DNA of 64,000 nt from Zhengitettix transpicula. Taxonomy: Eukaryota; Arthropoda; Insecta; Orthoptera; Tetrigidae. Position 1 is the stretch's first letter. Every line of letters begins with the position of its first letter. Where the stretch lies: contig CM073595.1 in assembly GCA_037074705.1 (NCBI GenBank), positions 27,185,501-27,249,500 of the forward strand. The letters are read 5' to 3'. This document shows positions 1 to 64,000 of this stretch, piece by piece. Both the position numbers and the translations under genes were made by a program. The notes beneath the pieces were generated by a model, which saw only the letters and a list, made by a program, of their open reading frames with translations, made no database searches and was not told where the DNA came from.

Positions 1-18
1 TTACAGTTTCTCCAATTC

Positions 19-90
19 TCCCATGTGGTCTAGAGGCTAGGATAGCTGGCTTTCACCCATCTGGCCCGGGTTCGATTTCCGGCATGGGAA
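19..90 (+). tRNA. tRNA-Glu(UUC)-like, variant class with mismatched anticodon stem
   Basis: First unit in the window. The anticodon loop is CTTTCAC (anticodon TTC, reads GAA) and the acceptor stem TCCCATG/CATGGGA is perfect. The 3' half of the anticodon stem reads CCATC instead of CCAGC, leaving a C-T mismatch. The D loop carries AGAGG instead of AGTGG, and the T stem ends TTCCGG instead of TCCCGG. This class recurs many times (for example at 883, 2467, 3619, 4627, 5779). Probably a pseudogene class spread by array turnover. Confidence 0.8.
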
Positions 91-162
91 ATTATTTTAT
101 TATATTATAGTCGCATTAAATATCTTATAATTTCGTTGAATTAATTTAATTTTCTCCAATAC

Positions 163-234
163 TCCCATGTGGTGTAGTGGCTAGGATAGCTGGCTTTCAC
201 CCAGCAGGCCTGGGTTCGATTCCCGGCATGGGAA
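163..234 (+). tRNA. tRNA-Glu(UUC), variant with GTGT D-stem
   Basis: Anticodon stem GCTGG/CCAGC, loop CTTTCAC and the acceptor stem are perfect. The D stem reads GTGT instead of GTCT, giving a G-G mismatch, and the T stem has CTGGG with one G-T wobble. The B box GGTTCGATTCC is intact. The same variant recurs in the higher-order repeats at 1027, 2611, 3763 and 4771. Function is uncertain because of the D-stem mismatch. Confidence 0.8.
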
Positions 235-738
235 ATGTTTTTATTATATTTTAGTCGCATTAAATATCTTAAAATTTCGTTGAATTAATTTCATTTTCTC
301 CAAATCTCCCATGTGGTCTAGTGGCTAGGATAGCTGCCTTTCACCCAGCAGGCCCGGGATCGTTTCCCGCCATGGGAAACGATTTTATTATATTATAGTC
401 GCAATAAATATCTTATAATTTCGTTGAAATAATTACAAATTCTCCAATTCTCCCATGTGGTCTAGTGGCTAGGATAGCTGGCTTTCACCCAGCATGCCCG
501 GGTTCGATTCCCGGCATGGGAAATGTTTTTATTATATTTTAGTCGCATTAAATATCTTATAATTTCGTTGAATTAATTTAATTTTCTCCTACACTCCCAT
601 GTGGTCTAGTGGCTAGGATAGCTGGCTTTCACCCATCAGGCCCGGGTTCGATTCCCGGCATGGGAAATTATTTTATTACATTATAGTCGCATTAAATATA
701 TTATAATTTCGTTGAATTAATTTAATTTTCTCCAATAC

Positions 739-810
739 TCCCATGTTGTCTAGTGGCTAGGATAGCTGGCTTTCACCCAGCAGGCCCGGGTTCGATTCCC
801 GGCATGGGAA
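739..810 (+). tRNA. tRNA-Glu(UUC), 'GTTG' class
   Basis: Representative of one of the two commonest tRNA forms in the array. It is identical to the consensus except that position 9 is T (CATGTTGTCTAG instead of CATGTGGTCTAG). All stems pair, the anticodon is TTC and the B box is consensus. In the A box (TRGYNNARNNG) the second base should be a purine, so this change may weaken Pol III recruitment without disturbing the fold. The form often alternates with the TGG form. Confidence 0.9.
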
Positions 811-1746
811 ATGTTTTTATTATATTTTAGTCGCATTAAATATCTTATAATTTCGTTGAAATAATTACAGTTTCTCCAATTCTCCCATGTGGTCTAGAGG
901 CTAGGATAGCTGGCTTTCACCCATCTGGCCCGGGTTCGATTTCCGGCATGGGAAATTATTTTATTATATTATAGTCGCATTAAATATCTTATAATTTCGT
1001 TGAATTAATTTAATTTTCTCCAATACTCCCATGTGGTGTAGTGGCTAGGATAGCTGGCTTTCACCCAGCAGGCCTGGGTTCGATTCCCGGCATGGGAAAT
1101 GTTTTTATTATATTTTAGTCGCATTAAATATCTTAAAATTTCGTTGAATTAATTTCATTTTCTCCAAATCTCCCATGTGGTCTAGTGGCTAGGATAGCTG
1201 CCTTTCACCCAGCAGGCCCGGGATCGTTTCCCGCCATGGGAAACGATTTTATTATATTATAGTCGCAATAAATATCTTATAATTTCGTTGAAATAATTAC
1301 AAATTCTCCAATTCTCCCATGTGGTCTAGTGGCTAGGATAGCTGGCTTTCACCCAGCATGCCCGGGTTCGATTCCCGGCATGGGAAATGTTTTTATTATA
1401 TTTTAGTCGCATTAAATATCTTATAATTTCGTTGAATTAATTTAATTTTCTCCTACACTCCCATGTGGTCTAGTGGCTAGGATAGCTGGCTTTCACCCAT
1501 CTGGCCCGGGTTCGATTCCCGGCATGGGAAATTATTTTATTACATTATAGTCGCATTAAATATCTTATAATTTCGTTGAATTAATTTAATTTTCTCCAAT
1601 ACTCCCATGTTGTCTAGTGGCTAGGATAGCTGGCTTTCACCCAGCAGGCCCGGGTTCGATTCCCGGCATAGGAAATGTTTTTATTATATTTTAGTCGCAA
1701 TAAATATCTTATAATTTCGTTGAAATAATTACAAATTCTCCAATTC

Positions 1747-1818
1747 TCCCATGTGGTCTAGTGGCTAGGATAGCTGGCTTTCACCCAGCAGGCCCGGGTT
1801 CGATTCCCGGCATGGGAA
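1747..1818 (+). tRNA. tRNA-Glu(UUC), full consensus copy
   Basis: A copy with no defect that I can see. The acceptor stem is TCCCATG/CATGGGA and the D arm is GTCT-loop-GGAT. The anticodon arm is GCTGG-CTTTCAC-CCAGC, the variable loop AGGC, the T arm CCGGG-TTCGATT-CCCGG, and the discriminator A. A box TGGTCTAGTGG and B box GGTTCGATTCC fit the Pol III consensus, and a T5 run follows. It matches animal cytosolic tRNA-Glu in layout. CCA is not encoded, as expected for a eukaryotic nuclear tRNA. Identical copies occur at 2899, 5059 and 6211. Confidence 0.96.
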
Positions 1819-2178
1819 ATGTTTTTATTATATTTTAGTCGCATTAAATATCTTATAATTTCGTTGAATTAATTTAATTTTCTCCTATACTCCCATGTGG
1901 TCTAGAGGCTAGGATAGCTGGCTTTCACCCATCAGGCCCGGGTTCGATTCCCGGCATGGGAAATTATTTTATTACATTATAGTCGCATTAAATATCTTAT
2001 AATTTCGTTGAATTAATTTAATTTTCTCCAATACTCCCATGTTGTCTAGTGGCTAGGATAGCTGGCTTTCACCCAGCAGGCCCGGGTTCGATTCCCGGCA
2101 TGGGAAATGTTTTTATTATATTTTAGTCGCATTAAATATCTTATAATTTCGTTGAAATAATTACAATTTCTCCAATTC

Positions 2179-2250
2179 TCCCATGTGGTCTAGTGGCTAG
2201 TATAGCTGCCTTTCACCCAGCAGGCCCGGGTTCGATTCGCGGCATGGGAA
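2179..2250 (+). tRNA. tRNA-Glu(UUC)-like, probable pseudogene class (GCTGC stem, CGCGG T-stem)
   Basis: Three linked differences from consensus: GGAT becomes GTAT in the D stem, GCTGG becomes GCTGC in the anticodon stem (C-C mismatch next to the loop), and CCCGG becomes CGCGG in the T stem. Three arms are affected, so a stable cloverleaf is unlikely. The same three changes travel together at 3331, 4339, 5491, 14,565 and 19,606, showing that the block is copied as part of higher-order repeats and not selected copy by copy. Confidence 0.75.
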
Positions 2251-2898
2251 ATGATTTTATTATATTATAGTCGCATTAAATATCTTATAATTTCGTTGAA
2301 TTAATTTAATTTTCTCCAACACTCCCATGTTGTCTAGTGGCTAGGATAGCTGGCTTTCACCCAGCAGGCCCGGGTTCGATTCCCGGCATGGGAAATGTTT
2401 TTATTATATTTTAGTCGCATTAAATATCTTATAATTTCGTTGAAATAATTACAGTTTCTCCAATTCTCCCATGTGGTCTAGAGGCTAGGATAGCTGGCTT
2501 TCACCCATCTGGCCCGGGTTCGATTTCCGGCATGGGAAATTATTTTATTATATTATAGTCGCATTAAATATCTTATAATTTCGTTGAATTAATTTAATTT
2601 TCTCCAATACTCCCATGTGGTGTAGTGGCTAGGATAGCTGGCTTTCACCCAGCAGGCCTGGGTTCGATTCCCGGCATGGGAAATGTTTTTATTATATTTT
2701 AGTCGCATTAAATATCTTAAAATTTCGTTGAATTAATTTCATTTTCTCCAAATCTCCCATGTGGTCTAGTGGCTAGGATAGCTGCCTTTCACCCAGCAGG
2801 CCCGGGATCGTTTCCCGCCATGGGAAACGATTTTATTATATTATAGTCGCAATAAATATCTTATAATTTCGTTGAAATAATTACAAATTCTCCAATTC

Positions 2899-2970
2899 TC
2901 CCATGTGGTCTAGTGGCTAGGATAGCTGGCTTTCACCCAGCAGGCCCGGGTTCGATTCCCGGCATGGGAA
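2899..2970 (+). tRNA. tRNA-Glu(UUC), full consensus copy
   Basis: Same sequence as the consensus copy at 1747: all arms paired, anticodon TTC, both internal promoter boxes intact, T5 run immediately downstream. Confidence 0.96.
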
Positions 2971-5058
2971 ATGTTTTTATTATATTTTAGTCGCATTAAA
3001 TATCTTATAATTTCGTTGAATTAATTTAATTTTCTCCTATACTCCCATGTGGTCTAGAGGCTAGGATAGCTGGCTTTCACCCATCAGGCCCGGGTTCGAT
3101 TCCCGGCATGGGAAATTATTTTATTACATTATAGTCGCATTAAATATCTTATAATTTCGTTGAATTAATTTAATTTTCTCCAATACTCCCATGTTGTCTA
3201 GTGGCTAGGATAGCTGGCTTTCACCCAGCAGGCCCGGGTTCGATTCCCGGCATGGGAAATGTTTTTATTATATTTTAGTCGCATTAAATATCTTATAATT
3301 TCGTTGAAATAATTACAATTTCTCCAATTCTCCCATGTGGTCTAGTGGCTAGTATAGCTGCCTTTCACCCAGCAGGCCCGGGTTCGATTCGCGGCATGGG
3401 AAATGATTTTATTATATTATAGTCGCATTAAATATCTTATAATTTCGTTGAATTAATTTAATTTTCTCCAACACTCCCATGTTGTCTAGTGGCTAGGATA
3501 GCTGGCTTTCACCCAGCAGGCCCGGGTTCGATTCCCGGCATGGGAAATGTTTTTATTATATTTTAGTCGCATTAAATATCTTATAATTTCGTTGAAATAA
3601 TTACAGTTTCTCCAATTCTCCCATGTGGTCTAGAGGCTAGGATAGCTGGCTTTCACCCATCTGGCCCGGGTTCGATTTCCGGCATGGGAAATTATTTTAT
3701 TATATTATAGTCGCATTAAATATCTTATAATTTCGTTGAATTAATTTAATTTTCTCCAATACTCCCATGTGGTGTAGTGGCTAGGATAGCTGGCTTTCAC
3801 CCAGCAGGCCTGGGTTCGATTCCCGGCATGGGAAATGTTTTTATTATATTTTAGTCGCATTAAATATCTTAAAATTTCGTTGAATTAATTTCATTTTCTC
3901 CAAATCTCCCATGTGGTCTAGTGGCTAGGATAGCTGCCTTTCACCCAGCAGGCCCGGGATCGTTTCCCGCCATGGGAAACGATTTTATTATATTATAGTC
4001 GCATTAAATATCTTATAATTTCGTTGAATTAATTTAATTTTCTCCTATACTCCCATGTGGTCTAGAGGCTAGGATAGCTGGCTTTCACCCATCAGGCCCG
4101 GGTTCGATTCCCGGCATGGGAAATTATTTTATTACATTATAGTCGCATTAAATATCTTATAATTTCGTTGAATTAATTTAATTTTCTCCAATACTCCCAT
4201 GTTGTCTAGTGGCTAGGATAGCTGGCTTTCACCCAGCAGGCCCGGGTTCGATTCCCGGCATGGGAAATGTTTTTATTATATTTTAGTCGCATTAAATATC
4301 TTATAATTTCGTTGAAATAATTACAATTTCTCCAATTCTCCCATGTGGTCTAGTGGCTAGTATAGCTGCCTTTCACCCAGCAGGCCCGGGTTCGATTCGC
4401 GGCATGGGAAATGATTTTATTATATTATAGTCGCATTAAATATCTTATAATTTCGTTGAATTAATTTAATTTTCTCCAACACTCCCATGTTGTCTAGTGG
4501 CTAGGATAGCTGGCTTTCACCCAGCAGGCCCGGGTTCGATTCCCGGCATGGGAAATGTTTTTATTATATTTTAGTCGCATTAAATATCTTATAATTTCGT
4601 TGAAATAATTACAGTTTCTCCAATTCTCCCATGTGGTCTAGAGGCTAGGATAGCTGGCTTTCACCCATCTGGCCCGGGTTCGATTTCCGGCATGGGAAAT
4701 TATTTTATTATATTATAGTCGCATTAAATATCTTATAATTTCGTTGAATTAATTTAATTTTCTCCAATACTCCCATGTGGTGTAGTGGCTAGGATAGCTG
4801 GCTTTCACCCAGCAGGCCTGGGTTCGATTCCCGGCATGGGAAATGTTTTTATTATATTTTAGTCGCATTAAATATCTTAAAATTTCGTTGAATTAATTTC
4901 ATTTTCTCCAAATCTCCCATGTGGTCTAGTGGCTAGGATAGCTGCCTTTCACCCAGCAGGCCCGGGATCGTTTCCCGCCATGGGAAACGATTTTATTATA
5001 TTATAGTCGCAATAAATATCTTATAATTTCGTTGAAATAATTACAAATTCTCCAATTC

Positions 5059-5130
5059 TCCCATGTGGTCTAGTGGCTAGGATAGCTGGCTTTCACCCAG
5101 CAGGCCCGGGTTCGATTCCCGGCATGGGAA
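5059..5130 (+). tRNA. tRNA-Glu(UUC), full consensus copy
   Basis: Consensus copy with perfect stems, anticodon TTC and T5 terminator. It sits at the same place in the higher-order repeat as the copy at 2899 (15 monomers earlier). Confidence 0.96.
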
Positions 5131-6210
5131 ATGTTTTTATTATATTTTAGTCGCATTAAATATCTTATAATTTCGTTGAATTAATTTAATTTTCTCCTAT
5201 ACTCCCATGTGGTCTAGAGGCTAGGATAGCTGGCTTTCACCCATCAGGCCCGGGTTCGATTCCCGGCATGGGAAATTATTTTATTACATTATAGTCGCAT
5301 TAAATATCTTATAATTTCGTTGAATTAATTTAATTTTCTCCAATACTCCCATGTTGTCTAGTGGCTAGGATAGCTGGCTTTCACCCAGCAGGCCCGGGTT
5401 CGATTCCCGGCATGGGAAATGTTTTTATTATATTTTAGTCGCATTAAATATCTTATAATTTCGTTGAAATAATTACAGTTTCTCCAATTCTCCCATGTGG
5501 TCTAGTGGCTAGTATAGCTGCCTTTCACCCAGCAGGCCCGGGTTCGATTCGCGGCATGGGAAATGATTTTATTATATTATAGTCGCATTAAATATCTTAT
5601 AATTTCGTTGAATTAATTTAATTTTCTCCAACACTCCCATGTTGTCTAGTGGCTAGGATAGCTGGCTTTCACCCAGCAGGCCCGGGTTCGATTCCCGGCA
5701 TGGGAAATGTTTTTATTATATTTTAGTCGCATTAAATATCTTATAATTTCGTTGAAATAATTACAGTTTCTCCAATTCTCCCATGTGGTCTAGAGGCTAG
5801 GATAGCTGGCTTTCACCCATCTGGCCCGGGTTCGATTTCCGGCATGGGAAATTATTTTATTATATTATAGTCGCATTAAATATCTTATAATTTCGTTGAA
5901 TTAATTTAATTTTCTCCAATACTCCCATGTGGTGTAGTGGCTAGGATAGCTGGCTTTCACCCAGCAGGCCTGGGATCGATTCCCGGCATGGGAAATGTTT
6001 TTATTATATTTTAGTCGCATTAAATATCTTAAAATTTCGTTGAATTAATTTCATTTTCTCCAAATCTCCCATGTGGTCTAGTGGCTAGGATAGCTGCCTT
6101 TCACCCAGCAGGCCCGGGATCGTTTCCCGCCATGGGAAACGATTTTATTATATTATAGTCGCATTAAATATCTTATAATTTCGTTGAAATAATTACATTA
6201 TCTCCAATTC

Positions 6211-6282
6211 TCCCATGTGGTCTAGTGGCTAGGATAGCTGGCTTTCACCCAGCAGGCCCGGGTTCGATTCCCGGCATGGGAA
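6211..6282 (+). tRNA. tRNA-Glu(UUC), full consensus copy
   Basis: Consensus copy with perfect acceptor, anticodon and T arms, anticodon TTC, and A and B boxes intact. It lies just after the last regular higher-order repeat, where the unit order becomes more mixed. Confidence 0.95.
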
Positions 6283-8370
6283 ATGTTTTTATTATATTTC
6301 AGTCGCAATAAATATCTTATAATTTCGTTGAAATAATTACAATTTCTCCAATTCTCCCATGTGGCCTAGTGGCTAGGATATCTGGCTTTCACCCAGCAGG
6401 CCCGGGTTCGATTCCCGGCATGGGAAAAGATTTTATTATATTATAGTCGCATTAAATATCTTATAATTTCGTTGAATTACTTTAATTTTCTCTAATACTC
6501 TTATGTGGTCTAGTGGCTAGGATAGCTGGCTTTCACCCAGCAGGCCCGGGTTCGATTCCCGGCATGGGAAATGTTTTTATTATATTTTAGTCGCATTAAA
6601 TATCTTATAATTTCGTTGAAATAATTACAATTTCTCCAATTCTCCCTTGTGGTCTAGTGGGTAGGATAGTTCCTTTTCACCCAGCAGGCCCGGGTTCGTT
6701 TCCCGGCATGGGAAATGATTTTATTATATTATAGTCGCATTTAATATCTAATAATTTCGTTGAAATAATTACAATATCTCCAATTCTCCCATGTGGTCTA
6801 GTGGCTAGGATAGCTGGCTTTCCCCCAGCAGGCCCGGGTTCGATTCGCGGCATGGGAAATGTTTTTATTATATTTTAGTCGCATTAAATATCTTATAATT
6901 TCGTTGAAATAATTACAATTTCTCACATTCTCCCATGTGGTCTAGTGGCTAAGATAGCTGGCTTTCACCCAGCAGGCCCGGTTTCGATTCCCGGCATAGG
7001 AAATGTTTTTATTATATTATAGTCGCATTAAATATCTGATAATTTCGTTGAATTAATTTAATTTTCTCCAATACTCCCATGTTGTCTAGAGTCTAGTATA
7101 GCTGGCTTTCACCCAGCAGGCCCGGGTTCGATTCCCGGCATGGGAAATGTTTTTATTATATTTTAGTCGCATTTAATATATAATAATTTCGTTGAATTAA
7201 TTACAATATCTCCAATTCTCCCATGCGGTCTAGTGGCTAGGATAGCTGGCTTTCACCCAGCAGGCCCGGGTTCGATTCCCGGCATGGGAATTGTTTTTAT
7301 TATATTTTAGTCGCATTAAATATGTTATAATTTCTTTGAAATAATTACAATTTCTCAAATTCTCCCATGAGGTCTAGTGGCTAGGATAGCTGGCTTTCAC
7401 CCAGCAGGCCCGGGTTCGATTCCCGGCATGCGAAAAGTTTCTATTATATTTTAGTCGCATTAAATATCTTATAATTTCGTTGAATTAATTTAATTTTCTC
7501 CAATACTCCCATGTTGTCTAGTGGCTAGGATAGCTGGCTTTCACCCAGCAGGCCCGGGTTCGATTCCCGGCATGGGAAATGTTTTTATTATATTTTAGTC
7601 GCATTAAATATCTTATAATTTCGTTGAAATAATTACAATTTGTCCAATTCTCCCATGTGGTCTAGTGGCTAGGATAGCTGGCTTTCACCTAGCAGGCCCA
7701 GGTTCTATTCGCGGCATGGGAAAAGATTTTATTATATTAAAGTCGCATTAAATATCTTATAATTTCGTTGAATTAATTTAATTTTCTCCAATACTCCCAT
7801 GTTGTCTAGTGGCTAGGATAGCTGGCTTTCACCCAGCAGGCCCGGGTTCGATTCCCGGCATGGGAAAAGTTTTTATTATATTTTAGTCGCATTAAATATC
7901 TTATAATTTCGTTGAATTAATTTAATTTTCTCCAAAACTCCCATGTTGTCTAGTGGCTAGGATAGCTGGCTTTCACCCAGCAGGCCCGTGTTCGATTCCC
8001 GGCATGGGAAATGTTTTTATTATATTTTAGTCGCATTAAATATCTTATAATTTCGTTGAAATAATTACAATTTGTCCAATTCTCCCATGTGGTCTAGTGG
8101 CTAGGATAGCTGGCTTTCACCTAGCAGGCCCAGGTTCTATTCGCGGCATGGGAAAAGATTTTATTATAATAAAGTCGCATTAAATATCTTATAATTTCGT
8201 TGAATTAATTTAATTTTCTCCAATACTCCCATGTTGTCTAGTGGCTAGGATAGCTGGCTTTCACCCAGCAGGCCCGCGTTCGGTTCCCTGCATGGGAAAT
8301 GATTTTATTATATTATAGTCGCTTTAAATATCTTATAATTTCGTTGAATTAATTTAATTTTCTCCAATAC

Positions 8371-8447
8371 TCCCATGTTGTCTAGTGGCTAGGATAGCTG
8401 GCCTGGCTTTCACCCAGCAGGCCCGGGTTCGATTCGCGGCATTGGAA
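8371..8447 (+). pseudogene. tRNA-Glu pseudogene with 5-nt insertion
   Basis: The anticodon-arm region reads GCTGGCCTGGCTTTCAC, a 5-nt duplication of CCTGG or an equivalent. The acceptor 3' strand is CATTGGA, which breaks a pair. This single insertion shifts all following units by +5, after which the 144-bp spacing resumes (8520, 8664, 8808 and so on). Confidence 0.85.
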
Positions 8448-11400
8448 ATGTTTCTATTATATTTTAGTCGCATTAAATATCTTATAATTTCGTTGAATTA
8501 ATTTAATTTTCTCCAATACTTCCATGTTGTCTAGTGGCTAGGATAGCTGGCTTTCAGCAAGCAGGCCCGGGTTCGATTCCCGGCATGGGAAATGTATTTA
8601 TTATATTTTAGTCGCATTTAATATCTTATAATTTCGTTGAAATAATTACAATTTCTCCAATTCTTCCATGTGGTCTAGTGGCTAGGATAGCTGGCTTTCA
8701 CCCAGCAGGCCCACGTTCGGTTCCCGGCATGGGAAATGATTTTATTATATTATAGTCGCTTTAAATATCTTATATATTCGTTGAATTAATTTAATTTTCT
8801 CCAAAACTCCCATGTTGTCTAGTGGCTAGGATAGCTGGCTTTCACCCAGCAGTCCCGGGTTCGATTCCCGGCATGGGAAATGATTTTATTATATTATAGT
8901 CGCATTTAATATCTTATAATTTAGTTGAATTAATTTAATTTTCTCCAATACTCCCATGTTGTCTAGTGGCTAGGATAGCTGGCTTTCACCCAGCAGGCTC
9001 GGGTTCGAATCTCGGCATGGGAAATATTTTTATTATATTTTAGTCGCATTAAATATCTTATAATTTCGTTGAATTACTTTAATTTTCTCTAATACTCTTA
9101 TGTGGTCTAGTGGCTAGGATAGCAGGCTTTCACCCAGCAGGCCTGGGTTCGATTCCCGGCATGGGAAATGTTTTTATTATATTTTAGTCGCATTAAATAT
9201 CTTAAAATTTCGTTGAATTAATTTCATTTTCTCCAAATCTCCCATGTGGTCTAGTGGCTAGGATAGCTGCGTTTCACCCAGCAGGCCCGGGATCGTTTCC
9301 CGCCATGGGAAACGATTTTATTATATTATAGTCGCATTAAATATCTTATAATTTCGTTGAAATAATTACATTATCTCCAATTCTCCCATGTGGTCTAGTG
9401 GCTAGGATAGCTGGCTTTCACCCAGCAGGCACGGGTTCGATTCCCGGCATGGGAAATGTTTTTATTATATTTCAGTCGCAATAAATATCTTATAATTTCG
9501 TTGAAATAATTACAATTTCTCCAATTCTCCCATGTGGTCTAGTGGCTAGGATATCTGGCTTTCACCGAGCAGGCCCGGGTTCGATTCCCGGCATGGGAAA
9601 TGATTTTATTATATTATAGTCGCATTAAATATCTTATAATTTCGTTGAATTACTTTAATTTTCTCTAATACTCTTATGTGGTCTAGTGGCTAGGATAGCT
9701 GGCTTTCACCCAGCAGGCCCGGGTTCGATTCCCGGCATGGGAAATGTTTTTATTATATTTTAGTCGCATTAAATATCTTATAATTTCGTTGAAATAATTA
9801 CAATTTCTCCAATTCTCCCTTGTGGTCTAGTGGCTAGGATAGTTCCTTTTCACCCAGCAGGCCCGGGTTCGTTTCCCGGCATGGGAAATGATTGTATTAT
9901 ATTTTAGTCGCATTAAATATCTAATAATTTCGTTGAAATAATTACAATATCTCCAATTCTCCCATGTGGTCTAGTGGCTAGGATAGCTGGCTTTCACCCA
10001 GCAGGCCCGGGTTCGATTCCCGGCATGGGAAATGATTTTATTATATTATAGTCGCATTAAATATCTTATAATTTCGTTGAATTAATTTAATTTTCTCCAA
10101 TACTCCCATGTTGTCTAGTGGCTAGGATAGCTGGCTTTCACCCAGCAGGCCCGGGTACGATTCCCGGCATGGGAAATGATTTTATTATATTTTAGTCGCA
10201 TTAAATATCTTATAATTTCGTTGAAATAATTACAATTTCTCCAATTCTCCCATGTGGTCTAGTGGCTAAGATAGCTGGCTTTCACCCAGCAGGCCCGGGT
10301 TCGATTCCCGGCATGGGAAATGATTTTATTATATTATAGTCGCATTAAATATCTTATAATTTTGTTGAATTAATTTAATTTTCTCTAATACATCCATGTT
10401 GTCTAGTGGCTAGGATAGCTGGCTTTCACCCAGCAGGCCCGGGTTCGATTCCCGGCATGGGAACTGATTTTATTATATTTTAGTCGCATTAAATATCTTA
10501 TAATTTCGTTGAAATAATTACAATTTCTCCAATTCTCCCATGTGGTCTAGTGGCTAAGATAGCTGGCTTTCACCCATCTGGCCCGGGTTCGATTCCCAGC
10601 AGGGGAAATGTTTTTATTATATTTTAGTCGCATTAAATATCTTAAAATTTCGTTGAATTAATTTCATTTTCTCCAAATCTCCCATGTGGTCTAGTGGCTA
10701 GGATAGCTGGCTTTCACCCAGCAGGCCCGGGTTCGATTCCCGGCATGTGAAATGTTTTTATTATATTTTAGTCGCAATAAATATCTTATAATTTCGTTGA
10801 AATAATTACAATTTCTCCAATTCTCCCATGTGGTCTAGTGGCTAGGATAGCTGGCTTTCACCCAACAGGCCCGCGTTCGGTTCCCGGCAAGGGAAATGAT
10901 TTTATTATATTATAGTCGCTTTAAATATCTTATAATTTCGTTGAATTAATTTAATTTTCTCCAATACTCCCATGTTTTCTAGTGGCTAGGATAGCTGGCT
11001 TTCACCCAGCAGGCCCGGGTTCGATTCCCGGCATGAGAAATATTTTTATTATATTTTAGTCGCATTAAATATCTTATAATTTCGTTGAATTAATTTAATT
11101 TTCTCTAATACTCTTATGTGGTCTAGTGGCTAGGATAGCAGGCTTTCACCCAGCAGGCCCGGGTTCGATTCCCAGCAGGGGAAATGTTTTTATTATATTT
11201 TAGTCGCATTAAATATCTTAAAATTTCGTTGAATTAATTTCATTTTCTCCAATACTCCCATGTTGTCTAGTGGCTAGGATAGCTGGCTTTCACCCAGCAG
11301 GCCCGGGTTCGATTTCCGGCATGGGAAATGATTATATTATATTATAGTCGCATTAAATATCTTATAATTTCGTTGAATTAATTTAATTTTCTCCAATACT

Positions 11401-12360
11401 CCCATGTTGTCTAGTGGCTAGGATAGCTGGCTTTCACCCAGCAGGCCCGGGTTCGATTCCCGGCATGGGAAATGTTTTTATTATATTTTAGTCGCATTAA
11501 ATATCTTATAATTTCGTTGAAATAATTACAATTTCTCCAAATTTTCCCATGTGGTCTAGTGGCTAGGATAGCTGGATTTCCCCTAGCAGGCCCGGGTTCG
11601 ATTCGCGGCGTGGGAAAACATTTTATTATATTAATGTCGCATTAAATATCTTATAATTTCGTTGAATTAATTTAATTTTCTCCAATACTCCCATGTTGTC
11701 TAGTGGCTAGGATAGCTGGCTTTCACCCAGCAGGCCCGGGTTCGATTCCCGGCATGGGAAATGTTTTTATTATATTTTAGTCGCATTAAATATCTTATAA
11801 TTTCGTTGAAATAATTACAATTTCTCCAATACTCCCATGTTGTCTAGTGGCTAGGATAGCTTGCTTTCACCCAGCAGGCCTGGGTTCGATTCCCGGCATG
11901 GGAAATGTTTTATTATATTTTAGTCCCATTAAATATCTTATAATTTCGTTGGAATAATTACAATTTCTCCAATTCTCCTATGTGGTCTAGTGGCTAGGAT
12001 AGCTGGCTTTCCCCTAGCAGGCCCTGGTTCGATTCGCGGCGTGGGAAAACATTTTATTATATTAAAGTCGCATTAAATATCTTATAATTTCGTTGAATTA
12101 ATTTAATTTTCTCCAATACTCCCATGTTGTCTAGTGGCTAGGATAGCTTGCTTTCACCCAGCAGGCCCGGGTTCGATTCCCGGCATGGGAAATGTTTTTA
12201 TTATATTTTAGTCGCAGTAAATATCTTATAATTTCGTTGAAATAATTACAATTTCTCCAATTCTCCCATGTGGTCTAGTGGCTAGGATAGCTGGCTTTCA
12301 CCCAGCAGGCCCGGGTTCGATTCGCGGCATGGGAAATGATTTTATTATATTATAGTCGCA

Positions 12361-14940
12361 TTAAATATTTTATAATTTCGTTGAATTAATTTAATTTTCT
12401 CCAATACTCCCATGTTGTCTAGTGGCTAGGATAGCTGGCTTTCACCCAGCAGGCCCGGGTTCGATTCCCGGCATGGGAAATTTTTTTTATTATATTTTAG
12501 TCGCATTACATATCTTATAATTTGGTTGAATTAATTTAATTTTCTCTAATACTCTCATGCGGTCTAGTGGCTAGGATAGCTGGCTTTCACCCAGCATGCC
12601 CGGGTTCGATTCCCGGCATGGGAAATGTCTTTATTATATTTTAGTCGCAATAAATATCTTATAATTTCGTTGAATTAATTTAATTTTCTCCAAAACTCCC
12701 ATGTTGTCTAGTGGCTAAGATAGCTGGCTTCCCCCAGCAGGCCCGGGTTCGATTCCCGGCATGGGAAATGATTTTATTATATTATAGTCGCATTAAATAT
12801 CTTATAATTTCGTTGAATTAATTTAATTTTCTCCAATACTCCCATGTTGTCTAGTGGCTAGGATAGCTGGCTTTCACCCAGCAGGCCCGGGTTCGATTCC
12901 CGGCATGGGAAATGTTTTTATTATATTTTAGTCGCAATAAATATCTTATAATTTCGTTGAAATAATTACAATTTCTCCAATTCTCCCATGTGGTCTACTG
13001 GCTAGGATAGCTGACTTTCACCCAGCAGGCCCGGGTTCGATTCCCGGCATGGGAATTTTTTTTTATTATATTTTAGTCGCATTACATATCTTATAATTTC
13101 GTTGAATTAATTTAATTTTCTCAAATACTCTCATGCGGTATAGTGTCTAGGATAGATGGCTTTCACCCAGCATGCCCGGGTTCGATTCCCGGCATGGGAA
13201 ATATTTTTATTATATTTTAGTCGCAATAAATATCTTATAATTTCGTTGAAATAATAACAATTTCTCCAATTCTCCCATGTGGTTTAGTGGCTAGGATAGC
13301 TGGCTTTCACCCAGCAGCCCCGGGTTCGATCCCCGGCATGGGAAATGTTTTTATTATATTTTAGTCGCAATAAATATCTTATAATTTCGTTGAAATAATC
13401 ACAATTTCTCCAATTCTCCTATGTGGTCTAGTGGCTAAGATAGCTGGCTTCCCCCAGCAGGCCCGGGTTCGATTCCCGGCATGGGAAATGATTTTATTAT
13501 ATTATAGTCGCATTAAATATCATATAATTTCGTTGAATTAATTTCATTTTCTCCAATTCTCCCATGTGGTCTAGTGGCTAAGATAGCTGGCTTCCCCCAG
13601 CAGGCCCGGGTTCGATTCCCGGCATGGGAAATGATTTTATTACATTATAGTCGCATTAAATATCTTATAATTTCGTTAAATTAATTTAATTTTCTCCAAT
13701 ACTCCCATGTTGTCTAGTGGCTAGGATAGCTGGCTTTCACCCAGCAGGCCGGGGTTCGATTCCTGGCATGGGAAATATTTTTTATTATATTTTAGTCGCA
13801 TTACATTTCTTATAAATTCGTTGAATTAATTTAATTTTCTCTTATACTCTCATGCGGTCTAATGTCTAGGATAGCTGGCTTTCACCCAGCATGCCCGGGT
13901 TCGATTCCCGGCATGGGAAATGTTTTTATTATATTTTAGTCGCAATAAATATCTTATAATTTCGTTCAAATAATTACAATTTCTCCTATTCTCCCATGTG
14001 GTCTAGTGGCTAGGATAGCTGGCTTTCACCCAGCAGGCCCGGGTTCGATTCCCGGCATGGGAAAAGTTTTTATTATATTTTAGTCGCAATAAATATCTTA
14101 TAATTTCGTTGAAATAATTACAAATTCTCCAATTCTCCCATGTGGTCTAGTGGCTAGGATAGCTGGCTTTCACCCAGCAGGCCCGGGTTCGATTCCCGGC
14201 ATGGGAAATGTTTTTATTATATTTTAGTCGCATTAAATATCTTATAATTTCGTTGAATTAATTTAAGTTTCTCCTATACTCCCATGTGGTCTAGAGGCTA
14301 GGATAGCTGGCTTTCACCCATCAGGCCCGGGTTCGATTCCCGGCATGGGAAATTATTTTATTACATTATAGTCGCATTAAATATCTTATAATTTCGTTGA
14401 ATTAATTTAATTTTCTCCAATACTCCCATGTTGTCTAGTGGCTAGGATAGCTGGCTTTCACCCAGCAGGCCCGGGTTCGATTCCCGGCATGGGAAATGTT
14501 TTTATTATATTTTAGTCGCATTAAATATCTTATAATTTCGTTGAAATAATTACAATTTCTCCAATTCTCCCATGTGGTCTAGTGGCTAGTATAGCTGCCT
14601 TTCACCCAGCAGGCCCGGGTTCGATTCGCGGCATGGGAAATGATTTTATTATATTATAGTCGCATTAAATATCTTATAATTTCGTTGAATTAATTTAATT
14701 TTCTCCAACACTCCCATGTTGTCTAGTGGCTAGGATAGCTGGCTTTCACCCAGCAGGCCCGGGTTCGATTCCCGGCATGGGAAATGTTTTTATTATATTT
14801 TAGTCGCATTAAATATCTTATAATTTCGTTTAAATAATTACAGTTTCTCCAATTCTCCCATGTGGTCTAGAGGCTAGGATAGCTGGCTTTCACCCATCTG
14901 GCCCGGGTTCGATTTCCGGCATGGGAAATTATTTTATTAT
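12361..14940 (+). repeat. Segmental duplication within the array, first copy (about 18 units)
   Basis: The order of variant units here recurs downstream at an offset of 4,896 bp (34 monomers) at the start and 5,040 bp (35 monomers) from 13,081 on. Examples are the pairs 13,081/18,121, 13,441/18,481 and 13,801/18,841. The offset change equals one extra monomer in the downstream copy. Shared rare variants include the 'catgcggta tagtgtctag' unit and paired units with a shortened anticodon loop. Confidence 0.85.
12697..12767 (+). pseudogene. tRNA-Glu pseudogene, 6-nt anticodon loop class
   Basis: The anticodon region reads GCTGGCTTCCCCCAGC, one base shorter than the consensus, so only six nucleotides remain between the two stem strands and the TTC anticodon is lost. 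The unit is therefore 71 nt. This class recurs often (for example near 13,420, 13,560, 16,880, 18,460, 23,790, 27,390, 28,100, 30,820) and contributes most of the small negative drift in the 144-bp register. Confidence 0.85.
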
Positions 14941-17256
14941 ATTATAGTCGCATTAAATATCTTATAATTTCGTTGAATTACTTTAATTTTCTCTAATACT
15001 CTTATGTGGTCTAGTGGCTAGGATAGCTGGCTTTCACCCAGCAGGCCCGGGTTCGATTCCCGGCATGGGAAATGTTTTTATTATATTTTAGTCGCATTAA
15101 ATATCTTATAATTTCGTTGAAATAATTACAATTTCTCCAATTCTCCCTTGTGGTCTAGTGGCTAGGATAGTTCCTTTTCACCCAGCAGGCCCGGGTTCGT
15201 TTCCCGGCATGGGAAATGATTTTATTATATTTTAGTCGCATTAAATATCTAATAATTTCGTTGAAATAATTACAATATCTCCAATTCTCCCATGTGGTCT
15301 AGTGGCTAGGATAGCTGGCTTTCACCCAGCAGGCCCGGGTTCGATTCCCGGCATGGGAAATGATTTTATTATATTATAGTCGCATTAAATATCTTATAAT
15401 TTCGTTGAATTAATTTAATTTTCTCCAATACTCCCATGTTGTCTAGTGGCTAGGATAGCTGGCTTTCACCCAGCAGGCCCGGGTTCGATTCCCGGCATGG
15501 GAAATGATTTTATTATATTTTAGTCGCATTAAATATCTTATAATTTCGTTGAAATAATTACAATTTCTCCAATTCTCCCATGTGGTCTAGTGGCTAAGAT
15601 AGCTGGCTTTCACCCAGCAGGCCCGGGTTCGATTCCCGGCATGGGAAATTATTTTATTATATTATAGTCGCATTAAATATCTTATAATTTGGTTGAATTA
15701 ATTTAATTTTCTCCAATACTCCCATGTTGTCTAGTGGCTAGGATAGCTGGCTTTCACCCAGCAGGCCCGGGTTCGATTCCCGGCATGGGAAATGATTTTA
15801 TTATATTTTAGTCGCATTAAATATCTTATAATTTCGTTGAAATAATTACAATTTCTCCAATTCTCCCATGTGGTCTAGTGGCTAAGATAGCTGGCTTTCA
15901 CCCAGCAGGCCCGGGTTCGATTCCCGGCATGGGAAATGATTATCTTTTATTATAGACGCAATAAATATCTTATAATTTCGTTGAATGAATTTAATTTTCT
16001 CCAATACTCCCATGTTGTCTAGTGGCTAGGATAGCTGGCTTTCACCCAGCAGGCCCGGGTTCGATTCCCTGCATGGGAAATGTTTTTATTATATTTTAGT
16101 CGCATTAAATATCTTATAATTTCGTTGAAATAATTACAATTTCTCCAATACTCCCATGTTGTCTAGTGGCTAGGATAGCTTGCTTTCACCCAGCAGGCCC
16201 GGGTTCGATTCCCGGCATGGGAAATATTTTTTATTATATTTTAGTCGCATTACATATCTTATAATTTCGTTGAATTAATTTAATTTTCTCTAATACTCTC
16301 ATGCGGTCTAGTGTCTAGGATAGCTGGCTTTCACCCAGCATAACCGGGTTCGATTCCCGGCATGGGAAATGTTTTAATTATATTATAGTGTCATTAAATA
16401 TCTTATAATTTCGTTAAAATAATTACAATTTCTCCAATTCTCCCATGTGGTCTAGTGGCTAGGATAGGTGTCTTTCACCCAGCAGGCCCGGGTTCGATTC
16501 CCGGCATGGGAAATGTTTTTATTATATTTTAGTCCCATTAAATATCTTGTAATTTCGTTGGAATAATTACAATTTCTCCAATTCTCCTATGTGGTCTAGT
16601 GGCTAGGATAGCTGGCTTTCCCCTAGCAGGCCCTGGTTCGATTCGCGGCGTGGGAAAACATTTTATTATATTAAAGTCGCATTAAATATCTTATAATTTC
16701 GTTGAATTAATTTAATTTTCTCCAATACTCCTATGTTGTCTAGTGGCTAGGATAGGTGGCTTTCACCCAGCAGGCCCGGGTTCGATTCCCGGCATGGGAA
16801 ATGTTTTTATTATATTTTAGTCGCAATAAATATCTTATAATTTCGTTGAAATAATTACAATTTCTCCAATTCTCCCATGTGGTCTAGTGGCTAAGATAGC
16901 TGGCTTCCCCCAGCAGGCCCGGGTTCGTTTCCCGGCATGGGAAATGATTTTATTATATTATAGTCGCATTAAATATCTTATAATTTCGTTGAATTAATTT
17001 AATTTTCTCTAATACTCATATGTTGTCTAGTGGCTAGGATAGCTGGCTTTCACCCAGCAGGCCCGGGTTTGATTCCAGGCATGGGAAATGTTTTTATTAT
17101 ATTTTAGTCGCATTAAATATCTTATAATTTCGTTGAAATAATTACAATTTCTCCAATTCTCCCATGTGGTTTAGTGGCTAGGATAGCTGGCTTTCACCCA
17201 GCTGGCCCGGGTTCGATTCGCGGCATGGGAAATGATTTTATTATATTATAGTCGCA

Positions 17257-19980
17257 TTAAATATTTTATAATTTCGTTGAATTAATTTAATTTTCTCCAA
17301 TACTCCCATGTTGTCTAGTGGCTAGGATAGCTGGCTTTCACCCAGCAGGCCCGGGTTCGATTCCCGGCATGGGAAATTTTTTTTATTATATTTTAGTCGC
17401 ATTACATATCTTATAATTTGGTTGAATTAATTTAATTTTCTCTAATACTCTCATGCGGTCTAGTGGCTAGGATAGCTGGCTTTCACCCAGCATGCCCGGG
17501 TTCGATTCCCGGCATGGGAAATGTTTTTATTATATTTTAGTCGCAATAAATTTCTTATAATTTCGTTGAATTAATTTAATTTTCTCCAATACTCCCATGT
17601 TGTCTAGTGGCTAGGATAGCTGGCTTTCACCCAGCAGGCCCGGGTTCGATTCCCGGCATGGGAAATGTTTTTATTATATTTTAGTCGCATTAAATATCTT
17701 ATAATTTCGTTGAATTAATTTAATTTTCTCCAAAACTCCCATGTTGTCTAGTGGCTAGGATAGCTGGCTTCCCCCAGCAGGCCCGGGTTCGATTCCCGGC
17801 ATGGGAAATGATTTTATTATATTATAGTCGCATTAAATATCTTATAATTTCGTTGAATTAATTTAATTTTCTCCAATACTCCCATGTTGTCTAGTGGCTA
17901 GGATAGCTGGCTTTCACCCAGCAGGCCCGGGTTCGATTCCCGGCATGGGAAATGTTTTTATTATATTTTAGTCGCAATAAATATCTTATAATTTCGTTGA
18001 AATAATTACAATTTCTCCAATTCTCCCATGTGGTCTAGTGGCTAGGATAGCTGGCTTTCACCCAGCAGGCCCGGGTTCGATTCCCGGCATGGGAATTTTT
18101 TTTTATTATATTTTAGTCGCATTACATATCTTATAATTTCGTTGAATTAATTTAATTTTCTCAAATACTCTCATGCGGTATAGTGTCTAGGATAGATGGC
18201 TTTCACCCAGCATGCCCGGGTTCGATTCCCGGCATGGGAAATATTTTTATTATATTTTAGTCGCAATAAATATCTTATAATTTCGTTGAAATAATAACAA
18301 TTTCTCCAATTCTCCCATGTGGTTTAGTGGCTAGGATAGCTGGCTTTCACCCAGCAGCCCCGGGTTCGATTCCCGGCATGGGAAATGTTTTTATTATATT
18401 TTAGTCGCAATAAATATCTTATAATTTCGTTGAAATAATCACAATTTCTCCAATTCTCCCATGTGTTCTAGTGGCTAAGATAGCTGGCTTCCCCCAGCAG
18501 GCCCGGGTTCGATTCCCGGCATGGGAAATGATTTTATTATATTATAGTCGCATTAAATATCATATAATTTCGTTGAATTAATTTCATTTTCTCCAATTCT
18601 CCCATGTGGTCTAGTGGCTAAGATAGCTGGCTTCCCCCAGCAGGCCCGGGTTCGATTCCCGGCATGGGAAATGATTTTATTACATTATAGTCGCATTAAA
18701 TATCTTATAATTTCGTTGAATTAATTTAATTTTCTCCAATACTCCCATGTTGTCTAGTGGCTAGGATAGCTGGCTTTCACCCAGCAGGCCGGGGTTCGAT
18801 TCCTGGCATGGGAAATATTTTTTATTATATTTTAGTCGCATTACATATCTTATAAATTCGTTGAATTAATTTAATTTTCTCTTATACTCTCAAAGCGGTC
18901 TAATGTCTAGGATAGCTGGCTTTCACCCAGCATGCCCGGGTTCGATTCCCGGCATGGGAAATGTTTTTATTATATTTTAGTCGCAATAAATATCTTATAA
19001 TTTCGTTCAAATAATTACAATTTCTCCTATTCTCCCATGTGGTCTAGTGGCTAGGATAGCTGGCTTTCACCCAGCAGGCCCGGGTTCGATTCCCGGCATG
19101 GGAAATGTTTTTATTATATTTTAGTCGCAATAAATATCTTATAATTTCGTTGAAATAATTACAAATTCTCCAATTCTCCCATGTGGTCTAGTGGCTAGGA
19201 TAGCTGGCTTTCACACAGCAGGCCCGGGTTCGATTCCCGGCATGGGAAATGTTTTTATTATATTTTAGTCGCATTAAATATCTTATAATTTCGTTGAATT
19301 AATTTAATTTTCTCCTATACTCCCATGTGGTCTAGAGGCTAGGATAGCTGGCTTTCACCCATCAGGCCCGGGTTCGATTCCCGGCATGGGAAATTATTTT
19401 ATTACATTATAGTCGCATTAAATATCTTATAATTTCGTTGAATTAATTTAATTTTCTCCAATACTCCCATGTTGTCTAGTGGCTAGGATAGCTGGCTTTC
19501 ACCCAGCAGGCCCGGGTTCGATTCCCGGCATGGGAAATGTTTTTATTATATTTTAGTCGCATTAAATATCTTATAATTTCGTTGAAATAATTACAATTTC
19601 TCCAATTCTCCCATGTGGTCTAGTGGCTAGTATAGCTGCCTTTCACCCAGCAGGCCCGGGTTCGATTCGCGGCATGGGAAATGATTTTATTATATTATAG
19701 TCGCATTAAATATCTTATAATTTCGTTGAATTAATTTAATTTTCTCCAACACTCCCATGTTGTCTAGTGGCTAGGATAGCTGGCTTTCACCCAGCAGGCC
19801 CGGGTTCGATTCCCGGCATGGGAAATGTTTTTATTATATTTTAGTCGCATTAAATATCTTATAATTTCGTTGAAATAATTACAGTTTCTCCAATTCTCCC
19901 ATGTGGTCTAGAGGCTAGGATAGCTGGCTTTCACCCATCTGGCCCGGGTTCGATTTCCGGCATGGGAAATTATTTTATTA
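17257..19980 (+). repeat. Segmental duplication within the array, second copy (about 19 units)
   Basis: Downstream partner of 12,361 to 14,940, with the same order of rare variants. It has one additional monomer near 17,570 and a 1-bp indel near 18,893 that shifts the remaining offset to 5,041. After about 19,980 the two copies diverge in unit order. Confidence 0.85.
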
Positions 19981-21192
19981 TATTATAGTCGCATTAAATA
20001 TCTTATAATTTCGTTGAATTAATTTAATTTTCTCCAATACTCCCATGTGGTGTAGTGGCTAGGATAGCTGGCTTTCACCCAGCAGGCCCGCGTTCGGTTC
20101 CCGGCATGGGAAATGATTTTATTATATTATAGTCGCTTTAAATATCTTATAATTTCGTTGAATTAATTAAATTTTCTCCAATACTCCCATGTTGTCTAGT
20201 GGCTAGGATAGCTGGCTTTCACCCAGCAGGCTCGGGTTCGAATCTCGGCATGGGAAATATTTTTATTATATTTTAGTCGCATTAAATATCTTATAATTTC
20301 GTTGAATTACTTTAATTTTCTCTAATACTCTTATGTGGTCTAGTGGCTAGGATAGCAGGCTTTCACCCAGCAGGCCTGGGTTCGATTCCCGGCATGGGAA
20401 ATGTTTTTATTATATTTTAGTCGCATTAAATATCTTAAAATTTCGTTGAATTAATTTCATTTTCTCCAAATCTCCCATGTGGTCTAGTGGCTAGGATAGC
20501 TGCCTTTCACCCAGCAGGCCCGGGATCGTTTCCCGCCATGGGAAACGATTTTATTATATTATAGTCGCATTAAATATATTATAATTTCGTTGAAATAATT
20601 ACATTATCTCCAATTCTCCCATGTGGTCTAGTGGCTAGGATAGCTGGTTTTCACCCAGCAGGCCCGGGTTCGATTCCCGGCATGGGAAATGTTTTTATTA
20701 TATTTCAGTCGCAATAAATATCTTATAATTTCGTTGAAATAATTACAATTTCTCCAATTCTCCCATGTGGTCTAGTGGCTAGGATATCTGGCTTTCACCC
20801 AGCAGGACCGGGTTCGATTCCCGGCATGGGAAAAGATTTTATTATATTATAGTCGCATTAAATATCTTATAATTTCGTTGAATTACTTTAATTTTCTCTA
20901 ATACTCTTATGTGGTCTAGTGGCTAGGATAGCTGGCTTTCACCCAGCAGGCCCGGGTTCGATTCCCGGCATGGGAAATGTTTTTATTATATTTTAGTCGC
21001 ATTAAATATCTTATAATTTCGTTGAAATAATTACAATTTCTCCAATTCTCCCTTGTGGTCTAGTGGCTAGGATAGTTCGTTTTCACCCAGCAGGCCCGGG
21101 TTCGTTTCCCGGCATAGGAAATGATTTTATTATATTTTAGTCGCATTAAATATCTAATAATTTCGTTGAAATAATTACAATATCTCCAATTC

Positions 21193-21264
21193 TCCCATGT
21201 GGTCTAGTGGCTAGGATAGCTAGCTTTTACCCAGCAGGCCCGGGTTCGATTCCCGGCATGGGAA
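21193..21264 (+). tRNA. tRNA-like copy with UUU (Lys) anticodon
   Basis: The anticodon loop reads CTTTTAC, so bases 21,226 to 21,228 are TTT, the anticodon for AAA (Lys), in a tRNA-Glu body. The anticodon stem also has one mismatch (GCTAG against CCAGC). The other arms are consensus and both promoter boxes are intact. It is probably a mutant copy and not a working tRNA-Lys, because Glu identity elements remain. Confidence 0.6.
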
Positions 21265-23760
21265 ATGATTTTATTATATTTTAGTCGCATTAAATATCTT
21301 ATAATTTCGTTGAAATAATTACAATTTCTCCAATTCTCCCATGTAGTCTAGTGGCTAAGATAGCTGGCTTTCACCCAGCAGGCCCGGGTTCGATTCCCGG
21401 CATGGGAAATGATTTTATTATATTATAGTCGCATTAAATATCTTATAATTTGGTTGAATTAATTTAATTTTCTCCAATACTCCCATGTTGTCTAGTGGCT
21501 AGGATAGCTGGCTTTCACCCAGCAGGCCCGGGTTCGATTCCCGGCATGGGAAATGATTTTATTATATTTTAGTCGCATTAAATATCTTATAATTTCGTTG
21601 AAATAATTACAATTTCTCCAATTCTCCCATGTGGTCTAGTGGCTAAGATAGCTGGCTTTCACCCAGCAGGCCCGGGTTCGATTCCCGGCATGGGAAATGA
21701 TTTTATTATATTATAGTCGCATTAAATATCTTATAATTTGGTTGAATTAATTTAATTTTCTCCAATACTCCCATGTTGTCTAGTGGCTAGGATAGCTGGC
21801 TTTCACCCAGCAGGCCCGGGTTCGATTCCCGGCATGGGAAATGATTTTATTATATTTTAGTCGCATTAAATATCTTATAATTTCGTTGAAATAATTACAA
21901 TTTCTCCAATTCTCCCATGTGGTCTAGTGGCTAAGATAGCTGGCTTTCACCCAGCAGGCCCGGGTTCGATTCCCGGCATGGGAAATGATTATCTTTTATT
22001 ATAGACGCAATAAATATCTTATAATTTCGTTGAATGAATTTAATTTTCTCCAATACTCCTATGTTGTCTAGTGGCTAGGATAGCTGGCTTTCACCCAGCA
22101 GGCCCGGGTTCGATTCCCGGCATGGGAAATGTTTTTATTATATTTTAGTCGCATTAAATATCTTATAATTTCGTTGAAATAATTACAATTTCTCCAATTC
22201 TCCCATGTGGTCTAGTGGCTAGGATAGCTGGCTTTCACCCAGCAGGCCCGCGTTCGGTTCCCGGCATGGGAAATGATTTTATTATATTATAGTCGCTTTA
22301 AATATCTTATAATTTCGTTGAATTAATTTAATTTTCTCCAATACTCCCATGTTGTCTAGTGGCTAGGATAGGTGGCTTTCACCCAGCAGGCCCGGGTTCG
22401 ATTCCCGGCATGGGAAATATTTTTATTATATTTTAGTCGCATTAAATATCTTATAATTTCGTTGAATTAATTTAATTTTCTCTAATACTCTTATGTGGTC
22501 TAGTGGCTAGCATAGCAGGCTTTCACCCAGCAGGCCCGGGTTCGATTCCCAGCAGGTGAAATGTTTTTATTATATTTTAGTCGCATTAAATATCTTAAAA
22601 TTATGTTGAATTAATTTCATTTTCTCCAAATCTCCCATGTGGTCTAGTGGCTAGGATAGCTGGCTTTCACCCAGCTGGCCCGGGTTCGATTCCCGGCATG
22701 TGAAATGTTTTTATTATATTTTAGTCGCAATAAATATCTTATAATTTCGTTAAAATAATTACAATTTCTCCAATTCTCCCATGTGGTCTAGTGGCTAGGA
22801 TAGCTGGCTTTCACCCAGCAGGCCCGGGTTCGATTCCCGGCATGGGAAATGTTTTTATTATATTTTAGTCGCATTAAATATCTTATAATTTCGTTGAATT
22901 AATTTAATTTTCTCCAATACTCCCATGTTGTCTAGTGGCTAGGATAGCTGGCTTTCCCCAGCAGGCCCGGGTTCGATTCCCGGCATGGGAAATGTTTTTA
23001 TTATATTTTAGTCGCATTAAATATCTGAAAATTTCGTTGAATTAATTTAATTTTCTCCAATACTCCCATGTTGTCTAGTGGCTAGGATAGCTGGCTTTCC
23101 CCAGCAGGCCCGGGTTCGATTCCCGGCATGGGAAATTATTTTATTATATTATAGTCGCATTAAATATCTTATAATTTCGTTGAATTAATTTAATTTTCTC
23201 CAATTCTCCCATGTGTTCTAGTGGCTAGGATAGGTGGCTTTCACCCAGCAGGCCCGGGTTCGATTCCCAGCAGGGGAAATGTTTTTATTATATTTTAGTC
23301 GCATTAAATATCTTAAAATTTCGTTGAATTAATTTCATTTTCTCCAAATCTCCCATGTGGTCTAGTGGCTAGCATAGCTGGCTTTCACCCAGCAGGCCCG
23401 GGTTCGATTTCCGGCATGGGAAATGATTATATTATATTATAGTCGCATTAAATATCTTATAATTTCGTTGAATTAATTTAATTTTCTCCAATACTCGCAT
23501 GTTGTCTAGTGGCTAGGATAGCTGGCTTTCACACAGCAGGCCCGGGTTCGATTCCCGGCATGGGAAATGTTTTTATTATATTTTAGTCGCATTAAATATC
23601 TTATAATTTCGTTGAATTAATTTAATTTTCTCCAATACTCCCATGTTGTCTAGTGGCTAGGATAGCTGGCTTTCCCCAGCAGGCCCGGTTTCGATTCCCG
23701 GCATGGGAAATGTTTTTATTATATTTTAGTCGCATTAAATATCTTATAATTTCGTTGAAT

Positions 23761-24720
23761 TAATTTAATTTTCTCCAATACTCCCATGTTGTCTAGTGGC
23801 TAAGATAGCTGGCTTCCCCCAGCAGGCCCGGGTTCGATTCCCGGCATGGGAAATTATTTTATTATATTATAGTCGCATTAAATATCTTATAATTTCGTTG
23901 AATTAATTTAATTTTCTCCAATTCTCCCATGTGTTCTAGTGGCTAGGATAGGTGGCTTTCACCCAGCAGGCCCGGGTTCGATTCCTGGCATGGGAAATGT
24001 TTTTATTATATTTTAGTCGCAATAAATATCTTATAATTTCGTTGAAATAATTACAATTTCTATAATTCTCCCATGTGGTCTAGTGGCTAGGATAGCTGGC
24101 TTTCACCCAGCAGGCCCGGGTTCGATTCCCGGCATGGGAAATGTTTTAATTATATTTTAGTCGCATTAAATATCTTATAATTTCGTTAAAATATTTACAA
24201 TTTCTCCAATTCTCCCATGTGGTCTAGTGGCTAGGATAGGTGGCTTTCACCCAGCAGGCCCGGGTTCGATTCCCGGCATGGGAAATGTTTTTATTATATT
24301 TTAGTCCCATTAAATATCTTATAATTTCGTTGGAATAATTACAATTTCTCCAATTCTCCTATGTGGTCTAGTGGCTAGGATAGCTGGCTTTCCCCTAGCA
24401 GGCCCTGGTTCGATTCGCGGCGTGGGAAAACATTTTATTATATTAAAGTCGCATTAAATATCTTATAATTTCGTTAAATTAATTTAATTTTCTCCAATAC
24501 TCCTATGTTGTCTAGTGGCTAGGATAGGTGGCTTTCACCCAGCAGGCCCGGGTTCGATTCCCGGCATGGGAAATGTTTTTATTATATTTTAGTCGCAATA
24601 AATATCTTATAATTTCGTTGAAATAATTACAATTTCTCCAATTCTCCCATGTGGTCTAGTGGCTAAGATAGCTGGCTTCCCCCAGCAGGCCCGGGTTCGT
24701 TTCCCGGCATGGGAAATGTT
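23761..24720 (+). repeat. Local array duplication, first copy (about 6.7 units)
   Basis: The sequence from 23,761 matches that from 25,631 at a constant offset of 1,870 bp (13 monomers minus 2 bp), including a 'gtgttctagtgg' unit, a 'tttctataattc' leader and a 'cgtgggaaaacatt' unit. The match breaks near 24,719. Confidence 0.8.
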
Positions 24721-25630
24721 TTTATTATATTTTAGTCGCATTAAATATCTTATAATTTCGTTGAAATAATTACAATTTCTCCAATTCTCCCATGTGGTCT
24801 AGTGGCTAGTATAGCTGGCTTTCACCCAGCAGGCCCGGGTTCGATTCGCGGCATGGGAAATGATTTTATTATATTATAGTCGCATTAAATATTTTATAAT
24901 TTCGTTGAATTAATTTAATTTTCTCCAATACTCCCATGTTGTCTAGTGGCTAGGATAGCTGGCTTTCACCCAGCAGGCCCGCGTTCGGTTCCCGGCATGG
25001 GAAATGATTTTATTATATTATAGTCGCTTTAAATATCTTATAATTTCGTTGAATTAATTTAATTTTCTCCAATACTCCCATGTTGTCTAGTGGCTAGGAT
25101 AGCTGGCTTTCACCCAGCAGGCCCGGGTTCGATTCCCGGCATGGGAAATATTTTTATTATATTTTAGTCGCATTAAATATCTTATAATTTCGTTGAATTA
25201 ATTTAATTTTCACTAATACTCTTATGTGGTCTAATGGCTAGGATAGCAGGCTTTCACCCAGCAGGCCCGGGTTCGATTCCCAGCAGGGGAAATGTTTTTA
25301 TTATATTTTAGTCGCATTAAATATCTTAAAATTTCGTTGAATTAATTTCATTTTCTCCAAATCTCCCATGTGGTCTAGTGGCTAGGATAGCTGGCTTTCA
25401 CCCAGCAGGCCCGGGTTCGATTTCCGGCATGGGAAATGATTATATTATATTATAGTCGCATTAAATATCTTATAATTTCGTTGAATTAATTTAATTTTCT
25501 CCAATTCTCCCATGTTGTCTAGTGGCTAGGATAGCTGGCTTTCACCCAGCAGGCCCGGGTTCGATTCCCGGCATGGGAAATGTTTTTATTATATTTTAGT
25601 CGCATTAAATATCTTATAATTTCGTTGAAT

Positions 25631-26590
25631 TAATTTAATTTTCTCCAATACTCCCATGTTGTCTAGTGGCTAAGATAGCTGGCTTCCCCCAGCAGGCCCG
25701 GGTTCGATTCCCGGCATGGGAAATTATTTTATTATATTATAGTCGCATTAAATATCTTATAATTTCGTTGAATTAATTTAATTTTCTCCAATTCTCCCAT
25801 GTGTTCTAGTGGCTAGGATAGGTGGCTTTCACCCAGCAGGCCCGGGTTCGATTCCTGGCATGGGAAATGTTTTTATTAAATTTTAGTCGCAATAAATATC
25901 TTATAATTTCGTTGAAATAATTACAATTTCTATAATTCTCCCATGTGGTCTAGTGGCTAGGATAGCTGGCTTTCACCCAGCAGGCCCGGGTTCGATTCCC
26001 GGCATGGGAAATGTTTTAATTATATTTTAGTCGCATTAAATATCTTATAATTTCGTTAAAATATTTACAATTTCTCCAATTCTCCCATGTGGTCTAGTGG
26101 CTAGGATAGGTGGCTTTCACCCAGCAGGCCCGGGTTCGATTCCCGGCATGGGAAATGTTTTTATTATATTTTAGTCCCATTAAATATCTTATAATTTCGT
26201 TGGAATAATTACAATTTCTCCAATTCTCCTATGTGGTCTAGTGGCTAGGATAGCTGGCTTTCCCCTAGCAGGCCCTGGTTCGATTCGCGGCGTGGGAAAA
26301 CATTTTATTATATTAAAGTCGCATTAAATATCTTATAATTTCGTTGAATTAATTTAATTTTCTCCAATACTCCTATGTTGTCTAGTGGCTAGGATAGGTG
26401 GCTTTCACCCAGCAGGCCCGGGTTCGATTCCCGGCATGGGAAATGTTTTTATTATATTTTAGTCGCAATAAATATCTTATAATTTCGTTGAAATAATTAC
26501 AATTTCTCCAATTCTCCCATGTGGTCTAGTGGCTAAGATAGCTGGCTTCCCCCAGCAGGCCCGGGTTCGTTTCCCGGCATGGGAAATGAT
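25631..26590 (+). repeat. Local array duplication, second copy (about 6.7 units)
   Basis: Partner of 23,761 to 24,720 at offset 1,870 bp. Rare diagnostic variants are shared in the same order, showing a recent unequal exchange or conversion tract. Confidence 0.8.
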
Positions 26591-29500
26591 TTTATTATAT
26601 TATAGTCGCATTAAATATCTTATAATTTCGTTGAATTAATTTAATTTTCTCTAATACTCCCATGTTGTCTAGTGGCTAGGATAGCTGGCTTTCACCCAGC
26701 AGGCCCGGCTTCGATTCCAGGCATGGGAAATGTTTTTATTATATTTTAGTCGCATTAAATATCTTATAATTTCGTTGAAATAATTACAATTTCTCCAATT
26801 CTCCCATGTGGTCTAGTGGCTAGTATAGCTGGCTTTCACCCAGCAGGCCCGGGTTCGATTCGCGGCATGGGAAATGATTTTATTATATTATAGTCGCATT
26901 AAATATTTTATAATTTCGTTGAATTAATTTAATTTTCTCCAATACTCCCATGTTGTCTAGTGGCTAGGATAGCTGGCTTTCACCCAGCAGGCCCGGGTTC
27001 GATTCCCGGCATGGGAAATTTTTTTTATTATATTTTAGTCGCATTACATATCTTATAATTTGGTTGAATTAATTTAATTTTCTCTAATACTCTCATGCGG
27101 TCTAGTGGCTACGATAGCTGGCTTTCACCCAGCATGCCCGGGTTCGATTCCCGGCATGGGAAATGTTTTTATTATATTTTAGTCGCAATAAATATCTTAT
27201 AATTTCGTTGAATTAATTTAATTTTCTCCAATACTCCCATGTTGTCTAGTGGCTAGGATAGCTGGCTTTCACCCAGCAGGCCCGGGTTCGATTCCCGGCA
27301 TGGGAAATGTTTTTATTATATTTTAGTCGCATTAAATATCTTATAATTTCGTTGAATTAATTAATTTTCTCCAAAACTCCCATGTTGTCTAGTGGCTAAG
27401 ATAGCTGGCTTCCCCCAGCAGGCCCGGGTTCGATTCCCGGCATGGGAAATGATTTTATTATATTATAGTCGCATTAAATATCTTATAATTTCGTTGAATT
27501 AATTTAATTTTCTCCAATACCCCATGTTGTCTAGTGGCTAGGATAGCTGGCTTTCACCCAGCAGGCCCGGGTTCGTTTCCCGGCATGGGAAATGTTTTAT
27601 TATATTTTAGTCGCAATAAATATCTTATAATTTCGTTGAAATAATTACAATTTCTCCAATTCTCCCATGTGGTCTAGTGGCTAGGATAGCTGGCTTTCAC
27701 CCAGCAGGCCCGGGTTCGATTCCCGGCATGGGAAATATTTTTTATTATATTTTAGTCGCATTACATATCTTATAATTTCGTTGAATTAATTTAATTTTCT
27801 CTAATACTCTCATGCGGTCTAGTGGCTACGATAGCTGGCTTTCACCCAGCATGCCCGGGTTCGATTCCCGGCATGGGAAATGTTTTTATTATATTTTAGT
27901 CGCAATAAATATCTTATAATTTCGTTGAATTAATTTAATTTTCTCCAATACTCCCATGTTGTCTAGTGGCTAGGATAGCTGGCTTTCACCCAGCAGGCCC
28001 GGGTTCGATTCCCGGCATGGGAAATGTTTTTATTATATTTTAGTCGCATTAAATATCTTATAATTTCGTTGAATTAATTTAATTTTCTCCAAAACTCCCA
28101 TGTTGTCTAGTGGCTAAGATAGCTGGCTTCCCCCAGCAGGCCCGGGTTCGATTCCCGGCATGGGAAATGATTTTATTATATTATAGTCGCATTAAATATC
28201 TTATAATTTCGTTGAATTAATTTAATTTTCTCCAATACCCCATGTTGTCTAGTGGCTAGGATAGCTGGCTTTCACCCAGCAGGCCCGGGTTCGATTCCCG
28301 GCATGGGAAATGTTTTTATTATATTTTAGTCGCAATAAATATCTTATAATTTCGTTGAAATAATTACAATTTCTCCAATTCTCCCATGTGGTCTAGTGGC
28401 TAGGATAGATGGCTTTCACCCAGCATGCCCGGGTTCGATTCCCGGCATGGGAAATATTTTTATTATATTTTAGTCGCAATAAATATCTTATAATTTCGTT
28501 GAAATAATAACAATTTCTCCAATTCTCCCATGTTGTTTAGTGGCTAGGATAGCTGGCTTTCACCCAGCAGCCCCGGGTTCGATTCCCGGCATGGGAAATG
28601 TTTTTATTATATTTTAGTCGCAATAAATATCTTACAATTTCGTTGAAATAATCACAAGTTCTCCAATTCTCCCATGTGGTCTAGTGGCTAAGATAGCTGG
28701 CTTCCCCCAGCAGGCCCGGGTTCGATTCCCGGCATGGGAAATGATTTTATTATATTATAGTCGCATTAAATATCATATAATTTCGTTGAATTAATTTCAT
28801 TTTCTCCAATACTCCCATGTTGTCTAGTGGCTAGGATAGCTGGCTTTCACCCAGCAGGCCCGGGTTCGATTCCCGCCATGGGAAATGTTTTTATTATATT
28901 TTAGTCGCATTAAATATCTTATAATTTCGTTGAAATAATTACAATTTCTCCAATTCTCCCATGTGGTCTAGTGGCTAGTATAGCTGGCTTTCACCCAGCA
29001 GGCCCGGGTTCGATTCGCGGCATGGGAAATGATTTTATTATATTATAGTCGCATTAAATATCTTATAATTTCGTTGAATTAATTTAATTTTCTCCAATAC
29101 TCCCATGTTGTCTAGTGGCTAGGATAGCTGGCTTTCACCCAGCAGGCCCGGGTTCGATTCCCGGCATGGGAAATGTTTTTATTATATTTTAGTCGCATTA
29201 AATATCTTATAATTTCGTTGAATTAATTTAATTTTCTCCTATACTCCCATGTGGTCTAGAGGCTAGGATAGCTGGCTTTCACCCATCAGGCCCGGGTTCG
29301 ATTCCCGGCATGGGAAATTATTTTATTACATTATAGTCGCAATAAATATCTTATAATTTCGTTGAATTAATTTAATTTTCTCCAATACTCCCATGTTGTC
29401 TAGAGGCTAGGATAGCTGGCTTTCACCCAGCAGGCCCGGGTTCGATTCCCGTCATGGGAAATGTTTTTATTATATTTTAGTCGCATTAAATATCTTATAA

Positions 29501-32500
29501 TTTCGTTAAAATAATTACAATTTCTTCAATTCTCCCATGTGGTTTAGTGGCTAGGATAGCTGGCTTTCACCCAGCAGGCCCGGGTTCGATTTCCGGCATG
29601 GGAAATGATTATATTATATTATAGTCGCATTAAATATCTTATAATTTCGTTGAATTAATTTAATTTTCTCCAATACTACCATGTTGTCTAGTGGCTAGGA
29701 TAGCTGGCTTTCACCCAGCAGGCCCGGGTTCGATTCCCGGCATGGGAAATGTTTTTATTATATTTTAGTCGCATTAAATATCTTATAATTTCGTTGAAAT
29801 AATTACAATTTCTCCAATTCTCCCATGTGGTCTAGTGGCTAGTATAGCTGCCTTTCACCCAGCAGGCCCGGGTTCGATTCGCGGCATGGGAAATGATTTT
29901 ATTATATTATAGTCGCATTAAATATCTTATAATTTCGTTGAATTAATTTAATTTTCTCCAACACTCCCATGTTGTCTAGTGGCTAGGATAGCTGGCTTTC
30001 ACCCAGCAGGCCCGGGTTCGATTCCCGGCATGGGAAATGTTTTTATTATATTTTAGTCGCATTAAATATCTTATAATTTCGTTGAAATAATTACAGTTTC
30101 TCCAATTCTCCCATGTGGTCTGAGGCTAGGATAGCTGGCTTTCACCCATCTGGCCCGGGTTCGATTTCCGGCATGGGAAATTATTTTATTATATTATAGT
30201 CGCATTAAATATCTTATAATTTCGTTGAATTAATTTAATTTTCTCCAATACTCCCATGTGGTCTAGTGGCTAGGATAGCTGGCTTTCACCCAGCAGGCCC
30301 AGGTTCGATTCCCGGCATGGGAAATGATTTTATCATATTATGGTCGCATTAAATATCTTATAATTTCGTTGAATGAATTTAATTTTCTCCAATACTCTCA
30401 TGTTGTCTAGTGGCTAGGATAGCTAGCTTTCACCCAGCAGGCCCGGGTTCGATTCCCGGCATGGGAAATGTTTTTATTATATTTTAGTCGCATTAAATAT
30501 CTTATAATTTCGTTGAAATAATTACAATTTCTCAAATTCTCCCATGTTGTCTAGTGGCTAGGATAGCTGGCTTTCACCCAGCATGCCCGGGTTCGATTCC
30601 CGGCATGGGAAATGTTTTTATTATATTTTAGTCGCAATAAATATCTTATAATTTCGTTGAATTAATTTAATTTTCTCCAATACTCCCATGTTGTCTAGTG
30701 GCTAGGATAGCTGGCTTTCACCCAGCAGGCCCGGGTTCGATTCCCGGCATGGGAAATGTTTTTATTATATTTTAGTCGCATTAAATATCTTATAATTTCG
30801 TTGAATTAATTTAATTTTCTCCAAAACTCCCATGTTGTCTAGTGGCTAAGATAGCTGGCTTCCCCCAGCAGGCCCGGGTTCGATTCCCGGCATGGGAAAT
30901 GATTTTATTATATTATAGTCGCATTAAATATCTTATAATTTCGTTGAATTAATTTAATTTTCTACAATACCCCATGTTGTCTAGTGGCTAGGATAGCTGG
31001 CTTTCACCCAGCAGGCCCGGGTTCGATTCCCGGCATGGGAAATGTTTTTATTATATTTTAGTCGCAATAAATATCTTATAATTTCGTTGAAATAATTACA
31101 ATTTCTCCAATTCTCCCATGTGGTCTAGTGGCTAGGATAGCTGGCTTTCACCCAGCAGGCCCGGGTTCGATTCCCGGCATGGGAAATATTTTTTATTATA
31201 TTTTAGTCGCATTACATATCTTATAATTTCGTTGAATTAATTTAATTTTCTCAAATACTCTCATGCGGTATAGTGTCTAGGATAGATGGCTTTCACCCAG
31301 CATGCCCGGGTTCGATTCCCGGCATGGGAAATATTTTTATTATATTTTAGTCGCAATAAATATCGTATAATTTCGTTGAAATAATAACAATTTCTCCAAT
31401 TCTCCCATGTGGTTTAGTGGCTAGGATAGCTGGCTTTCACCCAGCAGCCCCGGGTTCGATTCCCGGCATGGGAAATGTTTTTATTATATTTTAGTCGCAA
31501 TAAATATCTTATAATTTCGTTGAAATAATCACAATTTCTCCAATTCTCCCATGTGGTCTAGTGGCTAAGATAGCTGGCTTCCCCCAGCAGGCCCGGGTTC
31601 GATTCCCGGCATGGGAAATGATTTTATTATATTATAGTCGCATTAAATATTATATAATTTCGTTGAATTAATTTCATTTTCTCCAATACTCCCATGTTGT
31701 CTAGTGGCTAGGATAGCTGGCTTTCACCCAGCAGGCCCGGGTTCGATTCCCGCCATGGGAAATGTTTTTATTATATTTTAGTCGCATTAAATATCTTATA
31801 ATTTCGTTGAAATAATTACAATTTCTCCAATTCTCCCATGTGGTCTAGTGGCTAGTATAGCTGGCTTTCACCCAGCAGGCCCGGGTTCGATTCGCGGCAT
31901 GGGAAATGATTTTATTATATTATAGTCGCATTAAATATCTTATAATTTCGTTGAATTAATTTAATTTTCTCCAATACTCCCATGTTGTCTAGTGGCTAGG
32001 ATAGCTGGCTTTCACCCAGCAGGCCCGGGTTCGATTCCCGGCATGGGAAATGTTTTTATTATATTTTAGTCGCATTAAATATCTTATAATTTCGTTGAAA
32101 TAATTACAATTTCTCTAATTCTCCCATGTGGTCTAGTGGCTAGGATAGCCGGCTTTCACCCAGCAGGCCGGGGTTCGATTCCTGGCATGGGAAATATTTT
32201 TTATTATATTTTAGTCGCATTACATATCTTATAAATTCGTTGAATTAATTTAATTTTCTCTTATACTCTCATGCGGTCTAATGTCTAGGATAGCTGGCTT
32301 TCACCCAGCATGCCCGGGTTCGATTCCCGGCATGGGAAATGTTTTTATTATATTTTAGTCGCAATAAATATCTTATAATTTCGTTGAAATAATTACAAAT
32401 TCTCCAATTCTCCCATGTGGTCTAGTGGCTAGGATAGCTGGCTTTCACCCAGCAGGCCCAGGTTCGATTCCCGGCATGGGAAATGTTTTTATTATATTTT

Positions 32501-33705
32501 AGTCGCATTAAATATCTTATAATTTCGTTGAATTAATTTAATTTTCTCCTATACTCCCATGTGGTCTAGAGGCTAGGATAGCTGGCTTTCACCCAGCAGG
32601 CTCGGGTTCGATTCCCGGCATGGCAAATTATTTTATTACATTATAGTCGCATTAAATATCTTATAATTTCGTTGAATTAATTTAATTTTCTCCAATACTC
32701 CCATGTTGTCTAGAGGCTAGGATAGCTGGCTTTCACCCAGCAGGCCCGGGTTCGATTCCCGTCATGGGAAATGTTTTTATTATATTTTAGTCGCATTAAA
32801 TATCTTATAATTTCGTTAAAATAATTACAATTTCTTCAATTCTCCCATGTGGTCTAGTGGCTAGGATAGCTGGCTTTCACCCATCTGGCCCGGGTTCGAT
32901 TTCCGGCATGGGAAATGATTATATTATATTATAGTCGCATTAAATATCTTATAATTTCGTTGAATTAATTTAATTTTCTCGAATACTCCCATGTTGTCTA
33001 GTGGCTAGGATAGCTGGCTTTCACCCAGCAGGCCCGGGTTCGATTCCCGGCATGGGAAATGTTTTTATAATATTTTAGTCGCATTAAATATCTTATAATT
33101 TCGTTGAAATAATTACAATTTCTCCAATTCTCCCATGTGGTCTAGTGGCTAAGATAGCTGGCTTCCCCCAGCAGGCCCGGGTTCGATTCCCGGCATGGGA
33201 AATGATTTTATTATATTATAGTCGCATTAAATATCTTATAATTCCGTTGAATTAATTTAATTTTCTCCAATACTCCCATGTTGTCTAGTGGCTAGGATAG
33301 CTGGCTTTCACCCAGCAGGCCCGGGTTCGATTCCCGGCATGGGAAATGTTTTTATTATATTTTAGTCGCATTAAATATCTTATAATTTCGTTGAAATAAT
33401 TACAATTTCTCCAATTCTCCCATGTGGTCTAGTGGCTAGTATAGCTGCCTTTCACCCAGCAGGCCCGGGTTCGATTCGCGGCATGGGAAATGATTTTATT
33501 ATATTATAGTCGCATTAAATATCTTATAATTTCGTTGAATTAATTTAATTTTCTCCAACACTCCCATGTTGTCTAGTGGCTAGGATAGCTGGCTTTCACC
33601 CAGCAGGCCCGGGTTCGATTCCCGGCATGGGAAATGTTTTTATTATATTTTAGTCGCATTAAATATCTTATAATTTCGTTGAAATAATTACAGTTTCTCC
33701 AATTC

Positions 33706-33777
33706 TCCCATGTGGTCTAGAGGCTAGGATAGCTGGCTATCACCCATCTGGCCCGGGTTCGATTTCCGGCATGGGAA
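33706..33777 (+). pseudogene. tRNA-like copy with AUC anticodon
   Basis: The anticodon loop reads CTATCAC, so bases 33,739 to 33,741 are ATC, formally an Asp anticodon. The copy belongs to the class with CCATC in the 3' anticodon stem and TTCCGG in the T arm, so it is likely non-functional. Confidence 0.55.
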
Positions 33778-36700
33778 ATTATTTTATTATATTATAGTCG
33801 CATTAAATATCTTATAATTTCGTTGAATTAATTTAATTTTCTCCAATACTCCCATGTGGTCTAGTGGCTAGGATAGCTGGCTTTCACCCAGCAGGCCCAG
33901 GTTCGATTCCCGGCATGGGAAATCATTTTATTATTTTGTAGTCGAATTAAATATCTTATAATTTCGTTGAATTAATTTAATATTTTCTAATACTTACATG
34001 TGGTCAAGTGGCTAGGATACCTGGCTTTCACCCAGCAGGCCCGGATTCGATTCCCGGCATGGGAAATGATTTTATGATATTATAGTCGCATTAAATATCT
34101 TATAATTTCGATGAATTAATTTAATTTTCTGTAATACTTACATGTGGTCTAGTGGCTATGATAAGGGGCTTTCACCCAGCATGCCCGGGTTCGATTCCCG
34201 GCATGGGAAATGATTTTATTATATTTTAGTCGCATTAAATATCTCATAATTCCGTTGAATTAATTTAATTTTCTCCAATACTCCCATGTTGTCTAGTGGC
34301 TAGGATAGCTGGCTTTCACCCATCTGGCCCGGGTTCGATTTCCGGCATGGGAAATTATTTTATTATATTATAGTCGCATTAAATATCTTATAATTTCGTT
34401 GAATTAATTTAATTTTCTCCAATACTCCCATGTGGTCTAGTGGCTAGGATAGCTGGCTTTCACCCAGCAGGCCCGGGTTCGATTCCCGGCATGGGAAATG
34501 TTTTTATTAAATTTTAGTCGCATTAAATATCTTATAATTTCGTTGAAATAATTACAATTTCTCCAATTCTCCTATGTGGTCTAGTGGCTATGATAGCTGG
34601 CTTTCACCCAGCAGGCCCAGGTTCGATTCCCGGCATGGGAAATGATTTTATTATATTATGGTCGCATTAAATATCTTATAATTTCGTTGAATGAATTTAA
34701 TTTTCTCCAATACTCTCATGTTGTCTAGTGGCTAGGATAGCTAGCTTTCACCCAGCAGGCCCGGGTTCGATTCCCGGCATGGGAAATGTTTTTATTATAT
34801 TTTAGTCGCATTAAATATCTTATAATTTCGTTGAAATAATTACAATTTCTCAAATTCTCCCATGTTGTCTAGTGGCTAGGATAGCTGGCTTTCACCCAGC
34901 AGGCCCGGGTTCGATTCCTGGCATGGGAAATGATTTTATTATATTATAGTCGCATTAAATATCTTATAATTTCGTTGAATTAATTTCATTTTCTCCAACT
35001 CTCCCATGTGGTCTAGTGGCTAGGATAGCTGGCTTTCACCAAGCAGGCCCGGGTTCAATTCCCGGCATGGGAAATGATTTTATTATATTATAGTCGCATT
35101 AAATATCTTATAATTTCGTTGAATTAATTAATTTATCTACAATACTCCCATGTTGTCTGGTGGATAGGATAGCTGGCTTTCACGCACAAGGCCCGGGTTC
35201 GATTCCCGGCATGGGAAATGTTTTTATTATATTTTAGTCGCATTAAATATCTTATAATTTCGTTGAAATAATTACAGTTTCTCCAATTCTCCCATGTGGT
35301 CTAGAGGCTAGGATAGCTGGCTTTCACCCATCTGACCCGGATTCGATTTCCGGCATGGGAAATTATTTTATTATATTATAGTCGCATTAAATATCTTATA
35401 ATTTCGTTGAATTAATTTAATTTACTCCAATTCTCCCATGTGGTCTAGTGGCTAGGATAGCTGGCTTTCACCCAGCAGGCACGGGTTCGATTCCCGGCAT
35501 GGGAAATGATTTTATTATTTTATAGTCGAATTAAATATCTTATAATTTCGTTGAATTAATTTAATATTTTCTAATACTTACATGTGGTCAAGTGGCTAGG
35601 ATACCTGGCTTTCACCCAGCAGGCCCGGATTCGATTCCCGGCATGGGAAATGATTTTATGATATTATAGTCGCATTAAATATCTTATAATTTCGATGAAT
35701 TAATTTAATTTTCTGTAATACTTACATGTGGTCTAGTGGCTATGATAAGGGGCTTTCACCCAGCATGCCCGGGTTCGATTCCCGGCTTGGGAAATGATTT
35801 TATTATATTTTAGTCGCATTAAATATCTCATAATTTCGTTTAATTAATTTAATTTTCTGCAATACTCTTAAGTTGTCTAGTGGCTAGGATAGCTGGCTTT
35901 CACCCATCAGGCCCGGGTTCGATTCCCGGCATGGGAAATGTTCTTATTATATTTTAGTCGCATTACATATCATATGATTTCGTTGAATAAATTTCATTCT
36001 ATCCAAAACTCCCATGTGGTCTAGTGGCTAGGTTAGCTGGCTTTCACCCAGCAGGCCCGGGTTTGATTCCCGGCAAGGGAAGTGATTTTATTATATTATA
36101 GTCGCATTAAAGATCTTATAATTTCGTTGAATTAATTTAATTTTCTCCGATACTCCCATGTTGTCTAGTTGCTAGGATAGCTGGCTTTCACCCAGCAGGC
36201 CCGGGTTCGATTCCCGGCATTGGAAATGTTTTTATTATATTTTAGTCGCATTATATATCTTATAATTTCGTTGAAATAATTAATATTTCTCCAATTCTGC
36301 CATGTGGTCTAGTGGCTAGGATAGCTGGCTTTCACCCAGCAGGCCCGGGTTCGATTCCCGGCATGGGTAATGATTTTATTATATCTTAGTCGCATTAAAT
36401 ATCTTATAATTTCGTTGATTTAATTTAATTTTCTCCAATACTCCCATGTTGTCTAGTGGCTAGGATAGCTGGCTTTCACCCAGCAGGCCCGGGTTCGATT
36501 CCCGGCATGGGAAATGTTTTAATTATATTTTAGTCGCATCAAATATCTTATAATTTCATTGAGTTAATTTCATTTTCTCCAGTTCTCCCAGGTGGTCTAG
36601 TGGATAGGATAGCTGGCTTTCACCCAGCAGGCCAGGGTTCGATTCCCGACATGAGAAATGTTCTTATTGTATTTTAGTCGCATTAAATATCTTATAATTT

Positions 36701-37584
36701 CGTTGAAATAATTTCATTTTCTCCAACTCTCCCATGTGGTCTAGTGGCTAGGATAGCTGTCTTTCACACAGCAGGCTTTGGTTCGATTCCGGGCAATTTT
36801 TTGTTATATTTTAGTCGCATTAAATATCTTATAATTTCGTTGATTTAATTTCATTTTCTCCAATTCCTTAATATGGTCTAGTGGCTAGGATAGCTGGCTT
36901 TCACCCAGCGGGCCCGTGTTCGATTCCCAGCATGTGGGATGTTTTAAATATATTTTAGTTGCATTAAATATCTTATAGTTTCGTTGAATTAATTTCATTT
37001 TCTCCAATTCCTTAATATGGTCTAGTGGGTAGGATAGCTCGCTTTCACCCAGCAGGCCCGGGTTCGATTCGCGGCATGGGAAATGATTTTATTATATTAT
37101 TGTCGCAATAAATATGTTATAATTTCGTTGAATTAATTTCATTTTCTCCTATACTCGTATGAGTTCTAGTGGTTAGGATAGCTCGCCTTAACCAGCAGGC
37201 CCGTGTTCGATTCCCGGCATGGGAAATAATTTTATTATATTTTAGTCGCATTAAATATCTTATAATTTCGTTGATATAAATTCAACTTCTTCTATTTTCC
37301 ATGTGGTCTAGTGACTAGGATAGCTCGCTTTCACCCAGCAGGCCCGGGTTTGATTCTCGGCATGGGCAATGCTTTTATTATATTATAGTCGCATTATATA
37401 TCGTATAATTTCGTTGAATTAAGTTTTTTTTCTTTAATACTCCCATGTGGTCTAGTGGCTAGGATTGCTGGCTTTCACCCAGCGGGCCCGGGTTCGATTC
37501 ACGGCTTGGGAAATATTTTTGTTGTATTTTAGTCGCATTAAATATCTTTTAGTTTCGTTGAATTAACTTCATTTTCTCCAATTC

Positions 37585-37657
37585 TCTCATGTGGTCTAGT
37601 GTCTAGGATAGCTGGCTTCTACCCAGCAGGTCCGTATTCGTTTCCCTGGTATGGGAA
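37585..37657 (+). pseudogene. tRNA-like copy with UCU anticodon, edge unit
   Basis: The anticodon loop reads CTTCTAC, so bases 37,618 to 37,620 are TCT (Arg-type), while the anticodon stem GCTGG/CCAGC is intact. The T stem is broken (TCCGTATTCG then TTTCCCTGGT, one base longer) and the acceptor starts TCTCATG. It lies in the decaying edge and is most likely a pseudogene. Confidence 0.6.
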
Positions 37658-38017
37658 TTGTTTTTTTTAAATTTTATTCGCATTTAATATCCTATAATTT
37701 CGTTGAAATAATTTCATTTTCTCCAATTGTCTTATTTGGTTAAGTGGCTAGGATAGCTGGGTCTCACCCAGCAAGCCCGCGTATGATTCCCGGCGGTGGA
37801 ACGGTTTTTATCAGAGATTAATTCCTATGAATGCCTTAAGATTTCATTTAATTACTTTCACGATATCACATTATCTTATGTCGTCTAGTGGTTTGGATTG
37901 CTTGCTTTTGCATGGCAGGCCCTGGTTCAATTATTCGGCAATGGATAGATAATTTTGATTTTTTTTACTGAAAATTATTGTACGATTTTATTACTTTTTA
38001 TTCAATTTCTTAGTTTC

Positions 38018-38089
38018 TACGATGTGGTGTCGTGGCTAAGACTGGTGTCTCTCACCCGGTACGCCTATTTTAGTTTTACGGCAGGAGGT
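38018..38089 (+). pseudogene. Last recognisable tRNA-Glu-derived unit
   Basis: Matches the unit only in patches: GATGTGGTGTCGTGGCTAAG for the A-box region and a loop CTCTCAC (anticodon CTC). There is no B box and no paired acceptor. It marks the effective end of the array, and only a half-unit is seen about 145 bp further on. Confidence 0.65.
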
Positions 38090-38203
38090 AGAAATTTAGC
38101 ATAGGTTTGTCACCAATTATAAGTTAATTTTTTTTTGCTATTTAAGATCTTACTATTCACATTCTCTTATGTCGTTTAGTGGCCAATGAATGTCATAATT
38201 AAA

Positions 38204-39730
38204 CTCTTCGATTTCTATGACTCTGGATATGACAACAATCTCGATTGTGTTGGCGATATTTTCTTGTTTCGGCTGTTCACCTCTGGGGGTTATATGGCCT
38301 ATTTAATGTCATTGTTGAAATCAGCATAACTTATAATCCTCCCATTGACTCCAATCACGTTTGTATTAACGTTATTTTCTTGTATCTCGTGTCCACCCCA
38401 CCCTTAAGGGTACTCTTTTACCATGCCGTAAGGGGTTAAAATAATAACGCAGATAACATCGGTAGAGACACTATTAATCTCTTTGGCCCCTAAAAATATT
38501 TATCCGACTCAAATATCGGCTGTTTTAGCATGTTTGAATGTTTGGTTGTGTTGAAGTCGTGACCGAAATATGGTTAAATTTGCTCCACCGGTGTAGATTT
38601 GTATAACAAATATACATACAAAAAGTTAAATATACATACAAACAAAGAAACAAAATCTCTGCTTTATTTTTTAGACGAATATTATCATAAGCCAAATTGT
38701 TCTTGGTTACGTTTGTTATTTTTTTTGTAATTTTTTCGGTAGTGTGTTCACCAAAATACAACTTAAAAGTTTAGTTTAAAAAAATACAAGAAATTAGGCA
38801 ATAAAGAGTTAATATTCATACAATTCAGGGATGTTTGAGGGCTTGATGATAATTCTACAAGAGCGCCAACAATTATATGTATTTCCCAGATTCGCGTAAG
38901 GTCTTTCTACGACGTAAATTTTTCATTTTCTTGGAGCCGACTGTTATTATTATCATTATTGTTACTGTTGATTTGAAAATAAAAGAGGGAGAATATTTTT
39001 TATTTACTGATTAATAGAACTTTCAATTTTTTCCAAAAAAAAAATTGAGCACGATGGGCTGCACTGAGAAATTTGTATTACAGAATTGCTGTGTTTTTAT
39101 CATAATTATTTAAAACTGTATTATTGTTAGTATTTTTTTCGTTTAATTATCTTAGGAGAAACACAGGAAATTAAAAAATCGGCTTTATTATGTATCTAAT
39201 TCATAATTTAAATTTATAACTGGTACTTTATTTTTCATCCACGATTGAAGCTAGCGGTAAACGTATGAGGAGAAAAGTAGGGTAAGAATAATATGTGTAT
39301 TTAGCAGGGAAAACACTAAGCTTGGTTAATTATTGTTCTGGAATTAGGTGCATTTTATTGAAATTCTGTAGGTTTAGCAGGCGATGCGTTAGTCGTGATG
39401 AATGCGGGAAGAGTTCTTGATTCTCCCATCGGGGAGACGAGGGTGTTGCCTGTGGGTCATTTGAGTTATGGGCATTTCCCCTCTTACCCGCGCTACCCTT
39501 TTGCCTTCTGATTTCTACCATAAATCATGCGACGTAGTCCTCCCTCTTCAGAGAGCACAAGGAAAGGAATCTCGAGTATTTTCTCCGAAATTCGGGAACA
39601 TTTTTGTAAATGTCTTTTTGTGTGTGTGTGTGTCAGCAGCTAATTCTTTATGCGTAATACGGAACACTTCACCAGGGTAGGGGAACAGACGTCTTGTTAA
39701 ATTCTTCTTTACGAGTAGCTCCATTGCTTA
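38204..39730. other. AT-rich flank with no recognisable gene
   Basis: No ORF with recognisable protein features. A more GC-rich patch at about 39,330 to 39,680 gives short overlapping ORFs on both strands that I cannot match to a family. It may be an old transposable-element remnant. A (TG)n tract lies near 39,620. Confidence 0.4.
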
Positions 39731-39830
39731 TCTATATAAATAAAAAGCTAGCGCGTGTGTTTGTCGGTCCGTTTGAACGGAATAAACTTAGAAACGGCTG
39801 TACAGATTTCAATGAATGTTCGTATTTGTA
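39731..39830 (+). mobile_element. Helitron-like left end fragment
   Basis: Begins TCTATATAAATAAAAAGC and continues with 'gtgtttgtcggtccg', then 'aaacggctgtacagatttc'. Insect Helitrons often start with TC followed by a TATA-rich stretch and a block of the form 'aaacggctgaaccgattt'. The assignment rests on that remembered pattern only. No rolling-circle Rep or helicase coding was seen. Confidence 0.35.
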
Positions 39831-40732
39831 TCTCTATTTTATCGTGGTACAACTAAGGCTATCGGCTACGGCCAACTGCCTTGTCTTTGTATTAATAAAC
39901 CTTTCACCGTTCTTTATATCGAGACGCACGGATCTTTGTGGAAATTTGTCTTGTCTGATTTGATTTATTTTATTCCATCACTCCTCGTATAAGGAAATGG
40001 CATACGTCAATATATAAAATTACAATATTACAATTGGATGCTACAATTATAAATAATTAGAAGTTAAGATAAAAATACTAAAATTCGGGAACACAAATTT
40101 CCCAGTCCAACATAAGTAAAATAACTATATATTAATAATAACAAAAATAATAATTCTTTCACTATACTAAGGGTATAATATAATATTTACACTTCTAATA
40201 AAAAAAATTCAATACGTACTAGTAAGTAATTAATGATTCGAGAATTAACTATCATAAAATATAGAATTACACAACACACAAAACTTGACACCCGCACACT
40301 CGGAAGAAACGCAAACGACAGACTAGCCACTTGACGAAACAGAGCGACGAGGAATCTACAAAACTCCAGGCCGTACATGAAACAAACAAAAGCGCAGTGA
40401 CTAAGCAAGTTATGAAATAAGTATTACTACTTACTAGCAATACATTGAACACTTTTGCAGATTTTTTTTTTAAAAAATATAATTATTAGCGGAACGATCA
40501 GGAAGGCTTGTCATTCTTATCCCAATATCCCGAAACGTCTAGTATAATTCAAACTATTAATAGTGTTAGATGTTACTCTTCTACACAACTAAATTGTTAG
40601 AATCACATAATAGCACGATTCTGCCACGTTGCTGCCAAAAGTAGAAATATATTATATAAATGTTAATGTTAAATAATAAAAATGGCAGCCTCTTAGTCAG
40701 AATTTTTTTTATACTCAATTGAAAAAATAATA
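39831..40732. other. AT-rich DNA, no gene seen
   Basis: Strongly AT-rich, with only short spurious ORFs on the minus strand near 40,190 to 40,450 and 40,581 to 40,865. No splice-consistent coding pattern or domain was recognised. Confidence 0.4.
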
Positions 40733-40770
40733 CACACGTTTTGTCCCTGATTGGGACGTTTTCAGGTGTA
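40733..40770 (-). ncRNA. Hammerhead-ribozyme-like motif, degenerate
   Basis: On the minus strand: CCTGAAAACGTCCCAATC, then AGGGACAAAACGTG. This lines up with the hammerhead order of CUGANGA box, stem II (GTCCC...GGGAC), GAAA box and stem III start. The CUGANGA box is CTGAAAA and the GAAA box is AAAA, so it is probably inactive. Penelope-like retroelements carry such motifs, and I infer a remnant of one. Confidence 0.4.
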
Positions 40771-40906
40771 AGATGTATGTATGTCTGTAAAACAAATATA
40801 TAAACAAAAATATAACAAGTAAAACAATTTGAAAGAAGAAGAAAAATAATAATGTTACATTCCATTATAATTTAAGATGACAAAGTTTCTAATGTACGGT
40901 TTGCCC

Positions 40907-40936
40907 GAATTGATCAGATACGAAACGTCGTGTTGA
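40907..40936 (+). ncRNA. Hammerhead-like 'CGAAACGTCGTG' motif
   Basis: On the + strand, AATTGATCAGATACGAAAC followed by GTCGTG. The 3' half (GAAAC plus GTCGTG) matches the neighbouring motifs, while the CUGANGA box and stem II are mostly lost. It lies opposite to, and about 170 bp from, the motif at 40,733. Confidence 0.3.
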
Positions 40937-41103
40937 ACATTTATTATGTTTTTAATAAGAAAATTAAAAATTTTCTGACTAAAAGTCTGCTATTTTCATT
41001 ATTTAATTTAAATATTAAGTCAGATTGTTATAACTATAAATATGAATGGTCACAATAAATATTTAAATGAAAAAATTACTAATTCTTCATTCGGAATTTG
41101 TTA

Positions 41104-41133
41104 CACGACGTTTCGTCCTTACATTACGACTTC
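41104..41133 (-). ncRNA. Hammerhead-like motif, degenerate
   Basis: On the minus strand, GAAGTCGTAATGTAAGGACG then AAACGTCGTG. The GAAAC plus GTCGTG half is intact, but stem II is poor and the first box is lost. Third member of the local family. Confidence 0.3.
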
Positions 41134-41652
41134 TTTTTAATTTGGAGAACTTTCAAATGTAGTACTTGCATTCAATTATGTGCAATTACTGTTTCCACTT
41201 TCATAAATAAATAAAATTTTAATTTAAAAATGCATACATCACTAGGATTATTTGGTTGATTAGCATATTTAAAGGATATCAGGCAGTATATATAAATCTC
41301 AGGACTCAAGATTCACACCGATTTAACACAATGTGTAATATTTGGGAACATTTTCGTAGTGGCAATCGTAAAAACAAATGGCAGGGATACCCAGGCTAGT
41401 AATAAAATTAGTATTTATGTTCCGAGAAATGTTAAACATCATCGATTTATTTTATTTCGTTTTTTTTACATCAGTTTATTAAATTTCCACTGATTTATGT
41501 CCTTATAAATTCCAAATTTCAGAGAATATACTTCAAGAAATAAACTTTTGGATTTTAATAAATAAGATTTATTCTTAATAAATTTAATAAAGTAGCCAAT
41601 ACGACAGAAATAATTTAATAACTCACAAATGAATTATTCCTAAATTAGAAAA

Positions 41653-41690
41653 TCACGACGTTTCGTTCCTGTCTTGGACCTTCATCAAGT
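41653..41690 (-). ncRNA. Hammerhead-like motif, best-preserved copy
   Basis: On the minus strand: CTTGATGAAGGTCC, loop AAGACA, then GGAACGAAACGTCGTG. The TGATGA and CGAAAC boxes are both present, in the order and spacing of a small-stem-II hammerhead. The strand of stem II next to the GAAA box reads GGAAC where GGACC would pair, so stem II is weakened. Self-cleavage is doubtful but testable. Confidence 0.45.
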
Positions 41691-44120
41691 TTACGAGCAT
41701 ATATTCAGGTAACATATTTCCTATTGAAGAATTGTAATGAATATAATGTATTTCCTGTTATACTTTGTTCTTCCAATAAATAATAAAAATGGGAAATAAA
41801 ATATCTAAATGCTCGTGGCTTTCACGCACGATGTCATGTTCATTATAACGCACACACGCCTGATCAAGTTACAATACGGAAAATAAACGAATTCGAAACG
41901 AGTCGAATTTAAAATAAATCCGGTTGTTTGAAACGACAATTTATAACTTATTATTTTCCTTTATAACATTTATTTAAATGTACATCAAATTAATAAAAAT
42001 TATCATTTTCCACAATATTTTAAAACTGATTTTGTTGATGAATATTTTAATATGTGTACATATTTTACAGATGAATATGGTTTAAAAGATTTTTAAACTG
42101 CGTTAAATTGAAAGACAAGTAAACGAGGGCTTTAAAAGAAAAATATTAAAATCAATCTTTAATCAGCGAAACATTTCGTTGATTCTTAAGAATTCAGAAC
42201 TAAGGCTGTAATAAACAACACGATTTCAGAATCCTAATTCCTCTTTCCGTTCCTGTTCCTATATATAGAAAAAAATATGACTGAAGAAGTGCAAAATTTG
42301 TGGGGCTGTGGTAGAAAAAAATATTTTACGGAAAAATCATGTAAGTAGTCAGTGCCGTCAAAATCATATCAAATCATATAAAAATTACAAATATAGAAAA
42401 TATAAATTTTTCAGTCGGTAATGTCTCATGGCATTATTTTTTTTCCGGGTAATTATAGAAGGAAATTCATGGTTTTTTTTATTAAAAACGTGTTATGGGA
42501 ATGACGGGGATCGCGTTGGCTATTTTTTTTTTTTTTAAAAAAAATACGTATAAATGTCAGTTTATATGTTTATTGATTGACTTTGAGATTAAATTTATTA
42601 AACACAAGGAGAAAGGAAATTTGGGTCGATATCACAAATATTGGAGTAAAATGTCTCCGGTTAAATTCTAGTGGCCACTTCTACTATGTAAATACATTAA
42701 TGGAAAAGTAATAATGTTATTTTAACACTAAATTGTACATATTATCACAAACTATTATTTCAGCTAAAAAATAATAGAAATTAATAATACAGGAAATGAT
42801 CAGCGTGAACTGTGTACTGTAAATACGTAATTAAATAATCTAATATGACTTAATTACTAAGAAATTAATTATAAGTACAGAATTATCCACGTCCTCCTCC
42901 TAAGAGTTCATGAAAAACAAATAATCGGGTCTAATATAAGTTACATATGTAAAGTCTGTGTCGATAAGCCAATAAGTATTTTATTAACTAATTATTAAAT
43001 TCCGACATCTTTCAGGCCTCATGTGGATCAGTCAAAGATAATATAATAAAAGTAAATACAGAAATATGACATTACGAATATGTTATGGAAGGAAAATTTA
43101 AAATTAAAATTAAGCGTTTAAGAATTAGAAATTGGACAAACAGTGAAAAATTACTTAAAAACTTATGATTAAAAAAATGTGGGTTTGTAAATGGTACTTA
43201 ATGATTCGGTATCTGTTTTTACATTTATGGTGTTATGATCATTTTGAATGTGTAATTCAATTGTCTGTTATTGGTTTTATCATCAAATTAATATAATTTG
43301 AATTTAAACTTCTTAATTCAGTGTGTCTGCATATTCAATAAATTATTATGTAAACATATCGTTGTTAAGTTCGGATATACGCAATGCTCTTTGTATTTCG
43401 ATATTGGAAGCTAACGCGATCGAGCTCCTATTGACGTTCACACCCATCTGTTGTTTTTTTTGCCAAAAAACTTAAATTGATTCAAATTTCTTGCCCCCCG
43501 ACTTGTTGGTTATTGGGGAAGACTTTAATATGAAAGAGTTTTTTTTTTTTTTGCCGCGGGTCTACAAAGCTTGGTTGATCATCCGGACCGAAGGCAGATT
43601 GCTTTGTCTACACGACCGTGAACACTTTCCAGCATCCGGTCAGATACCTGGCCACTTTGTCACGGATTCTATTTTAACGTTTATCTTGGAAATTGCCTCG
43701 GCTTTCCTTTGTTCCACCGTGTCTATTGACCCAGACACTTGGCGCTAATCATCTTAATTTCCCGCAGAAATGATTCAAAGGGATAACGCAGCAAATAAAT
43801 AAACGATACCTCAAATAGGTTCTGGCGTTCGGATTTGGGAGCGGAAAATTGCTGTCACGTCAAAAATTTGGATGGTATGTACTAACGATATTCGTACGTT
43901 GGTATCACGCGGCTTTGCTGTTTTAATTTTGAACGTTGTCTGTAAATACAACTTCATCTTTGACAGCATTAAAGGCTTATATTTTATCGCCGATCCTCTC
44001 TGTCAATATATTTTAATAATCCTTGTTTGTTTTCAAATTTTAAGTGATAATTCAGAAATGCTTACACTTGAATGAACTTAAATAAACAATTCAGCCAATA
44101 TCATGAATGAATAATTTCTA
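41691..44120. other. AT-rich DNA, no gene seen
   Basis: Very AT-rich, with homopolymer runs (for example a T-run/A-run palindrome near 42,520 to 42,545). Short + strand ORFs at 43,491 to 43,748 and 43,872 to 44,075 lack recognisable domains. A GC-richer patch at about 43,550 to 43,750 may be another element remnant. Confidence 0.4.
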
Positions 44121-44303
44121 TTGAATTTGAAGTCAAATTTATTGTTAAAAAATTTGATCTTAATGGTATCATGTTACTTATTTGCATATATTTGGCCACA
44201 GAAAAATAAAATTGCATTTGAAGTCAAATTTATTGTTAAAAAAATTTGATCTTAATAATATCATTTTACTTATTTGCATATATTTGGCCACAGAAATATA
44301 AAC
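44121..44303 (+). repeat. 91-bp tandem duplication
   Basis: Two copies with a 91-bp period (44,121 and 44,212), sharing 'tttgaagtcaaatttattg' through 'catatatttggccacagaaa' with a few substitutions and one extra A. The sequence is AT-rich and unassigned. Confidence 0.85.
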
Positions 44304-44310
44304 AGAAATT

Positions 44311-44353
44311 CGTCCGACGTTTCGTCTACCAATTGGCAGACCTCGAGCACTGA
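44311..44353 (-). ncRNA. Hammerhead-like stem II and GAAA motif
   Basis: On the minus strand, GGTCTGCCAATTGGTAGACG followed by AAACGTCGGAC. Stem II is long and well paired (GTCTGCC/GGTAGAC around AATT) and is followed by GAAAC, but the CUGANGA box is replaced by GTGCTCGA. It sits directly beside the large inverted repeat starting at 44,367. Confidence 0.35.
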
Positions 44354-44366
44354 ACGTAAACTAATT

Positions 44367-45050
44367 GATGTTATTTAAGTGATTTGGCATCAACTTACAT
44401 TTTTTACAGTTCGTAAGCAAAATTTCACCGAAATTAAATTACTTGACGTGCCGTACCACCATATTTATATTTAACAAAATTTAATAATTACATTTTTTAT
44501 ACGAGAATTGCAAAAAAACGGAATCAACTTTCTCAAAAATGGTAAATAATTGAAAAATGCCTAGCATCAGAAATTTAATATTTAATATAATATAACAGAG
44601 TGACTTCAATTTCGATATAAATAATTAATTAATTAATTTTTCTGACATAGTGGCTGAATTGTTTATTCGCTTATCAAATGATAATTGTCTTCAGAATTTT
44701 AATACAATCTAACAGTTTGACTTGAATTTCGAGAGAAACCGTCAGGTAACAAATTTTTCTGACATATTGGCTAAATTATTTATTTATCAAATGATAATTG
44801 TCAATAAATTATTAAATTTCTCATGCTAGGCCTGAGAAATATTTGCATCTAACATTTATCACTTTTTTATAATTTTTAAGAATCTTGATTCCGTTTTGTT
44901 TATTTTCTGTAATTCTGGTATTAAAAAAATGACATTCTTCAATTTTGTTAAATATAAATATGGTGGTAAGGCACATCAAGTAATGTTGTCTAAATTTCGG
45001 TTAAGAATTGTTGAAAATGTATCTTAATGCCAAATCACGTAAATAACATC
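44367..45050. mobile_element. Foldback-type element with long inverted arms
   Basis: The left arm (about 44,367 to 44,582) is the imperfect reverse complement of the right arm (about 44,809 to 45,050). For example GATGTTATTT at 44,367 pairs with AAATAACATC at 45,041, and 'ccaccatatttatatttaac' matches inverted near 44,950. The loop of about 226 bp holds a direct repeat with a 117-bp period (TCTGACATA at 44,641 and 44,758). There is no coding capacity. It resembles a non-autonomous foldback element or two inverted copies of a retroelement end. Confidence 0.7.
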
Positions 45051-46380
45051 GTGTAAATAATTATACAGACATTAAAAAATACACGAAAAAAAATATTATT
45101 CTTCAGGTACCGTAACTTTTTGAACGAAAATTGTGTTTACGAAAAAGTTTTAAGTGAACAGGAATGAGAGTTCATAATTTATTGTGATTAAAAATTATTT
45201 TTTCTGGAATACGTAACGCTTTAATTGTCATAACTGTTTACTGTTCGAATGTGTTTCGTACAATTTTTCTAAACACCGAATTCCTCGCTATAAGTGGACG
45301 ACGCGTTGTTCATTTCGTGGACATGCAGCGCTATCGATCTTCTGACCGCATGGTGGGAAAATTCTTGAGTTGGTCACAGACTCCTTTCTTTCAAGGCCGG
45401 CCATTGGCCTTCGCCAGCTTCGTGCAGCGGAAGTCCATTTCCTGACAGACTACTGCAATCAATGTCATTCATTTTAATATCAATAACTTATAACTCAGGA
45501 ATCCTTTTAATCGAAAGGAACACAGACACGTCTTTTTGGAGTACAATTTTTTTTTTCTCATTGCTCTTGGACCAAGTCATTGTGTTTGCAATGATACCCG
45601 AAACTAGTATAAAGAAATTAACATTTATATTTTTATCGGTTGATTTATTTATCACTAGTCCGCTACAAACGATACCAATACCGAAATGAGGAGAAAAATA
45701 AAAGTAACGAAATTTCTAATTCAGATTCACTTAGTGTGACGGTCTCTTTCGTGTGCCAACATCTTCATATCACGACACTAACATCGGGAATTATATATTA
45801 TCTAATTAAAATTAAAACAAATGAAACTGGTTCAATCTGGAATCCTTTGATACTATTGACTATCTATTGATAAGCAATCTACAATTGGAGCGACTTTCCG
45901 TCAATCCAAAATTAACACTGTTTTCCATTACGATGAGCATCGACAGTTACAAACTAATAGGATCTATAAAATTCAAAATTTCCAGACTGTAAATACAAAA
46001 TTCATTAAACCTAACACATACTTATAATTGTAATGTTAAAAATAATTTACTGCCCTTAAAACTCAAATTTATCCCTTCAGGTTTTAAAGATACTGCTTGT
46101 GCAAAGCCTACCCTTTCAACCTTTTCTGGACGACTGAGGACAATAAAACATTTGCCTTGAACCCCCCTCCCCCCCAAAAAAAGTACGTTGGTTGACAATC
46201 TGGTCGTTGAATCAGTTCGTCCACCAACTTCCGCCGACCAATTATAGTGTAGTATGATTCATATTAGATCAATGCGACATTGGACAAAAGAATAACTGGT
46301 TGAATGCTATATCTTAGGAGTAATTTCCGTGTCACGATTAGTGTGTTTGTCCTTGATCTGTATTTGTACGTAGTGACGAA
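45051..46380. other. Unassigned DNA, no gene seen
   Basis: Short + strand ORFs at 45,251 to 45,445, 45,462 to 45,689 and 45,640 to 45,870 show no domain that I recognise. A GC-richer patch at 45,290 to 45,440 may be a TE fragment. Confidence 0.4.
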
Positions 46381-46384
46381 CTAC

Positions 46385-46499
46385 AACTAGATTAATCGAT
46401 TCAGTTGCAGTGGGTGAGCAATTTAATGTATTTTAACGCTACGCCTGAAAATGTCGGACACGAAAAGTGATCAGCGTGTTAACATCAGGTTTCTCGAGT
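46385..46499 (+). mobile_element. Mariner 5' end fragment, copy 1
   Basis: Contains 'cagttgcagtgggtgagcaa' leader sequence and an ATG at 46,451 followed by codons for MSDTKSDQRVNIRFL, the start typical of mariner transposases. It breaks off at 46,499 and the same leader starts again at once (46,510), so copies 1 and 2 are in tandem. Confidence 0.6.
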
Positions 46500-46507
46500 T
46501 TAATCGG

Positions 46508-46850
46508 CTCAGTTGCAGTGGGTGAGCAATTTAATATAATTTTTTTTTTACGCTTCGCCGGAAAATGTCCGACACGAAAAGTCATCAGCGCGTTAACATG
46601 AGGTTTCTCGTGAAACTCGAAGAAATACGCAACGGACGCTTACCAGATATTATTGGAAGCTAATGGAGATGAATGTCTGTCGCAGGCAGTGACTTTGAAT
46701 GACGATGAGATTTTTAGTAGTCCTTGACCAGGTCGACCACGCACATCAACAATCGACATAAGAGCCCGAAGATTCAGTGTGTTACTGTATTTATTGAATC
46801 TGCAAAAGAGGATTGCAATAAAATTTAATTATCTTCTTCTATCTAATAAA
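46508..46850 (+). pseudogene. Mariner-type transposase, N-terminal remnant (copy 2)
   Basis: The ATG at 46,565 opens MSDTKSHQRVNMRFLVKLEE. A frame change then gives 'YQILLEANGDECLS', and further on 'PGRPRTST' near 46,730, the GRP motif that follows the N-terminal helix-turn-helix region in mariner transposases. The frame is broken by indels and stops (for example the TAA reached after IIGS), and no catalytic DDD/DDE domain follows. It would have bound the transposon ends and cut and pasted DNA. This is a dead 5' third. Confidence 0.7.
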
Positions 46851-47260
46851 TAAAATAGTGTGTGTGTATGTTCCACATACAAATCTACACCCGTGGAACA
46901 AATTTGACTAATTTTCGTAAACATCTTCCTTTCGAACCGGAAACAAACACTGTGGGGGTAAAAAGATAGGGGTTGAAATTTTTAAAAATTTCAAAACAGT
47001 CGATATATTCGTCGAAAGAAACTTTTCGGAGTCAATGAGATAGATATTCTCCAGATATTTTTGTGTATAATTTCAATCCCTTTCGACTTGGGAGAGGGAG
47101 CACCTTAACGGATGGGGGTGGAGGAGCGTTACATAAAAATTATGGGAAAACAACCGAGATTGGAAACAAATCCGGGGGTTTGGATATCGCTGGGTTTAAT
47201 TATGACAACTCGGGCAACGGTAACACCCAGCTTGTTTTAAATAAAGACGACGTGTGAACA
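46836..47260 (+). mobile_element. Helitron-like dispersed repeat, copy 1
   Basis: Starts near TCTATCTAATAAATAAAATA and shares many blocks with 60,330 to 60,720. Shared blocks include 'ttcctttcgaaccgg' (there 'ttccttttcaaccgg'), 'ttttcggagtcaa', 'gatgggggtggagg' (there 'ggtggtggtggagg') and 'aattatgacaactcgg' (there 'aatgatgacattcagc'). Non-coding here. The Helitron assignment is inferred from the start and from the 3' end of the downstream copy. Confidence 0.45.
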
Positions 47261-47337
47261 CGTTATAAATAATTATATAAAGAATAATATTAATCAAAGC
47301 ACCATTTTGAAAGCAGATATATATATATATATAAAGT

Positions 47338-48562
47338 TAACGTCTCTTCTAGGTTTAAACGGGACGAACTGCAACTAGATTAATCAATTCAGTTGCAGTG
47401 GGTGAGCAATTTAATATATTTGAACGCTACGCCGGAAAATGTCGGACATGAAAAGTGATCAGCGTGTTCAAATCAGATTTCTCGTCTTTAATTATTATTT
47501 AATTATCTTCTTCTGATAAATTAAATAGCCTGTATATATATATAATTTATTAGTAGAAAAGTAAATTATTTAAATACCTACATTAAAAATAATTTCTTTA
47601 AAAAAAATCTCTTCCAGGTTAAAACTGTCTGGCAAATTATGTAGTTTTATCTACCATTTTGAGATTATGGATTTTACACTTTTATTTACACTGATTAAAA
47701 ATAAACAGGACTGCATTATTTGTTAATCTGTTGAATTTTAGAGTTCCTGTTAGATTTAAACAGATGTTTCAAATAAATTATTACAACGCGAATAATCCCA
47801 ATGTCCAGAATGTTAAAATTATGATATTTTGAAATAGGAATTTGGAAAGCGTTTCTGTGTTTATATAATATAATATTGTAAATTTTGTAATGTTGAAGTT
47901 TGCATATATTTATTTTTAATCACAAATTATTTACAACGGCTATATTTCGTAATAAAGTTGTATTATAATTAATATCAATGATTAAATAGATATATAAATT
48001 TTGTTGGCCTGAAATGAGACTCCATATAAGCTTAATGATTACAGATTGTGAATGTAATTGATTTCACGAAGCACAACCACTAACAATATATTCATATTGA
48101 GCATAAATTTTCTTTCCGTCGTTGACTCCTGGCACCAATGTTATTCATAAATAAAGTTTCATTAATCCAAAGACAATGCAGTTATCCGTCGCCAATAATT
48201 CAGATTATTTAATGACGAGCACATTATGGTATTTCTCTGCTTTAAATACTGTTTTACCGGTATCTGCTTCTTCACTTGCACTTCGTACGTGTCACGCGCA
48301 TAATATGGAAGCGTAATCAATCATAAGACAATGCCGTTATCTAATTTATAAAGACGTAGCAATGATGTTCTTAAATAGTGTGTTGTAAATATAAATACAA
48401 TGCAGTTGTCCGTAGCCAATAACTGAAACGCTTTTTGATTTTCCTCTAAAACCCAGTCTCTTTACTTTAAATTCGACAAAATATTTAACCTAATTATGTC
48501 TTAAAAATTCGTTCAGCCGTTTTTTTCTTATTTTATCCCGTTTAAACCGAGAAGAGACGTTA
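47338..48562. mobile_element. 1.2-kb segment bounded by a 27-bp inverted repeat
   Basis: Bases 47,338 to 47,364 (TAACGTCTCTTCT then GGTTTAAACGGGA, with one base between) are the reverse complement of 48,536 to 48,562 with one mismatch. The interior is AT-rich and non-coding. A mariner 5' fragment lies immediately inside the left repeat. It looks like a non-autonomous DNA transposon (MITE), but I could not fix a convincing target-site duplication. Confidence 0.55.
47366..47490 (+). mobile_element. Mariner 5' end fragment, copy 3
   Basis: The third copy of the leader 'cagttgcagtgggtgagcaa', with an ATG at 47,439 and the start MSDMKSDQRVQIRFLV, then it stops matching. All three copies break off soon after the ATG. 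Confidence 0.6.
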
Positions 48563-49487
48563 GCCTTCTCTTTAAATATCAACAAGGGACCTGGAAACGA
48601 TAGAAAACTTTCCGATTTAGAACAAAATTAACTTAATTAACTATTCGCATTACAAGAGCGCATTATGCAGTTCTGTGGTACGTGACACCAAGATTTATCG
48701 TCCCGAATCGAAGGGACGGCGTAATTCTATCTCCTTGAGTGAAGCGTATATTCCTGTAAGTCGTGTCGGCGTTGCGTGTGTGACGGCCTAATCCATTGTC
48801 ACACGCCGGGATTATTTTGTTGCGAGAGAGGGAGATTCTCCCCTCAACCAACCACGGATAGAACGTTACTGACACAAGACAAAAAAAATAAAATAAACTT
48901 AATTTCTCTGGGGAAAAAGAATTAAATCCTTGACAGGATCGTTTACGATGTTGTTTCCTCGTTTAAACGGTAATGTTCATAATTTGTTGATTATTATGTT
49001 CATACTACTTTTAAACTATTTTGCGTGTCTGCTGTAATATAAAGATTAGCAAGTAAAAGCCCCTGACTAGTTGACGCCGTGGTAAGTCGGGGGAAGCGTA
49101 AAAATGAGTTGTCGTTACCCTGATTTGGGGTCTCCCCAAATGGTTCCCCCAAATATGTGGGGAATTTCTCCTATGAAACCCTAATACCGATGCCATCCAT
49201 TTCTTTCTCTCGCAAAAGTAGCCAGGAAATCCTAGGGATACAACTGAGAGGATTAGGCGAACTGGCAACCTGCCTTCCCAAATCCAGTTCGGGTCAGGTC
49301 TCACAACGGCCGAAGGGACAGGGATGAAAGATTTTGATTCATTTATTGAGTCAGGAGTCTTCTATAGAAGAAATAGTACACGTCTCTCACATCCTCCATA
49401 AAAATAACTACATATAAACACCTTACACTATAAAATTACATACAAATATAAATATATGTATAATAAAATATATTTACGATATAATGT

Positions 49488-49494
<7 letters not shown>
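48563..49494. other. Two GC-richer blocks of unknown origin
   Basis: Blocks at about 48,660 to 48,880 and 49,050 to 49,320 stand out from the AT-rich background and give short minus-strand ORFs (70 and 97 aa). I see no domain. Their sharp composition edges suggest old transposon fragments. Bases 49,421 to 49,500 contain a repeat shared with 53,994 to 54,060. Confidence 0.4.

Positions 49495-49500
<6 letters not shown>
49421..49500 (+). repeat. Dispersed repeat flanking the LTR cluster, left copy
   Basis: 'acaccttacactataaaatt' followed by 'acatacaaatataaa' and 'atatatttacgatataatg' matches 53,994 to 54,060 in the same orientation. The pair lies on the two outer sides of the LTR cluster. Confidence 0.5.
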
Positions 49501-49525
<25 letters not shown>

Positions 49526-49528
49526 TAT
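49495..49528. repeat. (AT)n microsatellite
   Basis: Alternating AT, interrupted once by C at 49,520. It directly abuts the LTR end TGTAATGAGC at 49,529. Confidence 0.95.
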
Positions 49529-49583
49529 TGTAATGAGCAAAAGTAATTATTTATTATATTGCCCCACGTTGTGGAACCAAAAA
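49529..49583 (-). mobile_element. LTR 3' tail plus primer-binding site
   Basis: Bases 49,529 to 49,560 repeat the LTR terminus (TGTAATGAGC on the + strand). Bases 49,561 to 49,583 lie between two LTR ends and on the minus strand read TTTTTGGTTCCACAACG, then TGGGGC. TGG a few bases after the LTR end is the mark of a tRNA primer-binding site. The end ACGTGGGGC is shared with the tRNA-Lys primer site of gypsy-type elements. The whole internal coding region between the site and the second LTR has been lost. Confidence 0.65.
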
Positions 49584-50550
49584 TGTAATGAGCAAAAATA
49601 AAGTTTAATTAAAGGAATTACTTAACAAAATGATCATAATAAAAAACCTTTTAATTTGCCATAGATTAATTTAACAGGTGTTAATTAATTATTTTTTTAC
49701 AAATGATTTGCCTTAGGTTGGCACGCCGAATTGAATAATTTCAAAATTAACAAACAAATATTTTTTATTTATAATTTGTGGCGTTCAAAGTAAAATGCAA
49801 TCTTTTATATTTCACAAACAATCAAATTTAATAACTCTTCTTCTCAGGGTCTTTAACTGGGGTTGATAAGTAAGAACAATCAAAAATTATAAATTAAATA
49901 ATTAACAATTCAACCAAATTGAAACGAACGGAATACGAAATCTAACACAAATGAAAAGAACGAAATCTGACTATACCCTTAATTACCGTTTACAGAATTT
50001 AATTACTTTGGTTTGTACTTACAAATGTCCTGCTTGTACCAGACTTAGTTTTCGCAGCTTGGGGACACAGTTCGCTAAAAAGGCCATTTATCACTCATTC
50101 TACACATCATGGTCAAAACACACGGTTGTAGTTCTTGTATTATTCCTCCGGGATCTCGATCAGCCGTACCTCCGGTCAACAATCGGACGTAGTATTTCTC
50201 AATGCCTTTATACCGAAAAAATTTCGGTAATCGTATTTATCTGAACGTGGCGCTAAAGTTTTTGTTTCAGCTTTGCGTTTTTTATAACGTGTCTCTCCGT
50301 CCAGACCTTTTTACTTGGATTTTTAAAACATATAAGTCTCTCAGTTGAAATTTTAAGCTTGGGTTATGCTGTTCGTACTCTTAAATTTTTCTCCCTCTCT
50401 CGACCATAATATCCGCCAGACTTAATTCAGCCACTCCTAGCAGCTCGCAACAAAGACCGCCGACAAAGAGCCTGCCGTCATTGTCGCCTTTAAGAATTTG
50501 TACCGCTAAACAATCCAATTATTTAAACAATTAATGGCATACTTAATTAG
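49584..50550 (-). mobile_element. LTR A of a gypsy-like retrotransposon
   Basis: Runs from TGTAATGAGC (its 3' end, minus orientation) to about 50,550, where the expected GGCATTACA end is truncated before a TA-rich tract. It shares internal blocks with LTRs B and C: 'tctcagggtctttaactggg' near 49,842 and 'gactatacccttaattaccg' near 49,970. The orientation is fixed by the primer-binding site at 49,561. Short ORFs inside are spurious. Confidence 0.7.
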
Positions 50551-51527
50551 TATATATAGTATATAGTATATATTTATGGTATTCAAATTAATGATATTAA
50601 CAAAAGCATCTTCGTTTCGGCCAATTAATGTGATAAATTAAATAATTTAAACAATTAAATTTTAGATAAAAAACGTTTATTACCAATTTATATTTAGTTG
50701 GATTTTGTACGAAAAATTTACGTAAATGCCACAGCCTTATTGAAAATCTTAAATCTTCAGGGCCACTTATCGGGCCTCTAACAGTTATAGTAATCCGCAA
50801 TTATAAGCGAATTAAATAAAAACAAAATTTTACAAAAAATTGAATTAAATTTACATAAGAAATATTAATATAGTAAAAATATATAAAAATCTGAAGGAAT
50901 TTTATGAAATCTTAAGAAATGTAAAGAAATCTGACGGTATACAATTTTATACCAGGTTTATATACCAAATAATCAGAGCTGCTCTCATAAAAAACTACTT
51001 ATTCCCTTCACTAATAATTTAAAAGGATTTTATTTAACAGTTCATGGTATATCATTGTTCATAATCTATGTCAGCACAATAAATCAAATCTCCACATTAC
51101 CACAAACACTGAAGTCTTGTAGAATGTTTTAGCGGATAAACCGTTTAGTTTTAAATCGCCACTGAGCTATATCTCTCTCATCAACTTATCACAGCTTTTC
51201 AAAACCTTATTCCATAACTTTATTTTTACTTTGCTATATTTCCGGCCAACTGACCACCGGACACGTCTCTAACATTCCTTCTAGAACTTTTTCATCGAAT
51301 ATCTACCAACCGACTGTAATTAACTGTCCTGGATCTTATCACAGACTGCACTGTTCTGTCGCAAGACTTCAACCTCAAAAAGCCGCCGACAATAATACGT
51401 CTGAAAACTTCACATTCTTATGCAACGCTGACTGTTGCCAACAATACCTGGTTCATAATATTACGCTGACAATACAAATATTGAAGTAATTGTAATCCTT
51501 TCATTATACACAATGGTGGTCACCTCT
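50551..51527 (-). mobile_element. Possible fourth, strongly diverged LTR-like unit
   Basis: Lies between two TA-rich tracts and has about LTR length. A block near 50,755 (CTTCAGGGCCACTTATCGGG) resembles the 'CTCAGGGCCATAACTGGG' block of LTR B. The termini are not recognisable. This is an inference from position and one block. Confidence 0.3.
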
Positions 51528-51547
51528 ATATATATATATATATATAT
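51528..51547. repeat. (TA)n microsatellite
   Basis: Alternating TA ending two bases before LTR B begins. Confidence 0.95.
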
Positions 51548-51549
51548 CT

Positions 51550-52633
51550 TGTAATAAACAACTGGAAGCTTTAATTAAATTTAATTAAAATTTTAATAAT
51601 TATCCTCACGTTGAAGACGTCGAATATATAATAATTAAAAAGGTGGTCTTTAAATCATAGGAATAATTAACAACATTCACTAAGCTTCAATAGAAATTTA
51701 TTATTGTTGATAAATTTACAATGTACAAGACCTATTTTTCACGCCGAATTCCATCCAGTTAAAACAAATACTTTAATTTTCATTTATTAATTCGTGGAAT
51801 TTTTGAACATACAGTTCTTATATCATTACAATCAAATACGTCGGATCTCTTATCTCAGGGCCATAACTGGGTTTGATAATTGGAACGAAATCAATGTATA
51901 ACCTGTCAATTAACAATTCAAGTATAAAAAGTAAACTTAAAACAATATGAAAATAAGTGAAAAGGAAACTGAACGAAATGTGACTATACCTTTTTAATTA
52001 TCGTTTACAAAGTTTGTATCAAAGTATTGTTACTCACAGACCGTCTGTCTGGTACCAGATCTCTCACTTAAATCTTGAAAACTACCCCACTAAAAGGCCA
52101 TTTTTACACTGACTCTACACTTCATTGAAAATTTTAATACACACGATTAAAATACTCGTCCTCTGCTATCTGGAACCTCGGATGAGCCGCCCCCTTTGGT
52201 CTGCTAGTGGTTGTTGGTCCCGTCTATGCGATAATTGTTCAATCAGCGTAAAGCAACCATTTGCTTCACCGTGTTTAATATTATTAAATAGATCTCTCCG
52301 TAAAATATTTGCTTGCTTTCATGTAGAAATACGGGATCTCGCCATTCGTACTTTATATCTGCAAACTTTACTGTTCGTTGCTCTAGGTGAACTGAACTAT
52401 ATTATCTTCCCGTCGACTTTTAACAGTTTCATCTCTCGTTTGCAGAATTTTGACTCCTTCACCTTTCGATCGCCGATTCCAGACTGGCTCTCGAAGTGCA
52501 TACTGAGTTTAAGGGTGCGCGGTCTCCACTGTTGAACAAAGGAAAAACCCGCGTTCATTGTCGCCTTTACGCATTTATAACGCTAACAACTTAATTATAT
52601 TAAAAACAATTATTGGCCTGTTTAATTGGCATT

Positions 52634-52636
<3 letters not shown>
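51550..52636 (-). mobile_element. Solo LTR B, 1,087 bp
   Basis: Full termini: TGTAATAAAC at 51,550 and GGCATTACA ending at 52,636, i.e. TGTAAT...ATTACA. Internal blocks are shared with A and C ('atctcagggccataactggg' near 51,850 and 'gactatacctttttaattat' near 51,982). No internal retrotransposon sequence remains, so it is a solo LTR produced by LTR-LTR recombination. The + strand ORF at 52,125 to 52,535 lies inside and has no counterpart in the other LTRs. Confidence 0.75.

Positions 52637-52686
<50 letters not shown>
52637..52686. repeat. (AT)n microsatellite between LTR B and LTR C
   Basis: About 50 bp of uninterrupted alternating AT, directly touching GGCATTACA of LTR B and TGTAAT of LTR C. 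Confidence 0.97.
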
Positions 52687-52689
<3 letters not shown>

Positions 52690-53135
52690 AATAATCATTT
52701 TTATAAGATTTAAAATTAATTTATTCTTGCCACTTGTGGTGACATTTTGTAATATTTAAAAAAAGTGAACGTTTAAATAAAAGATTATTTTACTTTTACA
52801 ATTAAACAATTTTTTATTTAACAAAAGGTTAACAATTTATACAATTTTAAAAACATATCTCAATCTCTCAAAGGTCTTAACTGGGTTTGATAACGGCAGA
52901 ACATTTAAACATAATCAAAAAACAGAAAATTTAGATTTAATTTAAAAAGAAATATTTATTCGTCTAGACATAGACGAAATTAATTATCGATGAACTTATA
53001 CTACAAGATGGATTTTAAATTTAAACAGTTTATTTTATCAACACTAAAAAACGATATCTGACATTATCTTTTAAGTCGGTTTACAAAAATCATTTTACTT
53101 TTCTCTTGCTACTTACGGCTGCCCAGGATACTTTC

Positions 53136-53251
53136 ACCTTTCGAACACCGTGGTTGGGTTTTCACAGCTTCTATTAAATTCACAGATTCTACTACCTTTC
53201 GAACACCGTGGTGGGGTTTTCACAGCTTCTATTAAATTCACAGATTATACT
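53136..53251. repeat. 58-bp tandem duplication inside LTR C
   Basis: Two near-identical copies starting at 53,136 and 53,194 ('acctttcgaacaccgtgg...'). Confidence 0.9.
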
Positions 53252-53427
53252 AAATACTGTTGGTTTGAAAAAGAAAGTTTGTGGTATCTCGACGACTTTA
53301 CTCTGCTCTGCTTCGATGACGACTGGTTTACTGTAGATATAACAAGTCCTCTCTCCTATGTTTTGGCTGCGACTTTAAACTGCAATATTTCGACGACGAC
53401 TCTTCTTAAACAATGTCTCTCTTAACA

Positions 53428-53511
53428 ACATCTTCCAGCCTCGGTGATCGCAGCACAACTACCTTAATCACATCCTCCAGCCTCGGTGACCGCAGTACAA
53501 CTGACCCCTCA
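53428..53511. repeat. 42-bp tandem duplication inside LTR C
   Basis: Two copies with a 42-bp period at 53,428 and 53,470, each with 'ccagcctcggtga'. It keeps one reading frame open, which produces the repeated SSSLGDRSTT in a spurious ORF. Confidence 0.9.
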
Positions 53512-53865
53512 AAAGCTTATCTCCTCCCTTATATACGCCCTGTCTCCTACTTTTCCATTGTTCGAAAACTTCGTCGCAAATGCCAGTTGACAGATTCTCC
53601 CATTGTCACACGATTTATATCATGCATCTGCAGTTCCGTAGTCAACAAACGGCTAACTACTCCGACACGTCAAGCCGACAATCGAGACAGGACCCGCAAT
53701 TACTTGTCTTCTTCCACCCCCACACGCACGTGCACAGTTTCTAAATGTCAAGACCACCCAAACTGCACCCCCAAGACGAAGAAAGACCTAAATAAACACG
53801 TTCCATAATGCCCCTCCAACAGTCCAGACTATCAATCAGAAACAATGCCTCACTTAACAGGCATT

Positions 53866-53868
<3 letters not shown>

Positions 53869-53918
<50 letters not shown>

Positions 53919-53949
53919 CAGATACGGGCAGATTAAAGTCTCTCTCTAA

Positions 53950-53992
<43 letters not shown>
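53869..53992. repeat. Two (AT)n microsatellites separated by about 38 bp
   Basis: Alternating AT at 53,869 to 53,913 and TA at 53,952 to 53,992, separated by 'aacagatacgggcagattaa' and 'agtctctctctaacc'. The first touches the end of LTR C. Confidence 0.93.
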
Positions 53993-53993
<1 letters not shown>

Positions 53994-53994
<1 letters not shown>

Positions 53995-54060
53995 CACCTT
54001 AGAGGTATAAAATTACATACAAAGATAAAAAATATATTTATATCATGTAAATATGTATAT
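53994..54060 (+). repeat. Dispersed repeat flanking the LTR cluster, right copy
   Basis: 'acaccttagaggtataaaat' followed by 'tacatacaaagataaa' and 'atatatttatatcatgtaa' matches 49,421 to 49,500. Confidence 0.5.
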
Positions 54061-54160
54061 TAATTTAAAACAAATGGGACGTTTGAATACAAAAAATATT
54101 TAAACACAAAAATAAAAATCTAAAATTGTTCCAGTTATAATATATTTTGAATCTTACGTC

Positions 54161-54196
54161 TTACAGTTTCGACCTGTCTGTAGGTATTTATCAAAC
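54161..54196 (-). ncRNA. Hammerhead-like motif
   Basis: On the minus strand TTTGATAAATACCTACAGAC, then AGGTCGAAACTGTAA. Stem II ACCT/AGGT pairs fully and CGAAAC follows, but the CUGANGA box is TGATAAA. It is separated by about 10 kb from the other copies and has a different stem sequence. Confidence 0.35.
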
Positions 54197-55917
54197 ACGT
54201 GATATAGATGATCTGAGGATAGAAATAATACATGAGAACCGAAGATAAATATTATTTTAAAAAAGCTTATATATTAATTAGAGAAGAGATATATAACGTC
54301 TCGGATAATCTGATACAAGGCGTTTTCAAAAACTAAAGGTAGAAAGCCTGCAGTGAAACGTGTATATTTTGTTTCATATTACGAATACAGCCATACGATA
54401 GTACATATAGGCCTAGTAGGTATTTTTTTGGCGTATGGATTTCAGCACTTAGACCTAACAGTGGGGCTCCTTCCAGTCGGAGTTTCCTTCTCAATTATAT
54501 TCTTACCGACTGAAAAAGAAATCTATATTAATTTATAATTTGACTACTCGTAAGCGGTCCAAAATTTAAGCGGTCGCTTCATATTTTACTACAGATAGTA
54601 AACGAATATTTTATTATAAAAATTTATCTAGAGACTTTGGACATCATGAACAGCGGAATAGTTTATAAGAAAATTTACCTGTCAAGGACATTTCCAAACA
54701 AGTTGGTTAAAGATACATACACAGATTTTTTGTCGAATTATTTATTAATATAGTTTTTGCAGTTTCCTGCTAATATGGCATTGAAATTAAGTTTTTATGC
54801 TATTGCGTCATTGAATTGTTGGCTGAAGATAAAAATAAATACTACAACTCGGTGAATTTTAAATAACTGTATGTTATAATAACGTATGTTACAAGAGTTG
54901 GTATCGAATGAAGTCTCGCTCTGTTATCACACCGAACAAATCAAAGGTTTTATCTTCAACTTGCAGGAATAAATGCTGAGATTTTTAATTTTAAATAACA
55001 CTATATTTATTTTTGTAACGAAATATTTCAAGAGATTTTCTTAAAATTAGAGGATGTTGGGCCATGCAGCAGAGACTATCTTAATGATTTACGTGGCTTT
55101 GTTTCCAAACTATACTGTTTATGAGGATACTTAGGTACAAATTATGGAATTTCCCCGAAGTTTTCTGTCGGCATACACTGTTTTGCGTGTTCCTAATTCA
55201 ATGCTTATGTTATGTGATGTCAAGGTAGACGCGCCGTCCCGATTTTCATTATCCTTCACCTGGCTCACATCTCGCTAACTCTCCTGTTGACTTCAACTCA
55301 TTTGGTTTTTCACCTGCATTAACTTTTTCTCGCAAATTAGGAGATATCGCTGCGCCTCACTGGCAGTCCTCACACATTAATTCACATCTTTCCGGTTTTT
55401 AAATATTCTCAACTGTCTAACCTTACTTTTACCTTCAAAAAATTCGCCATTCTCCTATAGCACATGTTCCAGTTTGTGGAATCTCCTTTAGTTTTACGTC
55501 CCCTCAACGCCTTGCAAAAATGACACTTTTCGAGAAAGTTTGCGACGCCATTTCCAAGCCCTTGGGAGGGTTTTCCTTAAGTAACGTCCTGTGTCCATAG
55601 CCGGACAATCTAGCGACGTCCCCCATCGTAACTGCTTCTTCTTTCCTGGCCTGACCTCCGATAGAGGGCCCCAAGACGAGTCTACAATAATTCGGCAAAA
55701 TATCATTTAACAAACTGAATAAATTAATTACGAAAAAATCAAACGTTATAAGACTTCACAAAGGAACTTAATATACGATTCAGCTTCTACGTTCAAAAAA
55801 TAGGGATTGATTCGTTAAGGACGCATTCCTAATCTTCAATGGAAATTTTCTGGAAGAGTTCTGTATTTCCTGGAAACTACAGGGAAATATGCAAAGGATC
55901 TTATCGACCGTTATCAA
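54197..55917. other. AT-rich DNA with one GC-richer patch, no gene seen
   Basis: The patch at about 55,494 to 55,713 gives two overlapping minus-strand ORFs of about 70 aa in different frames. Neither is recognisable and there is no conserved motif. The rest is AT-rich without coding signal. Confidence 0.4.
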
Positions 55918-56149
55918 GATCGATACTACCGTATGAACTGATGCAGTTTAGCAACAGAAGTATGTATCAGAGAATGTTCTCAGAATTGTCTACGGCTTAA
56001 GAACGGTTTCTTACGACGCCGTGTGTGATATATCGAGCACGACACCGATCGATATCTTGGAAGAGAAACGACCTAGAATTTACCATCGAGGACAGGGAGA
56101 CCGAGACACCCTTCGACGCAAAGGCAACAAGGGATTGGCGAGGTTGTAA
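55918..56149 (+). pseudogene. LINE (R1/jockey-type) ORF2 C-terminal remnant
   Basis: The frame from 55,952 to the TAA at 56,147 reads ENVLRIVYGLRTVS, then TTPIDILEEKRPRIY and RGQGDRDTLRR. This is the conserved region after the reverse transcriptase in insect R1/jockey-type LINEs, where 'LRVASAYRTVS...PIDLLAEER' is usual. Just upstream, another frame reads SILPYELMQFSNRSMYQR, the preceding part, so there is at least one frameshift near 55,967. The intact protein copies LINE RNA into DNA at the target site. This is a dead fragment. Confidence 0.75.
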
Positions 56150-56282
56150 CGGCCGCCACGTTGGGAAACACCAACCTCTGTAAGAATAACGATATCACTA
56201 GAAATAATTACTAATGGATTACGGAACTGCTTTAGTGCATTTCCACATCGCGATGACGAGTCGGTGGCGCTAGCATACGTTC

Positions 56283-56343
56283 GTTACATGTAGATGGGTG
56301 TGGCCATGTCTTGTGGAGAGAGTTGTAGTTCGCCATATGAGCC
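56283..56343 (+). repeat. Dispersed repeat pair, copy 1
   Basis: 'cgttacatgtagatgggtgt' followed by a 'cttgtggagagagt' block. The second copy is at 58,087 with 'ccgttacatgtagaggggtg' and 'cttgtgaagggagt'. Same strand, 1.8 kb apart. Family unknown. Confidence 0.6.
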
Positions 56344-58086
56344 AGTAATTAAATATATATCTTTCTATACGTCTGCATCAGTTTTTAGGAAATGTTGGTA
56401 TCACAGAAGGAACCGGAAACAGTGAAATTGTTGTTGTAACGTCAATATTTATACAAAATTCCAGTTATGAAATGCTTATTTTTTTAATTATTTCATATAA
56501 GATCTGTCAAAAACTCATCACTATTCTCACTAGGACAAAGTGTCGTCCCGGAAATGGAGTCGAGTGTTAACTGCTTGTCATTGCTTTAAGGTGGCCTTAC
56601 CTCATTTTGAATTAAATATACTAAACTTTCACTCTACGTATAATGTATATATTTTTTAAGAATCAGATTTTCATATTTTTATCACGATTTTTTCTTATTT
56701 ATGTATGAATCATTTTTCATTCAAGCATTGTCTTACATTAATAGTTTCTCATTTACAAAATGTCTATTTTTATATATTTGATCATATATTATTTTTTCTT
56801 ATGTATGTATTTTTCTTATTTGTGTATTTTCTATTTTGTGATCTTTCCTCATTGACGTATTTCCCTTATACCATTGATGTATTTAATATCTGCGTGCGAT
56901 GCTTCGCCTTGCCCTACTTCCTCATCCGGAATTCAATAAATCCAAATGATTTTGCGATACCAATCCACTTTTAACTGAGTAATGCAGACACATTAGCCTT
57001 CGGTAGGGTGAGATGAAAGGACAAAATCGATAAAGCAGCTGAGCGCAGCAGAAACAAAATATACATTTTTCTCCACGTGTCTCTGGAGCAACACAACACA
57101 AATCTATGAACGTTAATAACGCCATACATATGCGGACTATTGGTCCAAAAATTGTAGGTAGAATGCGAATTAATAATTCAGCGCTAAAAAAAAGTGTTTT
57201 TTTGTATTTACACTGTTATTGTCCTAAGCGAACGTAGTCAAATAAAAAAAATTGAAATTGTATTTGATTAAGGCTGCTAATTTGTTCAACTTATTATCTT
57301 AACATATGGAATTTTTTAATAGGTCTATAAATGCTGTAACATGTTATATGGGAACAAAACTCAAGGTGCATAATGTTATGAACGAAATAATTTGGGGAGA
57401 AATTAATATTTCGCTCTACTCTTATTGGCATTTGTGAGTAAACGTGAAGTATTTTTGTATTAAATGTAATGTATTTTTTTTGGCTCTCCCTAAACTATGT
57501 AGGTCATGTTATAGGTGGATTGTTGATTAATTGAATCATAGCAACGTCGCTTCGAGTTATTGGCTGTATGAAAAACGTTCCCGACCGTTAAGTGAATACA
57601 GTAGTACAAAAGTAACAAGGTTTTTATTCAGGACACAGATTAAACTTTTCAAGTAACACTTGGAACGTCGAGACAACAACGAATAGTCTATGTGGCTGTT
57701 GACGAGGCGAGAACGACGAAAAAACGCGCTTGAACGATGCAATCGAGGCCCGCGCCACGGATTTAGAATACGTCGCTATGAACGCATCAGCATTATCGAG
57801 CTACGCACAGAAATACATAAAAAAGAGGTTCTTTGTTCCTATTCATGATACTGCAAAACGCGATACAGTTATTAAATATGAAATAAACCATTGTAATACG
57901 AGTAGAGGCGGAAACGAGTTGGTAGCGGGTAAGTACCTTCATCGCGACCACACTCATTTCCGTTTAAGTATTAACTCGCATACCTCATTGCCTAGATTAA
58001 TGATAGAAGTACTCAAAATTATGCCCGCAGCGTGGAGTAGGTGTCACCTCTGCTTGTAGATAGCTACAACCAGTAGTAAAATTATC

Positions 58087-58145
58087 CGTTACATGTAGAG
58101 GGGTGTGATCTTATCTTGTGAAGGGAGTCAAATCCGTATATCAGA
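58087..58145 (+). repeat. Dispersed repeat pair, copy 2
   Basis: See copy 1. It lies about 95 bp before the first in-frame transposase codons at 58,240, so the repeat may belong to that element. Confidence 0.6.
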
Positions 58146-58212
58146 AAATGTCGTATCTGGAAAAAAGTCTCTTAACTGACATTTTTCATATTTAAAAATA
58201 ATGAATAGCGCT

Positions 58213-58457
58213 ACGTTTCGTTAAGTCCGATGACCACCCCGATCGCCAGATTTATCGAGCATCGATTACTTCTTACGAGGCCACCTGAAGGCCATCATTT
58301 ACCAGATTCCAGTTGACTCAACCTCGTTCGACTATCCATTAGGGCGTCAAGCGTCCGCGACATGCCTGGAAACTTTGTATCTGTTCGCCAATCATTCCTT
58401 CGACGCTAACAAGAATGTTTTACTGTTATTGGTCGCAATTTTGAGCATTTATTATAA
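58213..58457 (+). pseudogene. DDE transposase C-terminal remnant ('SPDL...F' family)
   Basis: From 58,240 the codons read RSPDLSSIDYFLRGHLKAI then YQIPVDSTS. From about 58,372 another frame reads SVRQSFLRR, a stop, then QECFTVIGRNFEHLL and TAA at 58,455. These match the end of a mariner-like transposase family very common in insects (usual forms 'RSPDLTPLDFFLWGYLK' and 'VRQS..RRC..CI...G..FEHLL'). There is at least one frameshift and one internal stop. The N-terminal and first catalytic regions are absent. Confidence 0.75.
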
Positions 58458-59047
58458 ACATTGCTGGAAAGAAGCATTTGTAAATAAACAATGTTTTTTT
58501 TTCTTTTCAAGTCACACTTTTTTGTTTGTGCCTCAGCGCTACACTTCTGACCATACATTCATATACACAAAAATGTATGTTTTAGTAAGCTGTACCACTA
58601 CTCAAAATTTGTCCCATGACCATAGAAATACCCTGTAGATATGTGTTATATTAAAATAAAAGAAGTGGAAAACTCCTCCCATTTTCATAGTTAACCACAG
58701 ATAAGAATATAAAATTATTTTTTTTTCAGTTCCATTATATGATTTGAAATAGTCGACTCGTGGTCTGACTTACATTCTTGATCATGGGCGACGTCACCAA
58801 ACAATTACATACGAAACTGTTTTGCAATTTGAGTGTATGGAGCGATTAAGACGGGGTAGAAAAATCGCGTAGTAAGTATGGGAGACGAAGTAGGTCAAGG
58901 AGTGGGCTTGGAGGAGGAAACAAAGTAACGGGTTGTGGAAAATGGAATGCATTTCGAGGACTTAGAATCTCTGACTGTGTTAAGCACGTTGATTGCAACT
59001 GGGAGCATACTTTTTTAATTCTAGATACGGCTGTGTTATTTTCAGCC
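58458..59047. other. Probable 3' region of the transposon, then unassigned DNA
   Basis: After the transposase stop comes non-coding sequence to AAATACCCTGTA at 58,626, which I take as a possible terminal inverted repeat, although no left partner was found. The remainder to 59,047 shows no gene. Confidence 0.35.
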
Positions 59048-59290
59048 GGCCTGCTGTGGCGTAGTGGTCATTGTCTCGTATCACAGACGCCCCAGGTTCG
59101 AATCCCGGCGAGGGTATGGATGTTGTTTGTGTTTATCATCAACACAGAACTTCTCACTGGAGAGTTTCCTGCAAATGTCAGTAAAAACGGACACCTCTGT
59201 TCCTAAGCCAGCACATTGCCCTCTAGAATATTCAAAATTCAGATTGTCAATTAAAATATTGGGGAAAAAAGATACGACTGAGCGGACTTC
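59048..59290 (+). mobile_element. tRNA-derived SINE
   Basis: The head has a Pol III A box TGGCGTAGTGG (59,057 to 59,067) and a B box GGTTCGAATCC (59,095 to 59,105), 27 bp apart, in a tRNA-like context but without a good cloverleaf. A body follows with 'gtttatcatcaacacag' and 'cctctgttcctaagccag'. The 3' end is uncertain, and I place it near the 'attggggaaaaaagatac' region. The head is not close to the tRNA-Glu of the array. It was mobilised by LINE enzymes in trans. Overlapping ORFs are spurious. Confidence 0.7.
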
Positions 59291-59629
59291 TGCTAATGGA
59301 TGACTACTTACATTTGGTATCGGATACTTTAAATGAACAGCAGATGATTCCACTTAATCGCGTATTACATACGACGAATTTGTGAAGCACGTTTTCAAAG
59401 TCACACGTGATTATGCCGCGGAGTAAGTACAGTTCACTTATGTAATGGGCGTAATTTGTCTGAATGGATGTTTGTAGCGTGGTACAGCGGGCGTGGGGCT
59501 GACTTTCCGACGCCGTCGTTTGGCCGGCTAATGACGCTGACTCTGATGGGCCCGCCCAATCCCTTCGGCCATATCTTTTGCAGGGAACAGGACTAAGATG
59601 TTCCCTCGCATCACCGTGTCGGCTCGTCA
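59291..59629. other. Unassigned DNA leading into a CpG-rich island
   Basis: No gene recognised. GC content rises from about 59,480. The minus-strand ORF at 59,304 to 59,630 has no domain. Confidence 0.35.
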
Positions 59630-60010
59630 TTTATCAACGAAAAATCGCCCCCGCTGTCTGCGCGGCGCTACACGTGTCCGAGAGCTGCTCCTGACGCCGC
59701 GACGCACGGAGGAGAGACGCACGGAGGAGAGACGCACAGAGGAGAGACGCGCGCCATTGTCCGCGCCTGCGACCTCCGCCTCCGCCTTTCTGCTGTAAAT
59801 ATCTGGCGCGTCACCGCCTGTCTATCTTATTATGATTGAATACGCTCCGGGCCGCGGTATTGTCAGCGCTTCTTGCCGAGACCCTCTCCTTTGTTTCAAC
59901 TGTTTCGCCTATTATTTATAGTCCGACGGAGCTCGTTACGTGTCGTCGTCTTTTCGACGTCGACGCGTGAAGTCGGTTCGTTTCGTCCGAACAGCCAATC
60001 CGAAACGAAA
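59630..60010. promoter_or_regulatory. CpG-rich island, possible promoter or enhancer
   Basis: By eye the rows from 59,641 to 60,000 hold about 5 to 12 CpG each per 60 bp, against one or two in the surrounding AT-rich DNA. It includes CGCGGCGCTACACGTG, GGGCCGCGG, 'CCTCTCCTTTGTTTCAAC' and a TTATTTATAG tract near 59,910 that could act as a weak TATA element. No coding exon was found. It could be a promoter, an enhancer or a GC-rich TE fragment. Confidence 0.4.
59701..59745. repeat. 15-bp tandem repeat, three copies
   Basis: GACGCACGGAGGAGA three times (third copy with A for G), inside the CpG island. Because 15 is a multiple of 3 it keeps a short ORF open (repeating RRTEE). I do not consider that ORF a gene. 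Confidence 0.95.
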
Positions 60011-60284
60011 TTTCCAAAGACCACCCACTGCTTTGCACATCGTTGAGCCGTCTAGTACAGAGGAAAATTTACCATGCTTCTACTTCGTCGCCATGACATC
60101 ATTCCTTTATTCAATAAACGTTCTATTCATTTATTATAATCCATAAATAGCGCCACACATCGAGTTGCAGTTGTGTGGAGCATCCAGTAACTAACATAAC
60201 AACTATAAATTATCAATTATTCTGCTTTAGTGACTATGTAATTATAATACTTATTCTGGAGTCAGGCTTTTCGCGAACGACTAC

Positions 60285-61830
60285 ATCATCTATCTAATCT
60301 ACCAAGTTGCCGGTTACGTTGTACTTCAACCCCTAGGAATGGGGGTGAAATTTGTAAAAAAAAAATATTCCGCGTACAATATTGAAACAGGAGGAGAAAT
60401 TTCGACTAAATTTGATACACATGTTCCTTTTCAACCGGAAAAACACTATAGGGGGTAAGATACGACGACCACCTCTACGGTCGGGGGTGATATTTTAAAA
60501 CATGCATTAAAGCCCGATATTTGAGTCGAGTAAATATTTTTCGGAGTCAACGAGATAGGTAATGTTTCTCCCGATGTTTTTTTTTCGCATGAAAGGAGAG
60601 AATCCTTAGGGGTGGTGGTGGAGGGTCATACCGTAAAAATAACACGAAAACAACGCAGATTTGTGTCGAATCCGCGGTTATGGAAGTCGCTGAGTTTAAT
60701 GATGACATTCAGCTTGTTTCAACCCCTGTGAGTGAGGGTGGAAGGGGAAAACAATGTTCCGCGTACAATATTTAACACGCAGCGAATTATACCAAAACCT
60801 GTGGAAAAAGTTAGTAACGATACGAAACAAACAATGGATTGGTAATACACCCCTACCACCTCTAGAGGTGGGGGCAGCACTATAGAGACATTTTATATTA
60901 CAAAGAGTATGTTTGTCTCTTAATGTACCGGGATATTTTTTGACCCTGTGAAGATACCAGGATATTTTTTACTCTGTTAAAATACCTGGATTTTATTAGC
61001 TCTTTTAGAGTACGGGGAATATTTTTCACGTTCTTACCGCACCGAAAGTATTTTTGACGCTCTCAAGGTAACATCAGTAATTTTGTTCCTCTTAAAGTAA
61101 AGGGAATATTTCTGATACTCTTTGCCTAATGATAATAATTTTATCTCGCTACTTTTGGACTAGTGAGAGTATTATTTTTTAGTCTCTTAAGGTATTGGGC
61201 ATGATTCTGACTCCCTTAAGGTACCGGGAGTATTTTGGACTGTATTAGGGTACGGGGACTCTTTTTGACTCTCTTCACGTAATGGAAATATTTTCTCTTT
61301 GGTAAGGTGAGTATTTTATTCCTCAGACAGCCGGCAGTATTTTTTTTTCTTTTTTAAGTAATTTTGTCTCCTAGGAAACAGGAAATATCATTGAATCTCT
61401 TAGGGTACCAAGGGTATTTTTTTGCTTTTTAAGGGGCCCGGAGTATATTTTGCTATATTATGGTACTGAGAGTATTTTGGACTCTCTTACAGTGCCGGGA
61501 GAATTCCTTTGGACTTTTTGTTAAGGTACCACGAGTATTTCTAACTTCATACGGTACCGAGTTTATTGTATAGCTCTATTAGGGAATTTGGAGTGTTTTA
61601 GGTGATTTCAGTGTACCGGGAGCATATTGGACTCTCTTAGGTAATTTTGAGTGTCTTGCCTCGATTACGGTACAGCGTGTCAACAAACCGGTTATGATGA
61701 AATTAATATTCCCTCAGCATAGGTAGGTTAAATCACCTCTTGACTAAAAGATTAATGTTGAATTTAAGTATTTTTTCTGGCATATATAAATAAATACCCG
61801 GGCAACACCAGGCACTCAGGGACAGCTGAG
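60285..61830 (+). mobile_element. Helitron-like non-autonomous element, copy 2
   Basis: The 5' part (60,285 to 60,720) begins ATCATCTATCTAATCTACC and shares blocks with 46,836 to 47,260. The 3' part ends near CCCGGGCAACACCAGGC at 61,797, which can form a short hairpin and resembles the Helitron 3' end (CCGGGCAACGCCGGG then TACTCAGCTAG). Here ACTCAG follows, but the final CTAG is missing. The interior is non-coding and includes the minisatellite. The end points are approximate and the class is an inference. Confidence 0.4.
60915..61680 (+). repeat. Degenerate minisatellite, about 25 units of about 30 bp
   Basis: Approximate consensus CTCTTAAGGTACCGGGAGT then ATTTTTGGA. Clear units begin near 60,918, 61,172, 61,203, 61,396, 61,486 and 61,628. 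Others are heavily diverged, with unit lengths of 27 to 35 bp. The cores 'gtaccggga' and 'gactctctta' recur throughout. No coding potential. Confidence 0.8.
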
Positions 61831-61919
61831 AGTCATTAGTGTTACAGGGAGGTCTAGATATGGTCAATACTTGGGCTAAAGAAAATAAAATGGATATTAA
61901 TGCCAAGAAAAGCGTCTAA
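61821..61919 (+). pseudogene. LINE reverse transcriptase fragment (palm/thumb motif)
   Basis: Frame from 61,821: DS, stop, ESLVLQGGLDMVNTW, then AKENKMDINAKKSV and a stop at 61,917. The pattern LQ..LD.V..W...N.M.IN..KS is the segment that follows the YADD catalytic motif in non-LTR reverse transcriptases. YADD itself is not visible. It directly abuts the Helitron-like 3' end. Confidence 0.55.
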
Positions 61920-63237
61920 ATCTCGTGCTGATAAATGAGACAGAATGTAGTCTAGGCGTGGTATTCATTCCTAGGGTGACGGGCAGCAAAAATGTAGGAA
62001 TATTCTTCAACAATAATACCCTTGGGTGAGAGGATCCGTTGAATTTCGCGACCTGAAAAGCGTAGAATTATTTATATTTCATAATGAGGAATCTAGAAAA
62101 GGGGATCTCAAAATCTAAGTAGGTGGCATTCTTAATTTTAGTGAGACAATTTCTGGGATACGTTGCAGATTTTTGGGATCCATATCGGAAAAATCAAATG
62201 GAATCGTCGAAGAAAGTTCATAAAAGCGTAGCTAAATTTGTAGGAGTCGGGAACGAAGGGAAAATTTAAATTGGGAGTTATTAACGCAAAAGAGCTATTA
62301 TGCTGGATTGGAATCAGCTACAATATCCAAAAGCCCGGTTATATCGGATGGTAGGAGCATCAGTTTATAACAAAATGCCGGTAAGAATAAAAAAACAGAT
62401 GTGGGAAAATTTAATTCCTAAGTAGAACGATTAATAACTGGAAGTGTGGGAGTGTTTGGGGGAAGCCTTCCCCATGAAATAAAATTTTGGTTGAATTGAA
62501 AAACAATTGAAGTGAAGTGTTTCCCCCATCTAATTAATTAAAATCCTAATCCAATTTAAAGTGAAGTGTTTCTTTTCTTTCTTTCATCTTCGGGGTACAA
62601 ACAAATAGATAATAAGTAATTTTATCTGCCACGGTGATATTTACCAGATTGTGGATTATTAAATACATAATATATGCACCAACTGAAAATTCTTTAAGCG
62701 CTTCGTTACGTGGAAAAGTTGACGAGGAATTAAGGTGATCTTCGGTTTATCAATCTCTCGATCTTTTGGAAAATTATGGACGACTGTCCTGTCAATAGAA
62801 CTATAATCCGTCTCGATGTAAGGGAAGATACCTCATGTTTGCAGCTCTAAATGCTAAGTGAACTGAATTTTCTAGATTATCTCAATGGACGCCAGTATTA
62901 CTCCAAAATAGGAGTTTAAGAAGAAATATTTTTCCCAAGGGTTGACTGAGGTTTCCTTGTCCCCGGAGCTTCGTGAAACACGTTACGTATGTAAAGCTCG
63001 CGTCACTTATCTCAGATTTTTCAACCTTTTCCCTCACTAAAGCACGTTTTGTATACACGAAATTTTTTTCTCTGCCTCTTTGACCTTAAAATGTTGTAAA
63101 ACATCAGGAAAATCCGTCGACATTCTTATATTAAATGGTCAAAATTAATTTCCGCAGCCACGAACGAACATTTTTGCGACAGTCAAATATTCAATTAAAA
63201 ACCAAGTTTCTCCGCCCCCCCTCCCCATAAGTTGTAA
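61920..63237. other. Unassigned DNA between two LINE fragments
   Basis: No clear coding. A short repeat 'gaagtgaagtgtttc' (near 62,510) and 'aaagtgaagtgtttc' (near 62,560) is visible. It may be later insertions inside a LINE, or unrelated sequence. Confidence 0.35.
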
Positions 63238-63573
63238 ATGCTCATGAAAATATTTGTTCATGAAAGTAAGAGACGATATATAATCTTTGATGGACGATTT
63301 GTGGTTTCCCGATCGTTTATCATCAGAATAAAAGATTTGGGTGTATTTTTTGACAGCGGGATTGATTGCGAATGTTGTCAAGTAGGGTTGCGAATTTTTT
63401 TAAGATTTCGCAAAAATATTTCAGTCGTCGGTAGCCTTAGGCAGGAAAGTGTACCAAAGGACTATGAGATGGGTCCGCTCTTTTCCGAATATGTATCGAT
63501 AGTTTATCTTATAAATACATTCAAGACTGAATACTTGGTAGAAAGATATATTTTGAATAGAATTTTTACATAA
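63238..63573 (+). pseudogene. LINE reverse transcriptase thumb-region fragment
   Basis: An open frame of 111 codons containing FIIRIKDLGVFFDSG. 'I.DLGV.FDS' is the hallmark after the palm in jockey/CR1-type LINE reverse transcriptases, usually followed by 'L.F..HI' and a 'LGFI.R' block. Here LRIFLRFRKNIS follows at the right distance, then TFKTEYLVERYI where 'KLEYASVVW' is usual. In LINE order it comes just after the motif seen at 61,821, on the same strand. No start or catalytic residues, so it is a fragment and not a gene. Confidence 0.5.
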
Positions 63574-63882
63574 TATTTATAAATACTATGCTATACAATT
63601 GGCAAGGATAACTTTAATCACCTGCGATTGATACTTTGATGTTGATTAAAAAATTGAAAGGGCGAATAGAATTGATTTTAGAGTTACCGGATTTCTGAAG
63701 AGCTTGAGGAATACTTTCATGAAATACGGCAGGAAAAATATTTGTTTTACGGCGTGGCCTGAGACTCGCATGCGCTTCCTTTGTGGAACCAGTTTCTCGG
63801 AGACAGGAAACAGAAACAGCCCAGGCTTCTTCGCGTATCTCCAGCAACTGCTATGGTAATCACTTCGCAAAGTACGGCAATC
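63574..63882. other. Possible upstream region of an edge gene
   Basis: Moderate GC content. Two overlapping minus-strand ORFs (77 and 82 aa) in different frames have no recognisable domains. I take the region as upstream sequence of the promoter at 63,883. Confidence 0.35.
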
Positions 63883-63920
63883 TATAAAAGTCAAGCAAAG
63901 TTACTCGTTTATCACAGCTG
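63883..63920 (+). promoter_or_regulatory. TATA box and initiator of a gene at the right edge
   Basis: TATAAAAG at 63,883 to 63,890. An initiator-like TTATCACAG follows, with the TCA at 63,912 to 63,914. The distance from the TATA box to the A is 31 bp, the standard arthropod Pol II geometry. A 57-nt leader would then precede the ATG at 63,971. Confidence 0.5.
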
Positions 63921-63970
63921 TTTCTCTCGTCGTTAGGTATTAATCCGCTTGCATTATCTCTTGCTTACAG

Positions 63971-63981
63971 ATGCATAAGAG
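63971..63981 (+). CDS. Possible first coding mini-exon, gene continues beyond the window
   Basis: ATGCATAAGAG followed by the splice donor GTAAAT at 63,982. It would encode Met-His-Lys and two bases of the next codon. Without splicing, ATG CAT AAG AGG meets TAA at once, so splicing is needed. A TATA box, a short leader and a first coding exon of about 11 nt are the usual layout of insect cuticular protein and some secreted-protein genes. The family is a guess, because the rest lies outside the window. An acceptor-like 'ctcttgcttacag' immediately before the ATG offers an alternative, with an intron in the leader. Confidence 0.35.
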
Positions 63982-64000
63982 GTAAATTTGGATGTCCACG

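Follow-up and report, generated by a model that had tools for sequence, protein, structure and literature searches.

Does a long row of tRNA-Glu(UUC) genes on contig C6 of Zhengitettix transpicula represent a functional gene cluster that supplies tRNA, or satellite DNA that merely carries a tRNA gene in its unit? The window, the whole stretch of 64,000 nucleotides that was analysed, contains the right-hand part of this row, and the surrounding contig and the rest of the genome were used to interpret it. We favour the reading (probability about 0.72) that a genuine tRNA-Glu(UUC) gene gave rise to the array, which is a young satellite, grows by unequal exchange and now carries the tRNA as a passenger.

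Extent and homogenisation of the array

The array unit is 144 bp long and is composed of a 72-bp tRNA-Glu(UUC) gene and a 72-bp AT-rich spacer, repeated head to tail. The features of the window are as follows, with box A and box B placed by their consensus sequences.

1..38065, plus strand: rightmost 38 kb of the tRNA-Glu(UUC) satellite with its 144-bp unit (ARAGORN, TRF, wraparound alignment)
1747..1818, plus strand: example unit; its 72-nt tRNA matches the dispersed tRNA-Glu(UUC) without a difference (cmscan, unit checks, dispersed copies), and the window has 15 units of this kind
1754..1764, plus strand: box A of the example unit, tRNA positions 8–18
1797..1807, plus strand: box B of the example unit, tRNA positions 51–61
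1819..1890, plus strand: spacer of the example unit, a T-run and then AT-rich sequence as far as the following tRNA
36730..38065, plus strand: decaying right edge, with rising unit divergence and the last units barely recognisable
38066..64000, no strand: right flank, with no further units and with short repeats in common with the left flank

The whole array extends from C6:27102108 to about C6:27223565 and comprises about 844 units in 121.5 kb, at 27.10–27.22 Mb of the 81.1-Mb contig. The assembly has seven large contigs of 76–260 Mb; the eighth measures 1.5 Mb. In the first 10 kb of each of its five smallest contigs, none of four longer cytochrome oxidase motifs was present, and the one four-letter motif that did occur is unspecific. 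For a retrotransposon frame of the genome, the named relatives among 120 of 201 matches listed come from a cockroach (63% over almost the entire frame, 67% over 72% of it, and 47% for a third), which points to an insect-like genome and nothing narrower. The preliminary description had reported a tandem 144-bp tRNA-Glu(UUC) array that was open to the left; the array is real and larger than claimed, and it continues for another 83.4 kb beyond the window, which holds its last ~262 units. In the wraparound alignment and the unit rows, all of the units lie in one orientation within a single uninterrupted block, and none of the 844 rows bears an insertion longer than 8 bp. The 844 rows thus have the form of satellite DNA, a short non-coding unit repeated head to tail over a long distance.

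Independent programs agreed on the pattern in the window. ARAGORN called 247 tRNA-like genes between positions 19 and 37512, all on the plus strand (225 Glu(UUC), 20 with no determined anticodon, one Lys and one Asp), and TRF found a single array, at 7–37794, with a period of 144 and 262.5 copies. The wraparound alignment placed 262 units with starts from 19 to 37600, followed by decaying similarity to about 38065, and in positions 1–20000, 133 cmscan matches to RF00005 exceeded the gathering score, with 34.3 to 67.8 bits. A chance origin of the tandem tRNA pattern is ruled out.

The units are not identical: the mean pairwise identity is 92%, and 387 distinct units occur among 841. In this and all following counts over 841 units, three right-edge units with at least 40 mismatches are left out and the partial first unit is kept. 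Blocks of several units, dead copies included, recur at many lags, the longest spanning 40 units at a lag of 70, and runs of at least eight near-identical units, at various lags, number 72. These recurring blocks and the decaying right edge are the marks of homogenisation by exchange that satellite DNA displays; the left edge is sharp and falls inside a tRNA copy. A higher-order repeat with one fixed period was rejected, as the best of 249 lags stood less than one point above the mean pairwise identity.

Decay, parent gene and growth

Most copies of the tRNA are damaged. A stem pair is broken or an indel is present in the tRNA of 518 of the 841 units, and 54 have lost an anticodon-loop base; dead versions have themselves been amplified, one with an anticodon-loop deletion being present in 18 copies. 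All checks (stems, box A, box B, anticodon and T-run) were passed by 31 of the 262 window units, or 77 when the frequent G9T change is allowed, so that the previously reported figure of about 265 tRNA-Glu genes holds as a count of units but not of intact genes. Over the whole array, the corresponding numbers are 90 and 261 of 841. In a functional tRNA gene cluster, most copies would retain an intact cloverleaf, internal promoter and terminator, and these 90 units fall far short of that. Position 9, within box A, is T in 357 units and G in the example unit, and the array also includes units with a CUC or a UUU anticodon. Box B is still consensus-like in 654 units, and TTTT lies within the first 30 nt of the spacer in 824. 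Since most copies are damaged, the array looks like runaway repeat growth and not like a tRNA factory, and it is probably little transcribed.

Of 24 dispersed tRNA-Glu(UUC) copies in the same genome, 20 have exactly the consensus tRNA of the array; the 24 are the better dispersed matches, eight weaker single matches (80–87% identity) being left out, and one set of dispersed loci took in 9 of 17 selected. The same canonical sequence is found in only 38 of the 841 array units (Fisher p 9e-22, with units that are not independent of each other). By sequence identity, the seed of the array is the genome's ordinary tRNA-Glu(UUC) gene, and because the same tRNA sequence stands in the dispersed copies, the parent is still identifiable to the base.

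Under the preferred reading, the array would have started when a tRNA-Glu(UUC) gene and a short spacer were duplicated in tandem. While selection persisted, a few ancestral copies would have diverged in the spacer and hardly in the tRNA, and unequal exchange or replication-based copying may then have expanded these copies in blocks. As the tRNA is already provided by some two dozen dispersed genes, selection on the array tRNA would have been lost. Selfish or neutral satellite amplification, one of the roles proposed earlier, fits these data. If so, the locus is a satellite caught soon after birth, with its parent gene in sight, and a natural experiment in how selection releases an amplified gene; it would bear on whether tRNA genes seed satellites and whether Pol III genes in surplus are silenced by the cell.

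Elsewhere in the genome, we found three smaller tRNA-Glu arrays, of about 8–13 units each, and a three-copy 552-bp tandem, which suggest that tandem growth has begun several times. Common ancestry of the spacers of the C6, C7 and C5 arrays found no support, as their alignments gave z values of 1.1, 0.4 and 0.4 against shuffles, with one unit or consensus per array. We consider it rather unlikely that the genome repeatedly turns tRNA-Glu genes into arrays of 144–150-bp units since the tRNA gene is itself recombinogenic, through Pol III transcription or fork stalling. Single genes, the 552-bp tandem, the arrays of ~8–13 units and the satellite would then form one series ending in the runaway 844-unit array, and the spread of G9T would mark selection for silent units after the array had come to burden Pol III.

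Constraint on the tRNA and the spacer

The tRNA and the spacer were compared in two ways, by substitution types and by copies. Corrected for base composition, the ratio of substitution types in the tRNA to those in the spacer was 0.93 (95% CI 0.82–1.08), and for types seen once or twice it was 1.04 (0.71–1.58). At paired sites, 17 of 98 substitution types kept the pair, as compared to 20% expected. Counted by copies, 460 of 1206 changes at paired sites kept it, which is above the 20% expected; the copy-weighted divergence was 3.7% in the tRNA and 6.4% in the spacer, and that of the anticodon was as low as 0.67%, over three sites. The lower tRNA divergence, the pair-keeping copies and the little-changed anticodon can be read as some constraint. 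Common variants occupied 8 of 72 spacer columns and 1 of 72 tRNA columns, a weak excess, with p 0.03 at a 15% cut chosen after inspection of the data and 0.06 at 10, 20 and 30%. Concerning selection for the product of the unit, the substitution types give no sign of constraint, while the copy-weighted counts leave room for some.

A gene-dosage array would instead have been built and maintained because very large amounts of tRNA-Glu(UUC), or of its fragments, are selected for, with the defective units as tolerated ballast. The units that look competent, 90 to 261, exceed the 24 dispersed copies; the TTTT run is widely kept, the copy-weighted divergence is lower in the tRNA than in the spacer, and in a small minus-strand tRNA-Glu(CUC) array on C7 the tRNA is likewise better kept than the spacer. 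However, perfect units are rare, the substitution types are unconstrained, dead versions have been amplified and a box A change has spread through a large share of the units, all of which make this explanation improbable. High tRNA-Glu supply and a source of tRNA fragments, both suggested in the preliminary description, are disfavoured because the tRNA part has decayed.

Equally improbable, in our judgement, is a chromatin element, in which the array, through bound TFIIIC or Pol III factors, would act as a boundary, condensin-loading block or other chromosome scaffold with no need of a functional tRNA. The many consensus-like copies of box B and the single uninterrupted block of one orientation are in line with such an element. 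Box B is not spared, though, its divergence being 3.8% as compared to 3.4% at paired tRNA sites, so nothing shows selection for it. The suggested TFIIIC boundary or condensin block is left without support, because box B varies like the rest of the tRNA.

Known tRNA-derived repeats and the flank

A very unlikely origin is a tRNA-headed SINE instead of a tRNA gene. Squamate SINE-derived satellites have units of similar length (~143–151 nt in geckos), some of them tRNA-related (PMC10702118), and a SINE-like stretch can be read in the right flank. Those satellites derive from SINEs that have a body as well as a LINE-related part, whereas the present unit joins an unchanged canonical tRNA gene to a 72-bp spacer that looks unrelated, and, among the best candidates listed, the dispersed matches outside tandem arrays cover little more than the tRNA. 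Assembly expansion or contamination, with a true array far shorter or from another organism, is highly improbable: assembler duplications could be among the near-identical blocks, which reach 40 units, but there is no N in 164 kb around the array, the distinct units are numerous, the blocks recur at many different lags, and the consensus equals the genome's own dispersed genes.

Tandem families derived from tRNA are already known, and the precedents named earlier need additions. According to the SINE-derived satellite paper (PMC10702118), the newt Cynops pyrrhogaster carries the Pol III/TAN (Hirt) family, with a ~360-nt tandem unit transcribed in vitro and, by its original title (Nagahashi et al. 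1991), derived from tRNA-Glu by retroposition; the Xenopus OAX repeat is cited alongside it. The present array likewise is a tandem repeat with a tRNA-like part traced to tRNA-Glu, but its unit is 144 nt and retains the canonical gene unchanged. The human 1q23.3 tRNA VNTR is also a long tRNA-containing tandem array, unstable in copy number, but has 9–43 units of 7.3 kb with five tRNA genes each and CTCF binding (PMC4041453), as compared to one 72-nt gene per 144 bp in some 844 units. The Arabidopsis tRNA-Ser/Tyr (SYY) cluster also consists of tandem tRNA genes and is silent in most tissues, but it has two isotypes, is functional and is reactivated in root tips (PMC12308677), whereas the present array has one isotype and is mostly damaged. 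Tandem tRNA duplication in mostly parallel orientation also underlies the Nematostella and teleost clusters, with fifty and more members (PMC2888827), and plant clusters, with 2–110 members and a largest identical run of 26 (PMC12652284), as against ~844 units of one isotype and of satellite size. Harttia catfish satellites also contain tRNA-gene-derived sequence but are composite, mixed with SINE and LINE parts (PMC11955569). The array is unusual in its purity and size. No single-isotype tRNA-Glu satellite of such size was recognised in the literature, judged mostly by titles and the starts of abstracts and mostly outside subscription journals, and four 20-letter pieces of the sequence had no printed copies in literature texts.

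Automatic tRNA gene counts can be inflated many-fold by such a locus, as the 247 ARAGORN calls in the window against 31 strictly intact units illustrate. In the right flank, no coding gene was recognised among eight frames compared with Pfam, which gave one match below the cut-off, taken as chance. The tRNA-like, SINE-like stretch in this flank, read by eye, lies at about 59045–59200 of the window.

Extent and probable parent gene of the C6 array

The array lies on C6, one of the large contigs (C1-C7) of the 993.6-Mb, 337-contig assembly. One retrotransposon frame, along with the overall character of the sequence, points to an insect as the likely source. In the window (G000:C6:27185501-27249500), ARAGORN called 247 tRNA-like genes between 19 and 37512, all on the plus strand and 225 of them Glu(UUC), and TRF reported a single 144-bp array at 7-37794. 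The preliminary description of a head-to-tail 144-bp array of at least 38 kb, open to the left, is borne out: the array runs unbroken leftward to C6:27102108 and is 121.5 kb long. The left edge is sharp and falls within a tRNA copy, while the right edge decays across ~9 units, the last recognisable at C6:27223565 (window 38065). Wraparound alignment yielded 844 unit rows, of which 841, including the partial first unit, have fewer than 40 mismatches to the consensus and form the basis of the counts below. In none of the 844 rows does an insertion exceed 8 bases, and therefore no mobile element is seen interrupting the 121.5 kb.

The unit consensus comprises a 72-nt tRNA-Glu(UUC), with 21/21 stem pairs and both box A and box B, and a 72-bp AT-rich spacer that begins with a T-run and contains TATAAT, starting at -37 relative to the next tRNA. 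Dispersed tRNA-Glu(UUC) copies, taken from the better matches to window units (eight weaker matches left out), are located on C1, C2, C3, C4, C6 and C7. The array tRNA consensus is identical to 11 of 15 copies at six 10-kb loci and to 9 of 9 at further loci, and all 24 copies have at least four T downstream, within the 15-25 bases inspected after the gene. Among the 300-bp flanks of the first 15, eight resemble that of another copy, reflecting local duplications, and seven do not. Because the array tRNA consensus has the sequence of the dispersed copies, the array appears to have been seeded by an ordinary tRNA-Glu(UUC) gene, rather than by a diverged relative.

Decay and possible constraint of the tRNA copies

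Only 38 of the 841 units retain the canonical tRNA, the sequence of the dispersed copies, and 245 distinct versions are present. At least one stem pair is broken in 452 units and 104 have an indel within the tRNA, with one or the other defect in 518. Box A is consensus-like in 413 units and box B in 654, and TTTT within 30 nt is kept in 824. The most frequent version (137 units) bears G9T, a change found in 357/841 units, which replaces the purine expected at that box A position. A deletion in the anticodon loop occurs in 54 units, one such version being present 18 times. The anticodon differs from UUC in 17 units (ten CUC, four UUU, and one each of AUC, UCU and incomplete), at window 21193 and 33706 and otherwise left of the window; if transcribed, these units could misread codons. 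In window 1-20000, units reaching the gathering score of the Rfam tRNA model scored 34.3 to 67.8 bits, with canonical units at 66.5 bits and three units higher. A complete tRNA gene in every unit, as first described, holds for the intact consensus, but only 90/841 units pass every criterion (261/841 with G9T tolerated).

Selection was assessed as the ratio of tRNA substitutions to those predicted from the spacer rate, corrected for base composition. This ratio was 0.93 (0.82-1.08) for substitution types, 1.04 (0.71-1.58) for types with one or two occurrences and 1.04 (0.65-1.81) for those with at least 10; counted by copies, it was 0.68 (0.39-1.31) overall and 0.89 (0.49-1.89) with common variants removed, the common/rare cut having been set after the data were seen and the array units being non-independent. 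At paired sites, 17/98 substitution types keep the pair, against 20% expected, whereas by copies pair-keeping changes (460/1206) exceed that 20%. Uncorrected divergence by copies is 3.7% in the tRNA versus 6.4% in the spacer, and only 0.67% in the anticodon. Eight spacer columns with common variants account for the lower tRNA value: when columns above 15% (one tRNA, eight spacer; Fisher p 0.03, and 0.06 at cuts of 10, 20 and 30%) are removed, divergence is 3.1% in the tRNA versus 2.5% in the spacer. The counting methods thus partly conflict on tRNA constraint. We read the common, linked spacer variants as old, deriving from a few ancestral copies with the tRNA still under selection, and the many rarer variants as younger than the expansion, with little or no constraint in them.

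Growth of the array and its precedents

Stretches of consecutive units reappear in nearly identical form at other places in the array (40 units at lag 70, 28 at 116 and 28 at 71), and 72 such runs of at least 8 units were found in the whole array. No single higher-order period emerged among the lags compared across it, and mean divergence from the consensus is uniform along its length, except in the right edge region. The recurring blocks match the trace that would be expected of repeated unequal exchange, or of block copying in replication or repair, although the near-identical blocks could in part be assembler duplications.

The best-supported interpretation, judged from block recurrence and the mostly damaged copies, is satellite amplification, one of the roles proposed at the outset. 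A tRNA gene would have seeded the satellite, the unit would have multiplied through block duplication, and the tRNA part would by now be mostly a passenger. The other proposed roles, in which the array is kept for tRNA-Glu dosage, fragment supply or a TFIIIC scaffold, are compatible with the 90 to 261 units that still look competent; however, the pattern of change speaks for none of them, and we do not favour them. Since full transcription would give many defective or mis-anticodoned tRNAs, the array is expected to be largely silent.

Arrays of tRNA genes are known in Entamoeba. As far as titles, abstracts and citing texts describe them, tRNA-derived tandem families include a ~360-nt newt family, which the original title derives from tRNA-Glu by retroposition, together with the Xenopus OAX repeat, cited alongside SINE-derived satellites (both in PMC10702118), as well as catfish satellites with tRNA-derived components (PMC11955569). 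Large tRNA clusters are likewise described, with fifty and more members in Nematostella and teleosts (PMC2888827), 2 to 110 in plants (PMC12652284) and 9-43 tRNA-containing 7.3-kb units in human (PMC4041453), and in Arabidopsis most tissues silence the SYY cluster (PMC12308677). None of these systems, as described there, unites a single isotype and an exact canonical gene with a 144-bp unit in ~844 copies, as the C6 array does. Our literature search, mostly at title and abstract level, found no report of such an array; as far as we have seen, the combination is new, although tRNA-derived tandem families are known.

Other tRNA-Glu arrays and the right flank

tRNA-Glu arrays elsewhere in the genome (L numbers, ~10-kb genome pieces with their own positions)
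C7:38.764-38.770 Mb (L019:9392 to L020:1192 and L020:3240-5136), two inverted arrays, 150-bp units, mostly tRNA-Glu(CUC), 11.9 + 12.6 copies
C5:60.474 Mb (L021:8880 to L022:175), third array, 150-bp units, CUC and UUC anticodons, ~8.6 copies
C6:46.18 Mb (L027:5440-6617), 552-bp tandem, ~97% identical, three tRNA-Glu(UUC) copies, one canonical

Short tRNA-Glu arrays thus seem to arise repeatedly in this genome; the 552-bp tandem is possibly a nascent one. The spacers of the 844-unit C6 array and of the C7 and C5 arrays show no similarity to one another beyond that of shuffles. The tRNA part of the C7 minus-strand array has diverged less than its spacer (2.9% versus 11.0% per site, 12 units), and this array looks to be under constraint, whereas the tRNA is not the less diverged part in the C7 plus-strand array (3.7 versus 3.7%, 12 units) or the C5 array (7.8 versus 7.2%, 8 units).

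To the right of the C6 array, a frame at window 58234-58638 bears a resemblance to the final part of a mariner-type transposase; its only Pfam match, to another family, fell below the cut-off. A tRNA-like, SINE-like stretch with a box-B-like motif, recognised by eye at window 59045-59200, received no ARAGORN call and no Rfam match at the gathering score. Window 60926-61660 holds an irregular series of related, GGTACCGGGAGTATTTTTGACTCTCTTAA-like motifs of 28-29 bp, part of which TRF reports.
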